DNA from: Acarospora socialis
Taxonomy: Eukaryota; Ascomycota; Lecanoromycetes; Acarosporales; Acarosporaceae
Length of the DNA: 64,000 nt
Assembly (NCBI GenBank): GCA_025617375.2
Contig: JAMYGW020000015.1
Coordinates: 124,001 to 188,000 of the forward strand
Reading direction: 5' to 3'
Each line of letters opens with the position of its first letter. The stretch's first letter is position 1. A model generated the notes under the pieces. The model was given only the letters and a program-made list of their open reading frames with translations. It did not search any database and was not told the origin of the DNA. Below are positions 1 to 64,000 of this stretch, in pieces. A program made the position numbers and the translations under genes.

Positions 1-1270
1 TTTTTGTAAATTGTAGGTTAGATTTAACATGACCTCTTAAAAGAACTGAAGACAACCCTTTATAAGAAGAATCCAGATTTTTCAAGTTACCTATATATTT
101 AAATTTAAAAACAGATTTTGCAGCAGTAAAACGTCTAGATAATCTACCAGCAGCTTCTATTCTAACTCCATTTATTGACTTATTTTTAATGGAATTTAAA
201 ACAGTATTAACCAAAAAGTTAAAAGGTTTATCATTAGTGTAATAAGGAAATATTTTTTGCAGCAGTTTATCTAATGCATCTTTATTTTTCCCTACATAAG
301 ATAAAAATGAATTTACCTTTAAATTCTGCACTTTTTTTAAAAACCATGTTTTGTTTGCTTTACTAGAAGTGTCATCTAATATAGTTAATTTATTTAAAGG
401 TCTATATTTTATCATCCTCATAGAAGCTTTTAAAACTCTTAATAGTCTATTTTTTCTCTTTTTTAATTTTATAGCTATAGATTCTGATAAAATATCACTA
501 TTCAAATGTAAGTATTTTAGATTAACTAGATTAAATTCTACATGTTTGTTATAAACTTTTTTTAGTATGTTAGTTAAACCAAATAAACGATTATTTTCAA
601 ACTTAGATCTATTAAAGTAAACAATACGCTTGTAATGAATGTTTAACATTTCTTTTTGTAAAGATTTTAAAATAAAATTTTTATAATACTGTTTTGCATA
701 GTTTTTTAAATTAACATTATCATAAATAGGTGTTTCAAAAAATAAAAAAATTTTTTTTTGCACTTTTTTAATTATAGCCAAACCTTGTAACTTTATTAAC
801 CTTATCTTTCTCATAAAGCTTATTTTTCTTAGTCCTATTATGGTATTTAGCCGTTTTATTTTGTTAAAAAAGTATTTTTTTTGTCTATTGTATATATATA
901 AAGTAACTGTAACTTTACTATTTGTATGTTTAAACTCTGCCCTACTTACAAATATTCTATTTGTTGATAATCTTCTAATTCTAGTTCTCAGACGTTTAGA
1001 TTTTATTTTTCCTTCAAGTTTTCTACTATAAAAGTTAAAATAACTTTTTATTAGTTTAATCACTACCTTATCAGCTACAGGTAATGATTTAAGGGTATTT
1101 TTGTTATATGCATATATGCTGTTAAATCACTCTTTATTTGCAGGTGGATAGTGTGTAATCAGACCCAACTGTTCACCTTGATCTGGATATTTAGCTTTAC
1201 CTTTTTTGTGTAAAGATATTAGCTTATCTTTATTTTTGTTATTTAATTTAAGATTATAAATATTTAACAT
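1..1270 (-). CDS. rps3: Ribosomal protein S3 of the mitochondrial small subunit (partial, 3' end beyond window)
   Basis: Translation with TGA as Trp is open from the ATG at 1270 to the window start (about 423 codons). The protein is very rich in Lys, Asn and Ile. Its C-terminal part, GVRIEAAGRLSRR followed by FKYIGNLKNLDSSYKGLSS, is the conserved end of fungal mitochondrial S3. About 20 residues are probably missing beyond base 1. It lies downstream of a group IA ribozyme core at the rnl L2449 site, so it is an intron-encoded ribosomal protein as in filamentous ascomycetes. It should act in small-subunit assembly. One TGA codon (near 1127) must be read as Trp. Confidence 0.93.
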
Positions 1271-1349
1271 GTTATATGTACTTGTAGGACTATAAAAATT
1301 TAGTTTTATTATATCTTTGTATTTTATCCTTAGCTTAACAAAAAAAAAA

Positions 1350-1804
1350 ATTAGTTAAGTCTATTTCACTAATATTGCCATAAGCAATATTAATCATTAT
1401 ACAGACACAGCTTAATATTATGTTAATAAACATGATAACTATAATAATATAATATATGTAAACTTGTGTTAATAAATTATAAATATAATGCTTATATACA
1501 TATGTCATAAATATTTGCCTGTGCCATGTTTACAAACATCTAAAGTAAGGTGTGGCCAAGAACAATTATATATAGTTTATAAATATGCCGGGTGTTAATA
1601 AAAGGGTTATTGTTAGCAATACTCACCTTCTAGTCGTTGAACGTTCTTACTTAACATACAATATGATATGTAAACATAAGTATAAAATTGCAAAAGCAAG
1701 TTTCGCTTCAAATACACATGACTTATAAAAGGTCAAGTTGTTTTTGAAATTTACCCAGATGATTACCAATAGTTTCTCTAAAAACATTGGAGGACTAACA
1801 TTTA
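1350..1804 (-). other. Group IA intron core at rnl L2449 (omega site), carrying rps3
   Basis: The upstream exon ends with CTACGCTAGGGAT, the known omega insertion site of fungal LSU rRNA, at about 1805. The intron starts TTAAATGTTAGTCCTCC and contains the conserved core element TTCAACGACTAGAAGGTG near 1630. A hairpin with the stem CAATATTAG lies near 1370 to 1410, just before rps3. The 3' part of the intron is outside the window. A close paralog of this core lies at 10740 to 11105. Confidence 0.85.
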
Positions 1805-3765
1805 ATCCCTAGCGTAGCTTTTTCAAAAATCCAAGACCTTTCCTTTCTGCATCTTGTGATCATATGCCCCGCTTACGCGACTGAAAGACGTGTAGGTCAA
1901 ACAGTAAAGCAAGATTAAGCCATTAAACTTTAAAAATAAAAATCATAATCATTTTATTAGTGGTTATGTTGTATAATATACTAATAAAACAACTAGAAAC
2001 ATTACTAACAATTTCTTACTAACTAATGTGTTATTTACATCTATTAGCGTATAGTTAAAATCTTACTAAAAAAAAAAGAATATTTCTAACTTAATAGATA
2101 AATAATTGAATAAGTTATAAAAACAAATTTTATACCAAATAACAAACTAAAAATAAAAAAACATGTAGGCAAAAGCCTAAACACATTTAATTGCAGGATG
2201 CAATTTTACAAAATTAACTTTGGATACACCCAGGTACTTTTTATGGGATCTGTGCCCCGCATAAACCGCCTCCTAGCAATTGTTCCTGTACCCTTAGGGG
2301 AGTATAGCGATAACTATACCCCTATGGTATAGAGATAGATAAACTAAGTAAAGGTCTTTCAATTCTATCTCAACAATTACCTTATACACTACAACCTGTT
2401 TAATCATATCCAATAACTAGCAACAGTAAAGCTGCATAGGGTCTTCTCGTCTAACTAGAGGTAAACTGTATCTGCACAGTTATTCCAATTTCACTGAGCC
2501 AATCATTGAGACAGCTGTTGTATCGTTAAATCATTCATGCAAAGACCGCATTTAACGGCCAGGGTATTCCGCTACCTTAGGACCCTCAAGGTAAGGCCGC
2601 CATTGATCGGGGTTTCAGTCAAAGCCAAGCTTATTTTAGTCAGCTAAGCAAATCCGTTAACCAGCCGACATCGGGCAGAAATCACACTCAATACTTTGAC
2701 TTTTTGTCTTTGCAGAGTGCTTTGTTTTAATTAAACAGTCGTACAACACTATTCTATGCTTCCTATTCTTTACCTGATATTAATCAGAAGGAATGGCTCT
2801 CCTTATTCCGAAGTTACGGCAGTTAGTTTGCCGAGTTCCTTAATGATTGTTCACTCAAACGCCTTCGTATGCTCTACTTGCTTACTTGGGGTAGTATCTA
2901 GGTACGGTCGGGCCAAGAAGGCAAACAAAACATACAGGGAATGTTTCTTATAACTGCATCCCTCATTGTTTATCTCCTTAGTTTAACTGTTTACAGTTTT
3001 TCCAGAACCTTTGTCACTTTGTACATAAAGGTTGTTTACAGTATCCAGATCCTTTGTGAATTTGTACATAAAGGTTATTTAAATGTAAACTTAGATTTTC
3101 TCATCGTTTTTCATCCTTTAGGATGTAAACTTAGAGGCCGTTACTTTAACTAAATACCATAAGCTTAAGGCGAGGGAATAATTCCCTTTATCGTTACTCA
3201 TGTCAGCATTATCACTTGGGTTATCTAATTGTTAATCTTAAAAAGAAAAAATCTGAGATTTACCCATTGTTCCGCTACCCCATAAATATAATACATATAA
3301 TTTACATATAAATAAGTATGGACAAGGTCTCGGTATATTGTTTAGATCCGTTAAATTTTCGGTGCTATTATCAATGTAAATTATGTAAACAATTTACTGA
3401 ACCAGTGCTCTGTTACGAGGTCTTCAAAAAATGGCCGCTTCTAAGCCTATTTCCTGGTCGTATCTGATAAAAACTTCCTTTATTTCACTTAACAATAATT
3501 TTGGAACCTTATTAACTCTTGTTCTGGGCTGTTTCCCTCTAGACATACAACCTTATCGTAATATGTCTGATTATTCAATATTCATCATTGCCCTTCCGAG
3601 TGCAAATACTCACTGGTAAGACCTTAACGATCCCCGCAATATATACAAAAAAAAATTTTTTTTTAGATAAAATTTAAGTTGTCTGAGATCACAGTTCTGT
3701 ACCTGCTATGATGTTATTTGAATTACCTACTTATATAGGTTTCGCGGAAACAAATCTACCTCTTT
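1805..3765 (-). rRNA. rnl: Large subunit rRNA, exon with domain II 3' part through domain V (to L2449)
   Basis: Read on the minus strand it begins at about GTTTCCGCGAAACC, which follows the GATAGCTGG of the preceding exon. It then contains AGAGGGAAACAGCCC, the GTPase-centre region with GCGGCCATTTTTTGAAGACC and AACAGAGCACTGG, the domain V segments CCTAAGGTAGCGG and GACGAGAAGACCCTATGCAGC, and ends at the omega site. It is longer than the bacterial equivalent because of AT-rich insertions (near 1930 to 2180 and 3240 to 3330). The remaining 3' end of rnl must lie beyond the window start. The 5' edge is approximate. Confidence 0.88.
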
Positions 3766-3852
3766 AACCATTTTACAGGCTGAGAATGAGGTCCTTCTCC
3801 CTAAATAGTTTCCTTTTTTTACTATCCATTTAACGGAAAATATAATACAATT

Positions 3853-4640
3853 TTATTTTTTATCATTTAATTTAATAAGATAAGTCCTTTTAAGGACTCT
3901 ACCTGAATCCATCGCCTTTTTAACAGCAGTCCTACTTACACCCTAGGCTAAAGCCGCTAGTGTTAAAGTTGCATATTGCTTAATCTCACAAGAAATTCTG
4001 TTTGTAACTTTTACTGCTACCCCTTTTTTTGCAGCTCCAATAGCAGATAGTTTAACCCGCGTCTCATCAGAAAGATTAATTCCTCTTCGAGCCACGGAAA
4101 TCTTTGCTCAGACTTCTTTAGATAGAACATGACCTTTAGCAGCTTCTGTTAAGTTAGCCAGTGTTTCACTTGAAAACTTCCGAGTCTTAAACTTTTCTAA
4201 AGTCTCTCCTGTATGTTTATAACCAGAAGTAGAACCTGCTACACTTAAAATATTGTATTTTGGTTTTAGAAGATAAATATCATATTGCTCTCTAAGCAAT
4301 ACAATATTTGAATTACAATACTCAAGTATTTCTAGTTTAAAGTTGGCATAACCATACTTAAGGATAGCCTTGTATATAGTGATGCTAGAACTAGTTAAAT
4401 GACTAATACTAAAATACACTAAAAATCTTATTGTTAAGTCATTAGCTGATCCTATGTAAGTTTTGGAGTTAACTAAATTTGTTCAACGATAAACCCCTGT
4501 TTTACCTTTATTATCTATCAAAATTGATACCTTTTCAGTTTCAACATTATTATAAACAACTGAAGCAATAACTGAGTTGTATTTATCATTAAGTTTTGTT
4601 TTGGCGGAACCACTAGAATGTAAAATTCTTTTATTTTTAA
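3853..4640 (-). pseudogene. GIY-YIG homing endonuclease gene in rnl intron 3, interrupted
   Basis: The reading frame (code 4) contains GVYRWTNLVNSKTYIGSA, the GIY-YIG nuclease signature, then LKYGYANFKLEILEYC and LLREQYDIYLLKPKYNIL, the usual body of fungal mitochondrial GIY-YIG endonucleases. NUMOD-like repeats and a DNA-binding tail (GVSRTAVKKAMDSGR) follow. One in-frame TAG (near 3945) separates the tail from the rest, so the gene is probably decayed or makes a shortened protein. No clear ATG is seen at the 5' end. It sits at the 3' end of the intron, downstream of a family A ORF. Confidence 0.8.
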
Positions 4641-4699
4641 ATATTTGTAGAAAGAGTCTTTTTATTGTGACTGATTTATAATTTAATTAATTAAAATTC

Positions 4700-4830
4700 A
4701 CACATCCAATCTTTATTCTTTCAGCTCTATCGCGTGGTTAGGCTGTCAACCTTCACTCGACCTGAGTTCCTTTCTACTTGAACTTTTGCTACTATGCTCA
4801 GACGGGTACTTACTAATCATATTGATCTTA
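4700..4830 (-). other. Structured non-coding block 5' of a GIY-YIG gene
   Basis: This GC-richer stretch contains GTACCCGTCTGAGC and AAAGGAACTCAGGTCGA. A similar block (AAATACCCGTAGCAG, AAAGGTACTCGGGTCAAC) lies in front of another GIY-YIG gene at 17085 to 17195. It may be the 5' part (P1/P2 region) of a group I intron that travels with the GIY-YIG gene. It does not match a known part of LSU rRNA that I recognise. Confidence 0.4.
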
Positions 4831-4961
4831 AATGATGTGGGATTTTATAGTTTAGAGATAAGAGATTAAAGGATTAATCACTTTTTTTTTTGATTGTTGA
4901 TTTTATATGTATTATGCTTAATAAAAAATAGTTAAAGATAACTAATTTTTTTAATTAAACA

Positions 4962-5717
4962 CTATCTATTTTTCCTTATATTTTTCAATTCACTTAAGAT
5001 TTTACTTTGATTAATCTCCTTTATTTTATTTTCCTTATTAATTTCTTTAAGAAATTCCTCTTTAAATTCTTTTAAATCCTTTCTTAACTCTATAAAAGAA
5101 TCATTATTTTCCATTTCATCTATTATATTATTCAATTCATCTATACTTTTACTTGCTTTTTTTATCTCTAAAATTTTATTTTTAAGTTCAAGATATTCAG
5201 TATTACTTGAATACCCTAGACTAGATAAAACATTACCTAATTGTTTACCTACAGATCTCTTAAAAACAGGTGGATATCCACCTTCCTCTAATAACTTATC
5301 AGCACCAAATCCTAAACCTAAAACAGTAGCACTTCCTGCCCCAACAACACAAGCTCCTTTAATACAAGCAGCCAATTTAAAAGTTAAGGATGCAAGATGG
5401 TCTAAAGGTGAATTTCTTACTTCTAATTTCTTATTTTTTCATAAATAGACAAGATAATAAATTTTAATGATACTAATAACCATAATATATAGAAATTGTA
5501 ACATAGCGAAAAGGAAAATAATTCAATAAAAAATAGAGTTTTCTACTCAATTAGATGAAGATAAAAACAATATTATACAAACACCACCTAAAACTCTAAA
5601 AATACGCACCAAAGGATGATTATGAAATTTACTAACAGACTCAGGTAAAAGAGATAATTTAATACCTAATTTAATACCATAAAGAAAACGTTGAAGTAAA
5701 GTTTTATTGTTTTTCAT
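4962..5717 (-). CDS. Accessory membrane protein, family A, copy 1 (rnl intron 3)
   Basis: A 251-residue protein with TGA read as Trp, starting at the ATG at 5717. Order: a short basic N-terminus (RFLYGIKLGIKLSLLP), the family signature FHNHPLVRIFRVLGG, two hydrophobic segments (about residues 40 to 58 and 66 to 90), the second signature VRNSPLDHLASLTFKL, a small-residue-rich hydrophobic stretch (KGACVVGAGSATVLGLGFG), then a charged Lys/Glu-rich tail likely to form a coiled coil. Three relatives lie at 7418, 9991 and 20840. It is located between a group IC core and a GIY-YIG gene. It has no endonuclease motif and I do not recognise its function. Confidence 0.75.
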
Positions 5718-6099
5718 ATTTAATCTTTTAATTTATAAATTTTAAAATTTCCCACATTATACTTACTGTATCTTAATGGCTAAGATATTTTATTATAAAT
5801 ATATTCTGTTACACAACACGTATCCGTGAAGCAAGTAGTATAGAAACTATCTAGTCTGGCAATATAATATCTTTAAAGCCGAAAAAAAAAAATAAATTAC
5901 ATTAATATCTTAACTATAATTAGACAAAAACGAAAATCATGTCATAATTTTTAAAAATTAATAAAATAAATATTATTAAATTATCACGTTATATATTAAT
6001 AACTTATTTTGTACTCATTACAGGTATAATAAATAGAGAGTTCAAGTTGAAAAATCTTACTTTTTACTGTAGTAATAACAGTGGTTCATTATCAAAAAC

Positions 6100-6435
6100 G
6101 AGCCTTTATAAAAATTAAATTGTATTATGTTATCCTGCACCCTTTCGAGTGGGGTTTGACTATATCTTAAGCCTAAAAATAGGCCAACCAACATTTAGTC
6201 GATGAACTGCACACCGTATATTAAATTAAATAATTACGCTGCTTGGCTGCGGATTACCCATTTCCTTTAGTACATCAATTTCGATTTTACCATACCACGA
6301 GTAATTACCTGTGCCACAAGTTGTGTTACCACACCTGTTTGGTTGAAATTGCTTTAGGGCGTTCCCGCAATTTGATGGTTTATAGCAGGAGGTTCACTCC
6401 CACTTTCTGGCCAACAGGTTTCTCACACCTCTTTT
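6100..6435 (-). other. Group IC-type intron core, rnl intron 3
   Basis: Typical elements appear in order: CAAATTGCGGGAACGCC, GGTAATCCGCAGCCAAGC, GTGCAGTTCATCGACTAAATG and AAGATATAGTCA, ending in the hairpin CCCCACTCGAAAGGGTGCAGG. These match the P, Q, R and S core of Tetrahymena-like group I introns. The intron interrupts rnl just after GATAGCTGG (E. coli about 790 to 800), and the exon resumes at about 3765. It is closely related to the core at 8670 to 8955. Confidence 0.85.
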
Positions 6436-6530
6436 TGACCAGCTATCCTAGTCAGTTTTGTCTTTCACTAACTTACCACAATTCATCGGATATCTTTACA
6501 ACGATACAGTTTATCTCTTAGACCTATTAA
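6436..6530 (-). rRNA. rnl: Large subunit rRNA exon (E. coli about 740 to 800)
   Basis: Minus-strand reading gives CGATGAATTGTGGTAAGTTAG, GTGAAAGACAAAACTGAC and AGGATAGCTGG. This corresponds to the conserved bacterial stretch GATGACTTGTGG ... GTGAAAGGCCAATCAAAC ... GAGATAGCTGG. The exon is short and lies between introns 2 and 3; both ends are approximate. Confidence 0.75.
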
Positions 6531-6612
6531 GGCCGAGCTGAGATTTTTCTCCTTAAATAGGAATGGAACTAATTTAGCTTTCCATTTACTATCCATTTAC
6601 GGATAATATAGT

Positions 6613-7287
6613 TTATATTTTTCTTTTTATAGAATATATTTTCTTTAACATTCTATAATTTATAAGTGCTTGACTAACAGCTGCTCTAGATACTCCTAAA
6701 GCATTACCTGCTTCAAGCAAACTTTTAAATTCAAATTTTTCTCCAGTCTTTATATTTTCAATCAAAATAGAAATTCTTCTTGAACAAGTGGCATTTTTAG
6801 TAGCTAATCTTTTTATAGCTAAAACTTCACCACTTAAAACAAAATTTCTCATTTTTTTGAGAGATTGCTCTGTGTGTTTGTAACCTAAAGTTGATCAGGT
6901 TGTTTCAACAATATTATATTATAGTTTTAAATTATCTAAGTAGTATTGCTCTCTTTTTAATAAATTTTCTAAGTTACAATACTCTAAGATCTGTAAACTA
7001 AAATTATAAAATCCATATTTTAAAAGTGCTCGTTCCATTGGTCTATTACTTTTAGCTAAAGAACGTAAACTATAGTAAGTGTAAAATCTTACACCATTTG
7101 AACTCCCAATATATGTTTTTCCATTTAAGTTATTGACTCAACGATAAATTCCTATTTTCTTACGGTTATCTGTGAAAATATTAACTTTTTCAATCTCAGC
7201 GTTAGCGTATTTTACTTGCGGCTTTAAATTAGCAAGATCAATATTACAGCTATATTTTGCTTCTAATGAAAAAAATTTTTTTAGCAT
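6613..7287 (-). pseudogene. GIY-YIG homing endonuclease gene in rnl intron 2, one stop
   Basis: The frame starting at the ATG at 7287 holds IGIYRWVNNLNGKTYIGSS (nuclease signature), LKYGFYNFSLQILEYC and LLKREQYYLDNLKL. A single TAA then stands where relatives have the Lys of LKPKYN. The frame continues with GYKHTEQSLKKM and a DNA-binding tail (ALGVSRAAVSQAL). A recent loss of function is the simplest reading. It lies downstream of family A copy 2 and directly before the next rnl exon, as in intron 3. Confidence 0.8.
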
Positions 7288-7417
7288 CAAGGACCCACTT
7301 AAATTCTGTATAAATAATAATATTTTAGTAGCTTTAGTCTTTTCTGATATTTTCTAATTCTGATAAAATTTTACTTCTACACTTGATTATTGAGTCTTTT
7401 TCTAATTGAATTTTTTT

Positions 7418-8089
7418 TTAATCTTTTTTAACTTCTTTTATTAATTCTGAATCTTTTACCCCTATTTCTTCTGCAATTGAATCTAACTCATCTATATCAT
7501 AACTAAGACTTTTTAATGCTTTATATTTATATTTCATTGTTTTTATATCGCTTTTCATATTAGTTATATCTTTATTTGGATTTTCCAAACCAATACTGTT
7601 CAAAGCTTGATCTAAACCTTTTCCTAAAGTATCTCTAAATACAGTTTCACGTCCATAACTTGCTAAAAGTTCATCTATACCTAAACCCATACCTAACGCT
7701 GTACCACCACTTAATCCTAATACACAAGTACCTTTTACACAACTAATCAAAGTAACACTAAAACTAGCTAATCTATTCAATGGTGAATTTCTTACTTGAA
7801 ATTTCTTATTTCTTCATAGTATATATTATAAAAAAATTTTATTAAATTTATAACAACAATATAAATGATTTGTAGAAAAGCCAAGGGAAATACAATATAA
7901 AATAAAAAAAGATTGTTTAACAATTTAAGAGCCAGAAAATACTAATAGTATAGAAATACCTCCTAAGACTCTAAAGATTCTGATTAAAGGATAATTGTGG
8001 AAATTATTTATAGAAACTGGCAAACTAGGTAATTTATAAGCGTGTTTAACACCTATTCAAATATCTTTAAAGATTTTTTTCATTTTCAT
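7418..8089 (-). pseudogene. Accessory membrane protein, family A, copy 2 (rnl intron 2), interrupted
   Basis: Homologous to the copies at 4962, 9991 and 20840. The N-terminal part carries FHNYPLIRIFRVLGGIS, and the C-terminal part carries VRNSPLNRLASFSVTL, a KGTCVLGLSGGTALGMGLG stretch and a charged tail. The frame is closed in the region of the first hydrophobic segments, so only the C-terminal 120 residues (from the ATG at 7777) are an open product. It sits between the group IC core at 8670 and a GIY-YIG gene. Confidence 0.7.
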
Positions 8090-8099
8090 TTTTAGTATT

Positions 8100-8665
8100 T
8101 TAAGATAATATTTTATTTATGAGTTGGGAAAATTTTCCCTGACAGGCCCCACCTCAACATAAAGTCAGTGTTTAATGAGTATAATAATAAGAACAATAAC
8201 TTTTATGCCAATGGGATACCCACTATCTTTATAACATTGTATTTAAAGACATATATTTTTAGATATCTTCTATAAAATCAGTCCTTCTTATGGATGACTA
8301 TTTCATATTTATTTATATTTTCATATAAGCTAAGTCCTTCTGAAAAATACTTTAAATATTAGCGCATAAATCTCATATTGCTTAAGTATTTTGATAAAAT
8401 GATAACAATGCAAAGTTTTTTTCAAAGGAAAATATATATACTTTAAACCTTAATTTTATAACCTTCATAGGAGTACTCAACTTAATGAGGATACCTTGCC
8501 CTACCTGATTTAATTTATTATTTCAAATCAAGCAGAGTGCATCTTTAAAATAACACTTAAGCCGTCCTACCCTTTTATCAGTATGACACATAATATTAAT
8601 AATTTAATTTAAAGTTTTAAAATATTATTAATTAAATATTTTTTTTTTCACGTTTTTTTTTTGAA
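8100..8665 (-). other. Intron 2 of rnl, segment without recognised gene
   Basis: An AT-rich stretch between the family A copy and the group IC core. A GC-richer block near 8460 to 8600 (GGGTAGGACGGCTTAAGTG; CAGGTAGGGCAAGG) looks structured, but I cannot assign it to rRNA or to a ribozyme element. Confidence 0.4.
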
Positions 8666-8669
8666 ATGA

Positions 8670-8990
8670 TATAAACTATATTATCCTGCTAGCTTTCACT
8701 AGAGGCTTGACTATATTTAAAGCACTATTTGTGCCAACCAACATTTAGTCGATGAACTGCACACCTATTGGTGCTTGGCTGCGGATTGTCCATTTACTTA
8801 CGTATATCAATCTTGATTTTACTATATCGCGAGTCATTACCTGCGCCCCAAATTATATTACTATACTTGGTTAGTTAAGATTGCTTTAGGGGTTTCCCGC
8901 AATTTGATGGTTTATAGCAGAAGGTTCACTTCTACTTGGGCTTTTACAAGTGCTCATGCTTGTTGTTTACCCGTTCGGGCTTTTATAACC
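8670..8990 (-). other. Group IC-type intron core, rnl intron 2
   Basis: Same order of elements as in rnl intron 3: AAATTGCGGGAAACCCC, GACAATCCGCAGCCAAGC, GTGTGCAGTTCATCGAC, then AAATATAGTCAAGCC and a terminal hairpin with AGTGAAAGCT. The two cores differ in loops but are clearly paralogous, so one rnl intron is probably derived from the other. Confidence 0.83.
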
Positions 8991-9110
8991 CTGATCATGG
9001 TAAGATCACTAGGCTTCGGGTCTAATTTTAGATACTTAGTTATTATTTAATAATCGGTTTAACTAGGCATTACTGCTCGCATCTAATATTAACTTGCTGC
9101 ATTTATACCA
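8991..9110 (-). rRNA. rnl: Large subunit rRNA exon (E. coli about 660 to 700)
   Basis: Minus-strand reading gives TTAGACCCGAAGCC, TGATCTTACCATGATCAGGG, matching the conserved bacterial segment GACCCGAAAC ... GATCTACCATGGGCAGGG. It lies between introns 1 and 2. Ends are approximate. Confidence 0.7.
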
Positions 9111-9239
9111 ATACTTTCATATTGGATTAGACTATACCTTCAACTTAAAGAAAAAGTTAGGTATATTTGTTTCATTTTAGATATATTCATTTAAATATTT
9201 TATTATCTAGATAAATAAATCCAATTTATAGTAAAAATG

Positions 9240-9911
9240 TTATAAAAAATAAGGCTTAACTAACTCTATAAATTTTTTTTTTGATTTGCTAAATATATAA
9301 ATTCTATGTCCATAGGTTACTTTATGGCAACTACATTCAAGATCAAACTTGTTGTTTAAGATATTAATTAATCTTTGAATTTCGCTTAAAGAAAAAGATT
9401 CTGTACATATGTATAATCCTTTGCCGGATTTATAACCATCATCCATAAACCAATAAGCTAAACCCTTAGGTGTTAATAATTGCTCTATATTTGCAGGTAA
9501 TATTTTTAGACCTTTTGAGTTATAAAAAAGCTCTTTATAAATATTAAAACAAGGTAAACTTAATGTTTGAAATTTTATAGCAAAGTATATTTTCTTCTTA
9601 TTTATTCTAGAATCAAATTTAGACATATATAAAGGCTGTGAACCACAAAAGTTTTTAAATAAATAGTATAAATGAAAAAGATATTTTTCATTTATTTGAG
9701 ACTGTTTAAATTGTAATCTTGTATTACAATTACAATTTCGTTTTTCAGCGCTTAAATCACCTAAAAGCAATCCAATTATTATATCATGTAAGTTATTAGG
9801 GATAACTAAATGATTCTTGCAACTAGTTCTATAGTTTCTATTATTCTTTAGTAATAATAAAGAACAGTAATGAGAATTATTCATATATTTAATTGATATC
9901 TTATCTTTCAT
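9240..9911 (-). CDS. LAGLIDADG homing endonuclease (type 2), rnl intron 1
   Basis: An intact 223-residue frame. The first LAGLIDADG-like helix is IIIGLLLGDLSAEKR (about residue 45); the second is GLAYWFMDDGYKSGKGLYIC (about residue 150). Between them lies RLQFKQSQINEKYLFHLYY, typical of the single-chain LAGLIDADG_2 family. It should cut intron-lacking rnl and drive homing; some family members also aid splicing. It lies downstream of family A copy 3 and upstream of the 3' intron core (GGTATAGTC near 9130). Confidence 0.88.
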   Translation of the reverse strand: MKDKISIKYMNNSHYCSLLLLKNNRNYRTSCKNHLVIPNNLHDIIIGLLLGDLSAEKRNCNCNTRLQFKQSQINEKYLFHLYYLFKNFCGSQPLYMSKFDSRINKKKIYFAIKFQTLSLPCFNIYKELFYNSKGLKILPANIEQLLTPKGLAYWFMDDGYKSGKGLYICTESFSLSEIQRLINILNNKFDLECSCHKVTYGHRIYIFSKSKKKFIELVKPYFL

Positions 9912-9990
9912 AATTTTTATATTTATAACTATTATTTAATTATTTTTTTTCCTTTTAATTCAGATAGAATTTTACTTTTAGATTTATCTA

Positions 9991-10687
9991 TCATACTCTT
10001 TTCATACTCAATTCTTGTTTTAAGGTCTTTTTGATTTCTCTTATGATTTCTGAGTCATTAGCCCCTACTTCATCACAAATTAAATTAATTTCATTTATGT
10101 CTTTATTTAAACCCCTTAATTGCTCAAGTTTATATTTTAATTTTTTTGCCTCCATAGCAGGTCTATTAACATCTGTATTAGGATTTTCAAATCCCAAATT
10201 ATTTAAAGTTTTGTCTAAATGGTTACCTAAAGCATTTCTAAATACAGGTTCACGACCATTATTTAATAATAATTCATCTATACTTAAACCCAAACCTAAA
10301 GCAGCACCTCCATATATTCCATATTGACATGTACCTTTTACACAGGCAACTAAATTAAGACCAAAACTAGCTATCCTATCTAAGGGAGAATTCCTTACTT
10401 GTAATTTTTTTATTTCTTACTAAGTATATATAATAACAGAATTTTATAGTACTAATAACCATAATATATATAAGTTGTAAAACAGCTAAAGGAAAAACTA
10501 TATAAAATAATAAAGATCCTTCAGCTATAGATCTACTTATAAGTAATATAAAAGACAAACCACCTATTACTCTAAAGATTCTCACCAAAGGGTAAAGATG
10601 AAATTTTTCCACAGACTTAGGTAATAAAGAAAGTTTAATCCCTAATTTAATACCAAAAATAAAACGTTGTAATTTTGTTTTTTGCAT
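9991..10687 (-). CDS. Accessory membrane protein, family A, copy 3 (rnl intron 1), in two frames
   Basis: The upstream frame (from the ATG at 10687) has RFIFGIKLGIKLSLLP, FHLYPLVRIFRVIGGLS and two hydrophobic segments. The downstream frame has NSPLDRIASFGLNLVACVKG, a Gly-rich stretch and the charged tail ending SMKRV. The two meet at a run of A (about 10410), where a one-base shift joins them. This is a slippage, a sequencing error or a recent mutation. The gene stands exactly where rps3 stands in the paralogous intron at L2449. Confidence 0.7.
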
Positions 10688-10739
10688 TTTTTTTTCTTAT
10701 TTTAATTTACACTACAAGAAACATTGTACATTTTTAATA

Positions 10740-11105
10740 CATAGTGTATAAAGCTTAATTTTTAATCTAGAGTTAAGTCTATTTCACTAATATTGCTTTT
10801 AACAATATTAATCATTATACAGACATATCTTAACCAAACACTTAGAGGTATTTATAAAAGATATGCCCAATAAATTTAGAGAATTAAAGAAAAATGCTGG
10901 GCATTAGTAAAAGGATTATTGTTAGCAATACTCACCTTCTAGTCGTTGAACGCTCTTACTTCTTATACAGTATGGTGTTTAAACATAAGTACAAAAATGC
11001 AAAAGTAAGTTTCGCTTCAAATACACATGACCTCAAGTTGTTTTTGAAATTTACCCAAATGATCACCAATAGTTTTTCTAAAAACATTGGAGGACTAACA
11101 TTTAA
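10740..11105 (-). other. Group IA intron core, rnl intron 1 (paralog of the rps3 intron)
   Basis: About 210 bases (10890 to 11105) are close to identical with 1590 to 1804, including TTAAATGTTAGTCCTCC at the start and TTCAACGACTAGAAGGTG in the core. The hairpin with CAATATTAG (10770 to 10830) is also shared. The upstream exon appears to end at about 11106. Confidence 0.82.
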
Positions 11106-12240
11106 CCCCGTAAATTCAAATTTTGTTATCATAAAGGCTCTTTATCCTTTATTTCCACCTTTCACAAGGTGGTTCAGACTATTTCTTCACTTATTCTTAA
11201 TTCTCTAAATTATATGCAACGCGAAAACTGTAACGATAATTAACCAGAATATAAATATATGTGCCTCAAGCTTTTAAGAATATACTAGCTAAATTTTACT
11301 GTTTAAGTTACTGTTATAATTTATATCTAAAATATATGTTGTTTATTTTACCATCTTTTTCATTTTACCATTTTTATTTTTTCATTTTTACATTTTTATT
11401 TATTTTCTTTTTTTTTTTATTTAAATAAAAAAATCTGAAACATTTTACCATAATTTCCTGGAATATTTAAGTGCTGACGTTTTACCAATTAAAATTAGTC
11501 TCATTTTTCAAATCAGTCGTTACAGGGCTAAATAAAAAGAAGTATATAATACTTAATTATTCTAAACACGAATAATCATTCCTACGATTTATTAGCTTCC
11601 CACGGTATTTCCATAGATAAATATATCCTTAGGGGTCCACCGTTAGCATAGTAATTAAAATTAATTAACCATACCGACCCTTTAGGGGTCATGAGTCAGT
11701 TTCTTTAAAAATTTCACAATTTTTATGGGCAAGCTATTCACCCATTATGCAAAAGGTACGCTCTCATTATTTATTTAAACTTTCTTTGAGCTGCTTATAA
11801 AACTACTATTTCAATTGTTCCCTCACGGTACTTATCACTATCGCTTATATATCATATTTAGCCTTAGAGGAAGGTTCCCCTTTATATTCAAACAGGTATG
11901 TACTCCATTTTACTTGTTCAGTATATCAATATGTTCTGATATACATAGGCTGTTCTGCTTTCATTCACACTAGTTACAGAATCTCGTTTGATTTGTTTTC
12001 CTAGAGTTAATAAGATGTTTCAATTCACTTCGTTTATTACTGAATTTCTCTAAGAGTTCAGGTGTTTTTCAACATCATCTTTATGATCATGATGAAAAGA
12101 TCACCAAAATTAAGTAACTCTCTTTGATATATAGCTATATATCCATAATAGTTTCTTTGTATACTTGCCATCATTTCAAAAATGTAATGATGAAATAATA
12201 AATTCCATATCAAACTACATTACTAATATGTTTTACAAAA
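11106..12240 (-). rRNA. rnl: Large subunit rRNA, 5' exon (domain I and start of II)
   Basis: Minus-strand reading shows TAACTCTAGGAAAACAAATC (5' domain), GGGGAACCTTCCTC, GTGAGGGAACAATTGAAATA (equivalent to bacterial GTGAGGGAAAGGCGAAAAG) and GTGAATAGCTTGCCC. The 5' end lies shortly after trnP. The 3' part (11106 to 11450) is AT-rich and contains a GGTGG/CCACC hairpin preceded by AATAGTCTGAACC; this may be the end of a further small group I intron. The exact exon limits there are uncertain. Confidence 0.82.
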
Positions 12241-12253
12241 AAATAATCATAAA

Positions 12254-12326
12254 TCGGGTCATTATGATTCGAACATAACTATTCCTCAACCCAAATGAGA
12301 CGCCTAACCAACCCGGCTCTAACCCG
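12254..12326 (-). tRNA. trnP(ugg): tRNA-Pro (UGG)
   Basis: Seven-pair acceptor CGGGTTA/TGACCCG, anticodon loop TTTGGGT giving UGG, T arm TTATG-TTCGAAT-CATAA, discriminator A. It is the last tRNA before rnl, as in the conserved K-G-D-S-W-I-S-P cluster. Confidence 0.95.
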
Positions 12327-12359
12327 TATATTTATTAGTAATTTATGCTATTTTTCCTG

Positions 12360-12386
12360 CAGAGAATATCCGATTCGAACGGATGT
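12360..12386 (-). pseudogene. 3' fragment of tRNA-Ser(UGA)
   Basis: The 27 bases are identical to the 3' end of trnS(uga) at 13700 to 13726 (T arm and acceptor 3' strand). No D arm, anticodon or acceptor 5' strand is found upstream. The fragment and the full gene flank a GIY-YIG gene. Confidence 0.85.
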
Positions 12387-12439
12387 GGTCACTTAGACCA
12401 AATAAGTAAAACCCAATAAGTAATAACCTAGTAAGTATG

Positions 12440-13243
12440 TTAACTTTTTTTATTTATTTTTATGGAGTATATACCTCGGAACAATTTATTATTTCTTGCA
12501 TATACTCCTATTTGTGAATGTGAAGTTTCCAGATATTCACCTGCACTTCTCATAGCTAAAAATTTATGTATTTCACCTGTAGTTATATTTGTTACAATTA
12601 CAGATTGTGTTTTAAGATTAGAATCTCTCATTTTTGATTTAGTTTCTAATGATAAAACTCTACCCAAAACAGCTGCACGTTGTAATTCTTTCGTAGCTTC
12701 ACTATGCAAAAAACCTGACCGATTACCTGCGATTTTCAATATATTATATTCGGGTTTGAATAGATAAAGATAGTATTGTTCTCTTTCTATTAAAACGTTA
12801 GGATCACAATGTTCTAGTATATCAAATCTAAACCCCGAATTACCATATTTTAGAAGTGCTCTGTAAATAGCACTATTATTTCTTGCGATTTCTCTTAATA
12901 AGCTTGGTACGGAGTAATATTTTACTAATCTTTGGGCTATGTTTAAAGATGAACCCACATAACTTTTACCAGATTCTTTATGGGTTCATCTGTATATACC
13001 AGTTTTTTTATAATTGTCTTGGTATATTGCTTTTTTTTCAGTATCCGAGTTTTCATAAGAAAGAACTGGTACTACTACATTGTTATTGTTAAGGCGGCAG
13101 GGAGAAGAGATCATAAAAAATCTGTAACCCAACCCTAAAGATCCAACCTGAGCTCTAAAAACTCTGTGCATATCTATAAAAACTGAGGGAGAAGACCCAC
13201 AGTGTGTATATTGTATATTTAAATTGTTTTGTAGTATTTTCAT
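12440..13243 (-). CDS. GIY-YIG homing endonuclease between trnS and trnP, intact
   Basis: A 267-residue open frame in code 4. The N-terminal 85 residues are not conserved. Then come KTGIYRWTHKESGKSYVGSS (GIY-YIG core), YGNSGFRFDILEHC, REQYYLYLFKPEYNIL, a NUMOD-like region (LGRVLSLETKSKMR) and a DNA-binding tail with SHSQIGVYARN. It is not inside a recognised intron but between a complete trnS and a 27-base trnS fragment, so it may have entered a tRNA gene. Confidence 0.88.
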
Positions 13244-13249
13244 ACGTTT

Positions 13250-13695
13250 ATTTTATAATTAAAGATCCAAATTAAAAAAACACTCTTTACAAGATGTTAA
13301 TCCTTAAGCATTTATCTACCTGGGATTGGTATAAACCAGAACAGATCAAGGAATTACCTTGGCACCGTTGAAATCTTCTACAATGGTAAAATCAGGCTAC
13401 TTAGCCATATAATAAAGTCTTTAATCCACCAAAAGAAAGATACGTAAGATCTAATCAGTGGTGGAGGCTGGCTAACAGAGATAGGCTACTACAATGCCTG
13501 CGTGATAACTGCCCTAAATTATATATTTCTGAAAAAAACAAGTAAAAGATGGTTAGCCCTTTTTATATAATTTGTTAAAACTATACATTACTAATTTACA
13601 TCCACAACCGTAGACTAAATGTAGCCTAATGTTAAAAAAAAGCCACAAACAAACACGCAAACAATCGGAAATATACGAGTATATGAGCATACTTG
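13250..13695. other. Unassigned GC-richer block
   Basis: The part from about 13290 to 13510 is less AT-rich than its surroundings and looks structured or formerly coding. No continuous frame, tRNA or group I core element could be recognised on either strand. It lies directly upstream of the GIY-YIG gene and could be its 5' companion sequence. Confidence 0.35.
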
Positions 13696-13699
13696 TATT

Positions 13700-13785
13700 C
13701 AGAGAATATCCGATTCGAACGGATGTTGGTTTATCACCAAAACAAGTTTCAAGCTTATCGCTTTAAACCACTCAGCCAATTCTCT
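13700..13785 (-). tRNA. trnS(uga): tRNA-Ser (UGA)
   Basis: Acceptor AGAGAAT/ATTCTCT, D arm GGCTGAGTGG, anticodon loop CTTGAAA giving UGA, long variable arm and T loop TTCGAAT. Class II serine tRNA of the cluster upstream of rnl. Confidence 0.94.
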
Positions 13786-13944
13786 TTTTTTTTTTAAATA
13801 TAATAAATATGATAAACATAATTTATATATCATAGATGAATGCTTAAAAGGTTGTACAATTGAACATTTAGGCATATCTTTTTTAAGTATGTAGATTCTA
13901 GGTAAATTAGGACTATAATAACGTATGGTACAATGATAACCCAT

Positions 13945-14019
13945 TATAACAGCTATAGCTAGTTCTAAGGCTGAGAAAGCAAGAATAAAGGCTAAAGGTA
14001 ATAAACCTATAAAAAGAAC
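13945..14019 (-). pseudogene. Fragment of atp6 exon 2
   Basis: About 75 bases nearly identical to atp6 exon 2 (44100 to 44180), encoding FIGLLPLAFILAFSALELAI. The atp6 reading is lost on both sides. It abuts an atp6-leader-like spacer and an acidic ORF, so it arrived as part of a duplicated block. Confidence 0.88.
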
Positions 14020-14240
14020 ACTAAGCAAAAACCTAAAGATCTCACTTTTTAATAATTATTCAAATATTTATTTTATTATATTATTTTATATGTACAATAC
14101 GCTAGAAAATATGTGACTAACTAAAGAGAACAAATTAATAAAAACCTAAAAACAACAACAGTAACAGAAAAACTGATAATCTTATAGTACTGTAATGTAC
14201 ACCAACTCAGTATTTAAAACCAATAAACTATATTAAGTAT
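14016..14240 (-). repeat. Spacer repeat (atp6-leader-like), copy 1
   Basis: Nearly identical to 39595 to 39800. The part GATCTCACTTTTTAATAATT (on the plus strand) also resembles the sequence directly in front of atp6 exon 1 at 46440. It follows the acidic ORF in both copies. Confidence 0.85.
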
Positions 14241-14275
14241 CTAAACAAAATATAAAAAGTTAAAAATTTAATAAA

Positions 14276-14818
14276 TTAACCATCAGGATCTGATACATCC
14301 ATAGGTTCACCCTCCATAACATCCTGAACATATTCTAGTGGAGTTTGTCCAGTAGGATTACGATTATCACCTTGATTATTATCATTTTGATTACTACTAT
14401 CTTGATTATTATCATCCGAATCAGTGCTACTAGATGCAGAGTCAGGCTCATGGTTAGTAAGTCTTGCAACATCAGACTTTAAGTTAAAAAAATCATTTGT
14501 TTTTTGTGAAAACAATTCATCTTCCTCCTGCATGTTAGCATCATAATTCTCTCTAGATATTTTGTGATCTACGTAGTCCTGTGTATATTCTTTTTGAATT
14601 TTTTCGTGGTCATCGGCTATTTCGCGTCATTCACGTTCAAAATAGTTATCAAATTCTTGTTGACTAGAACCTGTTAAATTATTAACAATTAAACTCTGGT
14701 TTCAAGTACTGGGCTCCAAACGATCGTAGGTTTGTGCATCTCTGAGATTACTCAACCGAGTATCTTCAGTATTATTTTGTAAATCGTTGTTATTATTATT
14801 ATTATTATTATTATTCAT
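14276..14818 (-). CDS. Acidic ORF ending in DPDG, copy 1
   Basis: A 180-residue frame (code 4) starting [11 protein letters not shown]. It is hydrophilic, has no membrane segment, and contains a charged central part (QEEDELFSQK), an Asn/Asp/Gln-rich linker (DNNQDSSNQNDNNQGD) and the tail TPLEYVQDVMEGEP ... SDPDG. About 80% identical to the copy at 39860. A distant relative with the same C-terminus lies at 46838. It is preceded by a copy of the nad6 leader. Function unknown. Confidence 0.7.
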
Positions 14819-15027
14819 AGATATATATTTAATAATAAACTTTTAGATGCCTCACTTTTAACTATCTTTAGTTATATTTTTTTTAATCTAATAATAAATT
14901 ATAAAAATAAAGATTTTTTTAACTATTGATTGAGGTTTTAATAGTTAACAAATTAAAAAGCTATAAATTAGCTGTAGAACTGTTTATCTTTTAGAGAGAT
15001 CTCTCTAAAAGATAAAGAAAAAAAAAT

Positions 15028-15099
15028 AAACGCGTGCAAGATTTGAACTTGCAATCTTGTGTCCGTAGCACAATGCTATAACCATTTAGCTAACGCGCT
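15028..15099 (-). tRNA. trnR(acg): tRNA-Arg (ACG), copy 1
   Basis: Acceptor AGCGCGT/ACGCGTT, anticodon stem TTGTG/CACAA with loop CTACGGA giving ACG, T arm TTGCAAG-TTCAAAT-CTTGC. Second copy at 36601. Confidence 0.92.
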
Positions 15100-15173
15100 T
15101 AAAGTTAAGTAAAAAGAAAGCTAAAGTTTTATTTTACTGTTTTTACATTTAGTTTTTAAAAATGCTAGATGTA

Positions 15174-15246
15174 TAGCCCTTAAGATGAATCGAACATCCA
15201 CCGAAATATTAACAGTATTCCGCTCTACCGTTGAGCTATAAAGGCT
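15174..15246 (-). tRNA. trnN(guu): tRNA-Asn (GUU), copy 1
   Basis: Acceptor AGCCTTT/AAGGGCT, D arm GCTCAACGGTAGAGC, anticodon loop CTGTTAA giving GUU, T loop TTCGATT. Second copy at 36748. Confidence 0.92.
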
Positions 15247-15308
15247 TATAATGCTCTCTAAGCTATATAAACTATATGTAAAAATAAAGATACATTGTTA
15301 GATAGTTA

Positions 15309-15827
15309 CTATTTAAATGTAAACATTAAAAACCAATATTGTAAAAAGAAATAAATGTAACAATCTAAAGTGATAAGCAAACAACAACCAACTAAACCAG
15401 TATTTTTATAAAATTTAACAATGTTTGAATCTATAAATTCTAAACGATATCTATCTAAATGTTTACTTAGTTTTTCTAAATTAATAGCAAAAATAGATTT
15501 AGGTTGTTTAATAAAGTATAATTTAAATATAACAAATTCATCATTATCATATAAATCCTCTAATATATTTCCAATATTATATACAAAATCTTTATTTAAA
15601 AATATCTTACCATAAAGTTTAAACACTAAAGAGTTTTTATCATAAGAAAAATCCTTTATTAATAAATCCTTAAAATCAAAACTAGAGGTAGAAGTAGTAG
15701 AGAGCGATTTATTTAATAATTTAGAAGCAGCAAAACGAGATAACACACAAGCAAGTAAACCAGGATTATTTTTAAGCAAAAAGGTATTAAAACCGTAAAA
15801 ATTTATCTTTGTAAATATCATTTTCAT
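15309..15827 (-). CDS. Hypothetical ORF with C-terminal hydrophobic segment
   Basis: A 172-residue frame, Lys, Phe and Leu rich, with a C-terminal membrane-like stretch (GCCLLITLDCYIYFFLQYWF). Its last 20 or so codons lie inside the duplicated 530 bp block, so the end of the frame also occurs at about 36900 without the rest. No family was recognised. It may be a real accessory gene or a chance frame extended by the duplication. Confidence 0.45.
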   Translation of the reverse strand: MKMIFTKINFYGFNTFLLKNNPGLLACVLSRFAASKLLNKSLSTTSTSSFDFKDLLIKDFSYDKNSLVFKLYGKIFLNKDFVYNIGNILEDLYDNDEFVIFKLYFIKQPKSIFAINLEKLSKHLDRYRLEFIDSNIVKFYKNTGLVGCCLLITLDCYIYFFLQYWFLMFTFK

Positions 15828-15899
15828 ATTTTGTTTCTTTTTTTTTATAACACAATACTAGATATATTAATATAAAGTTAGACTCTAGATAAATCTAAC

Positions 15900-15994
15900 T
15901 GTCGTTATTTAGGTGTATAACCAAACACCTAAATTGTCAAGCCAAAGTCGCAGGGACTTACAAGTTAATAAATATTTATTTTTTTAATAACGAC
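15900..15994. repeat. Inverted repeat with inner hairpin
   Basis: GTCGTTATT and its complement AATAACGAC bound a segment that contains the inner stem TTTAGGTGT/ACACCTAAA. It lies directly 3' of trnI and resembles a small mobile hairpin element or processing signal. Confidence 0.5.
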
Positions 15995-16066
15995 TGATTC
16001 CTTGACGACTTGAACGTCAAACCTACCTTTATCAAAGGTATACTTTACCTATTAAGTTAAGGAATC
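15995..16066 (-). tRNA. trnI(gau): tRNA-Ile (GAU)
   Basis: Acceptor GATTCCT/AGGAATC, D arm AACTTAATAGGT, anticodon stem TACCT/AGGTA with loop TTGATAA giving GAU, T arm GACG-TTCAAGT-CGTC, discriminator A. Confidence 0.93.
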
Positions 16067-16155
16067 TTTTAGATATTAGCAGAAAAAATTAATAATATAA
16101 AATATATACACTTAAAGGTTTTGTCTTAAAAATCTTTTCTTTATTGTTTTTGCTA

Positions 16156-17070
16156 TTAGAAATTATATGGCACATTAATAAGATAGATATCATAAAGTTT
16201 TTTAGGATATTTTAGATATCTTCTTATTGTTGTGCTGGAGGTATTAAGCCCCACAGCTGCATGTTTAATAGAGAGATATTCACGTACTTCACCTGAATCA
16301 ACATTTCTAACTACAACAGCTTTACTATGGCTCGCCTTCATTTTTGAACGAGTTTCCATACTAGGCTTTTGGTTAAGTATAGCTGTTCTTAGTTTAGATA
16401 TAGCTTGTTCAGTGTGTTTTCTACCTTTCAATGCTGCACTTATTTTACCTCGGATTTCCTCTGAGAGATTTTTACCCAAGTGGGCTTCACTTATTTTTAT
16501 TCGTGTCTCCTTTGTGTGAGTATGTCCGACAAGAGCTGACATAGTTTGTCTAATTAGATTTTTAGTTTGTTCTGTATGTATATAACCGAAATTTGACCCT
16601 GCTATTTTTAAAATATTATATCTAGGTTTAAGTAAATAAAAATAATATTGTTCTCTGGACACTGCTTTTTCTCTTTCACAGTATTCAAGGATTTCTAAAC
16701 TAAAGTTTGAGTACCCATATTTTAAAAGTGGCGAGTGTATAGGTGTTTTACTTTTTAATAAACGAGTAATCTGATAGTAACAAAGAAGTCTATTTTTTAA
16801 ATTTGTTGAACTACCTATATAAGTATTATGATTAATATTATTAACTCAACGATATACCCCTGCTTTATTTTTATTTTCTTCAATTATCTGAGCTTTTAGC
16901 AAATCAGCATTAGAATAAAAAACTACAGGTTTTACATGAAATGATGAGTTAAGTATTGGGTTTGTATTTTTTTTCGCCTGGTGAGAACAGGATGAAAAAG
17001 ATGCATTTTTAGTTAAATGTAGAAAGATGTTTATGTTTGTAGCTTTAAAATTAAGATATAAATATTCCAT
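16156..17070 (-). CDS. GIY-YIG homing endonuclease between trnW and trnI, intact
   Basis: A 304-residue frame in code 4: unconserved N-terminus, GVYRWVNNINHNTYIGSS (nuclease core), LKYGYSNFSLEILEYC, REQYYFYLLKPRYNIL, three NUMOD3-like repeats (HTKETRIKISEAHLGK and relatives) and a DNA-binding tail (LNTSSTTIRRYLKYP). It is upstream of trnI and follows a structured block (17085 to 17195) similar to the one at 4700. The host site is a tRNA cluster rather than a protein or rRNA gene. Confidence 0.9.
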
Positions 17071-17084
17071 GACTTTAGAGGTTA

Positions 17085-17195
17085 TCTTTTCAATTCTATT
17101 AACAAATAGGGTGCTAGCCTTCTGTTGACCCGAGTACCTTTCTACAGTGTACCTTGCTTGTAGCTGCTACGGGTATTTACTGATCATAACTTATC
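17085..17195 (-). other. Structured non-coding block 5' of a GIY-YIG gene, second copy
   Basis: Contains AAATACCCGTAGCAG, AAAGGTACTCGGGTCAAC and GAAGGCTAGCACCC, similar to the block at 4700 to 4830. It probably belongs to the mobile unit that carries the endonuclease. Confidence 0.4.
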
Positions 17196-17280
17196 TGCTG
17201 CTATTTAAAAATGATTTTAAATAAAGTATGAATATGGTTAAAAGTGAATATGGTTAAAAGTGAATATGTTTGAAAAATTA

Positions 17281-17303
17281 CTTACCAGTTAAGTTAAAAA
17301 ACC
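17281..17303 (-). pseudogene. Possible 5' fragment of a tRNA (trnI-like)
   Basis: The minus strand has a tRNA-like start with TAACTTAACTGGTAAG, close to the D arm of trnI (TAACTTAATAGGTAAAG). No anticodon arm or 3' half follows. It lies upstream of the GIY-YIG gene, with the full trnI downstream. Confidence 0.4.
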
Positions 17304-17380
17304 TTAAACTATATGTACACAGATAAGAAAATGTTTATTTTAAATGCATAATATATTACAATCTATTATGTTATAAAATT

Positions 17381-17452
17381 CAAGAGCACTCAGACTTGAA
17401 CTGAGAATTTGAAGTTTGAAGCTTCCTATTTTGCCTATTAAACTATGCTCTT
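17381..17452 (-). tRNA. trnW(uca): tRNA-Trp (UCA)
   Basis: Acceptor AAGAGCA/TGCTCTT with discriminator G, anticodon loop CTTCAAA giving UCA, T arm CTCAG-TTCAAGT-CTGAG. UCA decodes both UGA and UGG, in agreement with TGA as Trp in the coding genes. Confidence 0.93.
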
Positions 17453-17476
17453 AATGCTATCTATTATGATCAGAAA

Positions 17477-17547
17477 CAAAAGCACTCAGACTTGAACTGA
17501 GAATTTGAAGTTTGGAGCTTCCTATTTTACCTTTAAATTATACTCTT
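17477..17547 (-). tRNA. trnW(cca): Second tRNA-Trp-like gene (CCA), tandem duplicate
   Basis: Nearly identical to the adjacent trnW, but the anticodon loop is CTCCAAA, giving CCA. The acceptor AAGAGTA/TGCTTTT is weakened by G-U pairs. The T arm is unchanged. It could be a functional UGG-specific isoacceptor or a decaying duplicate. Confidence 0.75.
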
Positions 17548-17633
17548 TGTTTAATAAAGTAATATACTTTATATGCCTAGCATTTTATAATATCGCTTTT
17601 TAAACCTGTATACTATCTACCTTTAGAATTTAA

Positions 17634-17714
17634 CGGAAAAGAGATGATTCGAACATCTAGTGTTAAATACACAATATTTAGCAAATATCTCGCTTTACCT
17701 CTAGCAACTTTTCC
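17634..17714 (-). tRNA. trnS(gcu): tRNA-Ser (GCU)
   Basis: Acceptor GGAAAAG/CTTTTCC, D arm GCTAGAGGTAAAGC, anticodon stem GATAT/ATATT with loop TTGCTAA giving GCU, long variable arm (GTGT/ACAC), T loop TTCGAAT. Confidence 0.92.
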
Positions 17715-17771
17715 TATCTAGTATTAATCTAAAATTTTTAATATATTTATATTATTATAAGAGAGATAAAT

Positions 17772-17844
17772 CGAGTTAGGCCGGCTACGATTCGACATCT
17801 AGTTGCTCGACAAGAAAACACTTTACCAATTAAGTTACTAACTC
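17772..17844 (-). pseudogene. tRNA-Asp-like gene, degenerate
   Basis: The acceptor GAGTTAG/CTAACTC and the D arm equal those of trnD at 33098, and the loop TTGTCGA would give anticodon GUC. The anticodon stem pairs poorly and the T arm is disrupted. It occupies the D position of the K-G-D-S-W-I-S-P cluster, so it is the ancestral locus, now possibly replaced by the copy at 33 kb. Confidence 0.6.
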
Positions 17845-17858
17845 TTAATAATATATTA

Positions 17859-17929
17859 TACGGCCAGTCGAATTCGAATCGACAAATTTCGTTTGGAAGA
17901 CGATGAGTTTACCATTAACTTATAACCGT
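17859..17929 (-). tRNA. trnG(ucc): tRNA-Gly (UCC)
   Basis: Acceptor ACGGTTA/TGGCCGT (with G-U pairs), D arm AGTTAATGGTAAACT, anticodon loop CTTCCAA giving UCC, T arm GTCGA-TTCGAAT-TCGAC, discriminator A. Confidence 0.9.
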
Positions 17930-18099
17930 TTTTTTTAATATGTTTTAATGTTCAATATTAAATATATTAATAATAAAAAAAGAATTTACTTTATAATGTT
18001 ACAAATTTATTGATATGTTTAAAAACTATTTAAGTGGTATCAATTAAAATAAGTTGTATTGTTGTTCATTGAATTTTTGATTTCATGTATTTCATTAAT

Positions 18100-19246
18100 T
18101 TATTGTTTTGTTAAACGTTTACCTAAATAATTAAGTCCTTTAACAAAAGATAAATAGTCAAGACGCTTGCTAGTCATTAAGGGGTATTTATCATAATAAG
18201 AAGTAATCAGATTATGCTTACTGTCTGCTTGAACCAAAAAAGTTATTTGATTAGCTGATTTATAATTGATTTTACATTTAAAAAAGTTGGCTATTTTTGT
18301 CATAATAGGAAGAAAAGAATCACCAGTTGGCTTGTTAATTAGTGTTTGCTTTATAGAAAACAGAGATTTAACCCGTCCTCTTTTTTTGTGATTTATTCTC
18401 TGATAAAATCAATGCATAAGAACCCTTTAGACTAATAGAAAAATAACCATCCATCTGCATGAATAAACCCTGCTAATCATGCATAAGAGTCTAAATTATA
18501 AGTATCTAAAGGTAGTTTTTGTATGTTAGTATTATATAATAAATTAAGATGGTCAATAGCTCTGTACAAATATTTTATTTTGCGTGTACGAAATTTTCCA
18601 TTTATTAAGTTAATCACTTCTGGCAATTTTTCTTTATCAGATATTCTGTACTTACAAACATTACTTAATTTTTATTGATACAGGCTTCCTGTTTTAAAAA
18701 CCTATTTCATTTTTTCAAAAAAGCCCTTTCTTTTATATGAAAAGTAAATGTTATTTGTGGATTATTTATACGACCTTTTGGGGATTTTAGTGTTTTAGAC
18801 GTTCAAATGTTACCATCACCCTCGATTAAACCAGCAAGATAAAAACCTAATTGTGGATTTGAATTTGAGTTTGGATTCTTTGAATTAGACAGATTTCTAG
18901 ATAAGTTATTATTTGTTTGTTTAAGATATCTGGGTTTTGATCTATCAAAACAATTTATAGTAAACAATCTAACTAGTGAACCAGGTGAACGAACTAAAAA
19001 AGTTGATCTAACTGGTGAACCTCTTGCACCAACAGATAAATGTAAAATATTTATATTTAATAAGATATTAATATCTTTTATAGAAAATAAAAAGTAAGAA
19101 AATACTTGTTTGATAAAGTGTTTGTATTCTACTTTACTTAAAGTAAAGGAATTAGAGTCTAAACCATCAAGTATAGTATAGGGAGTATTTTTATTATAGT
19201 AAGATAAACAATAACCTGTTGAAAAACATCTACGTTCTAGTGGCAT
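18100..19246 (-). pseudogene. LAGLIDADG homing endonuclease gene between trnK and trnG, broken
   Basis: First motif [15 protein letters not shown], later ITFTFHIKERAF, INGKFRTRKIKYLYRAIDHL, second motif WLAGFIHADGWLF, and the end [20 protein letters not shown] ... YLGKRLTKQ. These are the standard parts of a two-motif LAGLIDADG protein, but the frame is interrupted several times between the motifs. The first 120 residues are unique and include repeats of the type GSPVRSTFLVRSPGS. No flanking intron core was recognised. Confidence 0.75.
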
Positions 19247-19307
19247 TACATTAGAAAATTTTCTAGTTGTTATCTTAGGCAGGGAATGATTATTCTAAAA
19301 ATTCAAC

Positions 19308-20755
19308 TTATATCTATATCCATTCATTTCATTACGACTAGGGTAATGTCCTCCTAGTATACCTCTAAAAGGTTGTATAATATTAATTAAACTTTTATTT
19401 ATCACAGTATTTATAAAATAAGAAAAATCTCTTGAATTAATCTGTTTAATAGAGTTTCATAAATAAACATTAAATATTGTAAATATATACATATCATACC
19501 CAGATTCAACAATATCACCAGTATATAGATCAAATAGTTCTTTAATTAAAATATTTTTAAACTCTGTAAAACTTAAAAAATAATCTAGTTCCAGATTTTT
19601 GTCTAATATTTTAATATTATATTTTTTATATTCAAAGCCTGTAACCTTTAAATTATAAAAATATAATATTAATCTTTTACCTAAATCATGCCACAAAGAC
19701 ACTAGATCATATTTGTATATTTTAATTGGATTTATTAAGTAACCATTAAAACTATAATCAAGTATATTAGTATAATAAGAATTTATCTGTTCTATGCAAA
19801 AATAAAAAATTAAATTATCTGTAGTACTTAATAGATATAATATATAATTCTTTTTTCTAACTAAATAGTTTAATTTAAAATAATATAAATTTGCAAAATA
19901 AAATCCTTAAAACTCCTTGTCAAGAGCTAAATGGCTAAATATAAAATTATTACCATTATCAATTAAATATATATATTTTTTAACAAATGAAAAATTAGAT
20001 TTAGGCAAACGTCTATATTTATTATAATAATTTAAACTAACTCATCTTGTAATATTAATTTTTTTATTTAACTTTGATATCTTTTCATCTAATTTTTTAG
20101 AATTTAAATCTGTTATACTCTTTATATCACTATACAAAATTAAGATACCATTTAAACGATTAAATGGTTTAATATTTGTATTTTCATATGTATTGTTTTC
20201 TTGAGAAAAATAATAATTATTCATTATTTCTTTTATACTGTTTACAAACTTTTCATACAGATCTAGATATATATTAATATCATGTTTAGATAAAATAGTT
20301 AAAGGTATATTACCTTCACACATGTAAAAATACGTATCAACACGGAATCTTATTTTAACAGTAATACTATAATTAGTATTTAAAGAAAAATTATTAATAA
20401 TAAAATTACAAAAATTTTCCTGAGTAAAATTTTCAGGATTATATAATATATAATTAGCTGGGCAACCCTTATATCTAATGGTTCTTTCAAAAGAAAAAGT
20501 GTAAGAAAAAACGCTAGAATCAGACATTATAAAATTTGTATTAAAAAGCCCAGACATAGTAGCAAAACCATTTAAAACAAACATACTTCTAAATTTATTT
20601 TGTCTTACCATATTTTGTAAACACAACAAAGGAACAATTGTTTTTTTAATACAGATCAATTTTTGATTTAATAAAGGGGAAAAAGAAAATGAAGATGAAG
20701 CAAAAGATCTTAAATATACCGGCTTTGCTATACTAAAAGTTTCATAAACAGGCAA
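19308..20755 (-). pseudogene. Large hypothetical ORF, possibly the N-terminal part of a plasmid-type DNA polymerase; broken
   Basis: A long frame (code 4) of about 480 codons that looks broken. A stretch such as NYSITVKIRFRVDTYFYMCE resembles the N-terminal region of B-family DNA polymerases from linear mitochondrial plasmids, and a Gly-Gly-containing end (GILGGHYPSRNEM) could correspond to their TGG region. This is weak resemblance by eye. No polymerase active-site motif (DTD) is present. It lies with a family A ORF and a LAGLIDADG gene inside a 4.7 kb insertion between trnK and trnG. Confidence 0.35.
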
Positions 20756-20839
20756 TGAAAATTGAGAAGCATGGAAATGTGAGATTAAATATATATGTTT
20801 TAATTTATAATTTTTTTCATCATTGTTTTAATCCTTTCT

Positions 20840-21613
20840 TTATTTATTGTTATAATTATTATCAGAATATTCCTTAATCTTTTTAGCTAGCTCCTTAGCA
20901 TAATCTGTTACTTTAGCTTTTTCCATGTTTTTAACCTCTTCAAATGCAGATTTAATAGACTTAAGATCATCATTGGAAAATTCGTTAGGACTTAAAACTG
21001 AGTCACATTCATCAGCTAATTTTTTAATTTCGCACAATCTATCTTGACTAGATTTTAGATTTCTTAAATCCTTATTTATCTCGGTATATAAATTATCCGC
21101 TGGTACACCTCCTATCATAAATTTAACACCTCTAGCTATTAAAGGAGTAAATACTTTTTCTTGCCCTCCAGCTTCTAATATACTATCAGCAATAACAGAT
21201 GAACCAGCTAACCCAATACCTGAAGCACCTACTTGACAGCCAATTTTTCAGCAAACTAACAATTTAGTAGTAAGAGAAGCAAAATGATCTAAGGGAGAAT
21301 TTCTAACATTTAATTCATCAGTTCAAAATCTACTAATACCAAAAAATATTTTAATTAAACTTATTACAACAATATAAGAAATATGTAGAAAAGCTAAAAA
21401 TAAAATTAAATATTGTAAAGGTAACAATAGTAATAAATGTTTTTTCAATAACACAGTAAGCACAGACAAACCACCTACAACTCTAAAAATACGCAGCAAA
21501 GGATAATTATGGAAACAGATAACTTTTGGAGGCAATAATGGTGTATTCCAACCTAATTTTAAACCAATGAGAAGACGCTGAAATATAGTTTTTTTATTGT
21601 GATTGTTTTGCAT
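20840..21613 (-). CDS. Accessory membrane protein, family A, copy 4 (intact)
   Basis: A 257-residue frame in code 4 from the ATG at 21613. N-terminal RLLIGLKLGWNTPLLP, signature FHNYPLLRIFRVVGGLS, two to three hydrophobic segments (about residues 45 to 95), VRNSPLDHFASLTTKLLV, a Gly/Ala-rich stretch (GASGIGLAGSSVIADSILEA), then a charged tail likely to form coiled coils (DLRNLKSSQDRLCEIKK). Unlike the other three copies it is intergenic. It is followed directly by the polymerase-like ORF, which may mean the family came with a plasmid. Confidence 0.75.
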
Positions 21614-21639
21614 TTTTTTTTTTATTAATTCTATATATA

Positions 21640-22587
21640 AGTTTTAATTCTATTCAATAGAATGAATGGGATACTGTCCAACAGTTTCTATCTCACACTT
21701 GTACAATTTCCAGAGGTTCTCGGAGATTCATACTAATAAAAACTTAGTAAATAGATCTAGATATAGCTTACTATCTGTATCAGCCTTGAAATATGACTAG
21801 CCTACATCTACTAGATATTCCATGTACGATCTTAAATCGTCAGCAATCTACCGTTCAATTTCAGATGACATACCGCATTGCGTTTTCAAGCATGTTGTTT
21901 GCAGAAAAGCAGTCCTATAAAAAGAAAATATCTGTTCAATAATTACATTCAAAATCCCTGTGACATTAAAAAAGCCTTGAGCATCTAAGTCTCTTTAAAG
22001 TATGTATAGGCCAGGGTAATGTACTTGTAGATAAAATGAGTAAAACAGCTGAGCTGCAATAACGTACAATACCTTTTACTCAAGTAAGAAAAAAAATATC
22101 CAGCAAAATCTAACAAGCAAGGTAAATTACAAGCTAGACATAAGGAGGACTAATTATTTAAAGCTCAAAATATATAATTTATTTGTAATTATAATCAAAA
22201 CAACGAAATAACATAGGCAAAATATAAAAAGTAAAGTAAAATAAAAAGGAAATAAAGAGTAATAAAGGATCATAAAAAAAAGATATTTATCACCAGATCA
22301 GCTAAATCGTGATAAAGGCAAATAATGATCTCCCATGTGTGTAAGATAAATGAAGGAGAGGAGTGTATCCACCAAACATCATGCAAAACTTCAGCTGTTT
22401 CATCCTCTTGTTTTCTGAATCTGTAGCCAACTCATCAGCATTACATATAGAGGTTTTTAAACTGATTTTATAACTCAGAACCAGGATCAATATAAACTAT
22501 GCTAGACATTATTATCCCTAATAGTATATAGGAATAAAAAAAAAGATAGTAATACAACTACCTTTAACCTATCGCCGTTTATAGATT
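21640..22587. other. Intergenic region without recognised gene
   Basis: Between trnK and family A copy 4. The part from about 21650 to 22050 is GC-richer and may be structured RNA, but no group I or II core element, tRNA or convincing frame was found. The rest is AT-rich. Confidence 0.5.
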
Positions 22588-22661
22588 TAAGACCTGGGGG
22601 ATTCGAACCCCTCATGTTGATGATTAAAAGTCACATATTTTACCAATTAAATTAAAGTCTC
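22588..22661 (-). tRNA. trnK(uuu): tRNA-Lys (UUU)
   Basis: Acceptor GAGACTT/AGGTCTT, D loop TTTAATTGGTAAAA, anticodon loop CTTTTAA giving UUU, T arm GGGG-TTCGAAT-CCCC, discriminator A. First tRNA of the K-G-D-S-W-I-S-P cluster. Confidence 0.92.
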
Positions 22662-22993
22662 TTTAAGGTAAAAAAAAAATTTTTTTTATATTTATTTTTA
22701 TATATATTTTTTTTTTGATAAAAATATAAAAAAACCTTTGTAAACACAACATTAGTTACTAAAAACATTTAGATCCTAAATATAGCATCTACCATACCAC
22801 TTCTAGCTATTTTTAACCAATGAATATATTACCTAATTAAACAAAGTTCCCTACAGCACCTAACCACTGCACCTGGTACATTTATATTTTTTAAAGCTTT
22901 ACTAAAAGCCATAAATCATAATGTTAATTTTATTACCATTAATGTTATTATCTTTAACAATGAGCCAATTATGTTACACTAATCCACATTTTA
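22662..22993. other. AT-rich spacer downstream of the cox2 chimera
   Basis: Contains homopolymer runs of A and T. No gene or tRNA that folds convincingly was seen. Confidence 0.5.
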
Positions 22994-24310
22994 TTATTGT
23001 GTAAAGGGATCCTCAACTAGATCTCTTTGAAGACTTAACAACCGGTTTTTTGTTATTAAATAGAGTTTTTCAGCTTTTTCTTTTAGAATTAATCTAGTTA
23101 CTGGCCCTATATTATTGTAATTTCCAGCATAATTTACATCTCTGGGGAAAAAAGTATTAACTGCATATAGTTCGTCATCTGTAAGTGCTTGTATATCTCC
23201 TGTTATTTCCTTTTTATCATTAACCATCTCACACAATAATTCAACAACTCTCTTATAACGAGTTACTCTTGCCAAAGCTCAATCCCTAACTGCAAATTCC
23301 TCTACTGTGTCTCCTAAATACTCATGCTCGAATAAATCAGTATTATGTGTCAAATTACGAGCTTCATCTAAATCAGAGTTACCATCTGTTATTGATCCGT
23401 CTTCATAATCAGAGTCCAAGAAATAAGGAAGTCTATCAAATGCACCCTGATTTGAAGCTAGAAGCTTAACTTCAGATTGAATGGTCATACAATATGTATG
23501 TTTAGGTATAATCGAAGTTGTAGACTGAAATTGTGATGGATAGTGATTAAAGTCAAAGATGAAAAATCTTTTTGTTGATGATATTATATTATTAGTATCT
23601 ATTTCTGGATACAGGTGAAGAATATTTTTTTTAATAAAGTCATAATAAGCATTATCACAAACATCTAAATCTGACTCTGCTAGTAAATATGAATCAAATC
23701 CTACGAATTCTTCATCACTGTTTAAAAAATCAGGATATTGATAGCTTCAGTATCAATTATATTTTTCTGCTAAAACTGACATAGCAGGATCACTTACCTC
23801 ATCCATTAAATATAATAATTTAAAAGATGGAAACGATATTAAGATTAAAATTAACATAGGCGTGATTGTTCAAATTAATTCTATTAATGTTCCGTGGTTC
23901 AGATATTTGTAAAAGAAATCTTGTTTATCATTAATGTAATTTCAAAAAAGAGACAATAAGATTCAACCTACACCAAATAAAATTATTACTAAATAAAACA
24001 AGATGTTATCTTGTAATTCTACAAGCCCTTCCATTTGTGGTGTTGCACTATCTTGAAAATACATACCCCATGGTCTGGGTGCGTCACAATATTCAAAATA
24101 AGAAAATGCTTTATTAGTTTCAAATAATGATCATAATATTATAAAACATAAAACAAGAATTATAGATAAGATTTTAGAGAGATCAAACTTAAAATTTAAG
24201 TTAAATCTACTCTGCAGAGGTAAGCTTACAAATGCGTGAGGTTTAGGTGGACTATTTAAACATCATTGTTGTAAGTTACATAAATTTATACCGTGTTTTA
24301 ATGTCCACAT
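22994..24310 (-). CDS. Chimeric ORF built on the N-terminal half of cox2
   Basis: A 438-residue continuous frame in code 4. Residues 1 to about 70 are a leader with [16 protein letters not shown] and a hydrophobic segment. Residues about 75 to 200 are clearly cytochrome oxidase subunit 2: [54 protein letters not shown] and [17 protein letters not shown]. After ESDLD the sequence departs from cox2: the copper A binding C-terminal domain is absent and a hydrophilic tail of about 240 residues ([19 protein letters not shown]) follows. The His of the usual HQWYWSYQ is replaced (YNWYWSYQ). It starts about 55 bases after the cox3 stop. It cannot supply oxidase function alone, so an intact cox2 should exist elsewhere. 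Confidence 0.85.
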
Positions 24311-24366
24311 ACTACACACGGTTATTATTTGCAGGAAGTTAAAAGACCCATTTTTTTTTAGGTAGT

Positions 24367-27300
24367 CTAAGAACCCCAGTAGTATATGGAAATAAACAAA
24401 AAAAGCCACACTATATCAACAAAATGTCAGTAAAGTATTGATGACTCTGTTCCAAGGTGATGGTTATCTGTAGAATGATAAGCCAATACACGTCATAAAC
24501 CAACAGCTATAAAAGCTGTACCTATCATGACGTGCAGCCCATGAAAACCTGTCCCAAAGTAAAAACAAGAACCGTAGGCTCCATCTGAAATAGTAAAAGT
24601 AGAAACTGAATACTCTATACCTTGTAGAGCAGTAAATACAATGGCTAATATAACTGTACAAACAAAACCGTATAAAGCTCCACTTCTATTTCCTTGTATT
24701 AAAGAATGGTGAGCATACGTTACAGTTACCAAATCTCAAAATAATAGCTTTATTTGTTTCTATTATCCCTGTAATTTATATTAATTTAAATTTTTACAAA
24801 CAAATATACAAACTATATTTCATAACTGTAAATTTAATACAAATCCTTGTGTTTCATTATGCACAATGAAAAGAGATTCCGACTGTACATTAAGCAGCAT
24901 TTCAGCTACCCACCGGTGAACCAGTCTGTAGCGACCTTTCATACGGCCGACGGTCTTGACTTATTACATTAATCGTTAACCGTTAACATCAGTATTGCCC
25001 GTAAATTAAAATGTATTAATTTACAAATATTATTTAATAATAATATTTTATTTAATATATAATATTTTTTTATGAAAATTGCATATTACATTAATATAGG
25101 ACTATAAAAAAGATTTAAGATAAATTTACTTTAACCATATTTAATTTATATAAAAAATATGGATGTAAATAAGGTGATATTAATGGTATTAAGATAGGTA
25201 AATTAGATTTAGGTATATAAATATTATATTGATTTAAATAGCCTGCAGAATGTATTGCTAATTTTAGTTTATATTTAGTTTCTAAAATATTTACTAATCT
25301 TTTTACATCAGATAAAGTAAAACAATTAGTGCATAGCTTAATACCTCTATTTTTAATTCATGAACCATCGTCCATTATTCATATAGCTAAAGCTATAGGA
25401 GATAAGTATTGTTCTATTCAACAAGGGATAGATTTTATTCCCTTATTACAAAATCCTTCATAGATTCAATTAAACGAACTATAAGTGAAACTACGAAATC
25501 TACAATAATAAGCTAATTTGTCATTAATTATCCTAGTTTGAATTTGAGGCAAATTTTCTTTGCAATAACCATGCTTTAGTAATTGTTGATGAAGTCACAA
25601 TACATATTCAATATGTTCTCCTTTTTGATAAAAACAAAACCTGGATCCATTACCATATTTTTCCATTGAACCATCACCCAGTAAAGATCCTATTAAAATA
25701 CATAATATTTCATAATTATGTGGACCTGTTCGTTTAGTAGAAGCTACCCTAGGAGAACTAAAAGGTAAAACAGGTAAAAAGGTTATTTTATTATTATTGT
25801 TATTATTATTATTATTATTGTTATTATTATTATTCATTTGTTTCATTATTTTAATCATTATTATTTATATTAATATATATATATTTACATAACTATCCAA
25901 ATTAGTATATAATTCACCAACTGTGTAAGCGGAGAAAGCTAATGCTATTATTAATATTATTAATAAAACCCAAATATAAATAGCACCTATTTTCTTATTA
26001 GAATAAATATGGAATCTAAATAATAGTATTATAATTAAGCTAATTATAATGACTAAAGATATATAATTTGCAACCGCTAAACTAAATAATACTTCTTCTA
26101 TTGATTCATAGGCAGTAGCTACGATATTGTTATTAACAGAATTGTGTAGATTTATAAAACTATCTATGTTAGCAGACATAGCATTAATACCGTAAATAGA
26201 AATTGATATTCCGAATAACACTATTGCAAGAATAAATCAGATCCAAAAAACACTCATTTGTTTATTTAACTTAATTATTTTATTGAAATAATATTCTATT
26301 TTACTGTTAATGTTATTACCTAATAGTTTAGATAAACCTAAATTAATGCTATCTTTTAGATACAATTTATAAACTAATTGTATTATTAATATATATACCA
26401 TACTCAAACAAACGTAATCTATAACCTCAAGTTGAAAAAATAAAGTTTGTAAAGAACTAACTTGTGAATCACCTAAAAATTTATTAATACTATCACTAGT
26501 ATTAGTTGCAGTATATATACCACTAGCTTTAGTAGATGTAATACTTTTATTTACACCACTAATAAATGCTTGACCTACACCTCCAAGTACACTAGCACCA
26601 ACTATTACACCAGCTTTTTGTAAAGGAGGCATAGGGGATTTAGCTATAGCCTTTCCTACTCCTCCAGCTATACCAACCATAGCACCAGTTATTCCCATTT
26701 GAGTTGCTATGCTTTTACCTGCTTCTTTATCATTAACATGAACATGTCCTTGTAGGTTTACATTAGTGTTTACATTAGTATCAATATCATTATTCATATC
26801 ACCAGCACTTAAAATAATATTTATTGATGTTATGTTGTCGTAAATAAATAAAAAGCATAATAAAGGTATAACTGAAAAAGAAAAAATTTGTGTATATTTT
26901 AACACAGTATTTTTAGATAATTTTCAATCGTCTAAATAAAATAACATAAAACTAATTGTTAATATCAAAAACAGTATATATATATAATAATAATTTTTAA
27001 TAATTTTGTAAGAAATAAGTAGAATATTTGATAAAAGTAAATTTAAGCATAATAATAAAATAGGTAAATTAAATAATAAAACTGTTAATAAAAAAAAAAG
27101 CAAATTTATAAAATCTTTTTCATATAAGGCATACACCAGAGGATAACAATATTACTGTATTAAGTAAAGGTAATTCAAAAGGATTAACAGCGTTTATACC
27201 CATTGGAGGTCACTGAGCTCCCAACTCAACAGTAGGAGAGAGTGCACTATGAAAAAATGCTCAAAATATAGCTAGAAAAAATAAAGCCTCTGAAACTATA

Positions 27301-30300
27301 AATAAAGCAACTCCCATATTTAAACCTCTTTGTACGGCCAAAGTGTGATTACCTAAATAAGTCAAGTATACATAATTATATTAAGATTAACTTAATTACA
27401 AACATATAGATTAGATATTATATTAATTCTAAAATTTATTAAAATGATCTCAGTTATAATAAATCCTTTTTTTATTCATGAAATCTTTAATGGTACGTAT
27501 TTTAAAAATCTCTTTTTTTGTTAAACGTTTACCTAAATAATTTATAGATTCACTATAGTTTAAAAAATCCAGATACTTACTTGTCATAAGCGGATATTTA
27601 TTAAAATAATTAGTTACTAAATAATGTTTTTTATCTGATTGAACATAAAAAACTAAAAGTTTAGCTGGTTTTTTGAATAAAGGATTAGTAACTAATCTAA
27701 AATTTAAGTTACATTTAAAGAAATAAGCTAATTTTGTCCTAAACTCTAGAAAAGACTCAGAAGTTATTTTATAAATTTCTCTTTGGTTAATAGAAAAAAC
27801 AGTAATAACACGTCCACGTGTATTTAAATCAGAATCTGTCTAAATTCCACTTAATTTAATGGAAAAATTACCGTCTGCATCTGCATCAGTAAATCAATTC
27901 TAATCATGCATTAGAATTGAAGTCACTATTGTCTAAATGCAATTTTAATAAATTAGTGTTTCGTCATTTATTAAGATTATCAATGGCTCTATATAAAGCT
28001 TCTACTTCTGGTGTACGAAAATAACCATTTATAAGGTTAACTATTTTTATTACTGTTTCTGCATTAGTAATTTGAAATCTACAAACATCTGTTTTTCCTT
28101 TATAAATATTTACAGTTTTAAGTTCAGTTTTTAGTTTTTCAAATATAGCTAATTCTTTTTTATGAAATGTAATTATGATAGCTGGAGATGTTTTTTCTAA
28201 TTTTCCTATTCTTAAGAAAATATAACCATCTCCTTCTATCAGTCCAGCTAAGTATGGACCTAATTGCCTTTCAGTTTGTTTAAAAGTATTGTTTAGATTA
28301 ATATAATATTTATTTTCTGTTTCTATATGTGTCTGTGTCTGCTTCTGTGTATGTTTGTGTGTCATACTAAGAATATCTAGATTATAATTATGTATACAAT
28401 ATATTTCTATATTGATTGGACTATATCTTAACTTAGCTTAGAAATATATTATTCTTTCTAAAATATTAGTTCTTGACATATAGTCTCTGAAGATCCTACT
28501 AAGGTAATTATATACCTGTTGGTTTCCTGCTGATAGACCTATATTATATAGGAGTTTCCAGCAAATAGTCAAGTTTAATGAGGCCACTTATTATTAAAAC
28601 CGATACTGTAAATTAATTAAAAGAAATATATTTAATTTAAATTGCTCAAAATAATGGAAATTGATCAAAGAGATATTACCATACAAATTAATATAGCAAT
28701 TAATATTAAATATACTCATAATATATTTGTTTTATCTCATCACTTAAATATTTTTAGAAATATAATTTGTATATAATCACCTAAAGATAGCTTTTTAACA
28801 AATTCAAACTTTAAATCACGTTTACTAAAATTTTTCATAATTAAAAACATAAAAACTAATACAAGTAAATAGATTATTACTATGTGTAAATAAAAATCTA
28901 ATTGTAATTGCTCTATATCTAGTGAAGATATAAGAGAACCATTTCAATCTCCAACAATAGAATGATCTGAATCTCCAACATTAGAATCTCCTGGTTCTAT
29001 TACAGATTTGGCGGTATAAAGCTCATCAATCTTTTTGTTTCAAGAAGAACAAGTAGTAACACTATCATCAATCTTTTTGTTTGAGGGAGAAGAAGAAGCA
29101 GTAACACTAGAATTTATCTTATCAATTTTTACATTTAAACTACCTTGAGTGTTTGTTTTAGTGGATGATAAATTATTTTGAACCATTTTATAACCAATCA
29201 AAGATGCAGCACCCATACCTAATGTAGCACTTAATTTAGCTTCTATGGGTAAACAAGTAGCTTTAACTACTTTAGCAACAGCTGCCATTACTCCTACATA
29301 TATAGCACCATCACGTACTTGTTCTATTGCAACATCTAAGCCATTAATTTTTATATTTTTTGCTTCTAGATCTAGAACACCTTTAGCTACATTAGGGCTA
29401 GAGTTATCCTTAGCCATACAAATTATATTTTGAGTATAAAATAAATTATTCATATAATATAAATTATATATATCAAATATGTATAAACTAATTATAACAA
29501 AAAAAAATAAAAAAGAAAATTTAACATTTAATAAACAATATCGATTTAGACAAATGTGCAACTTTAGCCTCTGATATAACATCACGAAACCATAAAGACA
29601 TAGAATAAATTAAAGATATAAAGGCTAATAGTAAATAGTTTTCTGCATTGTTAAATCCATGCATTGTTAATACCAAATTATTTTTTTATCTACTGGATTA
29701 ACTCCCATAGCGACAAGTTAGTAGTTTAAGCCCTGCCTTAGTTTAGGAAGAATACGCTAACCAGGCTTCAAAAAAGTGTTAGTCGGCAAACACTTAATTG
29801 TTAAGCTGCCGAACTAAAAACTTTTAAGGTAGATATGCCAACACTTACGTATTGGGTAGGACTATATCTTATTTCTCTAATTTGTAAAAGCCTTGTAAAT
29901 GATTTCAGAAGAAAATAGTTCTTCTACTATTCATTCCTTCTTTTATTTGTCTTACATTGTTTAAATAATTAACATCACCTGGATGAAGATTGTTTGCTTT
30001 TTTAAGCTCTAAGACTTTTAATCAATCTAAGTAATTCAAGTGTTTACTACTAAATAATAAATATTTATTAAAATAGTTTCACACTAATATGTTACTAGCT
30101 AAATTTATAGTTCTCACTCTGTATTGAGGATGATTTGAATCACCTCTTGTAACACCTAGTGTACTACCTAAGAAATTAGCTATTTCAGACATAAAAGCGT
30201 AATTACTTAAACCGTTGTGATATATTTGTCTTTGTACTATTTCAAATCTACATTCAACTACAGGGTAGCTTCCTTTAGTCTTTGAACTAGCAGATCTGAC

Positions 30301-31125
30301 CGTAAAATGGCCATCTCCATCTGTAAATCCCGCTAATCATGGATTAGAGCCCAGAGGTTCAGAACTTAAAGGCAATTTAGGAATAAATGTATTAGAATAT
30401 CCTGATACTTTTATTCAGTCAATTAAATCATGTAATGCTTTAATCTTAGGAGTTCTCATCTTTCCATTTATTAAAGACACAATTAACATGATACTCTCTT
30501 TGCTGTTAAAAGTCAAAACATAAGCATTAGCTCCTTTTCTTTTAGACAAAGAACCATGGCCTAAAGTGCTTTGAATCATTAAAGCTAAAGACATATCACG
30601 AGAATCCAACAAAATTTGCATAGAAGGGTAATATAATCTACCTTTGCTCGATCTTTCAGTTTTAGGTACTATTATCGTACCATCAGCTTCAATTAAACCA
30701 GCTAAGTAATGCGAAAGCATACTAGTGTTTCTATTATAAGGGATATTATTACTTGTTGTTTCGTTTTTGCTAGAAGAGCCAACATAACAAGTAGTGTCCT
30801 TATCTGAATTATCAGCTGATGTTTTTACTGGCAAACAAAGCAATATAGACATAAATACAAAGGCAGCACGAAAGAGAAACTCAAGCGTAGAGTCTCTGAA
30901 GATACCTAAAAAGTCCAAACTTAAAAGGTTTCCTGCTGATAATCCTAGTACTATCATTAGTATTAGGAGTTTCCAGCATATAGCTTGATTTGAAACAGGC
31001 ATATTAAAAAGTTTACCTGTGGTTGTAAGGGCTAGCAGAGAAATGCAAGTGTAAAGAGGTCAAGGAGAAGGAGATACTAAGTGAAAAGGATGAGCTTGAA
31101 AATTACTTCTTGTTAAATTTGTCAT
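24367..31125 (-). CDS. cox3: Cytochrome c oxidase subunit 3, four exons
   Basis: Exons (minus strand): 31125-31015 ([17 protein letters not shown]), 29673-29566 ([18 protein letters not shown] ... WFRDVISEA), 27362-27135 ([15 protein letters not shown] ... VILLSSG) and 24729-24367 ([15 protein letters not shown] ... [12 protein letters not shown] stop). Together they give a normal length of about 270 residues with all conserved helices. Several Trp codons are TGA. Subunit 3 is a core membrane subunit of complex IV. Each of the three introns holds a homing endonuclease gene, and two hold a family B membrane ORF. Boundaries were set by keeping the conserved protein intact and may be off by a codon. 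Confidence 0.93.
24840..25000 (-). other. Group ID intron core, cox3 intron 3
   Basis: The minus strand carries GACCGTCGGCCG, CTACAGACTGGTTCACC, GGGTAGCTGAAATGCTGC and TTAATGTACAGTCGGAATC. The same set occurs in cob at 60180 and 62756 and is the signature of group ID introns in fungal mitochondria. The intron spans 24730 to 27134. Confidence 0.83.
25115..25858 (-). CDS. LAGLIDADG homing endonuclease (type 2), cox3 intron 3
   Basis: A frame of 247 residues in code 4. It begins with a long Asn run encoded by an ATT/AAT-type repeat. Then come [20 protein letters not shown] (first motif), [20 protein letters not shown] and IALAIWIMDDGSWIKNRGI (second motif). The order and spacing fit the LAGLIDADG_2 family. 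It follows the family B ORF and precedes the ribozyme core. Confidence 0.87.
25865..27136 (-). CDS. Accessory Gly-rich membrane protein, family B, copy 2 (cox3 intron 3)
   Basis: About 420 residues, open throughout in code 4. Layout: four or so N-terminal membrane helices, the polar segment [20 protein letters not shown], a Gly-rich hydrophobic block with regularly spaced glycines ([20 protein letters not shown]), the signature [16 protein letters not shown], a Ser/Thr-rich linker, then helices flanking [12 protein letters not shown] and two more helices. Relatives: 61352 (cob intron), 28632 and 42041. The only starts near the 5' end are a GTG at 27136 and internal ATGs, so the start is uncertain; it may be read from the exon. 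Function unknown; no endonuclease motif. Confidence 0.75.
27490..28365 (-). pseudogene. LAGLIDADG homing endonuclease gene, cox3 intron 2, partly decayed
   Basis: First motif [18 protein letters not shown] at about residue 35, followed by [16 protein letters not shown] and [15 protein letters not shown]. The second half contains the degenerate second motif region and the conserved end [19 protein letters not shown] ... [12 protein letters not shown], but in more than one frame. The N-terminus is a repetitive His/Thr/Gln stretch ([16 protein letters not shown]). Confidence 0.8.
28405..28595 (-). other. Group IB intron core, cox3 intron 2
   Basis: GCTGGAAACTCC, ATCAGCAGGAAACC, GATCTTCAGAGACTATATG and AAGATATAGTCC occur in the usual order on the minus strand. 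The same elements appear at 29860 to 30985 (cox3 intron 1), 51720 (nad1) and 59840 (cob). Confidence 0.85.
28632..29585 (-). CDS. Accessory Gly/Ala-rich membrane protein, family B, copy 1 (cox3 intron 2)
   Basis: About 317 codons open in code 4, with an uncertain start (a Met near 29450 is an alternative). Layout: N-terminal helix ([15 protein letters not shown]), a polar part, a Gly/Ala-rich hydrophobic block ([35 protein letters not shown]), a Ser/Lys linker with repeats of SNKKIDDSV and NKKIDELY, then two C-terminal helices around FKWWDKTNILWVYLIL. The order matches the other family B members, but sequence similarity is low. It lies 5' of the ribozyme core and LAGLIDADG gene of the same intron. 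Confidence 0.68.
29869..31014 (-). CDS. LAGLIDADG homing endonuclease fused in frame to cox3 exon 1 (intron 1)
   Basis: The frame continues without a stop from cox3 exon 1 through the intron to a TAA at 29869 that overlaps the ribozyme sequence AAGATATAGTCC (about 380 residues). Motifs: [18 protein letters not shown] and [14 protein letters not shown], with [18 protein letters not shown] between them. The 5' part codes through the group IB core (GAAACTCC, CAGCAGGAAACC) at 30880 to 30985. This is the usual design of an intron-encoded maturase or endonuclease made as a fusion with the upstream exon. Confidence 0.9.
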
Positions 31126-31215
31126 TTTTTTTCTTTTCTTTATTTTTTTTTCTATATTACGTATTATTTATTTTATTTTTTAACTAAAAAAAGAATAAAT
31201 AGTTTATTACATATT
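31126..31215 (-). repeat. cox3 leader repeat, copy at cox3
   Basis: About 80 bases, including (plus strand) CTATATTACGTATTATTTAT and GAATAAATAGTTTATTACAT, are repeated at 32140 to 32232. This copy is directly upstream of the cox3 start; the other is directly upstream of the ORF at 31375 to 32130. Confidence 0.9.
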
Positions 31216-31374
31216 TATGTTTATACTAATCTAAAAGTCTAAATCTAGAACTTAAAAATATTTATTAATAATTTATACTGTTAAAATCTTACCACAGATA
31301 CAAAACATAGATAAAAAAGAAAAAGATCTTTTAATAATTAGATTATCTATTACTTAATCTAATTATTAAATTTA

Positions 31375-32130
31375 TTAATTTAATCCACGTAAACTATCTC
31401 TCAGTCTAAAGTTATTTTTTAACACATCCCAATTATAAGGTTGATTACTATTACTAGTTGTAAACCTTTGATGTAATGCTCTATCATTATGGTATAAATA
31501 ACGATCTAAGAAGTTTAGATCAGATGAGTTTAATACATGTCTAGAAAGATGAGAGGAGTTATCACTTTGAAACGCTAAAGCATTTGCTAAATTATTCGCG
31601 AATGGTTGATTACCACCACCTGGGTTGTACACAGTTCCACTCCCATAAATAACTAAAGGTGTGGTATTTCTACTAGCCGCTTGCTGATTCATAGGACCTC
31701 AATTACTATTAGCCATACCTCCATCGCAACCTGCCCTAGAGAATGTACCAGGACCGGTAGGATTAGCCACTGCTGGTGGATTTGCAGCTCCAGGATTTGC
31801 TGCTGGTGAATTTGCAGATCCAGTATTTGCTGCTGAATTACCTACAGGGTTTCCTACTGGATTACCTGTAGGATTACCTCCAGCACCACTACCAACATTA
31901 GACATGGCCATAGGGACAGACCCTAAATTTTCAAAGAAAACTGAAATTAAAGGTCTGAAGATACAAGCTCCTAGTCCTAGATAAATAAAATCCAAGAAGA
32001 CAGATAATTCTAAATTAAAGTAATAAATTATTAATGTTCTAAGTATAAACATAGCAACCAAAGAAAAGCAAGTAATAACAAAGTAACCAAGAGTGTATTT
32101 AGCTTTAATTACATTAAAAGTTGTTTTCAT
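31375..32130 (-). CDS. Accessory membrane ORF with Asn/Pro/Gly linker, upstream of cox3
   Basis: A 251-residue frame in code 4. Two or three N-terminal hydrophobic segments (FVITCFSLVAMFILRTLIIY; FLDFIYLGLGACIF), then a low-complexity linker of GNPxGN and ANP units (about residues 85 to 140), then a hydrophilic tail (LNSSDLNFLDRYLYHND). The membrane part plus linker resembles the C-terminal extension of cob ([17 protein letters not shown] ... [10 protein letters not shown]). It is flanked by two copies of the cox3 leader. Function unknown. Confidence 0.72.
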
Positions 32131-32139
32131 TTTTATTTT

Positions 32140-32232
32140 ATTTTTTTTTTCTATATTACGTATTATTTATTTTATTTTTTAACTAAAAAAAAAGAATAAA
32201 TAGTTTATTACATATTTATGTTTATACTAATA
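32140..32232 (-). repeat. cox3 leader repeat, copy at accessory ORF
   Basis: Duplicate of 31126 to 31215, placed in front of the accessory ORF. It probably supplies its transcription start or mRNA 5' end. Confidence 0.88.
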
Positions 32233-32676
32233 CACAAGGTTGGTAACAAATGTAAATACCCTAATCACCCGCTATCAAACAAAACACCCTACAATATGTT
32301 TATAGTGGGCCAGAATGATTATGTTTTTTTACAGACAGGCAAACTGATTACTTAAATTCTTTGCAGATTGTTACTCACCTAAAATACAATTTTTAGACTC
32401 TAAACATTTTAGATTAGCTTTTAGAAAATTAGATCTTTTTTTATAAATAGTTATATTTACCTACAGTTATACCCATTATTGAAGTGTTATTAGTTAGTGT
32501 GCCCTTTTGTTAATTGTGGCTTTTGTAACCTTAGCTCAAAGTATGCATTGTAAGATAAATTTTAAAAACTTATCTTTAAGATATCACTCAAAAAAAAAAA
32601 ATCTAATCTCTAACTTAACACAAATAGTAATATTTCTTGCTATTATTAAGACATCTATTTCTTAAATAATAGCTTT

Positions 32677-32748
32677 TAAGGAATAGGTGATTTGAACACC
32701 TAACCCACCGTGTGTAAAACGGTTGCTCTACCCTTGAGCTAATTCCTT
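32677..32748 (-). tRNA. trnV(uac): tRNA-Val (UAC)
   Basis: Acceptor AAGGAAT/ATTCCTT, D arm GCTC-AAGGGTA-GAGC, anticodon stem ACCGT/ACGGT with loop TTTACAC giving UAC, T arm AGGTG-TTCAAAT-CACCT, discriminator A. Confidence 0.95.
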
Positions 32749-33097
32749 TAAAGTAGAAATAACCTGTTTCTACTTTATTAAACTAATATATATATGGTAT
32801 AATAGATTGATATGTATGGCTGTATTTAATTTAGATTAAAAATAGTATTTTTAGTATATCTGTGTGTATAAAAATTAGGAAAATAAACAAATATATAAAA
32901 GATTCATTCGAATTAATAAACACTTTTAAATATTCGTGTATTTAAGATTAATTTTTTTATGATTAGCATTAAATTGGTTTTTATTTTAATCTTATACGGA
33001 GTTTATAGCATTTTTTTTTTTACTTTCCTGCTAATAGTGTCCATATGTTGTATTTGCAAAGTGTCTGCTTGTTAAGGGTCAAATGTGATAGATAAAT

Positions 33098-33170
33098 CGA
33101 GTTAGGTCGGAATCGAACCGGCATATTTTTCTTTGACAGTGAAAATCTTTACCAATTAAGAAACTAACTC
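33098..33170 (-). tRNA. trnD(guc): tRNA-Asp (GUC)
   Basis: Acceptor GAGTTAG/CTAACTC, D arm TCTT-AATTGGTAA-AAGA, loop CTGTCAA giving GUC, T arm GCCGG-TTCGATT-CCGAC (one mismatch). The anticodon stem has one A-A mismatch. It is a better tRNA than the copy at 17772. Confidence 0.88.
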
Positions 33171-33312
33171 TTTAAATTATTAAACTTTAATTGCCATACC
33201 ATCACCATCCGCTCTCACCGTCCGTTTTTTACGATTTTACTTTGTTTTTAATTTATATATAGATATGTTACTTTTCATTTATTTAATAATCTGTGTGTTT
33301 AATTTTTTTGTT

Positions 33313-33410
33313 GGGTCTCGGGTCTCGGGTCTCGGGTCTCGGGTCTCGGGTCTCGGGTCTCGGGTCTCGGGTCTCGGGTCTCGGGTCTCGGGTCTCGGGT
33401 CTCGGGTCTC
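33313..33410. repeat. Tandem repeat, 14 copies of GGGTCTC
   Basis: Ninety-eight bases consist of the exact 7-base unit repeated 14 times. It is strongly GC-rich against an AT-rich background. It lies between trnD and a decayed GIY-YIG gene, with no gene of its own. Confidence 0.98.
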
Positions 33411-34215
33411 TAAATATTTATCTAAAGTTGCCTAATTTTAGGCTATTATTTTTTTTTCCTTCGAAAAATATAATTTTTTTTTTAATAATAGTTTTAATTT
33501 CAAATTTTTTCATATATAAAATAATTTAGAAAATAATACAATATTAGATAAATACACCCATAGCGACTGCAAAGCATTGCAATGCTTTGCATTACAAATA
33601 TATGACCATCATAAAAACTAACCAAAATAATAATAATAAGGTATTATAAAGTAAGTATAGTATATTTACTTTTATACAAGATATTAAGGTATTCTCTGTT
33701 AATATGAGATTAATGTTAAGTTCACATAATGAAGACAAACTAGACATGTGCTTGGTTATGTGAAGATAAGCTAGTAAGTATATTAACTCTTTTTCTACTG
33801 TTGTTTATGGTAGTTTTCACATATCTTAGGGAAATTATTAAAAAATATAGCAACATTTCCTGTTAAACCCTAAATAATTGATATCTTTTTAAGTAAACCT
33901 GCTGCTTCACGTAAATGCATAAAAGGCACAAAATAAAATCTAAATAAACTAAACTTAGCCTCACAGAGATATAGCCACAAACACAGACATAAATATATTT
34001 AAATTATGAAATCATAATTTAAATATATAAGGAATGTTTACTTATTACTGCGTTTTAAATTTAAAGACACCATTGCTTAATCTTTATTCTCATAGATAAA
34101 AATAATAGCAACTAATATAATGTCGATATAACACAAGGTGTTTTACATTTTTACATTATTAAAGGATTTAGAAAAGCAATAGTTAATAATATAAATAAAT
34201 ATGAAAAAAAAAGGG
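33411..34215. other. Intergenic region without recognised gene
   Basis: AT-rich. It holds a perfect 24-base palindrome at 33568 to 33591 and short inverted repeats near 34005 to 34025. No tRNA or long frame was accepted. Confidence 0.5.
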
Positions 34216-34219
34216 GTTT

Positions 34220-35574
34220 ATTCAATATATGCTATTCTTAAATGTTTATAAGGTTTCTTACTATTAGCATACTTTTTAAGAGTTTCACTACATATCTTAG
34301 TATTACGCACCGCAACACGAGTAGAATTATATACACGAACTTCACCTGTATCCATATTAGTAATAGAGATAATTTTAGCTCTAGGATGTACACATATTTG
34401 GTCTTTATCTCACTTTATAGTATACCCATTGTATTCACCACCTGAGACAATACGAGATCTTATACTATTACCTGTAGTTTTAAAACCCATATTCCTAAAA
34501 AATTTGCTACAAGCAGTTAAACTTTTAAAAGTTAAAATTTTATTAGTTTTTACATCAAATAAGACCACTTTTTTCCTTTACCTGTGGAAAGATCTAGATA
34601 TTGTCTATCTTTATTTAACGCTTCTACTAATTTGGGAAGAGAGATATCTGAAGTACTGGCTGTTAATATCTCACTAGTAGTTAATATATACTTACCCAAA
34701 TAAAGTAACTCCTAATTAATATACCTTGAAACAGTATTTGAAGTATATATCCCTAACAATGAAAAATCATTTTTTAGACCAGAAAAAAATAAAATAGATT
34801 TATCTTTATTATACATAAATAATGTAGTGTTTTTCCTATGCTTGGCCAACATTTCTTTAACCTCCTCCTCACTAAATTTACCATCTTTAGCTGTAAAGAC
34901 AGGAAAGGGGAAAAAACATATTCTCCTAAATAAAATGAACCTGTCTCAATATTATTTACAATAACAGCGTGCCAAATACCAAATTTAACAAAAAAATCTT
35001 TAAAAGAACCTAAATGATAAATCAATACAGTTTTATCTCTATTATACATAAAAATTTATTTAGATTTGAAAGCAGGAACATTAGCTACTCTAGATACATT
35101 TAAATTAAATGACGTATCTAGTAGATAATATTGTTCTAATATAAGTTCTGGTTTTAAAATTAAACTAGAATATATGGATATGACCTCTAAAGTAAATTTA
35201 TCTAATCCTTCTTTTGTTAAAAATGGTAAAAACTTACCATACTCTACATAAGTATTACTTAAATATCTTTGCAGTCTAGTAGCTAATTGAATAGAAGAGC
35301 CTACATACTTAGACCCAGTCTCTTTATGAGTAAAAATATAGACTCCTGCTACTTGTTTACCATTCATTTTTCCTAACTTTTCAATAAAGTAAGGATCTCT
35401 ATACAAATCCTTGCGTAAACAATTAAACCTTAATCTTGGTAGATTAACTAATAGTTTTAACGCTTCATCTGTAGTATGTAAATTATATATAAACAAAATA
35501 CTATTTATCACATCAGCTGTCACCTTTATTACGTTTTTCATATGTTCAACAGCTTTATTCTGGCTATTTTGCAT
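34220..35574 (-). pseudogene. GIY-YIG homing endonuclease gene downstream of nad6, broken
   Basis: The first 172 residues are open: GVYIFTHKETGSKYVGSS (nuclease core), FLPFLTKEGLDKFTLEVISI and LILEQYYLLDTSFNLN. A second frame carries the typical C-terminal region MYNRDKTVLIYHLGSFKDFF ... IWHAVIVNNIETGSFYLGEY, and further pieces (down to about 34220) are in other frames. The gene is therefore decayed after the nuclease domain. No intron core was seen next to it. Confidence 0.75.
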
Positions 35575-35737
35575 AGGTTTATCGAAAATTAATCACCACT
35601 TTTTTCGTGTCATGATAGTGCCTACATTTTTTTCATCTGAGATCTGAGACAGCTTCCTTTTTTACAAGGCAAGACTCAGTATGATAATTTCGTTTATTTC
35701 CTAAGGCTATACTTTTTAAAATCATTATTTAAATAAT

Positions 35738-36418
35738 TTAATCCTTTTGTTTAATAACAATTATTATAACACCGACCATGGCTAACAATAGTATTATAGA
35801 AGTTATAATAAGTCATATTGAATAACTAGTATACATTATATTACCTATACTAGTTATATGTGTAGTTTCCGCCAGACTACCATCTCAAATCTTAGTTGTT
35901 ACAAAGGGTATTTTATCATTATCGGTAATAAAATTTAATAATTTATTAAAAGAGTAAATATTATTATTATTATAAAAAATCTCATTTTCATTTCTGTAAG
36001 ATGAGTTGTAAAAATTAAAACTAGAACTATTAATAGCAGCTAAACTATAAGGTAATATGTGATAAACAGGGTAATTAAAAGATAGAACTATTATAATAGC
36101 TAAAGGTATACTGTTACTGGTATCACTTAATAATTCAGATATCCTAACATTTATTAACATTAATATAAAAAGAAATAAGATTGATACGGCTCCTACATAT
36201 ACTAATAAATAAGATAAACCAATAAAATTTATACCTAACATTATTAAGTAACAAGATATACTTAGAAACAAACCTATTAGAAATAATACAGAAACTATAG
36301 GATTTTTACTAATAATAACCAATATACCACAAAGAATCGAATCTAAAGATATAAAATCCAGAACTTCAACTCTGTAACCATTAGTGTAGGTTTCGTTTAG
36401 AACAAATAAACTATACAT
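35738..36418 (-). CDS. nad6: NADH dehydrogenase subunit 6
   Basis: A 226-residue frame in code 4 from ATG at 36418 to TAA at 35738, without introns. Conserved parts: SLDSILCGILVIISKNPIVS, LIMLGINFIGLSYLLVYVGA, VSILFLFILMLINVR, and a C-terminal helix (TSIILLLAMVGVIIIVI) ending KQKD. Five membrane helices and the AT-rich, Asn-rich loop near residues 145 to 165 fit fungal nad6. It is a membrane-arm subunit of complex I. Confidence 0.95.
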
Positions 36419-36437
36419 GGTATTAAAAAACTTTTGT

Positions 36438-36600
36438 TTAGATGCCTCACTTTTAATTCTTTTTTAGATCTATAAAAATAAAGATTTTTTTAACTATTGA
36501 TTGAGAATTTAATAGTTAACAAATTAAAAAGCTATAAATTAACTGTAGAACTGTTTATCTTTTTTTTTTATAGATTTTTATAAAAGATAAAGCAAAAGAT
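36438..36600 (-). promoter_or_regulatory. nad6 5' leader, source of three duplicated leaders
   Basis: The segment with (plus strand) GATGCCTCACTTTTAA, TTTTTTAACTATTGATTGAG and AATTAAAAAGCTATAAATTA recurs at 14845-14995, 40448-40615 and 42846-42985, each time directly upstream of an accessory ORF. This suggests it contains a promoter, processing site or translational signal. Confidence 0.7.
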
Positions 36601-36672
36601 AAACGCATGCAAGATTTGAACTTGCAATCTTGTGTCCGTAGCACAATGCTATAACCATTTAGCTAACGCGCT
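36601..36672 (-). tRNA. trnR(acg): tRNA-Arg (ACG), copy 2
   Basis: Same as the gene at 15028 except for one base in the acceptor (AGCGCGT/ATGCGTT, a G-U instead of G-C). Anticodon loop CTACGGA giving ACG. Directly upstream of the nad6 leader, probably the original locus. Confidence 0.92.
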
Positions 36673-36747
36673 TAAAGTTAAGTAAAAAGAAAGCTAAAGT
36701 TTTTATTTTACTGTTTTTACATTTAGTTTTTAAAAATGTTAGATGTA

Positions 36748-36820
36748 TAGCCCTTAAGATGAATCGAACATCCACCGAAATATTAACAGTATTCCGCTCT
36801 ACCATTGAGCTATAAAGGCT
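36748..36820 (-). tRNA. trnN(guu): tRNA-Asn (GUU), copy 2
   Basis: Same fold as the copy at 15174 with one change in the D loop. Anticodon loop CTGTTAA giving GUU. Confidence 0.93.
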
Positions 36821-37116
36821 CATAATGCTCTCTAAGCTATATAAACTATATGTAAAAATAAAGATACATTATTAGATAGTTACTCTTTAAATGTAAACAT
36901 TAAAAACCAATATTGTAAAAAGAAATAAGTGTAACAATCTAAAGTAATATATTATAAAAGCATAACTAAAACATATAATAATGTATAAAGATAAATCTAT
37001 ATTATAAAAAAATATAATTAGCCTAAATGCTAATTATAATCTTACGCTCTACCTTTATCTAATAGCACTAAGAGACATAAAGTCTATTAAAAGTTAAAAA
37101 AAGTAATAAACCTTTC

Positions 37117-37201
37117 TAGGAAGAAAAGGACTCGAACCTTCGACAGCTTATAGCTATTGAGTTTACAGCTCAACCCGTCAACCAACAAACGGACCCTTCC
37201 T
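37117..37201 (-). tRNA. trnY(gua): tRNA-Tyr (GUA)
   Basis: Acceptor AGGAAGG/TCTTCCT, anticodon stem TTGAG/CTCAA with loop CTGTAAA giving GUA, long variable arm (AGCTATAAGCT), T loop TTCGAGT, discriminator A. Its place after rns is common in filamentous ascomycetes. Confidence 0.94.
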
Positions 37202-37575
37202 TATTATATTTTTTTTTTATAACTTATTTATTGTTTACTTAGTGACAGGTGTTTATAAATAAAATTTTATAATTGAACAATATAGGTTTATTTTACCAGT
37301 TAATGTAAAGGTAACCTGAAAATAAATCGCTTTTGCTGAAGCGGCTAATAGTTTATTGTGATATTGTAAGGATTTTTAAGCTTAGTCATACTCCCTTTTT
37401 TTTCTCTTAGCAATATCTTATAGACTAGGTTCTTAACGCACATCAAATTAGCGTGAGCTTTTTAACAATGTTTATAGTACCAACAAAAAAATTTTACATG
37501 CATATTTGTATATGTATTATATATATATACCCATAGTTAAATATATATATATAATACATACACGGGGTATTGTTA
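37202..37575. other. Spacer between rns and trnY
   Basis: AT-rich, with an almost perfect inverted repeat (GTATTATATATATATA and its complement, 37510 to 37560) next to the rns 3' end, a possible 3'-end processing signal. No gene seen. Confidence 0.5.
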
Positions 37576-37577
37576 AT

Positions 37578-39038
37578 ATTAATAACTTCCGTGCAACTTC
37601 CACTACACGAACCATATTTCGACTTAACACTAATCAAAGTTACGCATACGAAGATTACTTGTAAACATATCTAGACCTAAGTGTCTATATTATAAGTTAA
37701 CACCTAACCAAACTTATTGCACATACTCCTTTCAGCGCCTGACGAGTAGTTAGTACCCATCTGAGATTAAATCCACCGTGACATGGTGATTCACGATTAC
37801 TAGTAATTCCTTTTTCATGTAATCGAGTTACAGACTACAATCCATATTATATCCTATTTTAGGGGATTAGCTCAACTTCACAGTTTTGCATCCCTTTGTG
37901 TAGGCATATGTGGCACGTCTATAGCCCACAACATTAAGGCCATGATGACTTGTCTTAGTCCCTCTTATCATATCCAATATATAGGCGATCTACTTTATAA
38001 AAAAAATAAATAAAGTAAGGGTTTACGTTAATTAATGGAGTTAACCAAAATCTCACGACATTAACTGAAGACAGCCGTGCAACTCTTGTATTAATTAAAA
38101 AATATTCAAGTTGTGGTAAGGTTTTTTGTGGACCATCAAATTAAATAACATACTTCACTACTGGTTTCAGAAACGGTCTAATGATTTCAGTTCCTGTGTT
38201 GCCACATTACTCCTAAGGTGGAATGCTTACACTTTCATTTATAGACCAAAAATAATCTAATCTATGGCATTCAGAATTGTCTGCTTGGACTACTAGGGTA
38301 TCTAATCCTATTTGCTACCCAAGCCTTCGTCCCTCAACGTCAGTTTATACATAGAAGGTTGCTTTCGCCACCACCAGTTACCTCATAGTATAACAAAATT
38401 TCATCTCTACTCCACGAGTACTCCCCTCCTCACATAAAACTCTAGTAAATCCGTACCCTATTTTGGGCTAGAAATACCGTCTAGGTACCCTTTAAACCTA
38501 ATAAAGATGAATAACACTAGTCTTCCACGTATTACCGCGACTGCTGGCACGAGACTTGGTCAAGACATATAGGTAAAAAATTGTCATCATCATTATTCTA
38601 CCTAGAACTTTAGTCGACGTAGTCGATCTTGCATTAACTAATAATACAACTAGCTTTCGCTATACATTCCCCCAAATTGCTGGTTCAGCCGTTAGGCTAT
38701 TGACCAATATTCCTCACTGCTGTACTATACGTATTGGGGTTTTTTCAGACCCAATGTGGTCGATCAACCTCTCAGTCTCGACTACGGGCTTTGAGCTAGT
38801 TAAGCCATTACCTTAACTACTACTTACCCGAGGTATTAATTAACATCTTAAAGCGGAACCTTAATTCCTTTCTATATAAGGGATTTTTCTCCTTACTTTA
38901 AGGTAGCCAAAATACCATTTACTCACCTGTACACCACTTCATCTTAGCTTTAGCTAAAATGACGTTCGATTAGCATGTGTCAAGCATTTGGACAGCGTTC
39001 ATTCAGAGCCATCATCAAACTCAATTTAATTTTTTTAA
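37578..39038 (-). rRNA. rns: Small subunit rRNA
   Basis: Minus-strand reading starts GAGTTTGATGATGGCTCTGA and continues with ACTCCTGTGC-like and 530-loop sequence (GCCAGCAGTCGCGGTAATAC), GGATTAGATACCCTAGTAGT, ATTAATTCGATGATACACG-like regions and AAATTGACGGGG-type sequence with fungal variations. It ends near TGGTTCGTGTAGTGGAAGTT. About 1.46 kb and apparently without intron. Ends are approximate. Confidence 0.92.
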
Positions 39039-39045
39039 GCTATAA

Positions 39046-39594
39046 AAATTATTTATAAGCTTAGTTATAATGGATTTTACTCCATTACTAATATATTTTA
39101 ATATCTTAAATTATATTTTGGTTGGCACATTGACATTGCATGGCTAACATTAAAAGATCACATAAAATACTAATGCATTTATGCTTAATTACCTTTTTTT
39201 TAGTTAGGTGACACAAATAAGCCAGTTCCTGTTTTTGCATATGAATCTAATAAAAGGCTAGGTAGAGGCTTGTTAGTTCGCGGTTTTATCTTACTTAATA
39301 AACTTAAATTGTTTATCAGTTTAGATATTAGATAACTTCTATTTTCTGTTAAAGACCAAGGTTTTTACCTCTGTATACTTTTAGATTAAATAAAACTATA
39401 AAAATATACATCTACCCAAATAGCTCTGGACTTTCCTATGCCATTATTAATAGCATTTTGCAGTTTGTTTCACCTAACTAAAAAGGGCATTTCTTTTGAT
39501 ACATTAAATAACCTCGGGGGAGGGTCTAGCATAAAAGTTATTTTTCTTATATATATCATATCATTTATTTTCTATCTAGAAAAACCCTAAAACA
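39046..39594. other. Spacer upstream of rns
   Basis: No gene was recognised. About 90 bases (39070 to 39158) are repeated with few changes at 40800 to 40892, including TTGGCACATTGACATTGCAT. Confidence 0.6.
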
Positions 39595-39800
39595 AGAACA
39601 CTAAGCAAAAACCTAAAGATCTCACTTTTTAATAATTATTCAAATATTTATTTTATTATATTATTTTATATGTACAATACGCTAGAAAATATGTGACTAA
39701 CTAAAGAGAACAAATTAATAAAAACCTAAAAACAACAACAGTAACAGAAAAACTGATAATCTTATAGTACTGTAATGTACACCAACTCAGTATTTAAAAC
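39595..39800 (-). repeat. Spacer repeat (atp6-leader-like), copy 2
   Basis: Nearly identical to 14016 to 14240. It follows the acidic ORF in both places. In copy 1 it leads into an atp6 fragment; here no atp6 sequence follows. Confidence 0.85.
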
Positions 39801-39859
39801 TATGATATAAACTATCTTAAGTATTTAAACAAAAAATAAAAAGTTAAAAATTTAATAAA

Positions 39860-40420
39860 TTAACCATCAGGATCGGATACATCCATGGGTTCACCATCCA
39901 TAACATCCTGAACATATTCTAGTGGAGTTTGTCCTGTAGGATTACGATTATCTTGATCATTCTCACCTTGATTATTATCACCTTGATTCTTCTCATCTTG
40001 ATTACTATCATCTTGATTATTATCATTAGAATCAGTATCATGAGAAACAGGGTCATGATTAGTCTTTTCTGCAACATAAAACTTTAACTCCACTAAATCT
40101 TTAATTTTTTTTGAGAACAATTCATCTTCCTCCTGCATGTTATCATTATAATTCTCTCTAGATATTTTGTGATCTACGTAGTCTTGTCTATATTCTTTTT
40201 GAGCTTTTTCATGATCATCGTGTATTACGCCTGTTTCACGATCAAAATAGTTATCAAATTCTTGTTGACTAGAACCAGTTAAATTATTAACAATCAAATT
40301 CCAGTTTCAAGTACTGGGCTCCAAACGATCGTAGGTTTGTGCATCTCTGAGATTACTCAACCGAGTATCTACAGTATTATTTTGTAAACCGTTGTTATTA
40401 GTATTATTATTACTATTCAT
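39860..40420 (-). CDS. Acidic ORF ending in DPDG, copy 2
   Basis: A 186-residue frame in code 4 starting MNSNNNTNNNGLQ. Hydrophilic, with a charged middle (DDHEKAQKEYRQDYVDHK), an Asp/Asn/Gln-rich repeat region (NQGDNNQGENDQDN) and the end PMDVSDPDG. Closely related to copy 1 at 14276, mostly with in-frame differences in the low-complexity linker, which suggests selection on the protein. Preceded by a nad6 leader copy. Confidence 0.72.
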
Positions 40421-40447
40421 AGATATATATTTAATTTAAACTTTTAA

Positions 40448-40615
40448 AATGCCTCACTTTTAACTATCTTTTAGTTATATTTTTTTAATGTAATTATAAA
40501 AAGAAAGATATTTTTTAACTATTAATCGAGGTTTTAATAGTTAACGAATTAAAAAGCTATAAATTAGCTGTAGAACTGATGCGATTTTTTTTTTTATAGA
40601 TCTTTATAAAAGATA
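40448..40615 (-). repeat. Copy of the nad6 leader
   Basis: Contains (plus strand) TGCCTCACTTTTAACTATCT and AATTAAAAAGCTATAAATTA, matching 36438 to 36600. Confidence 0.85.
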
Positions 40616-41225
40616 AAACAAGAAAGACTTTTAAGATTAAATCACAAGTCAATTCTATTTTTTTTTAGATTATTTAGAATTTAAAAATATATCAACCTTT
40701 AAAAGGTTTTTTACAATTTTCTTTTATATAGAAATACTAGCTTGTGTTAATCCAAGGCTGAATAAAATTTTTCTCCATTATTAAATAGAAATATCTGAAG
40801 GATGGGTTTTACTCCATCATTAATATCTTTTAATATCTTAAATTATATTTTGCTTGGCACATTGACATTGCATGGCTAACATTAAAAGGCTCTAAGTAAA
40901 CCTTAGAAGCGAATAGTACCTAATATATTAAACTAGTGATAAATGAAATGAAACTATTTATCTTCTATATTTTCTATTAGCCAAACCTTTTACATCTCTA
41001 CGGTGAGCACTATGCAAAGGTCTATCGTACATCTGACATGCAATAAATCATCGATCTCTCCTCTTAGCTCACTTTTCGTTTCTTTCTTAAGAGCTGTACA
41101 TAGTTTAGTGTTAGGATCTCAAGATTTTTTTAAAATCTTCATAAGAGTGATAGTTATTACTATCCTTTGCCCATATAGTTCAAAAAAAAAAAATTTTTTC
41201 GTTTAGCCATATTACGATATTTGAT
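40616..41225. other. Intergenic region without recognised gene
   Basis: Holds a second copy (40800 to 40892) of the repeat found upstream of rns. Nothing else was assigned. Confidence 0.5.
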
Positions 41226-41792
41226 CTAAACAGTATCAAGTTTAGCTTCCTTATGGAAAAGATCTAATTTAATTATACCTAAAACTCTTGACTTAGTGGT
41301 TTCTATTTCTTTTGTACTACAGTGTGCATCCATTGAGGAATGGTCAGCAGGAAGATCAGACCCATGATAAGAAGCTGCACGATACACTTCTCTACCTTGT
41401 AACTCTGGTAATTCAGCTCTAAATCTTTGATCTGAACTTCCATCTAACTCAATCATACCATGTAAAGTGTTTACTTTTCGGCACCAAGGCGGTAAACAAG
41501 AAGGAAGAGGAGATCTATTAACAGCTCTCCCATCTAATTCAACAGTTACAGCTCTACCATCTAATTCATAAGGCATATCTCTAGGATGCCCCTCAGATAT
41601 AATAGGTCTACTATATAACTCGCTAATGTTACGCGTATTATGAGTTGAAACCTGATTTACAGCTCTACCATCTAGTTCAGCCACACTGGCTGAACCTGAA
41701 TTTTGAGGAGTGTTTATGCCAAGAGATGAATTATTTAAGCCAGAAGATCCTAAACCAGCATAACTGATGAAGAATTTAGTTAAATTTGTCAT
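41226..41792 (-). CDS. Hypothetical ORF with ELDGRAV repeats
   Basis: A 188-residue frame that needs no TGA codon. It begins MTNLTKFF, like cox3 (MTNLTRSNF), then becomes hydrophilic. The unit ELDGRAVN occurs three times exactly, with variants ELDGSSDQ and ELQGREVY. The end is charged (KSRVLGIIKLDLFHKEAKLD). Its base composition is less AT-rich than its neighbours. The family is unknown; the repeats look like a surface or structural motif. It could be a recent acquisition. Confidence 0.6.
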   Translation of the reverse strand: MTNLTKFFISYAGLGSSGLNNSSLGINTPQNSGSASVAELDGRAVNQVSTHNTRNISELYSRPIISEGHPRDMPYELDGRAVTVELDGRAVNRSPLPSCLPPWCRKVNTLHGMIELDGSSDQRFRAELPELQGREVYRAASYHGSDLPADHSSMDAHCSTKEIETTKSRVLGIIKLDLFHKEAKLDTV

Positions 41793-42040
41793 TAGTAAAG
41801 AGAAAATTATTAAGGGGATAAGAATAATGTTTTTATATGTGTTTCATCCTGCAAAAGCGTGAGTCTAGTCACATATACACCACAGGATCACCTGTAGCAA
41901 AATATTCTCTTTATTTTATAAATAAACCATAATTTACTTTACACTATTTACATATAAATAACATAAAACATAAAAATCATTTACAAAATAATATCAATAA
42001 TAAGCGCTAGCAATACAAGCAATTAAAATAACTATTCACA

Positions 42041-42831
42041 CTAAAAAAAATATATAAGATTGATCTTGTCTCAATAATTGAATAGTTTTATAAACTTAGG
42101 ATAAATACTGTTACCATATGGTAAATTTTTTATTCAATTAAAACTTAATTTAGAGTTAGCTACTAGCACAGAGATAAAAAACAGTATAAATGTATAAAGT
42201 AAATATATAATTACTGCACGTAAGATTATATTACTCTTTAAAATATTTATAAGATCTTCAGCTGTAAATAAGTCAGGACTATCTCCATCTTCTAATACAG
42301 ATGGTGCAGGATAAGAGGAATTATCTCCTTTATCTGATAATTGATACACTGTTTTTTTATCATTATAATTTAACTTATTCATACTGGAATAAATAGTATG
42401 CATAGCACCTCCAGCTATTCCACCGCCTAATGCAAATCCAGCTTTAGCTCAAGGAGATCCACCTTTAGTTAAACTAGTACCTATTTGCATACCACCCAAA
42501 ATAGTTCCGCCTAAGCCTATATTATTTAATACGCCAGTGGGTACATTAACATTAAGGGATTGAGTTTGTAAATTTACTGTGTTTCCTGTAACAGAAGGAT
42601 TAATATCTTTAGCAGTTTCTAGTAATTTTTTTTTTCTGTTTCTCCATCAATACAATATTGTATGTCAGCACAACCTGTCATAAATATATAAACAATAATA
42701 AACAAACCTATAAAGAGAATAAAGAAAATAAAGCGAGAAAATAAATGAGAAACTCTAAAGGTAGCGGTATATAAGAGGCTGAATAGAATTTTACTAAAAA
42801 ATTTTTCACAATACGATTTTATATATTTCAT
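42041..42831 (-). CDS. Accessory Gly-rich membrane protein, family B, copy 4, frame interrupted
   Basis: An N-terminal piece (70 residues) has a membrane helix (FIFFILFIGLFIIVYIFM). The following part has LNVNVPTGVLNN, a Gly-rich block (IGLGGTILGGMQIGTSLTKG; WAKAGFALGGGIAGGA), a polar linker and a C-terminal helix (IIYLLYTFILFFISVLVA). The order matches family B in cox3 and cob introns. The frames meet at a long A run near 42625, and a poly-T run closes the frame near 42043. It is intergenic and preceded by a nad6 leader copy at 42846. Confidence 0.62.
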
Positions 42832-42845
42832 TTTAAACTTTTGTT

Positions 42846-42985
42846 TAGATGCCTTACTTTTAACTATCTTTTAGTTATATATTTTTTTTTAAGATAATTA
42901 TAAAAAGAAAGATATTTTTTAACTATTGATTGAGAATTTAATAGTTAACGAATTAAAAAGCTATAAATTAGCTGTAGAACTTATT
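42846..42985 (-). repeat. Copy of the nad6 leader in front of family B copy 4
   Basis: Contains (plus strand) TGCCTTACTTTTAACTATCT, TTTTTTAACTATTGATTGAG and AATTAAAAAGCTATAAATTA, as in 36438 to 36600. Confidence 0.85.
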
Positions 42986-43084
42986 TTTTTTAGAAAGAGT
43001 AAATCTTAACACAATAAAGGCTAGTAAATACGCTAAAAAGACGATATAATTAAAACAAAAGATTAATCACTAATTAACTTAAAA

Positions 43085-44021
43085 AGATATCTATTTTTAA
43101 AAGGGTTTTTACGCTGCTTTTATTTAAGATATAAAGAAATACTGCCTTGTTGTAACCCTAATGCTTTAGCAGCCGAAGAAATAGAAACATAAATAGTTAT
43201 TTTACCTTGCTCAGACAAATCTGTTACCTCTATTTTTACACAAGAAGTTTGCAGATGCACATTTTTTTAGTTTAGGTTCTCCTATTTTATTAAAAATATA
43301 TTTACCTAAAACAGGATTTTCCTGATTTAAATCTAAATATTTTTTTTTGATATATTTTCTGTGAATACCTAAAGCCTTAGCAGCTGCTCTAATTGCAGGG
43401 TAAATAGTTTTCGTATCTTAAATAAGTAACTTCTATTTTTTGACCACTTGATTGTGCAATAGACGAACGAGCAATAATTTCTGGCGATCTAATGCTAGCA
43501 AATGCTTTTATTTTAATTTTTGTTTCTTCCAAATGTTTTCAACCTTTATCCCTAGAAGGAGAAGAAGGAGAACCTGGTTATAATGCTATATTATATTCCG
43601 GTTTTAGTAAATTAAAATAGTACTTTTCTCTTTCTAGAAGATTTTCAACCTCGCAATATTCAATAATTTCTAAACTAAAGTTTTAAAACCCGTACTTTAA
43701 CAACCCTTTATTAATAGCCATATTGGAAACCTGTAATAATCTGTTTACATTGTAATATTCAAGAAACCTACGGTTTAAATTTACAGAACTACCGACATAA
43801 CGTTTTTTATTTATTAAGTTTGTTCACATGTAAATACCAGATTTACCTTTACTATCATTTAATATATTCAATCTTTGGCTATGAGCATTAAAGTAGTATA
43901 TCGGTCATTTAGACAAACTAGCAGAATAAAATCTATGTATTTTATATGTATTTTTTCTATAGAAAAACGGTATGACCAAAATAAAGCTAAGCAATGAAAT
44001 ATTTAAATTATTTATTTTCAT
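43085..44021 (-). pseudogene. GIY-YIG homing endonuclease gene downstream of atp6, broken
   Basis: From the ATG at 44021: KSGIYMWTNLINKKRYVGSS (nuclease core), FLEYYNVNRLLQVSNMAINK, LLEREKYYFNLLKPEYNI and a NUMOD-like end. Stops and frame changes follow after the nuclease domain. It is closely related to the gene in the atp6 intron (44437), from which it may have been copied to the downstream side of the same exon. Confidence 0.75.
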
Positions 44022-44038
44022 TTATTTTTTTTTTTCTA

Positions 44039-46447
44039 CTAATGTAAATCTAATGCGTCTTTAATATAACTACAAGTTAATACCACGAAAACTTGGGCTT
44101 GTATAACAGATATAGCTAGTTCTAAGGTTGAGAAAGCAAGAATAAAGGCTAAAGGTAATAAACCTATAAAAAAGAATATAACACCACTTGTCATTATCTT
44201 GTACGTAAACCCACTTAATATGGCTAAAAGCATGTGGCCAGATAAACGGCCACAAATTTATCCTCTTATTATATATATTTATTTTTTTTTTTCTTTAAAA
44301 AGAAGATTAATGAGATTGCAGATACCTTAAACTACTATAATAGAAATATTATATTATGCGAGGCTTCGCCTAGTAAAGCATACTTAAACTAGTTTAAATA
44401 GATATTTTCCTTTAAAGGGTTTAGTTTGATTTTCTTTTAAATATAGGATATGCTAGGTTGACGATAGCCTAATGCTCTTGCAGCAGCACCAATAGAAGGA
44501 TATTCCGTAATTTCATTTGTCTCGACATTAGTAACCTCTAATTTATGAAAAGTGTTTTTAACTTTTTTGTTGAAATTTAAACTTTCACTTTTAGGGTCGG
44601 CGGAGCCGCGCGCAAGCTCAAGTAATTTAAAAGTATATCTAGCTAAAACAGGTTTTTCTTGATTCAAGTAAATGTAATGTTCAAGATATCTTTTGTCCAG
44701 ACCCAAAGCACAAGCTGCAGCTCTAATTGCATGATAAGTAGTGATAGTATTTGTTTCCAAATCAGTTACCTCTACTCCAATACTATTAGACTGAGCTGCA
44801 GAGAGTTTAGCTAAAAATTCTGGAGATTTGGATCTTTTAGATGCAGCGATACGCATATTTTCTATTGAAGCCTCAGAATGTTTTCACCCTGATCCTCGAA
44901 AAGGACTTCCAGGGTCTTTTAAAATATTATACTCAGGTGAATACACTTCAAAAGAATATTTTTCTCTAGCCATAAGGCTATAGAAATCATAGTATTCTAA
45001 GAGAGTTAAACTAAAATTATTATATCCATACTTTAACAATGTTAACGTTATAATATTCTAATAATCTACGTTTCAAATCTACAGAACTACCAACATATTT
45101 TTTACCATTTAACTTATTTGTTCACATGTAAATACCACTTATTTTTTTACTATTCTCAAGTATTGCTAATTTGTCTTTGTCTGCATCAGAAAAAGTACCT
45201 GAGTTAGTAGAATCAGGACAAGGTAAACTTATATCTTTGTTTCTTTTAGTTGAAAATAATATAATAATCTGGGTAAAGTTAGGTCTTACACGGTGATTGA
45301 ATAAATTATGGCATCTGTTTTTAGATATGTTTAAAGAAAGGGCTCCGCCTTCAAAAACAGGTTTAAATACTAATTTATTAATAATACAGTATAAAACTCG
45401 CTCACGAAATTATCCTTGGTGATCACAGCATAAAAAAACTTTTCTTTTTATAAGAAGGACAAAATAGAGTATATATAATTTAATTTTTTTTTTTTTGCGT
45501 TTTTTTTATAAGAAAAAAAAGCATAATTTAAGGAAAGGCTATTGTGGTATCTTTAATCTTGAATTACTTAATTTCATCCAAGAACCAGTTTCCCGGCGAC
45601 TAGAGTACACCTTATAATTATAAATAAAGATATCTATAAGTAAAGAACCATCTACTCGTTGCTCTTTTACAGTAATGGTTTCAAATATTACTGACTTAGA
45701 TCCGCGATCACCCATTCCTATTACTAGAATCTCTAATGATATTACTATACCCCCAGCCATTAATGGGGCCAGATAAGAAGTTTCCGTCTTATCTTTAGTT
45801 ATTAGAGCTCTTAGGGCTTCCCCGGAATTTGGTCCTTAAACACAAGAAGAGTGAGGAACCTATTCTCATCTTTGTATGTTAGCAGCTAATCTTAAACCCA
45901 ATGAGACATTACGTGCAAGATATGATATAAACTCTATTAATACTAATAAAGGTAATAAACCTAAAGGACAACCAGCAGGTACAAATAAAGAAAAAAACTC
46001 CAAACCATGTTTATTAAAGCCTAATATAGTTGCACCTAAAACTACTGTAAAGCTTATGAAAAATGTAAGTATAAAATGGGATGTTGAAGCAAAACTATAC
46101 GGAACCATTCCTATTAAATTATTTACTAAGATAAATATAAATAGCGCAGAGATAAAAGGAAAATAGATTTGCCCTTTATTTGCGTTTATTTGATTTATAA
46201 CTATGCTATGTATAGTAGCATATATTGACTCTTGACTTAGAGACCAAGGATTAGAAACAACTCTGTTATAGTTAGTTGCTAATATGTTTAAGGTTAAAGC
46301 AATTAAAACACCAATTGTTAAATATAATCCTATATTTGTTAAAGATATATGTAAATTAGCTAATATAGGAGCGTCTAAACTTAACAAATTTCTAATTTCA
46401 AACTGGTCTAATGGGCTGGAGATTTCTGTGTATAAATTTGATCTCAC
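44039..46447 (-). CDS. atp6: ATP synthase subunit a (6), two exons
   Basis: Exon 1 46447-45875 (SPLDQFEIRNLLSLDAPIL, ATIHSIVINQI, LIGMVPYSFASTSHFILTF, ARNVSLGLRLAANI); exon 2 44245-44039 (LSGHMLLAILSGFTYKIMTS, PLAFILAFSTLELAISVIQA, QVFVVLTCSYIKDALDLH). The essential Arg of the proton channel lies in the NVSLGLRLAAN helix. Together about 259 residues, normal for fungi. The open frame starts at GTG (46447); no ATG is nearby. The single intron holds a GIY-YIG gene and a group I core. Confidence 0.93.
44437..45300 (-). pseudogene. GIY-YIG homing endonuclease gene in atp6 intron, one frameshift
   Basis: ISGIYMWTNKLNGKKYVGSS (nuclease core) is followed by a shift near 45045. The sequence then continues with FSLTLLEYYDFYSLMAREK, a NUMOD region and two similar DNA-binding repeats (YHAIRAAACALGLDKRYLEH and YPSIGAAARALGYRQPSIS). 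A short GC-rich insertion (GGGTCGGCGGAGCCGCGCGC on plus, near 44596) lies within the coding region in frame. Confidence 0.75.
45540..45840 (-). other. Group I intron core, atp6 intron
   Basis: Minus-strand elements AAATTCCGGGGAAGCCC, GGTGATCGCGGATCTAAGTC and GAGCAACGAGTAGATGG are conserved core pieces of group I introns. The region is open in one frame (GDRGSKSVIFE; KEQRVDGSLL), a known side effect of this core, not a gene. Confidence 0.8.
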
Positions 46448-46837
46448 TTTTAATAATTATTATAATATTTATTTTTATACGCACAAGATCCTAGGAAATA
46501 TGTAACCATTTCTCTATTGTAGAGATTTAAGAAAACAAGCTGTTTATAAGCTAGATCTAAAGAATAAAAAGATAGACAACTTAAATGGTATAACTGACAG
46601 TGTATCAAAATGAAGTAGTAGTGATGAAAATATGACAAAAGATGCTATTTAAAGAATCTCTGAATTAAATAAACATAAAACTAAATTACTAACTGTTACA
46701 AGGTGAAATAGCTAAATTTTTAAGATAAAATCCTCTTAATAAATCTGAAATAACATTAATAGAAATATGATAGTATGTATAAATATCTTTAACGAGTTAA
46801 TATTGTACAACATAAAGATCTAAGCAATTAAGAAATG

Positions 46838-47620
46838 TTAGCCATCAGGATCAAAAGGATCAAAAGGTTCCGAATTAGGATCAGCATAATCATCTAATAG
46901 GGAAGGTTTATCTTTAGAGGTCTTAGATACAGATTTAGAACTAGCAACATTTGTATAACCAGTATCTGGTTTTTCTTCTCCTACCTCTGATGTGACGTGA
47001 GCTTTATTTTCCTCAACTTTCAGACCCCCACGATTGTTCTCGTCACTATCAGTACTATATCCACCAGCACTAGACATTTCAGCCTCATGAAAGTCTCGAA
47101 TTGTAGATTCCCCAACATCCTTCACAACTTCTATTTCTCTATTAAGATGTCTATTGTTGTCACTTATATTGTCAGCTATCCACTTTTCTTGCTCTCTACT
47201 AAAATTAGACAATTCCTCATCATCCATTTTATTTTGTCTATGTAGAGCACGAGCTTTATCGATCAACCCCTGATTATCTTCGCGCATTTCTTCATTGAAT
47301 TTATTTGCGCTAGAAATAGTATCTCTGATAATCTCATCAATTTTTGACCTAGCTTCGTCTGTATTGTCACAACTCATTACATCGTCTTCAACTTTATCAC
47401 GTAACTGTTGCAAAGTTCCTGGATCTTTAAAATCCTCAACTTTTTTTTCAGCACGTTCTTGTGCTTCAATACAATCCTTAATATCAGGATCTGTAGGAGT
47501 TGTATCACTAAATTTAGATACATCCACAGCCTCTATACATAAAAAGGTTTTAGTAGAAAATAGTTTTCATGTATTTTTAGCTAATTTTTTATTTAGATTA
47601 AATTTATTACAAAAGAACAT
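46838..47620 (-). CDS. Acidic ORF ending in DPFDPDG, upstream of atp6
   Basis: A 260-residue frame in code 4 from the ATG at 47620. A basic, somewhat hydrophobic N-terminus (FNLNKKLAKNTWKLFSTKTF) is followed by a long charged helical part (RDKVEDDVMSCDNTDEARSK; FSREQEKWIADNISDNNRHL) likely to form coiled coils, then a Ser/Asp/Glu-rich end. The last residues resemble the DPDG ORFs at 14276 and 39860. It occupies the interval between nad4 and atp6 where atp8 usually lies. Function unknown. Confidence 0.7.
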
Positions 47621-47639
47621 ATTGATGTTTTAATAAATT

Positions 47640-48678
47640 TAATACTATACTAGAATATAATGTATTAGGTCTAGATATTTTTCTTCTGAATCTAGCCTAG
47701 CCAGTATATTATTAAAAGCAATATTTATTCTAATATACATAAATTGAGAGAAAAATCTATATAAGATAATGAGAGTTTATCTTCTGTTTCTTTTATATGT
47801 AAAAATCCTATTAGTCCAAATGTTTATAAAGAAGAAAAAAAAAGAACATGATGAACAGAATGAACCCCATTTACAAAAAAGGGGGTCAAGCTTGTAGTGT
47901 TAATCTGGGCAGTAAATTATACCTAAACAAATCATCTATTTCTCTTTGAACAGAAAGGTGGTTTTTATCTTCGAATGCAAAAGATATAGCAACATTATAC
48001 CTTATCTTTGCTTTATTTTTTTTTTTTACTAATAGGATTTTTAATTTAAAATATCCTTGGTGTTTCAACACAATTTTAAATTAAATATTACATAAGACAT
48101 AAATCGATAACAGAATTGGCATGCATGCATGCATGCATGCATGCATGCAGGATATCTTTTGAAAACACGTAGATCCTTCTCAAAAACGGTCTAAAAACGA
48201 ATGTTTTATTTATTTATAAAATAAAAAGGTACGAGTTGAGGTTATATAAAGGACGATTAATATGACTTGTTCAACAAGGTAAATATTTAGTTTAATTTTC
48301 AACTTTTAATAACTTGTGATTAATAAATTAAAATTATTTTTTTTTTTAGTTTAAGATAAATATAAGCTGGTTAATAATTATTTTAGTAATTATTATAATT
48401 TACTTATAAAAACTCGTGTTGAAAATAAACGAACAAATCTAGGTAAGACGTATTTTGAAAACACGTAGATCATTACAATAAGAAGTATAAAAGTGAATGT
48501 TATTTGATTTATAAAATAAAAAGGTACTAGTTGAGGCATATATAGTTTAGTTTTTTGTTAACTTGATGCGATCATTTATGCATCGATATCTAATTAAAGA
48601 TAAAGGTTTAAGTTTAAAGAAGTTTTTAAAGAATTACACCAAGTGGACCAGAGAAATAAAAAACCGGCATCAAAGCTT
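47640..48678. other. Intergenic region with repeats, no recognised gene
   Basis: Contains a GCAT tandem repeat (48119 to 48149) and two diverged copies of a 90-base segment (48150 to 48245 and 48435 to 48540) sharing GAAAACACGTAGATC and ATAAAATAAAAAGGTAC. No atp8 frame was found here. Confidence 0.6.
48119..48149. repeat. GCAT tandem repeat
   Basis: About 7.5 exact copies of the self-complementary tetranucleotide GCAT, so the whole tract is a palindrome. Confidence 0.97.
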
Positions 48679-50190
48679 TTAATAGATAGGATTGGAAGCC
48701 ATAACATGGCTCATATCAATATTTAAAGAACTGTTATATATTAAAGTAGATACGGAGTAATGTAAACCATCTAATATAGGAGCAGGATATATACCCAATA
48801 CTACCGTGAATAAAACTAAAGTTAATAAAATAAAAAACTCACGCTTATTTAAATCAGGTATGTTAACACGAAAAAATTTAGAGTATGATCCTGCAAATGC
48901 TATTCTGTTAAACATAAATATAGTATATGCAGCAGAAAATACTATAGAAGAACTAGCAAAAACACCTAATAAAGGTAATCTTTCAAAAGTGCCATAAAGA
49001 CTCATAAACTCACCAATAAAATTAAGAGTTAAGGGAGTACCAGCGTTACCTAAACAAAGTATAAAGAATAATACAGAAAATAAAGGCATTACTTGAGCTA
49101 TTCCTCTATAATAAGTGATTAATCTTGTTTTAGATCTATCATATAAAACACCTCCTGCACAAATAAATAAACCAGAAGAAACAAATCCATGGGCTAAACC
49201 TAATGTAATACCACCTTCTATCCCTTGTATAGTATTGCTAAATACACCTAAAAGATACACAGCAGCATGAGAAACAGATGAATAAGCAATAAGCTCTTTA
49301 ACATCTATAGTTCTTAGTGTACTTAAACTAGCATATATTATAGTAATAATACCGATTAAATATACTATATATGTATAGTCTAAAGAAGCTTTAGGTAATA
49401 AAGGTAAAATTAATCTAAGTATACCATATAAACTTAATTTTAAAACTATACCAGCTAAAATTATACTACCACCTAAAGGTGATTCAACGTGAGCTTTTAA
49501 AAGCCAAGTGTTTAAAAATATAGTAGGTGTTTTAACTGCAAAAGCTATAAATATACCATAAAATAAAAATAATTGAGTAAAGTAATTAAAATTAGTTTTA
49601 TATAATGCATCAAAATCCGTAGTTCCCATTATTGAAGACATTGTAAGAATAGACAGTAATAAAAATAATGAACCTAATAATGTATATAAAAATAAATAGA
49701 AACTCGCCCTTACTCTATTACTTGAGCCAAATAATCCTATTAATATAAATAAAGGTGGCAATATACTTTCAAAAAAAATATAGAACAATAAAATATCTAA
49801 CACTAAAAATACACCTAATAATAGTGTTTCTAGTAATAAAATAATTATTACATAAGATCTTATATTTTCAGATATAGAAGATCAATTAGATAACAATGAA
49901 ATAGGTATTATTATAGTTGTTAGTAATACAAAGTATATGGATAAACCATCCACACCTAAATAAAAATCAAAAGAACTTATTTGATGATATTCTTGAACAA
50001 ATTGAAATTGGTTGCTAGTAAAGTCAAATAAAATAAATATAATTAAAGAAACAAATAAATTAATAATTGATGTAGTCAAAGCAGTAAACTTAATTCGCTT
50101 TATCTTTAAATCTGATAAGTCATAAGACATACCTGTTGAAATAATAAATATACCTATTATAGGTATTAATAATAATAGTAGAAGTAACAT
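48679..50190 (-). CDS. nad4: NADH dehydrogenase subunit 4
   Basis: A 503-residue intronless frame in code 4. Conserved complex I motifs: LGVDGLSIYFVLLTTIIIPI, FFESILPPLFILIGLFG, LLKAHVESPLGGSIILAG (with the essential Lys and His), YSSVSHAAVYLLGVF, ITLGLAHGFVSSGLFICAGG and NFIGEFMSL. About 14 membrane helices of a proton-pumping antiporter-like subunit. Starts ATG at 50190, ends TAA at 48679. Confidence 0.97.
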
Positions 50191-50370
50191 AATATAAAAA
50201 TATATCTATATTTAAAATTTCCCACACGATCACTAACTATAACGATCTTTTGTAACACCACATATATCTACATGGCAGATTATTTACATAGCTTTTAGAA
50301 TTGTTATTTATCTACACTAGATAAATAAACATTATTTTATAATGATTAACAATAAATATTATTATTATTA

Positions 50371-52548
50371 TTAGAATAAACACAGATTGCTAGGTATTAT
50401 ATCAAAGCTATATAAAATACAAGGAACTAAAATAATAAAGGCTATAACTATAGGTAAAAGTATAGTTCAACAGAATGACATTAATTGGTCAAACCGTATT
50501 CTAGGAAAAGATGCTCTAGCTCATATAAAAACGAAAATCATAATACAAGCTTTTAGTCCTAAATTTAGACCATAGAGCGTTCCTTCTATTAAAGGATCAA
50601 ATAAGAAAGTTTCATTGTCAGTATTTATAATACTAATATAAGAATCAAAATCAATATATTGAGTTAATGAAATTAAAGGCAGCATATTTAACAAGTAACC
50701 ACCTAAAAACAATATACTAGTTAGTATACAAATAAGAACAATACTAGCATACTCAGCCAAAAAGAAAAACACAAAAATAACTGCTGCGTGTTCTGTCATA
50801 AAACCACTAACAAGTTCTGATTCCTGTAAATAAAAGCTAATTTATACTTTGTTTACTATAAAATAAATGAGATCTTTTATTGTAAAAAAGACCTGAATTT
50901 AGGTATTTACTTAGCGTAATTTTAGTTATATTTAAATGTTTAGCTAACTCAGTATTATTTTTAAACTTAAAAATTAAATTATCATTTAAGTCCTAAATAC
51001 CTACTCCATAAGAGTGTTTACTCAATTTTTCACTTATCTTTCCTTTACTTATTTTACTATCTAGTTTACCAAACATGAAATTTAATTTTACTGGTTTACT
51101 TATTAATCGTGTTTATTTTTTAGGAGTTTTACCAGACATAGGGTGATTATGCTTGTGTTTAATTTTTTTTTTTCCATTTTTAGTTTAGCCTCTTAACTGT
51201 GTTTATAATCTATAAGACTTTAGCTGTTCTAATAAAATTATAGAGAGTCTAAAAATTAAATTTTTTTAATAAAATTAGTCTCTAGATCAGTTAGAGCTTT
51301 ACTTATAACTTTACTGAAAAAAAAAAAATTCAGATATAGAAAAGTTAATTTTATCTAAACCCTATTTTGCAACAGCACTTTGCAACGCAACATTTTACTT
51401 TTTGTTAGAAAGATGCTCAATAAGTCTTAAATGTAAATCTTTTGCACTAGCAATATCTTGCTAATTGTTTACTGTTAATAAAACAATAAATACCACCTTT
51501 GTTTTTTAATAAATCACGATTAGATTATATCTAATTGTTATCATTTAGCGTATAAAAAACTTTAGATTTGGGTAAAGGTGTAAATTTAGATGGTGATGGT
51601 AAGCATAAAGTATAATAACTTATACGCGTAAAGTTAAATAATTACTTCACAAATTAATGGTAAAAACTCTTTAGATAGGTAAATTTAAAGTCTAGATTTA
51701 TTTTTTTGTAGTTTCATACAAATTTGGACTATATCTTATTTAATACAAATAATGGTATTAAATGATCGCGTGTAGTCTCTGAGGATCCAACGAAGATAAA
51801 AGATATCTTTTGGTTTCCTGCTGATGGACCTATAATTTTTAATAGCCTAAAGCCAATAAGGTGTTTCCAGCATATAGCGATCTTTAACGAGACCAAATCA
51901 TAGTTAGTCAGTAGCCTCAGCTAAGTCAAAAGGGGCTCTATTGGTTTCTGCTATAGACCCTATAAAGAATATAATAAAAATTGGTAATAACGGTATTATA
52001 TACCAAACTGCTTTTTGAGCTTCTATATTTACAGTTAAATTTAAACTACCTGTTAATAAAATTACAAGTAATATAGCAGAACTTAAAATTAGCTCATAAC
52101 TAATTAGTTGGGCTGTACTTCTAAGTGAACCTAAAAATGCATATTTGGAATTAGCAGATCAACCTGCTAGTAATATCCCATATGTAGATAATGAAGACAC
52201 TGCTAAGATATAAAGTATACCTAGATTAAAATCTGAGATAGCTAGACCAGGACCATATGGTATAACAGCATATCCTAATAATGAAAAAATTAAAGTTATT
52301 ATTGGACCAAGAAAAAATAAGATTATATTAGCTTGTGTTGGAGACACATATTCTTTCAAAAGTAGTTTTAAAGCGTCTGCAAATGCTTGTAAAAGACCAT
52401 AGTATCCAACAATGTTAGGCCCTAGTCTTCTTTGCATACTGGCCATTGTTTTTCTTTCAGCTATGGTTACAAATGCCACGGTTAACAATACGGGCAGGCT
52501 AACTAATAACACTTCAAGAATGGATATAATTTGAGGTAGATATAACAT
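50371..52548 (-). CDS. nad1: NADH dehydrogenase subunit 1, two exons
   Basis: Exon 1 52548-51913 ([63 protein letters not shown]) and exon 2 50823-50371 ([37 protein letters not shown]). Together about 362 residues with the quinone-binding loops of complex I. The split lies between FDLAEA and ESELV. Several Trp codons are TGA. The intron has a group IB core and a decayed GIY-YIG gene. Confidence 0.95.
50900..51700 (-). pseudogene. Remnant of a GIY-YIG homing endonuclease gene, nad1 intron
   Basis: Only short pieces are recognisable, such as [13 protein letters not shown] and a helix-turn-helix-like piece near 50960, in different frames with many stops. This fits an old, decayed endonuclease in the intron 50824 to 51912. 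Confidence 0.5.
51715..51912 (-). other. Group IB intron core, nad1 intron
   Basis: GCTGGAAACACC, ATCAGCAGGAAACC, GATCCTCAGAGACTACACG and AAGATATAGTCC occur in order on the minus strand directly after exon 1. Confidence 0.87.
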
Positions 52549-52831
52549 TTGATTTATAAAAAAAAAGGATCTAATTTTCTTATAACTAATATAAAAATCA
52601 CTTAACTCTTTACATTTAAATTAAGAAATTATTAGATTAAAGATAACTATTTTTTTTTTAGACTTTTAAAAGTTTGTAATTAGAGGTTAGTCTCTAAAAG
52701 TTATCTATTAATATTTAATTTAGAGAATTTAGCTCTAATTTTATTGTTTGCCACCATTAATGAATGTGTGGTTGGATGAATGAATGTTTGGATGGATGGC
52801 TGGATGGACAGATAGATGTATGAATGGTGAA

Positions 52832-52902
52832 ATTCTTATCCAAGACTCAAACTTGGATCTAAATATTAGAAGTATCCTGCTCTACCATTGAGCTAATAAG
52901 AA
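52832..52902 (-). tRNA. trnR(ucu): tRNA-Arg (UCU)
   Basis: Acceptor TTCTTAT/ATAAGAA, D arm GCTCAATGGTAGAGC, anticodon loop CTTCTAA giving UCU, T arm CCAAG-TTTGAGT-CTTGG. A degenerate GGAT/GGAC repeat (52765 to 52825, plus strand) lies at its 3' side. Confidence 0.92.
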
Positions 52903-54490
52903 ATATTAAGTGTTTACTCTAGAAAAAGTACTGTTATATTAGTCACTTTATAGTGTAACAAATCTTTTAATTATTTATTTTAACTATTAAACTATATATA
53001 ACTGTAAAAATGCAAAGTTAAAAGCAAATAAGATATAACAATAAAATTTAAATTTTGGCATTAAAAGAGGAAAGCTATTATTAATTAAATAGTAAAGCAT
53101 TTAACTTTTATTGTTTATAGTTACTTATCTAGAGCAGAAACTAAAAATAAAATAATTCTATACAAATAAAAAAACAAATACAAATAAAAAGATAAGTTAT
53201 ATTACTTCACAATATAAGTAATTTATTTAACATGTATTTATTATAATAAAAAAAAAAAATAAAAATTAAAATTTATCTTACCATTATATTTGCTAATATG
53301 TTTCATTAGTATAAAACATGATAAATAATAATATAACAAAACAACCTAGATTGTCCATGTCATAACCAGGTTATAAATTATATTTCGCGGAGTAACCATA
53401 CAGACCAGACCAACATCTTTTTAATATGAGGAAAGATCTAGTTTAGTTTTACACTATCTGCTTATAGTTTTACGCTATTTTTAACTCTATTAGAAGAAAA
53501 ATTATTTAGAATTATCTTAAACTCAACCCATTAAATAATTCTCTTCTCTCACCTTAACCTATAGCTAAAGTCTTACCATCTGCAGGTGGTATAGAATAAT
53601 TTTTCGCAACTACACAAGCAACTGCCAATACATCAAGATAAACTATACAATATATAATTTTTCAAATACAACAAATAAGCCAGTATACTTAAGACAACTT
53701 ACTTGAAATGTACCTTTTACTATATTTACTAATCACTAAATATACAGTTTAAAAGACCTAAATAAAATAAATAAAAACTAAATTTATACTAAATCTGTAA
53801 TAGAGGTAGTTTCCTACCCGGACGGACTATGTGTTCACCCATACACTTATATGGGGCTTCGTGTGTAGTCTCTGAGGATCCTACTTGTAATTGCTGTTAA
53901 AAATGCAAATTACTTTGGTTTCCTGGACATTATTCCCATGTATACATAAGTGTTACTACTAATTCAGTCGTAAAAACAACTTTATAGATTTGTTTAATTT
54001 ATCGTTATTTAATTTAGATAAATAGTGTACAACAAGTCATTCATAATTATTGTTCTGCAAAATGGAAAACATTATTTAAATATGCTTTAATAATGTATAT
54101 AATGCGCTGGTTGGTTTTGGTTAGCGGACCAGTTAGCTAGCTCTAAAGTTTTATATAACAAAGTGTTTTAAATTAACTTTGTTTTACGACTAAAATATAT
54201 ATATTTTATGCCATATAAACACCTTTATTTTTGTGATTTCCCATAAAGTAAAATAGTTTATATTATGTTAATAACAGTAACAAGTTTACAAATTAATTTG
54301 TAAACAGTAGTAATTTTTAATGTTTTTAACTTCAACAATAAACTATACTGTAATTTTAAACATGTATTGAATTACCATCACTTAAATAATCCGTTTATAT
54401 TTGATAGTGTAAAAAAATTATTTTTTTTATCTTTTAGTGTTTATACATTATAAACCAGCAAAATAGATAAAACTAGTGGCTAACGCTTTA
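52903..54490. other. Spacer between trnR and atp9
   Basis: No gene was found. A group IB intron relic lies at 53825 to 53950. The rest is AT-rich with some GC-richer patches near 53340 to 53420 and 54100 to 54150. Confidence 0.55.
53825..53950 (-). other. Relic of a group IB intron core
   Basis: GTCCAGGAAACCAAAG and GATCCTCAGAGACTACACAC correspond to the group IB core in nad1 and cob, but the usual GCTGGAAAC upstream element and the AAGATATAGTCC element are missing or changed. No exon flanks it, so it appears stranded. Confidence 0.65.
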
Positions 54491-54721
<231 letters not shown>

Positions 54722-54973
54722 TTAAATTTTTAAATATAATTTTAGATAGGTAGCCCTTTTACTAGTTTAAAATGTATTTTTTTTAGGTTAGTTTTAGCTA
54801 ATTATCTTTAGTCTTTAGAGATGTTATTTTTCTTTATAAGCTAAAAATACAGATAAAACTATTTACATTTTATTCATAAATACTTATTATATCTTTTTCT
54901 TATTAGCTATCTAATAATATCTAGCTAAAAAGAGTTAAGTCAAGTGTATTTTAGTTAGTTACATGATGACTCT

Positions 54974-55016
54974 AGGGACAGGGACAGGGACAGGGACAGC
55001 CACAGGGACAGGGACA
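54974..55016. repeat. GGGACA hexanucleotide repeat next to trnC
   Basis: Six to seven copies of GGGACA with one imperfect unit (GCCACA) run into the 3' acceptor strand of trnC, whose last bases are themselves GGGACA on the plus strand. The repeat probably grew from the tRNA end. Confidence 0.92.
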
Positions 55017-55081
55017 AGGAGGAATCGAACCCCTTATTTTTGATCTGCAATCAAATTGTAGAGCCATCTACAACATATCCC
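55010..55081 (-). tRNA. trnC(gca): tRNA-Cys (GCA)
   Basis: Acceptor GGGATAT/TTGTCCC, D arm TTGTAGATGGCTCTACAA, anticodon stem TTTGA/TCAAA with loop TTGCAGA giving GCA, T loop TTCGATT. Confidence 0.92.
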
Positions 55082-55243
55082 TTTTTTATTCTGTATCAAT
55101 TATACAAAGAAAAAAAAGCCAGATATTACATCATATATATACACAAGTAATAAATGTAAAAAAACTTTAACCATTGTAGCAAGCTGATATATTTTTTAAA
55201 AACTTATAAATTTTAAGCTAAACTCTTTAGTGTTAGTAAAGGT

Positions 55244-58200
55244 TTATTTAATATTTTTATAATCCGTTAATCATTTTTCAATAAAATCTTTGTTGATTTT
55301 TTCTTTGGACCATTCATGCAAAAGATCTTTATGGGCTTTTTCTACAAGCCATTCCTTTAGACAAGTGTTATAAAACTCTTGTCTCTCTTTTGTTTTAGAT
55401 TCTAAAACCCGAAAAATGGTTTTTTTATCTCAAGTGTCATAAAAAGCCTTCTCTTGTTGATACTGATTTTTAAAAAACTGCTCATGTATTGTATAATGCT
55501 CATGAAATACATTCTGGACACGTTGATAAAAGTCAGCTTTTGTAGCAGAACCTTCTGAAAAGTTTTCTTTTTCAAAAGCTTTAAGAATCATTTTATTTAG
55601 AGAAACATTTGATTTCATTTGCTCTAAATCCTGTAATGCATCTCTACGTACATTTCAGGGATTATTAAAGTCAATAAAAGGTCCTTTCCAATTGTCATTG
55701 GTAGTGAAACCTATATATCTTTTTTGACGCTCTTTAAAAGCCTCTATAGCTTCACCAGTAGGTTCTCTGCCTGCATCTATTGCATCAAAATAATCTTTAA
55801 CCTTATTCAATGAACAAAGACTCTTATTATCACTTTGAATGTATGGTTCAGAAAAATTATTTTCTCAATATCGTTGAGGCTCAGGAAAACCTTGTAACCT
55901 CAAAGCTAGTTCAAGAGGTCCAAGTTGTTTTAGAGGGTAATTACAAGCTAATTTCAGTAATTCCTCTTTTTCAGAAATATAATTATATGGCCCACTAGAA
56001 ACATATTGTTCAGTATTTGCTACTGGCCGATTAGGGTCTTCACCATTGTTACCTACTCCTGGACTTTCTCCAGGATTACTTCCTACTGGGTTACTAGCCG
56101 TAGTATTGCTTAAACCAGCCATGTTATTATCACCAGCTCCATGTGTTAAAGTATTGCTGACAAGAAGTTCACGAATGCCTTCTTTTATAGCAAAACTTAT
56201 ATAAGAAGCTATAACACTAGTAGAACAAAAGTCTCAAAAGACTTTTAAATCTAGTCCTATACTAATAAGATATAATCTGATAAATCAGGCAGTTATTATA
56301 CCTATACTAAGTGAAATAAAACTAATAATAGCAAGCTTATTGTGTTTATATATAGCTCAAAAACGTTTAAAATTAAATCTTATTCCACTTTGTAAAGGTG
56401 AATTTAAAAAGACAAAAGGTTTAGCTGGTCTATAGTTTTGTGTTGCCTCTTTCTCTTTCTCTTCCTCTTCCTTTTCCTCTTCAGATATAGATATTGTGCC
56501 ATATTTATTGCTAGCTAACTCTATTAAACTATTTTCAAATAAACTACCTAGAGGTACTATAATTAAGAAATATGCAAAATATATAACTGTAGAAATTTGT
56601 CCAAATTCTATAAATGGAGATTCCACGTGTTTAGCCCCTAATTGCATTAAAATTAAAAAATTACCTATAAAAATAAAAAAAACTATTTTACTTAAAGGTC
56701 TAAATTGTATACCTCTTGATCTAGATAAATCAGTAAATGGCATAGCTAATAAGATTAGAATTGCAGAAAACATAGCAATAACACCTAATAATTTATTAGG
56801 TATTGATCTTAAAATAGCATAGAAAGGCAGCAGATATCATTCAGGTACTATAGCAGGTGGAGTTTGCATAGGATTTGCCATAACATAATTTTCACTGTCT
56901 ATTAACACATTAGGCATAAAGAAGACAAAAACAGATAAAACTAAGATGAAAAGAAAAATAGTTATAAGATCTTTAAATATATAATAAGGAGCAAAAGGTA
57001 ATCTATCATAATTACCTGAAACCCCTAAAGGATTACTTGAACCAGCACTATCATGAAGTGCTATTAAATGCATTAAAGCTAAAGCAGCTAATACAAAAGG
57101 TAAAACAAAATGTAAGGCGAAAAATCTGTTTAAAGTAGCATTATTAACAGAACAATTGTGTTGGTAACCCCATAATCAGTGTAGTATAAAACTGAAAACT
57201 CTCGTTACACGCAATAAATTTCTTTATTGTTCGGACTATATCATAATCTTACATTAATACTTATCAGGTATATTAAATTTTTTAGTGTACCGTGGTATTG
57301 TACGAAGTTGTTTAAGTCATAATAAATATTGTAATTTTTTATAACCCAAAAGTTTAACTGGAGCTTTTTGTATAAATTTAACAATGTTTTCTACGGATCT
57401 TACATTAGAAACTTTAAACTTAAAGTTGTTTGTTTTATCTTTATAAATACTTGTAGTTAAATATAAATACTTAGACATAGCTAGAATTAGTATATGACCA
57501 TTAGTTTGATAAATATCAAAACTCGCTATTAAAGAAGGGTCAATTTTGGGTTTATAAATACTAAAACAACCTTCAGCTTCAATAAACCCTACTAATCAAG
57601 CAGAGAAATATGGTACACTTAAGATAGACTCTATAGAATTTAGAGGATTTATTGGACGTATATATTCCGGTAAAAGTTCACTATATTTAATACCAGATAA
57701 AAGTACATTTTTAAATCTTTCATAATCATATTGTTTATTTGAAAGAAAAGGATATTTATCAAAAATAGGTAAGATGTAGTTAATAAGGTGAGATTTTTTT
57801 CTAACTCTAAAAAAGACTGTATCAACTCTATCTTCCGATTTTCTAAAAAAAAACAACACCAACCCCTAAAAAATCTTTTATTTTATATATAAGTTGAACA
57901 TCTCTAATAGATACTTCTATACCAAACTCATAGCCTAAGTATTTTCCTTTTTTTTGTTATACTAAATCTACCGTCTGCTTCAATTAAACCCACTAAATAA
58001 GCATAAGTAAGATTTCCTGCGTTTAGTCTCTGAGAAGCTTTGAGAGTAGATATCTCTCTAACCCCTGCTGGTTGCCCCTTTATTGTTATACTTTTTACGG
58101 CTAGATGTACATTAATAGTATAGTCGTATATAACTTTTAAATTTAAGGGTATTCCAGCAATAAGCAGGATTTGCATTACAACATTACTGTTGTAAGGCTC

Positions 58201-61200
58201 TTCTATTAATGTTATAATTAATATACATAAGCCACCTCATAGAAACTCCACTATATCTTGTCCTATTCATGGTATAGCACTCATTAGGTTAGTAATACAT
58301 ACTTTGTGTTAATAATATATTAAGTATTATAAAATCAGGCGGTTGTAGCATAGTTCTATTTATAAAATTTAGGGGAGTAGGCTTTAATTCTTTTTACAGT
58401 TAAAGCGACTATTAAACCTTCTTTATTTTTTACAGGTTTACCATCATTTAAGCGCTGTGTTATAGTATTATTACTCACATATAGAGCTTTAGCACAAGAG
58501 ACTCCATTAGTAAAATAACTGATAGAACCATTAAAAAAAATAGCTTTAATAATATAGGTAGATCTTATATATTTTTTATCCTTTATTATAATAGCCCTAC
58601 CCTCAGAATCTATCTCGATTAAAGCTTTTGATTTAATAACAAGATCCAGTTCTGATTTAGTAGCCTTATCGAGAGTTAAGGGGTTAGAATTAGTTGACAA
58701 TCTATTATTATTCATAGTATCACCTAATTTAATTATTAATTGTTTACCCTTTTCTGTTAGATGTTTACCTTCTAACATTAAAAAAGCTATTGTTCTAAAA
58801 TCGAGGTAATCCTTATATTTTTTAGTTCTAAATTGTAAGCTATCAAAATAAGGTATAAGGATGTTGCATATATAATCAATTTGTGATATTTCTAAAATAG
58901 AGATAGGTTTATTGTTCTCTTTTATTTTTCTATCACAGATATTAATTAGTTTGGTACAACTACCCAATATATAAGAGTACTCGTCTAAATGATTTAGAAG
59001 AAACTCTCGTATGTTTTCTAAAACTACTTTATTAGGCGTTGTGGTAACAAGTGAGACATGGGCAGTCATATCATGTTTATTTAAATAAAATGATCCGTCC
59101 CCTTCCAGTAAACCCAGCAAATAATTATCTGTCATTTTTATGCGATGATCTACAGGTAAATCAAAAATTACTCTTTTATAATTCATACTATCTTTTAATT
59201 TAATAATCTCTGAATATAAATCTTGTTTATTTAATTTATCAGTTTTCTGGTTTAAAAACATAAAAAATGCTTTTTTAAAAGCTAAATAATCTAGATGTTT
59301 TGTTGTGTTTAATGGAAATTGTTCAAACAAAGGAATTAATATTTTTTCAATAGCACTTAATTGAGATATTGTAAATACTAATGTGTCTCTCTCGGTGTTA
59401 AATCTACCACAACCTAAAGTAGATTTTATATATTCTAAAGCATTTCGATCATCTTTATGCAAACTAATTCTAAACACAAACTCAAATCCTACTACTCCCC
59501 CTTGTTTATTTTTACGCACACGACATAAAAAATTAGACTCTGCTTCACAAATACCTACAAATCATTCAATAAATGCAATACTTATTGAAGGTTTAGATAA
59601 TACTTCATGGGAACCCTTGTTTTCCCTATTGACCTCACTAAAAGGTGCAAAATGGGCTACTGCTTTTATTTGAGGAACAGATGAAAACAATTTAAAGGGA
59701 ACAATTAAAGAAGTAATACATTAACCTTTCGGTATACAACCCTGTCCCACGTCCAGAGGTGGGAATCGGAAAATTTTATTCTAGATTATCTTAATATATT
59801 AAAGGTTTCATTAAATTTCTTTAATGTTAGGACTATATCTTTACCCCCCCCTTCTAGTTTTTACTGCTGGTCAGCGAAGGAGGATATATCACGTCTAGTC
59901 TCTGAAGATCCTACTAAGACTGCAGAAGCTGCCTGTTGGTTTCCTGCTGATTGCTCTAAACTAAGTTTCCTTACTTAAACTATACAATTAGAATAAATTA
60001 GTTATTAGAGGTTTCCAGCATATAGTGATATTTTTCAACAGCTATTACTTAACTGTTGCACCTCATAGTGACATTTGCCCATACGGTAAAACATACAAAC
60101 CTACTCTATAATATATAAAAAGCTAGAATAACTTTAATTTCGTGTATTCTATTAATAAACCAACAAACGAACGTTTGTATTATTAAAGGTCCCGACTGTA
60201 CATTAAGCAGCATTTCAGCTACCCATTAGTGACCCAGCCTGTCGCGATTATCTAAATAACCGACGGTCTCAATTTTTTAATCTTTGACCGTTTTCACTAA
60301 CATTGCCAAACAAATAAAATTTTTATCTCTTCAATAATCCTGTCGGACTATTACACTTTATTTTAAAGATTAATTTAATCTTTACTTTAATAATTATTAT
60401 TAAAACTATTTTTTTATAGAAATTGCATAGAAATTTAAACTAGTGTGACTATAACATAAATTATCTTTAAACATTTTAATTTTTATAATTAACAATAAAC
60501 CGTGTTTTTAATATTTTCTTTTCTGTTTTTAAAGCTCTATTAATAGTTATAGGACTACAATTAATATCTTTAGCAGCTTCTATTATACTAGGATATTCCC
60601 CAAAAACAGTATAATTTAAATTATATAATATCACAAATTTAGATCTTTTCTTCATATTTAACAAACACTCTTCTGAATAATTAACTTTTTTTATCTTTTT
60701 TATCTTTTTTATCTTTTTTATCTTTTTTATCTAGATAAAAAAAAAGATAAAAAAAAAAGAAAGCCCTTTCTCTCATTTTTCCTATAGTTTCTGAAGATAA
60801 TTTCTTACTTCTGTTTGAATTACCCATAAACTTGCGACGTTGTAAACTAAAATTAGACTTCATTTTTATAAAGTTAATTCAGTGTGTTTGTACGCAAAAC
60901 TTGTACCAGCCTCAGTTAATATATTATAGTTAGGCAATAAAGATTTTAAATAAAAATCTTCCAGATCTAATAATTTTTTATTATTTTCTTTATTCACTAT
61001 CTCGGGAAATAACTCTAGAACTAAAAATGCAAAGTTATTTAATTTATATTTTCTTACTGCGAGTTTTACTATTTTATTTCCACTAAAATATAATAAATGA
61101 TTAGAAAATCTGGCGAAGAATTTATTTGTAGAAGCAGATCCTACATAATAATCTCCAGTAATTTTATTAAATATAAGATATACACCACTAAGATTACTAG

Positions 61201-64000
61201 TGTCTTTTCGTATTAAACTTTGCGTACTTTCTAAGTGCAAATTTTCATAAAGGTATACAGGCTTTAATTTATTATCTGTTAAAAATCTCGCTAATAATTC
61301 ATTCTTGGTAATTGTAGTTGTAATTGTTCTTGTCATTTTCATTGTTTTTATTTATTTCTTAAAAAAAATGTACAATTTTACATAATTATTTATGTGAGTG
61401 TACAAATCCCCATAAGTATAAACAGCTAAAGCTAAAGTGACTATTAATATTAATAAGGTTAATCAAATATAACTATTTTTTATATTGCTATTAAAATGAA
61501 ACTTTAGCATTACTTGTAATATCAAGAAAATTAAAGCAATTATAGATATATAGTGAGTCATTTGCAAGTTTAGTAATATATCTTGTATTGAATTATTGGA
61601 CATATGTGTAGGACATATGTCATTAAGAATAGTAGGATTAAATCTAGTTTCTATATTAATGTAACTATCTAAATTAACTAATATGTCATAAATAACATAT
61701 GTGTTAATACCTAGCCCAAACATTATTGTTACAGAACCAAATCAAATTCATATAACACTCATTTGTTTGTTTAACTTAATTATTTTATTAATGTAGAATT
61801 CTATTTTAATACTTGTTCTATTACCTAATAACTTGGATAAACTTAAATTAATATTATCTCTAAAATATAATTTAAAAACTAGCTGTATTATTAATAAGTA
61901 TAGTACACCTAAACAAACAGAACTCATCATTTCCCCGTTAAACAATAATTCTTGTAGAGGACTAAGATGATTATCATCTATAAGTTTATTTACGTGTGAA
62001 TCCGCACTGGTACTTGAAATAGAAGAAGCTGTAAGATTAGGGTTATTTACATAAATATTTTTTCTATTCATAGTACTTATTGCTGAATGTCCTAAACCAG
62101 CAGCTAATCCACTACCTACTATAAAGCCAACTTTTTGTAAAGGAGGCATACCACTTTTGGCTACACTTTTTCCTACAACAGTACTTACGCCAACTATGGT
62201 ACCACCTAAGCCTCATTGACTTCCAATTGTAGCTAATCCTTGGCCTATAGCTTTACTTGCTTCTTTATCTATAGACACATGTCCATGTGCGTGTAAATTT
62301 ACGTTATTTTCATTATCTTTTACACAACTTAATATATCTATAGATAAAGTATGATTATAAGCAAGTATAAATACTATAAAGGGTAGACTAATGAAAGAAA
62401 AGATTTCAATATATCTAATTAAATTTATATTGGATAATCTTAAATTATCTAAATAAAATAGAACTAAGCTAAATGTAAATATGTTTGTATAAATATTCAT
62501 AAAAATATTATTATTAATGGTGTTGTTAAAAAATAAAGAAATATCTGATCAAGAAATGTTTAAAAATAATTCATGTCATTTTGGGCTATAAACATAACCC
62601 AGGAATGCTGTCAAAGTTCCGGCTAACTATAACCTAAATTTATCTGTATAGCGCCCCTGTATTTTATCAATATATTAGTCCCCGATATTTAGCAGATATC
62701 TTTATAATATATATCATTTAAAACCTTGTGTAACCCTTTTATTTTAGTTAGGAACTTCCGACTGTACATTAAGTAGCATTTCAGCCACCCACTAGTGACC
62801 CAGTCTGTAGCGATTATATAATTAACCGACGGTCTGTAAACAGATAATGAATGTTTAACCGTTTTCACTAGTGTAGCCAGGTAACATACCCAATACCCAT
62901 GTCAGGGCATTCTACTTTAGTTTTTAATTAATGCTAATGCAAAAAATTATAAAACAGTATCTTTTTAATTATATATTACATATACTCTAAATTAAAGTAA
63001 GACTTTGATTTGGGGGAGTCAAGTTAGAGATATCCTCTAAATTTATATTTCATTTCGTCTATAATATATGGTTTAACTATTAAAACTAAATCAGCCGTAG
63101 ATTGTTTTCAGATACTTATTTTTCATTGAGCAATATGTCCTGCTTTCACAACACTAGTTTTAAGGCCATATTTTTCTTTAATGATTTTACTTAAGTAAAC
63201 ACAATCCTCATATGTAAAACTGTTGGTTGCAAGAGATATTCCTGGATTCTTTTGTCTGGATCCATCTTGCATAATTCAATGAGCTAAACCTATTGGTGTT
63301 ATAAATTCTCCTATTCACTCTGGTATCTTTTTTACCATACTACCATTAACTTCATGATAAAATGAGTCATATACTCAGAATAGACTAGTAAAACTATATG
63401 TTGTTAATCTATAGTTATAGCGAGTTGATGTGGGATCTAATCGTTTATCATCCATTGATTCAGATTTAACAACCAATTTAGGTGTAACATTAGAACAGTA
63501 ACCTAATTCATGCAAAAGAATATTAAGATGATGAATATAAGCAGAATTTCTTACACCCTGTTCTATACTAAACCGTACAATATCCATCTGTTGACCTTTT
63601 ATCTTGTTACACCATAAATCACCCAACATACCATATATTATTATTGATAATACATCAATATTATGAGGACCAATCCTGCGGATTGCTCTCGTTCTACCTT
63701 TATTAAAAGGTAAGGTAGGAGAAATGATGTTATTATTATTATAATCTTTAACTTGAGATATCACCAATCAATTTGGCCACATAATTTTTTTGTATAGCCA
63801 TCATTAAAATAAAGATCACTGTACCAATAGTTCAAACTAATGTTCTAGGAGCTTTGTATGATCCGTAATATAAACCTCTACCTATATGTAAGTATATTAT
63901 AAAGAAGAAAGCTGAAGCTGTATTTGCATGTAAATAACGTAATAATCATCCATTATTTACATCACGCATAATCAAATAGTGTTAATTATCTACGATGTTC
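55244..64000 (-). CDS. cob: Cytochrome b, five exons in window, with long C-terminal extension (5' end beyond window)
   Basis: Exons (approximate): 64000-63796 ([20 protein letters not shown] ... TVIFILMMA), 62611-62594 (TAFLGY, 18 bases), 60095-60051 ([14 protein letters not shown]), 58296-58231 ([20 protein letters not shown]) and 57151-55244 ([53 protein letters not shown]). These carry heme ligands ([17 protein letters not shown]) and the PEWY quinol site. The frame does not stop after the normal end (near 56510): about 420 further residues follow, with [12 protein letters not shown], a membrane segment ([20 protein letters not shown]), a low-complexity linker ([14 protein letters not shown]) and a charged helical tail. 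Intact reading in code 4 argues that the fusion is real. Confidence 0.92.
57230..58230 (-). pseudogene. LAGLIDADG homing endonuclease gene, cob intron 4, frame broken
   Basis: Continues in frame from the exon (WGG) with [18 protein letters not shown] (first motif); after a break, [17 protein letters not shown] and [18 protein letters not shown] (second motif), ending near 57230. The 5' part overlaps group I core sequence (TATTGCTGGAATACCC, CTTCTCAGAGACTAAAC) near 58020 to 58180. Confidence 0.8.
58356..59715 (-). CDS. LAGLIDADG homing endonuclease, cob intron 3
   Basis: Open in code 4 over about 450 codons. First motif [18 protein letters not shown], then [17 protein letters not shown], second motif [19 protein letters not shown], and a long C-terminal region with [20 protein letters not shown] and a terminal domain ([20 protein letters not shown]) like NUMOD1. 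No ATG precedes the first motif; the first ATG-type start is at 59519, so the start codon is unclear or the protein is made as an exon fusion. Confidence 0.85.
59835..60035 (-). other. Group IB intron core, cob intron 3
   Basis: GCTGGAAACCTC, CAGCAGGAAACCAACAGG, GATCTTCAGAGACTAGACG and AAGATATAGTCC in order. The intron separates GATV from ITNL of cytochrome b. Confidence 0.86.
60180..60300 (-). other. Group ID intron core, cob intron 2
   Basis: GAGACCGTCGG, CGACAGGCTGGGTCACTAAT, GGGTAGCTGAAATGCTGC and TTAATGTACAGTCGGGACC on the minus strand, as in cox3 intron 3. Confidence 0.83.
60476..61342 (-). pseudogene. GIY-YIG homing endonuclease gene, cob intron 2, disrupted by a repeat
   Basis: Open from the ATG at 61342: [20 protein letters not shown] (nuclease core), [17 protein letters not shown] and [20 protein letters not shown]. 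After residue 158 the frame breaks. The downstream part has [12 protein letters not shown], then a run of five KKD-type units encoded by a TTTTTTATC repeat (60688 to 60733), and a DNA-binding tail ([17 protein letters not shown]) in another frame. Confidence 0.75.
61352..62593 (-). CDS. Accessory Gly-rich membrane protein, family B, copy 3 (cob intron 2)
   Basis: About 413 codons open in code 4, in frame with the 18-base cob exon; first ATG at 62500. N-terminal helices ([15 protein letters not shown]), [20 protein letters not shown], a Gly-rich block ([20 protein letters not shown]), [20 protein letters not shown], a Ser/Asn linker, [32 protein letters not shown] and C-terminal helices. Clearly homologous along its length to the ORF at 25865. 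It sits at the 5' end of a group ID intron and is followed by an endonuclease gene, as in cox3 intron 3. Confidence 0.78.
62750..62900 (-). other. Group ID intron core, cob intron 1
   Basis: CAGACCGTCGG, CTACAGACTGGGTCACTAG, GGGTGGCTGAAATGCTAC and TTAATGTACAGTCGGAAG in order on the minus strand. Confidence 0.83.
63024..63767 (-). CDS. LAGLIDADG homing endonuclease (type 2), cob intron 1
   Basis: A frame of about 247 residues in code 4. [20 protein letters not shown] (first motif), [40 protein letters not shown] (second motif) and [20 protein letters not shown]. It is a relative of the enzyme in cox3 intron 3. The start codon is uncertain (no ATG near the intron start). Confidence 0.87.

Follow-up and report, generated by a model that had tools for sequence, protein, structure and literature searches.

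Fungal mitochondrial introns can carry genes other than those for endonucleases; rps3 and N-acetyltransferases are known examples, and the fusion of intron ORFs to exons by 'core creep' is described as well (PMC8393795). Membrane-protein ORFs form a second known element of fungal mtDNA. Nearly all of 20 intergenic ORFs of Heterobasidion have transmembrane regions (PMC10234125), ncORFs of Agaricomycetes co-occur with plasmid genes (PMC4201751), and transmembrane ncORFs also occur in the rust Austropuccinia, where transcription of one has been demonstrated (PMC7951889). For the membrane ncORFs of Agaricomycete mtDNA, a plasmid origin is the source usually offered. Non-endonuclease intron passengers and membrane ORFs were thus both known in fungal mtDNA, and what is new here is the nature of one family of membrane-protein frames, which we call family B (ORFs P1 to P4) and for which a matching intron without the ORF was found.

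Like the intron-borne rps3 and N-acetyltransferase genes (PMC8393795), family B consists of non-endonuclease genes in organellar introns. It differs from them in being a predicted membrane protein that matched no family and in occurring in two genes, beside different endonuclease types. The rps3 and N-acetyltransferase genes belong to known non-membrane protein families. Membrane helices are shared with the ncORFs and uORFs of Heterobasidion, Lentinula and Austropuccinia, some of which are present or absent between strains or species (PMC10234125, PMC9744193 and PMC7951889). In this comparison, made by description only, the ncORFs and uORFs covered are intergenic whereas family B is mainly intronic. 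As in 'core creep', the family B frame of cob runs on from the upstream exon, as the GIY-YIG frame does in the related contig L065, but the fused frame stops after the membrane protein and the endonuclease is a separate ORF. A search of open-licence PMC text, by titles and the starts of abstracts, found no paper on glycine-rich membrane ORFs in introns. Similar frames appear to be listed as 'hypothetical protein' in basidiomycete mitochondria; if those frames are kin, family B as such is already on record and the novelty is confined to the cassette reading.

The DNA analysed was a stretch of 64,000 nt (the window), which was read with translation table 4 and whose placed genes are on the minus strand. 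It is part of a fungal mitochondrial genome, with rns, rnl, and nad, atp, cox2, cox3 and cob exons. Exons were placed mostly by our own frame reading, those of cox2, cox3 and cob also by Pfam. tRNAs with the anticodons tca (17380) and cca (17477) were found, as expected where TGA encodes Trp, and an adjacent pair of tRNA-Arg(acg) and tRNA-Asn(gtt) is present in two copies (15027-15246 and 36600-36820). A 71-nt stretch (13945-14015), 97% identical to sequence near the atp6 3' end, is a truncated atp6 duplication. The cox2 frame (22994-24463) matches the TM domain, but of the 120 positions of the copper-binding domain it covers only 1-44, after which other sequence follows; a simple pattern for a CuA-type motif found none in window ORFs of at least 40 aa. 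At 55244-57223, cob ends in an in-frame extension of about 400 residues, which includes a hydrophobic segment and is charged at its C-terminus, and Pfam reported cytochrome b only.

Three introns could be placed in cox3 and four in the visible part of cob. Family B ORFs were found in three of these seven delimited introns, always 5' of an endonuclease (Table 1). The sequence-only reading had already put three of its four ORFs in this position, which is borne out with a corrected distribution: two are in cox3 (introns 2 and 3) and one in cob (intron 2). Cox3 intron 1 has a LAGLIDADG_1 ORF whose frame opens with exon 1, cob intron 1 a LAGLIDADG_2 ORF and no passenger, and cob introns 3 and 4 LAGLIDADG_1 ORFs, again with no passenger. 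The endonuclease ORF of cox3 intron 3 is apparently full length and lies 3' of P1 in the same frame, with its first ATG 6 nt past the P1 stop. The GIY-YIG ORF of cob intron 2 likewise shares the frame of P2 and has its first ATG 9 nt past the P2 stop; it closes before a C-terminal part that is present in L065 and of which traces remain downstream. The LAGLIDADG_1 ORF 3' of P3 is interrupted, its second half being in another frame.

We use the label 'group I' for these introns provisionally, from shared core-like blocks, boundary bases and endonuclease types. Cox3 intron 3 has a T at the exon end and a G at the intron end, as in group I introns, and between P3 and the LAGLIDADG_1 ORF cox3 intron 2 has what we take to be group I core-like sequence. 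Rfam gave no group I match in these introns, even at E<=5. Core sequence is shared by the 3' parts of three introns: cob intron 1 is 91% identical to cox3 intron 3 over 58 nt and 83% identical to cob intron 2 over 113 nt. This common 3' core marks cob intron 1 as an intron of the same kind that, within one genome, has no passenger.

Table 1. Coordinates of the family B frames, their host introns and neighbouring endonuclease ORFs, the candidate cassettes and the direct repeat
Feature	Position in window	Strand	Method or remark
P1, family B open frame, cox3 intron 3	25865..27151 (stop to stop)	-	frame reading, BLASTP
P2, family B open frame, cob intron 2	61352..62626	-	frame reading, BLASTP
P3, divergent family B member, cox3 intron 2, one membrane module	28632..29609	-	BLASTP, phmmer
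P4, intergenic family B member, downstream of atp6	42041..42754	-	BLASTP, phmmer
Cox3 intron 3	24730..27134, 2405 nt	-	exon reading and boundary sequence
Cob intron 2	60094..62596, 2503 nt	-	boundary sequence; in relatives ~1663 nt (L065), ~1290 nt (L067)
LAGLIDADG_2 homing endonuclease ORF, cox3 intron 3	25115..25864	-	Pfam E 3.1e-45, profile 3-167/168
GIY-YIG ORF, cob intron 2	60866..61351	-	Pfam E 1.6e-5
LAGLIDADG_1 ORF, cox3 intron 2, 3' of P3	27868..28437	-	Pfam E 3.8e-10
Cassette, cox3 intron 3 (DNA shared with cob intron 2)	25811..27053; 3' edge 25841 to ~25802	-	blastn, windows, scorings
Cassette, cob intron 2	61298..62570; 3' edge 61337 to ~61294	-	same methods; absent in L065, L067
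ATGAATTATT, 5' copy of 10-nt direct repeat, spanning the 5' cassette edge in cob	62565..62574	-	
ATGAATTATT, 3' copy, where L065 homology resumes	61293..61302	-	

P1 and P2 were found to be 43% identical (164 of 382 residues, E 2e-90, in a single pairwise comparison). The homology first noticed between these two ORFs therefore stands, over about 380 residues rather than 400, and all of the motifs then quoted were found in both, including VNL..H.HV..DKEA.K, in which P1 is one residue shorter before DKEA. P3 and P4 had been named as weaker kin, and this also held (BLASTP E 2e-9 for P3-P4, 5e-6 for P1-P3 and 2e-5 for P2-P3), with the qualification that the glycine block is weak in P3 and that P4 is truncated C-terminally. 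Single BLASTP comparisons gave no link of P4 to P1 (E 2.1) or P2 (E 0.21). Against the 507 window ORFs of at least 40 aa, phmmer gave 4e-8 for P2-P4, 1.2e-9 for P4-P3, 0.0038 for P1-P3 and 0.098 for P1-P4, and blastp with P4 as query gave 3.8e-8 for P2 and 0.005 for P1. The open frame of P4 closes inside the last membrane module, which resumes in another frame. P3 is out of frame with cox3 exon 2. The P2 frame is in phase with the 15-nt cob exon (TAFLG), and its first 18-20 codons or so are the end of intron 1, this exon and native intron 2, not passenger.

A leader of about 140-180 nt, 79-87% identical between copies, is repeated at 42991-42820, 40591-40424, 14999-14822 and 36565-36428, lying 5' of, or running into, P4, ORF 39860, ORF 14276 and nad6. 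The window also holds a second membrane-protein family, marked by NSPLDHxASLTxKL and a glycine-rich stretch and with no demonstrated kinship to family B, which is intact at 4962-5732 and 20840-21643 and broken at 7421-8116 and 9991-10696. Several pairs of its copies match in DNA from a few nt 5' of the first ATG, and three of the four lie directly 5' of endonuclease ORFs at 3.9-10 kb (GIY-YIG and LAGLIDADG_2, assigned by Pfam, the middle GIY-YIG by reading). Two unassigned ORFs that follow a second-family copy (19295-20827) resemble, as we judge them, N-terminal remnants of a plasmid DNA polymerase, with no profile hit.

Nothing pointed to a known conserved intron protein, a possibility raised in the sequence-only reading: P1-P4 matched no family in Pfam at E<=1, in PHROGs or in NCBIfam, the four glycine blocks had no Pfam match at E<=10, and the P1/P2 pair had none among PDB sequences at E<=5. 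The P2 block gave 11 PDB matches (E 0.57 to 1.8), all to unrelated proteins. LAGLIDADG, GIY-YIG, HNH or His-Cys domains (Pfam E<=1, PHROGs, NCBIfam) and Rps3 or GNAT homology (Pfam E<=1) were not detected in P1-P4, and P1, P2 and P3 are non-endonuclease ORFs between exons of cox3 and cob. Viral contigs were scanned with five queries (P2, the alignment of P1 and P2, the second family, the endonuclease of the cox3 intron, and cox3 exons) without yielding relatives, and two genome-contig scans found none either; such scans need short exact peptides and are insensitive. Queries with nad4 and with cob exons did reach fungal mtDNA. A motif scan returned 26 stretches, and profile and single-sequence searches of these and of contig L001 gave a best E of 0.055. 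Family B was not found in the contigs of relatives (G001, 43.9 kb; L065, L067, L069 and L070). Weak matches of P2 to L065 1330-2481 (E 0.0031) and L067 1405-1833 (E 0.032) are to exon-fused cob frames, which have the exon and the beginning of the intron in common with the P2 frame; they were taken as chance, as were those of P4 to L065 (E 0.025) and P1 to L029 (E 0.042). A common ancestry of families B and D found no support, with hhalign probabilities of 4.5% and 1.3%; the P2 and D1 blocks alone beat 992 of 1000 shuffles, and when the remaining block pairs of B and D were compared, 48 to 714 of 1000 reached the score.

The family B protein appears to be helical and to span the membrane several times, combining a glycine-rich hairpin with a two-helix module that is duplicated. 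Its layout is an N-terminal helical pair, then the glycine-rich block with MPPLQK at the turn, then modules. Towards the C-terminus, P1 and P2 each contain a two-helix membrane module twice in tandem; alignment of the two repeats scores 104 in P1 and 68 in P2, values that none of 500 plain and none of 500 local shuffles attained. P3 has one module. The N-terminal helices were rejected as an extra copy of the module (the score was attained in 318 and 156 of 500 shuffles). The glycine block is common to P1, P2 and P4 (0 to 2 of 1000 shuffles reach the score); that of P3 is weak, with 0 of 1000 shuffles against P2 and 8 to 10 of 1000 against P1, and the comparison of P3 with P4 was not above chance (617 to 635 of 1000). 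Outside the block, several spans were predicted from hydropathy. An AlphaFold model of P2 built from 4 sequences, which is only a hint at a mean pLDDT of 40.9 and a pTM of 0.28, is all helix and folds the block as a helical hairpin. The earlier description as a membrane protein agrees with hydropathy and with this all-helix model of very low confidence. P1 has one GxxxGxxxG (G156/160/164), P2 has GxxxG pairs only (G135/139, G142/146, G167/171 and G173/177), P4 has five GxxxG and the P3 block none; oligomers of the glycine-zipper type would be a guess.

The block might instead be an ATP synthase c-type hairpin that forms rings or rivals the c-ring, but we find this hardly tenable. The P2 block did resemble three c-subunit sequences entered by hand (0, 0 and 1 of 1000 shuffles reach the score), while for the P1, P3 and P4 blocks 73 to 812 of 1000 shuffles reached the scores, no acidic residue occurs in the second half of either the P1 or the P2 block, and there was no c-subunit match in Pfam or PDB. 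We reject the subunit-c idea; for blocks of the second family, too, 8 and 17 of 1000 shuffles reached the score in a comparison with the c subunit of E. coli.

Relatives of the cob locus were found in IMG/VR with cob exons as query, in contigs filed as viral that we judged to be fungal mtDNA; the IMG/VR contigs L001, L065, L067 and L068 all look like fungal mitochondrial DNA. The query returned 38 loci, from which L065, L067 and L068 were examined (L068 is from the same record as the nad4 match), the others being mostly continuous cob of 70-72% identity. L065 and L067, with a cob exon 1 that is 89% and 91% identical to that of the window, have an intron at the same site, with TAFLG before and YVLPYGQMS after. 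The intron starts alike (HSPKW in the relatives, YSPKW in the window), and its GIY-YIG protein is an orthologue of that in the window (L065, 69% over 144 aa; L067, 63% over 131 aa). The family B ORF was absent from this intron in two of two readable relatives; the contig of a third ends about 120 nt from the exon and lies outside this count. A matching cob intron without the ORF in two contigs suggests that family B behaves like an inserted passenger. The sequence-only reading had spoken of a passenger family and suggested looking at the same intron positions in related species, and for cob both these orthologous introns and the agreeing 5' edges given below support it. The cassette may instead have been lost in the relatives, although gain is favoured. 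Cox3 exon 4 had no match in the L065 and L067 records, and the viral-contig scan gave no cox3 locus.

In L065 the GIY-YIG frame of the cob intron is fused to the exon. L067 has an exon-fused cob-intron frame (1405-2568) that contains no cassette but does contain an in-frame stop, immediately ahead of a GIY-YIG frame that is open apart from this; a layout of stop followed by endonuclease is therefore not peculiar to introns with the cassette.

That family B is a maturase-like helper of splicing or homing, coevolved with these introns, is very improbable. Its presence in three of the seven delimited cox3 and cob introns, each time 5' of the endonuclease, and the past selection on the protein would speak for such a role, but the other four introns, including cob intron 1 with the shared 3' core, are without it, the orthologous introns in two relatives manage without it, and the protein has no LAGLIDADG, GIY-YIG or other known domain.

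The 5' edge of the DNA shared by the two introns (27053/62570) was agreed on by blastn, by window-by-window identity and by three of three alignment scorings. Inside this edge 10-15 of 20 positions are identical, compared with 4-7 of 20 in the four windows upstream and a random mean of 6.3, and at 62570 identity drops from 13/20 to 4/20. The match to L065 ends at 62567 and resumes at 61301, and that to L067 ends at 62577 and resumes at 61266; the 5' edges from the cox3-cob and window-L065 comparisons were within 3 nt of each other. The 3' edge is soft and lies in AT-rich repeats: blastn placed it at 61337, two scorings at 61318 and 61294, a permissive scoring found no end before 61204, the end of the compared stretch, and in windows set in register by the stop codons the match fades near 61298. 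Where an end was found, it lies 7 to 36 nt from the L065 resumption, depending on the method. At the place of the cassette the relatives have a variable linker of about 170 nt that is missing from the window, so the event may be a replacement rather than a clean insertion. The P1 cassette is out of frame with cox3 exon 3 and, being out of phase, needs its own start.

In cob, copies of the 10-nt direct repeat ATGAATTATT lie where the match to L065 ends and resumes, 1272 nt apart, which is a multiple of 3. The repeat is AT-rich; by chance, a 10-nt repeat was found between 20-nt windows in 13 of 20000 Markov pairs and in 24 of 19388 real window pairs, and with 60-nt windows 23 of 1000 resamples reached it. 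It may be a target duplication or a trace of microhomology, and is not proof. No such direct repeat was found at the cox3 cassette edges, and a search for terminal inverted repeats around P1 and P2 gave only AT-rich inverted matches. Among the marks of a mobile cassette, a common 5' edge and an ORF-free site are present, the 3' edge is soft, and the repeat is seen at cob only.

Codon patterns demonstrate, at the level of sequence, past selection on the family B protein. P1 and P2 have 176 identical residues of 382, compared with a mean of 134 and a maximum of 151 in 500 random placements of the nucleotide differences, and the pair has 0 stops, compared with a mean of 14.6 and a minimum of 5. 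For P3-P4, 70 residues are identical, the random placements giving a mean of 45 and a maximum of 58. The 24 codons 5' of the likely start have no third-position excess (10, 9 and 8 differences), suggesting that coding probably starts close to the ATG of P2 codon 43 (62500), the likely start of P2. P1 likely starts near 26983, at an ATA aligned with the P2 ATG, or at 26947, the first ATG, 12 codons on; translation table 4 lists ATA as an initiator. The endonuclease is shortened in cob intron 2 and interrupted in cox3 intron 2, whereas the P2 and P3 frames of these introns have remained open; P1 and the endonuclease of cox3 intron 3 are both open. Open P2 and P3 beside damaged endonucleases hint, in three introns only, at selection on the passenger.

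The DNA of P1 and P2 is 65.5% identical over 864 nt, and the cob-intron endonuclease DNA of the window is 74.4% identical to that of L065 over 546 nt and 68.9% to that of L067 over 511 nt. P1 and P2 are thus more diverged than the endonucleases of the window and its relatives, which probably argues against recent copying within the genome. Separate acquisitions from a pool, or an old duplication with losses, would fit better, by a margin that is small against L067.

We propose that family B genes are passengers and that P1 and P2 each sit in a cassette of about 1.2-1.3 kb between the 5' splice site and the homing gene of a group I intron, and we give this reading a probability of roughly 60%. 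The two copies lie in introns of different genes beside unrelated endonuclease types. The cassette would be made up of a short leader, the membrane-protein ORF, a stop and probably a short tail with the next ATG, and would occupy an intron part tolerant of ORFs. It may have been moved by recombination from a pool, in mtDNA or a mitochondrial plasmid, and then have spread by hitchhiking on intron homing, which we propose because the intron copies itself into intron-less alleles. Translation would begin at the cassette's own start, as is needed in cox3; in cob the frame also runs on from the exon. The endonuclease, 6-9 nt downstream, could be made by termination-reinitiation. The protein would be an inner-membrane one, a packed glycine-rich helical hairpin with one or two two-helix modules, most likely for the upkeep of the source mobile element rather than for respiration or splicing. 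P4 is decayed, as neutral cargo would be, and this counts against the cassette explanation. No free or plasmid copy of the cassette was found.

The ORFs may instead be remnants of integrated mitochondrial linear plasmids whose intron location is accidental, an explanation that we hold to be a serious one, at somewhat less than an even chance. Within the window, a different glycine-containing family stands beside unassigned ORFs that look to us like plasmid polymerase (no profile hit). Published accounts tie non-conserved, mostly transmembrane ORFs to plasmid genes (PMC4201751, PMC10234125), and L. edodes has a 350-aa ORF with five TM segments beside pol1 that is missing from four mtDNAs (PMC9744193). 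However, by reading frames no plasmid-like gene (dpo/rpo) was seen beside P1, P2 or P3, three of the four family B copies are 5' of an endonuclease inside an intron, and P2 had no match in PLSDB or INPHARED, neither of which is a fungal plasmid collection.

The passenger cassette could be an instance of something wider. Mobile membrane-protein cassettes might specialise in homing introns, inserting just 5' of the endonuclease, with a built-in stop-and-restart that maintains its expression, in-frame loss through flanking direct repeats and super-Mendelian spread, and family B and the second family would be two such; we regard this extension as doubtful.

Unassigned membrane ORFs abound in fungal mitogenomes, and family B gives an edge, an ORF-free orthologous site and a plausible vehicle. 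With a defined edge, an ORF-free site and intron homing as vehicle, the movement and persistence of such ORFs become testable by strain comparison. If the cassettes carry a selected function, homing introns would deliver more than endonucleases, rps3 and a few enzymes.
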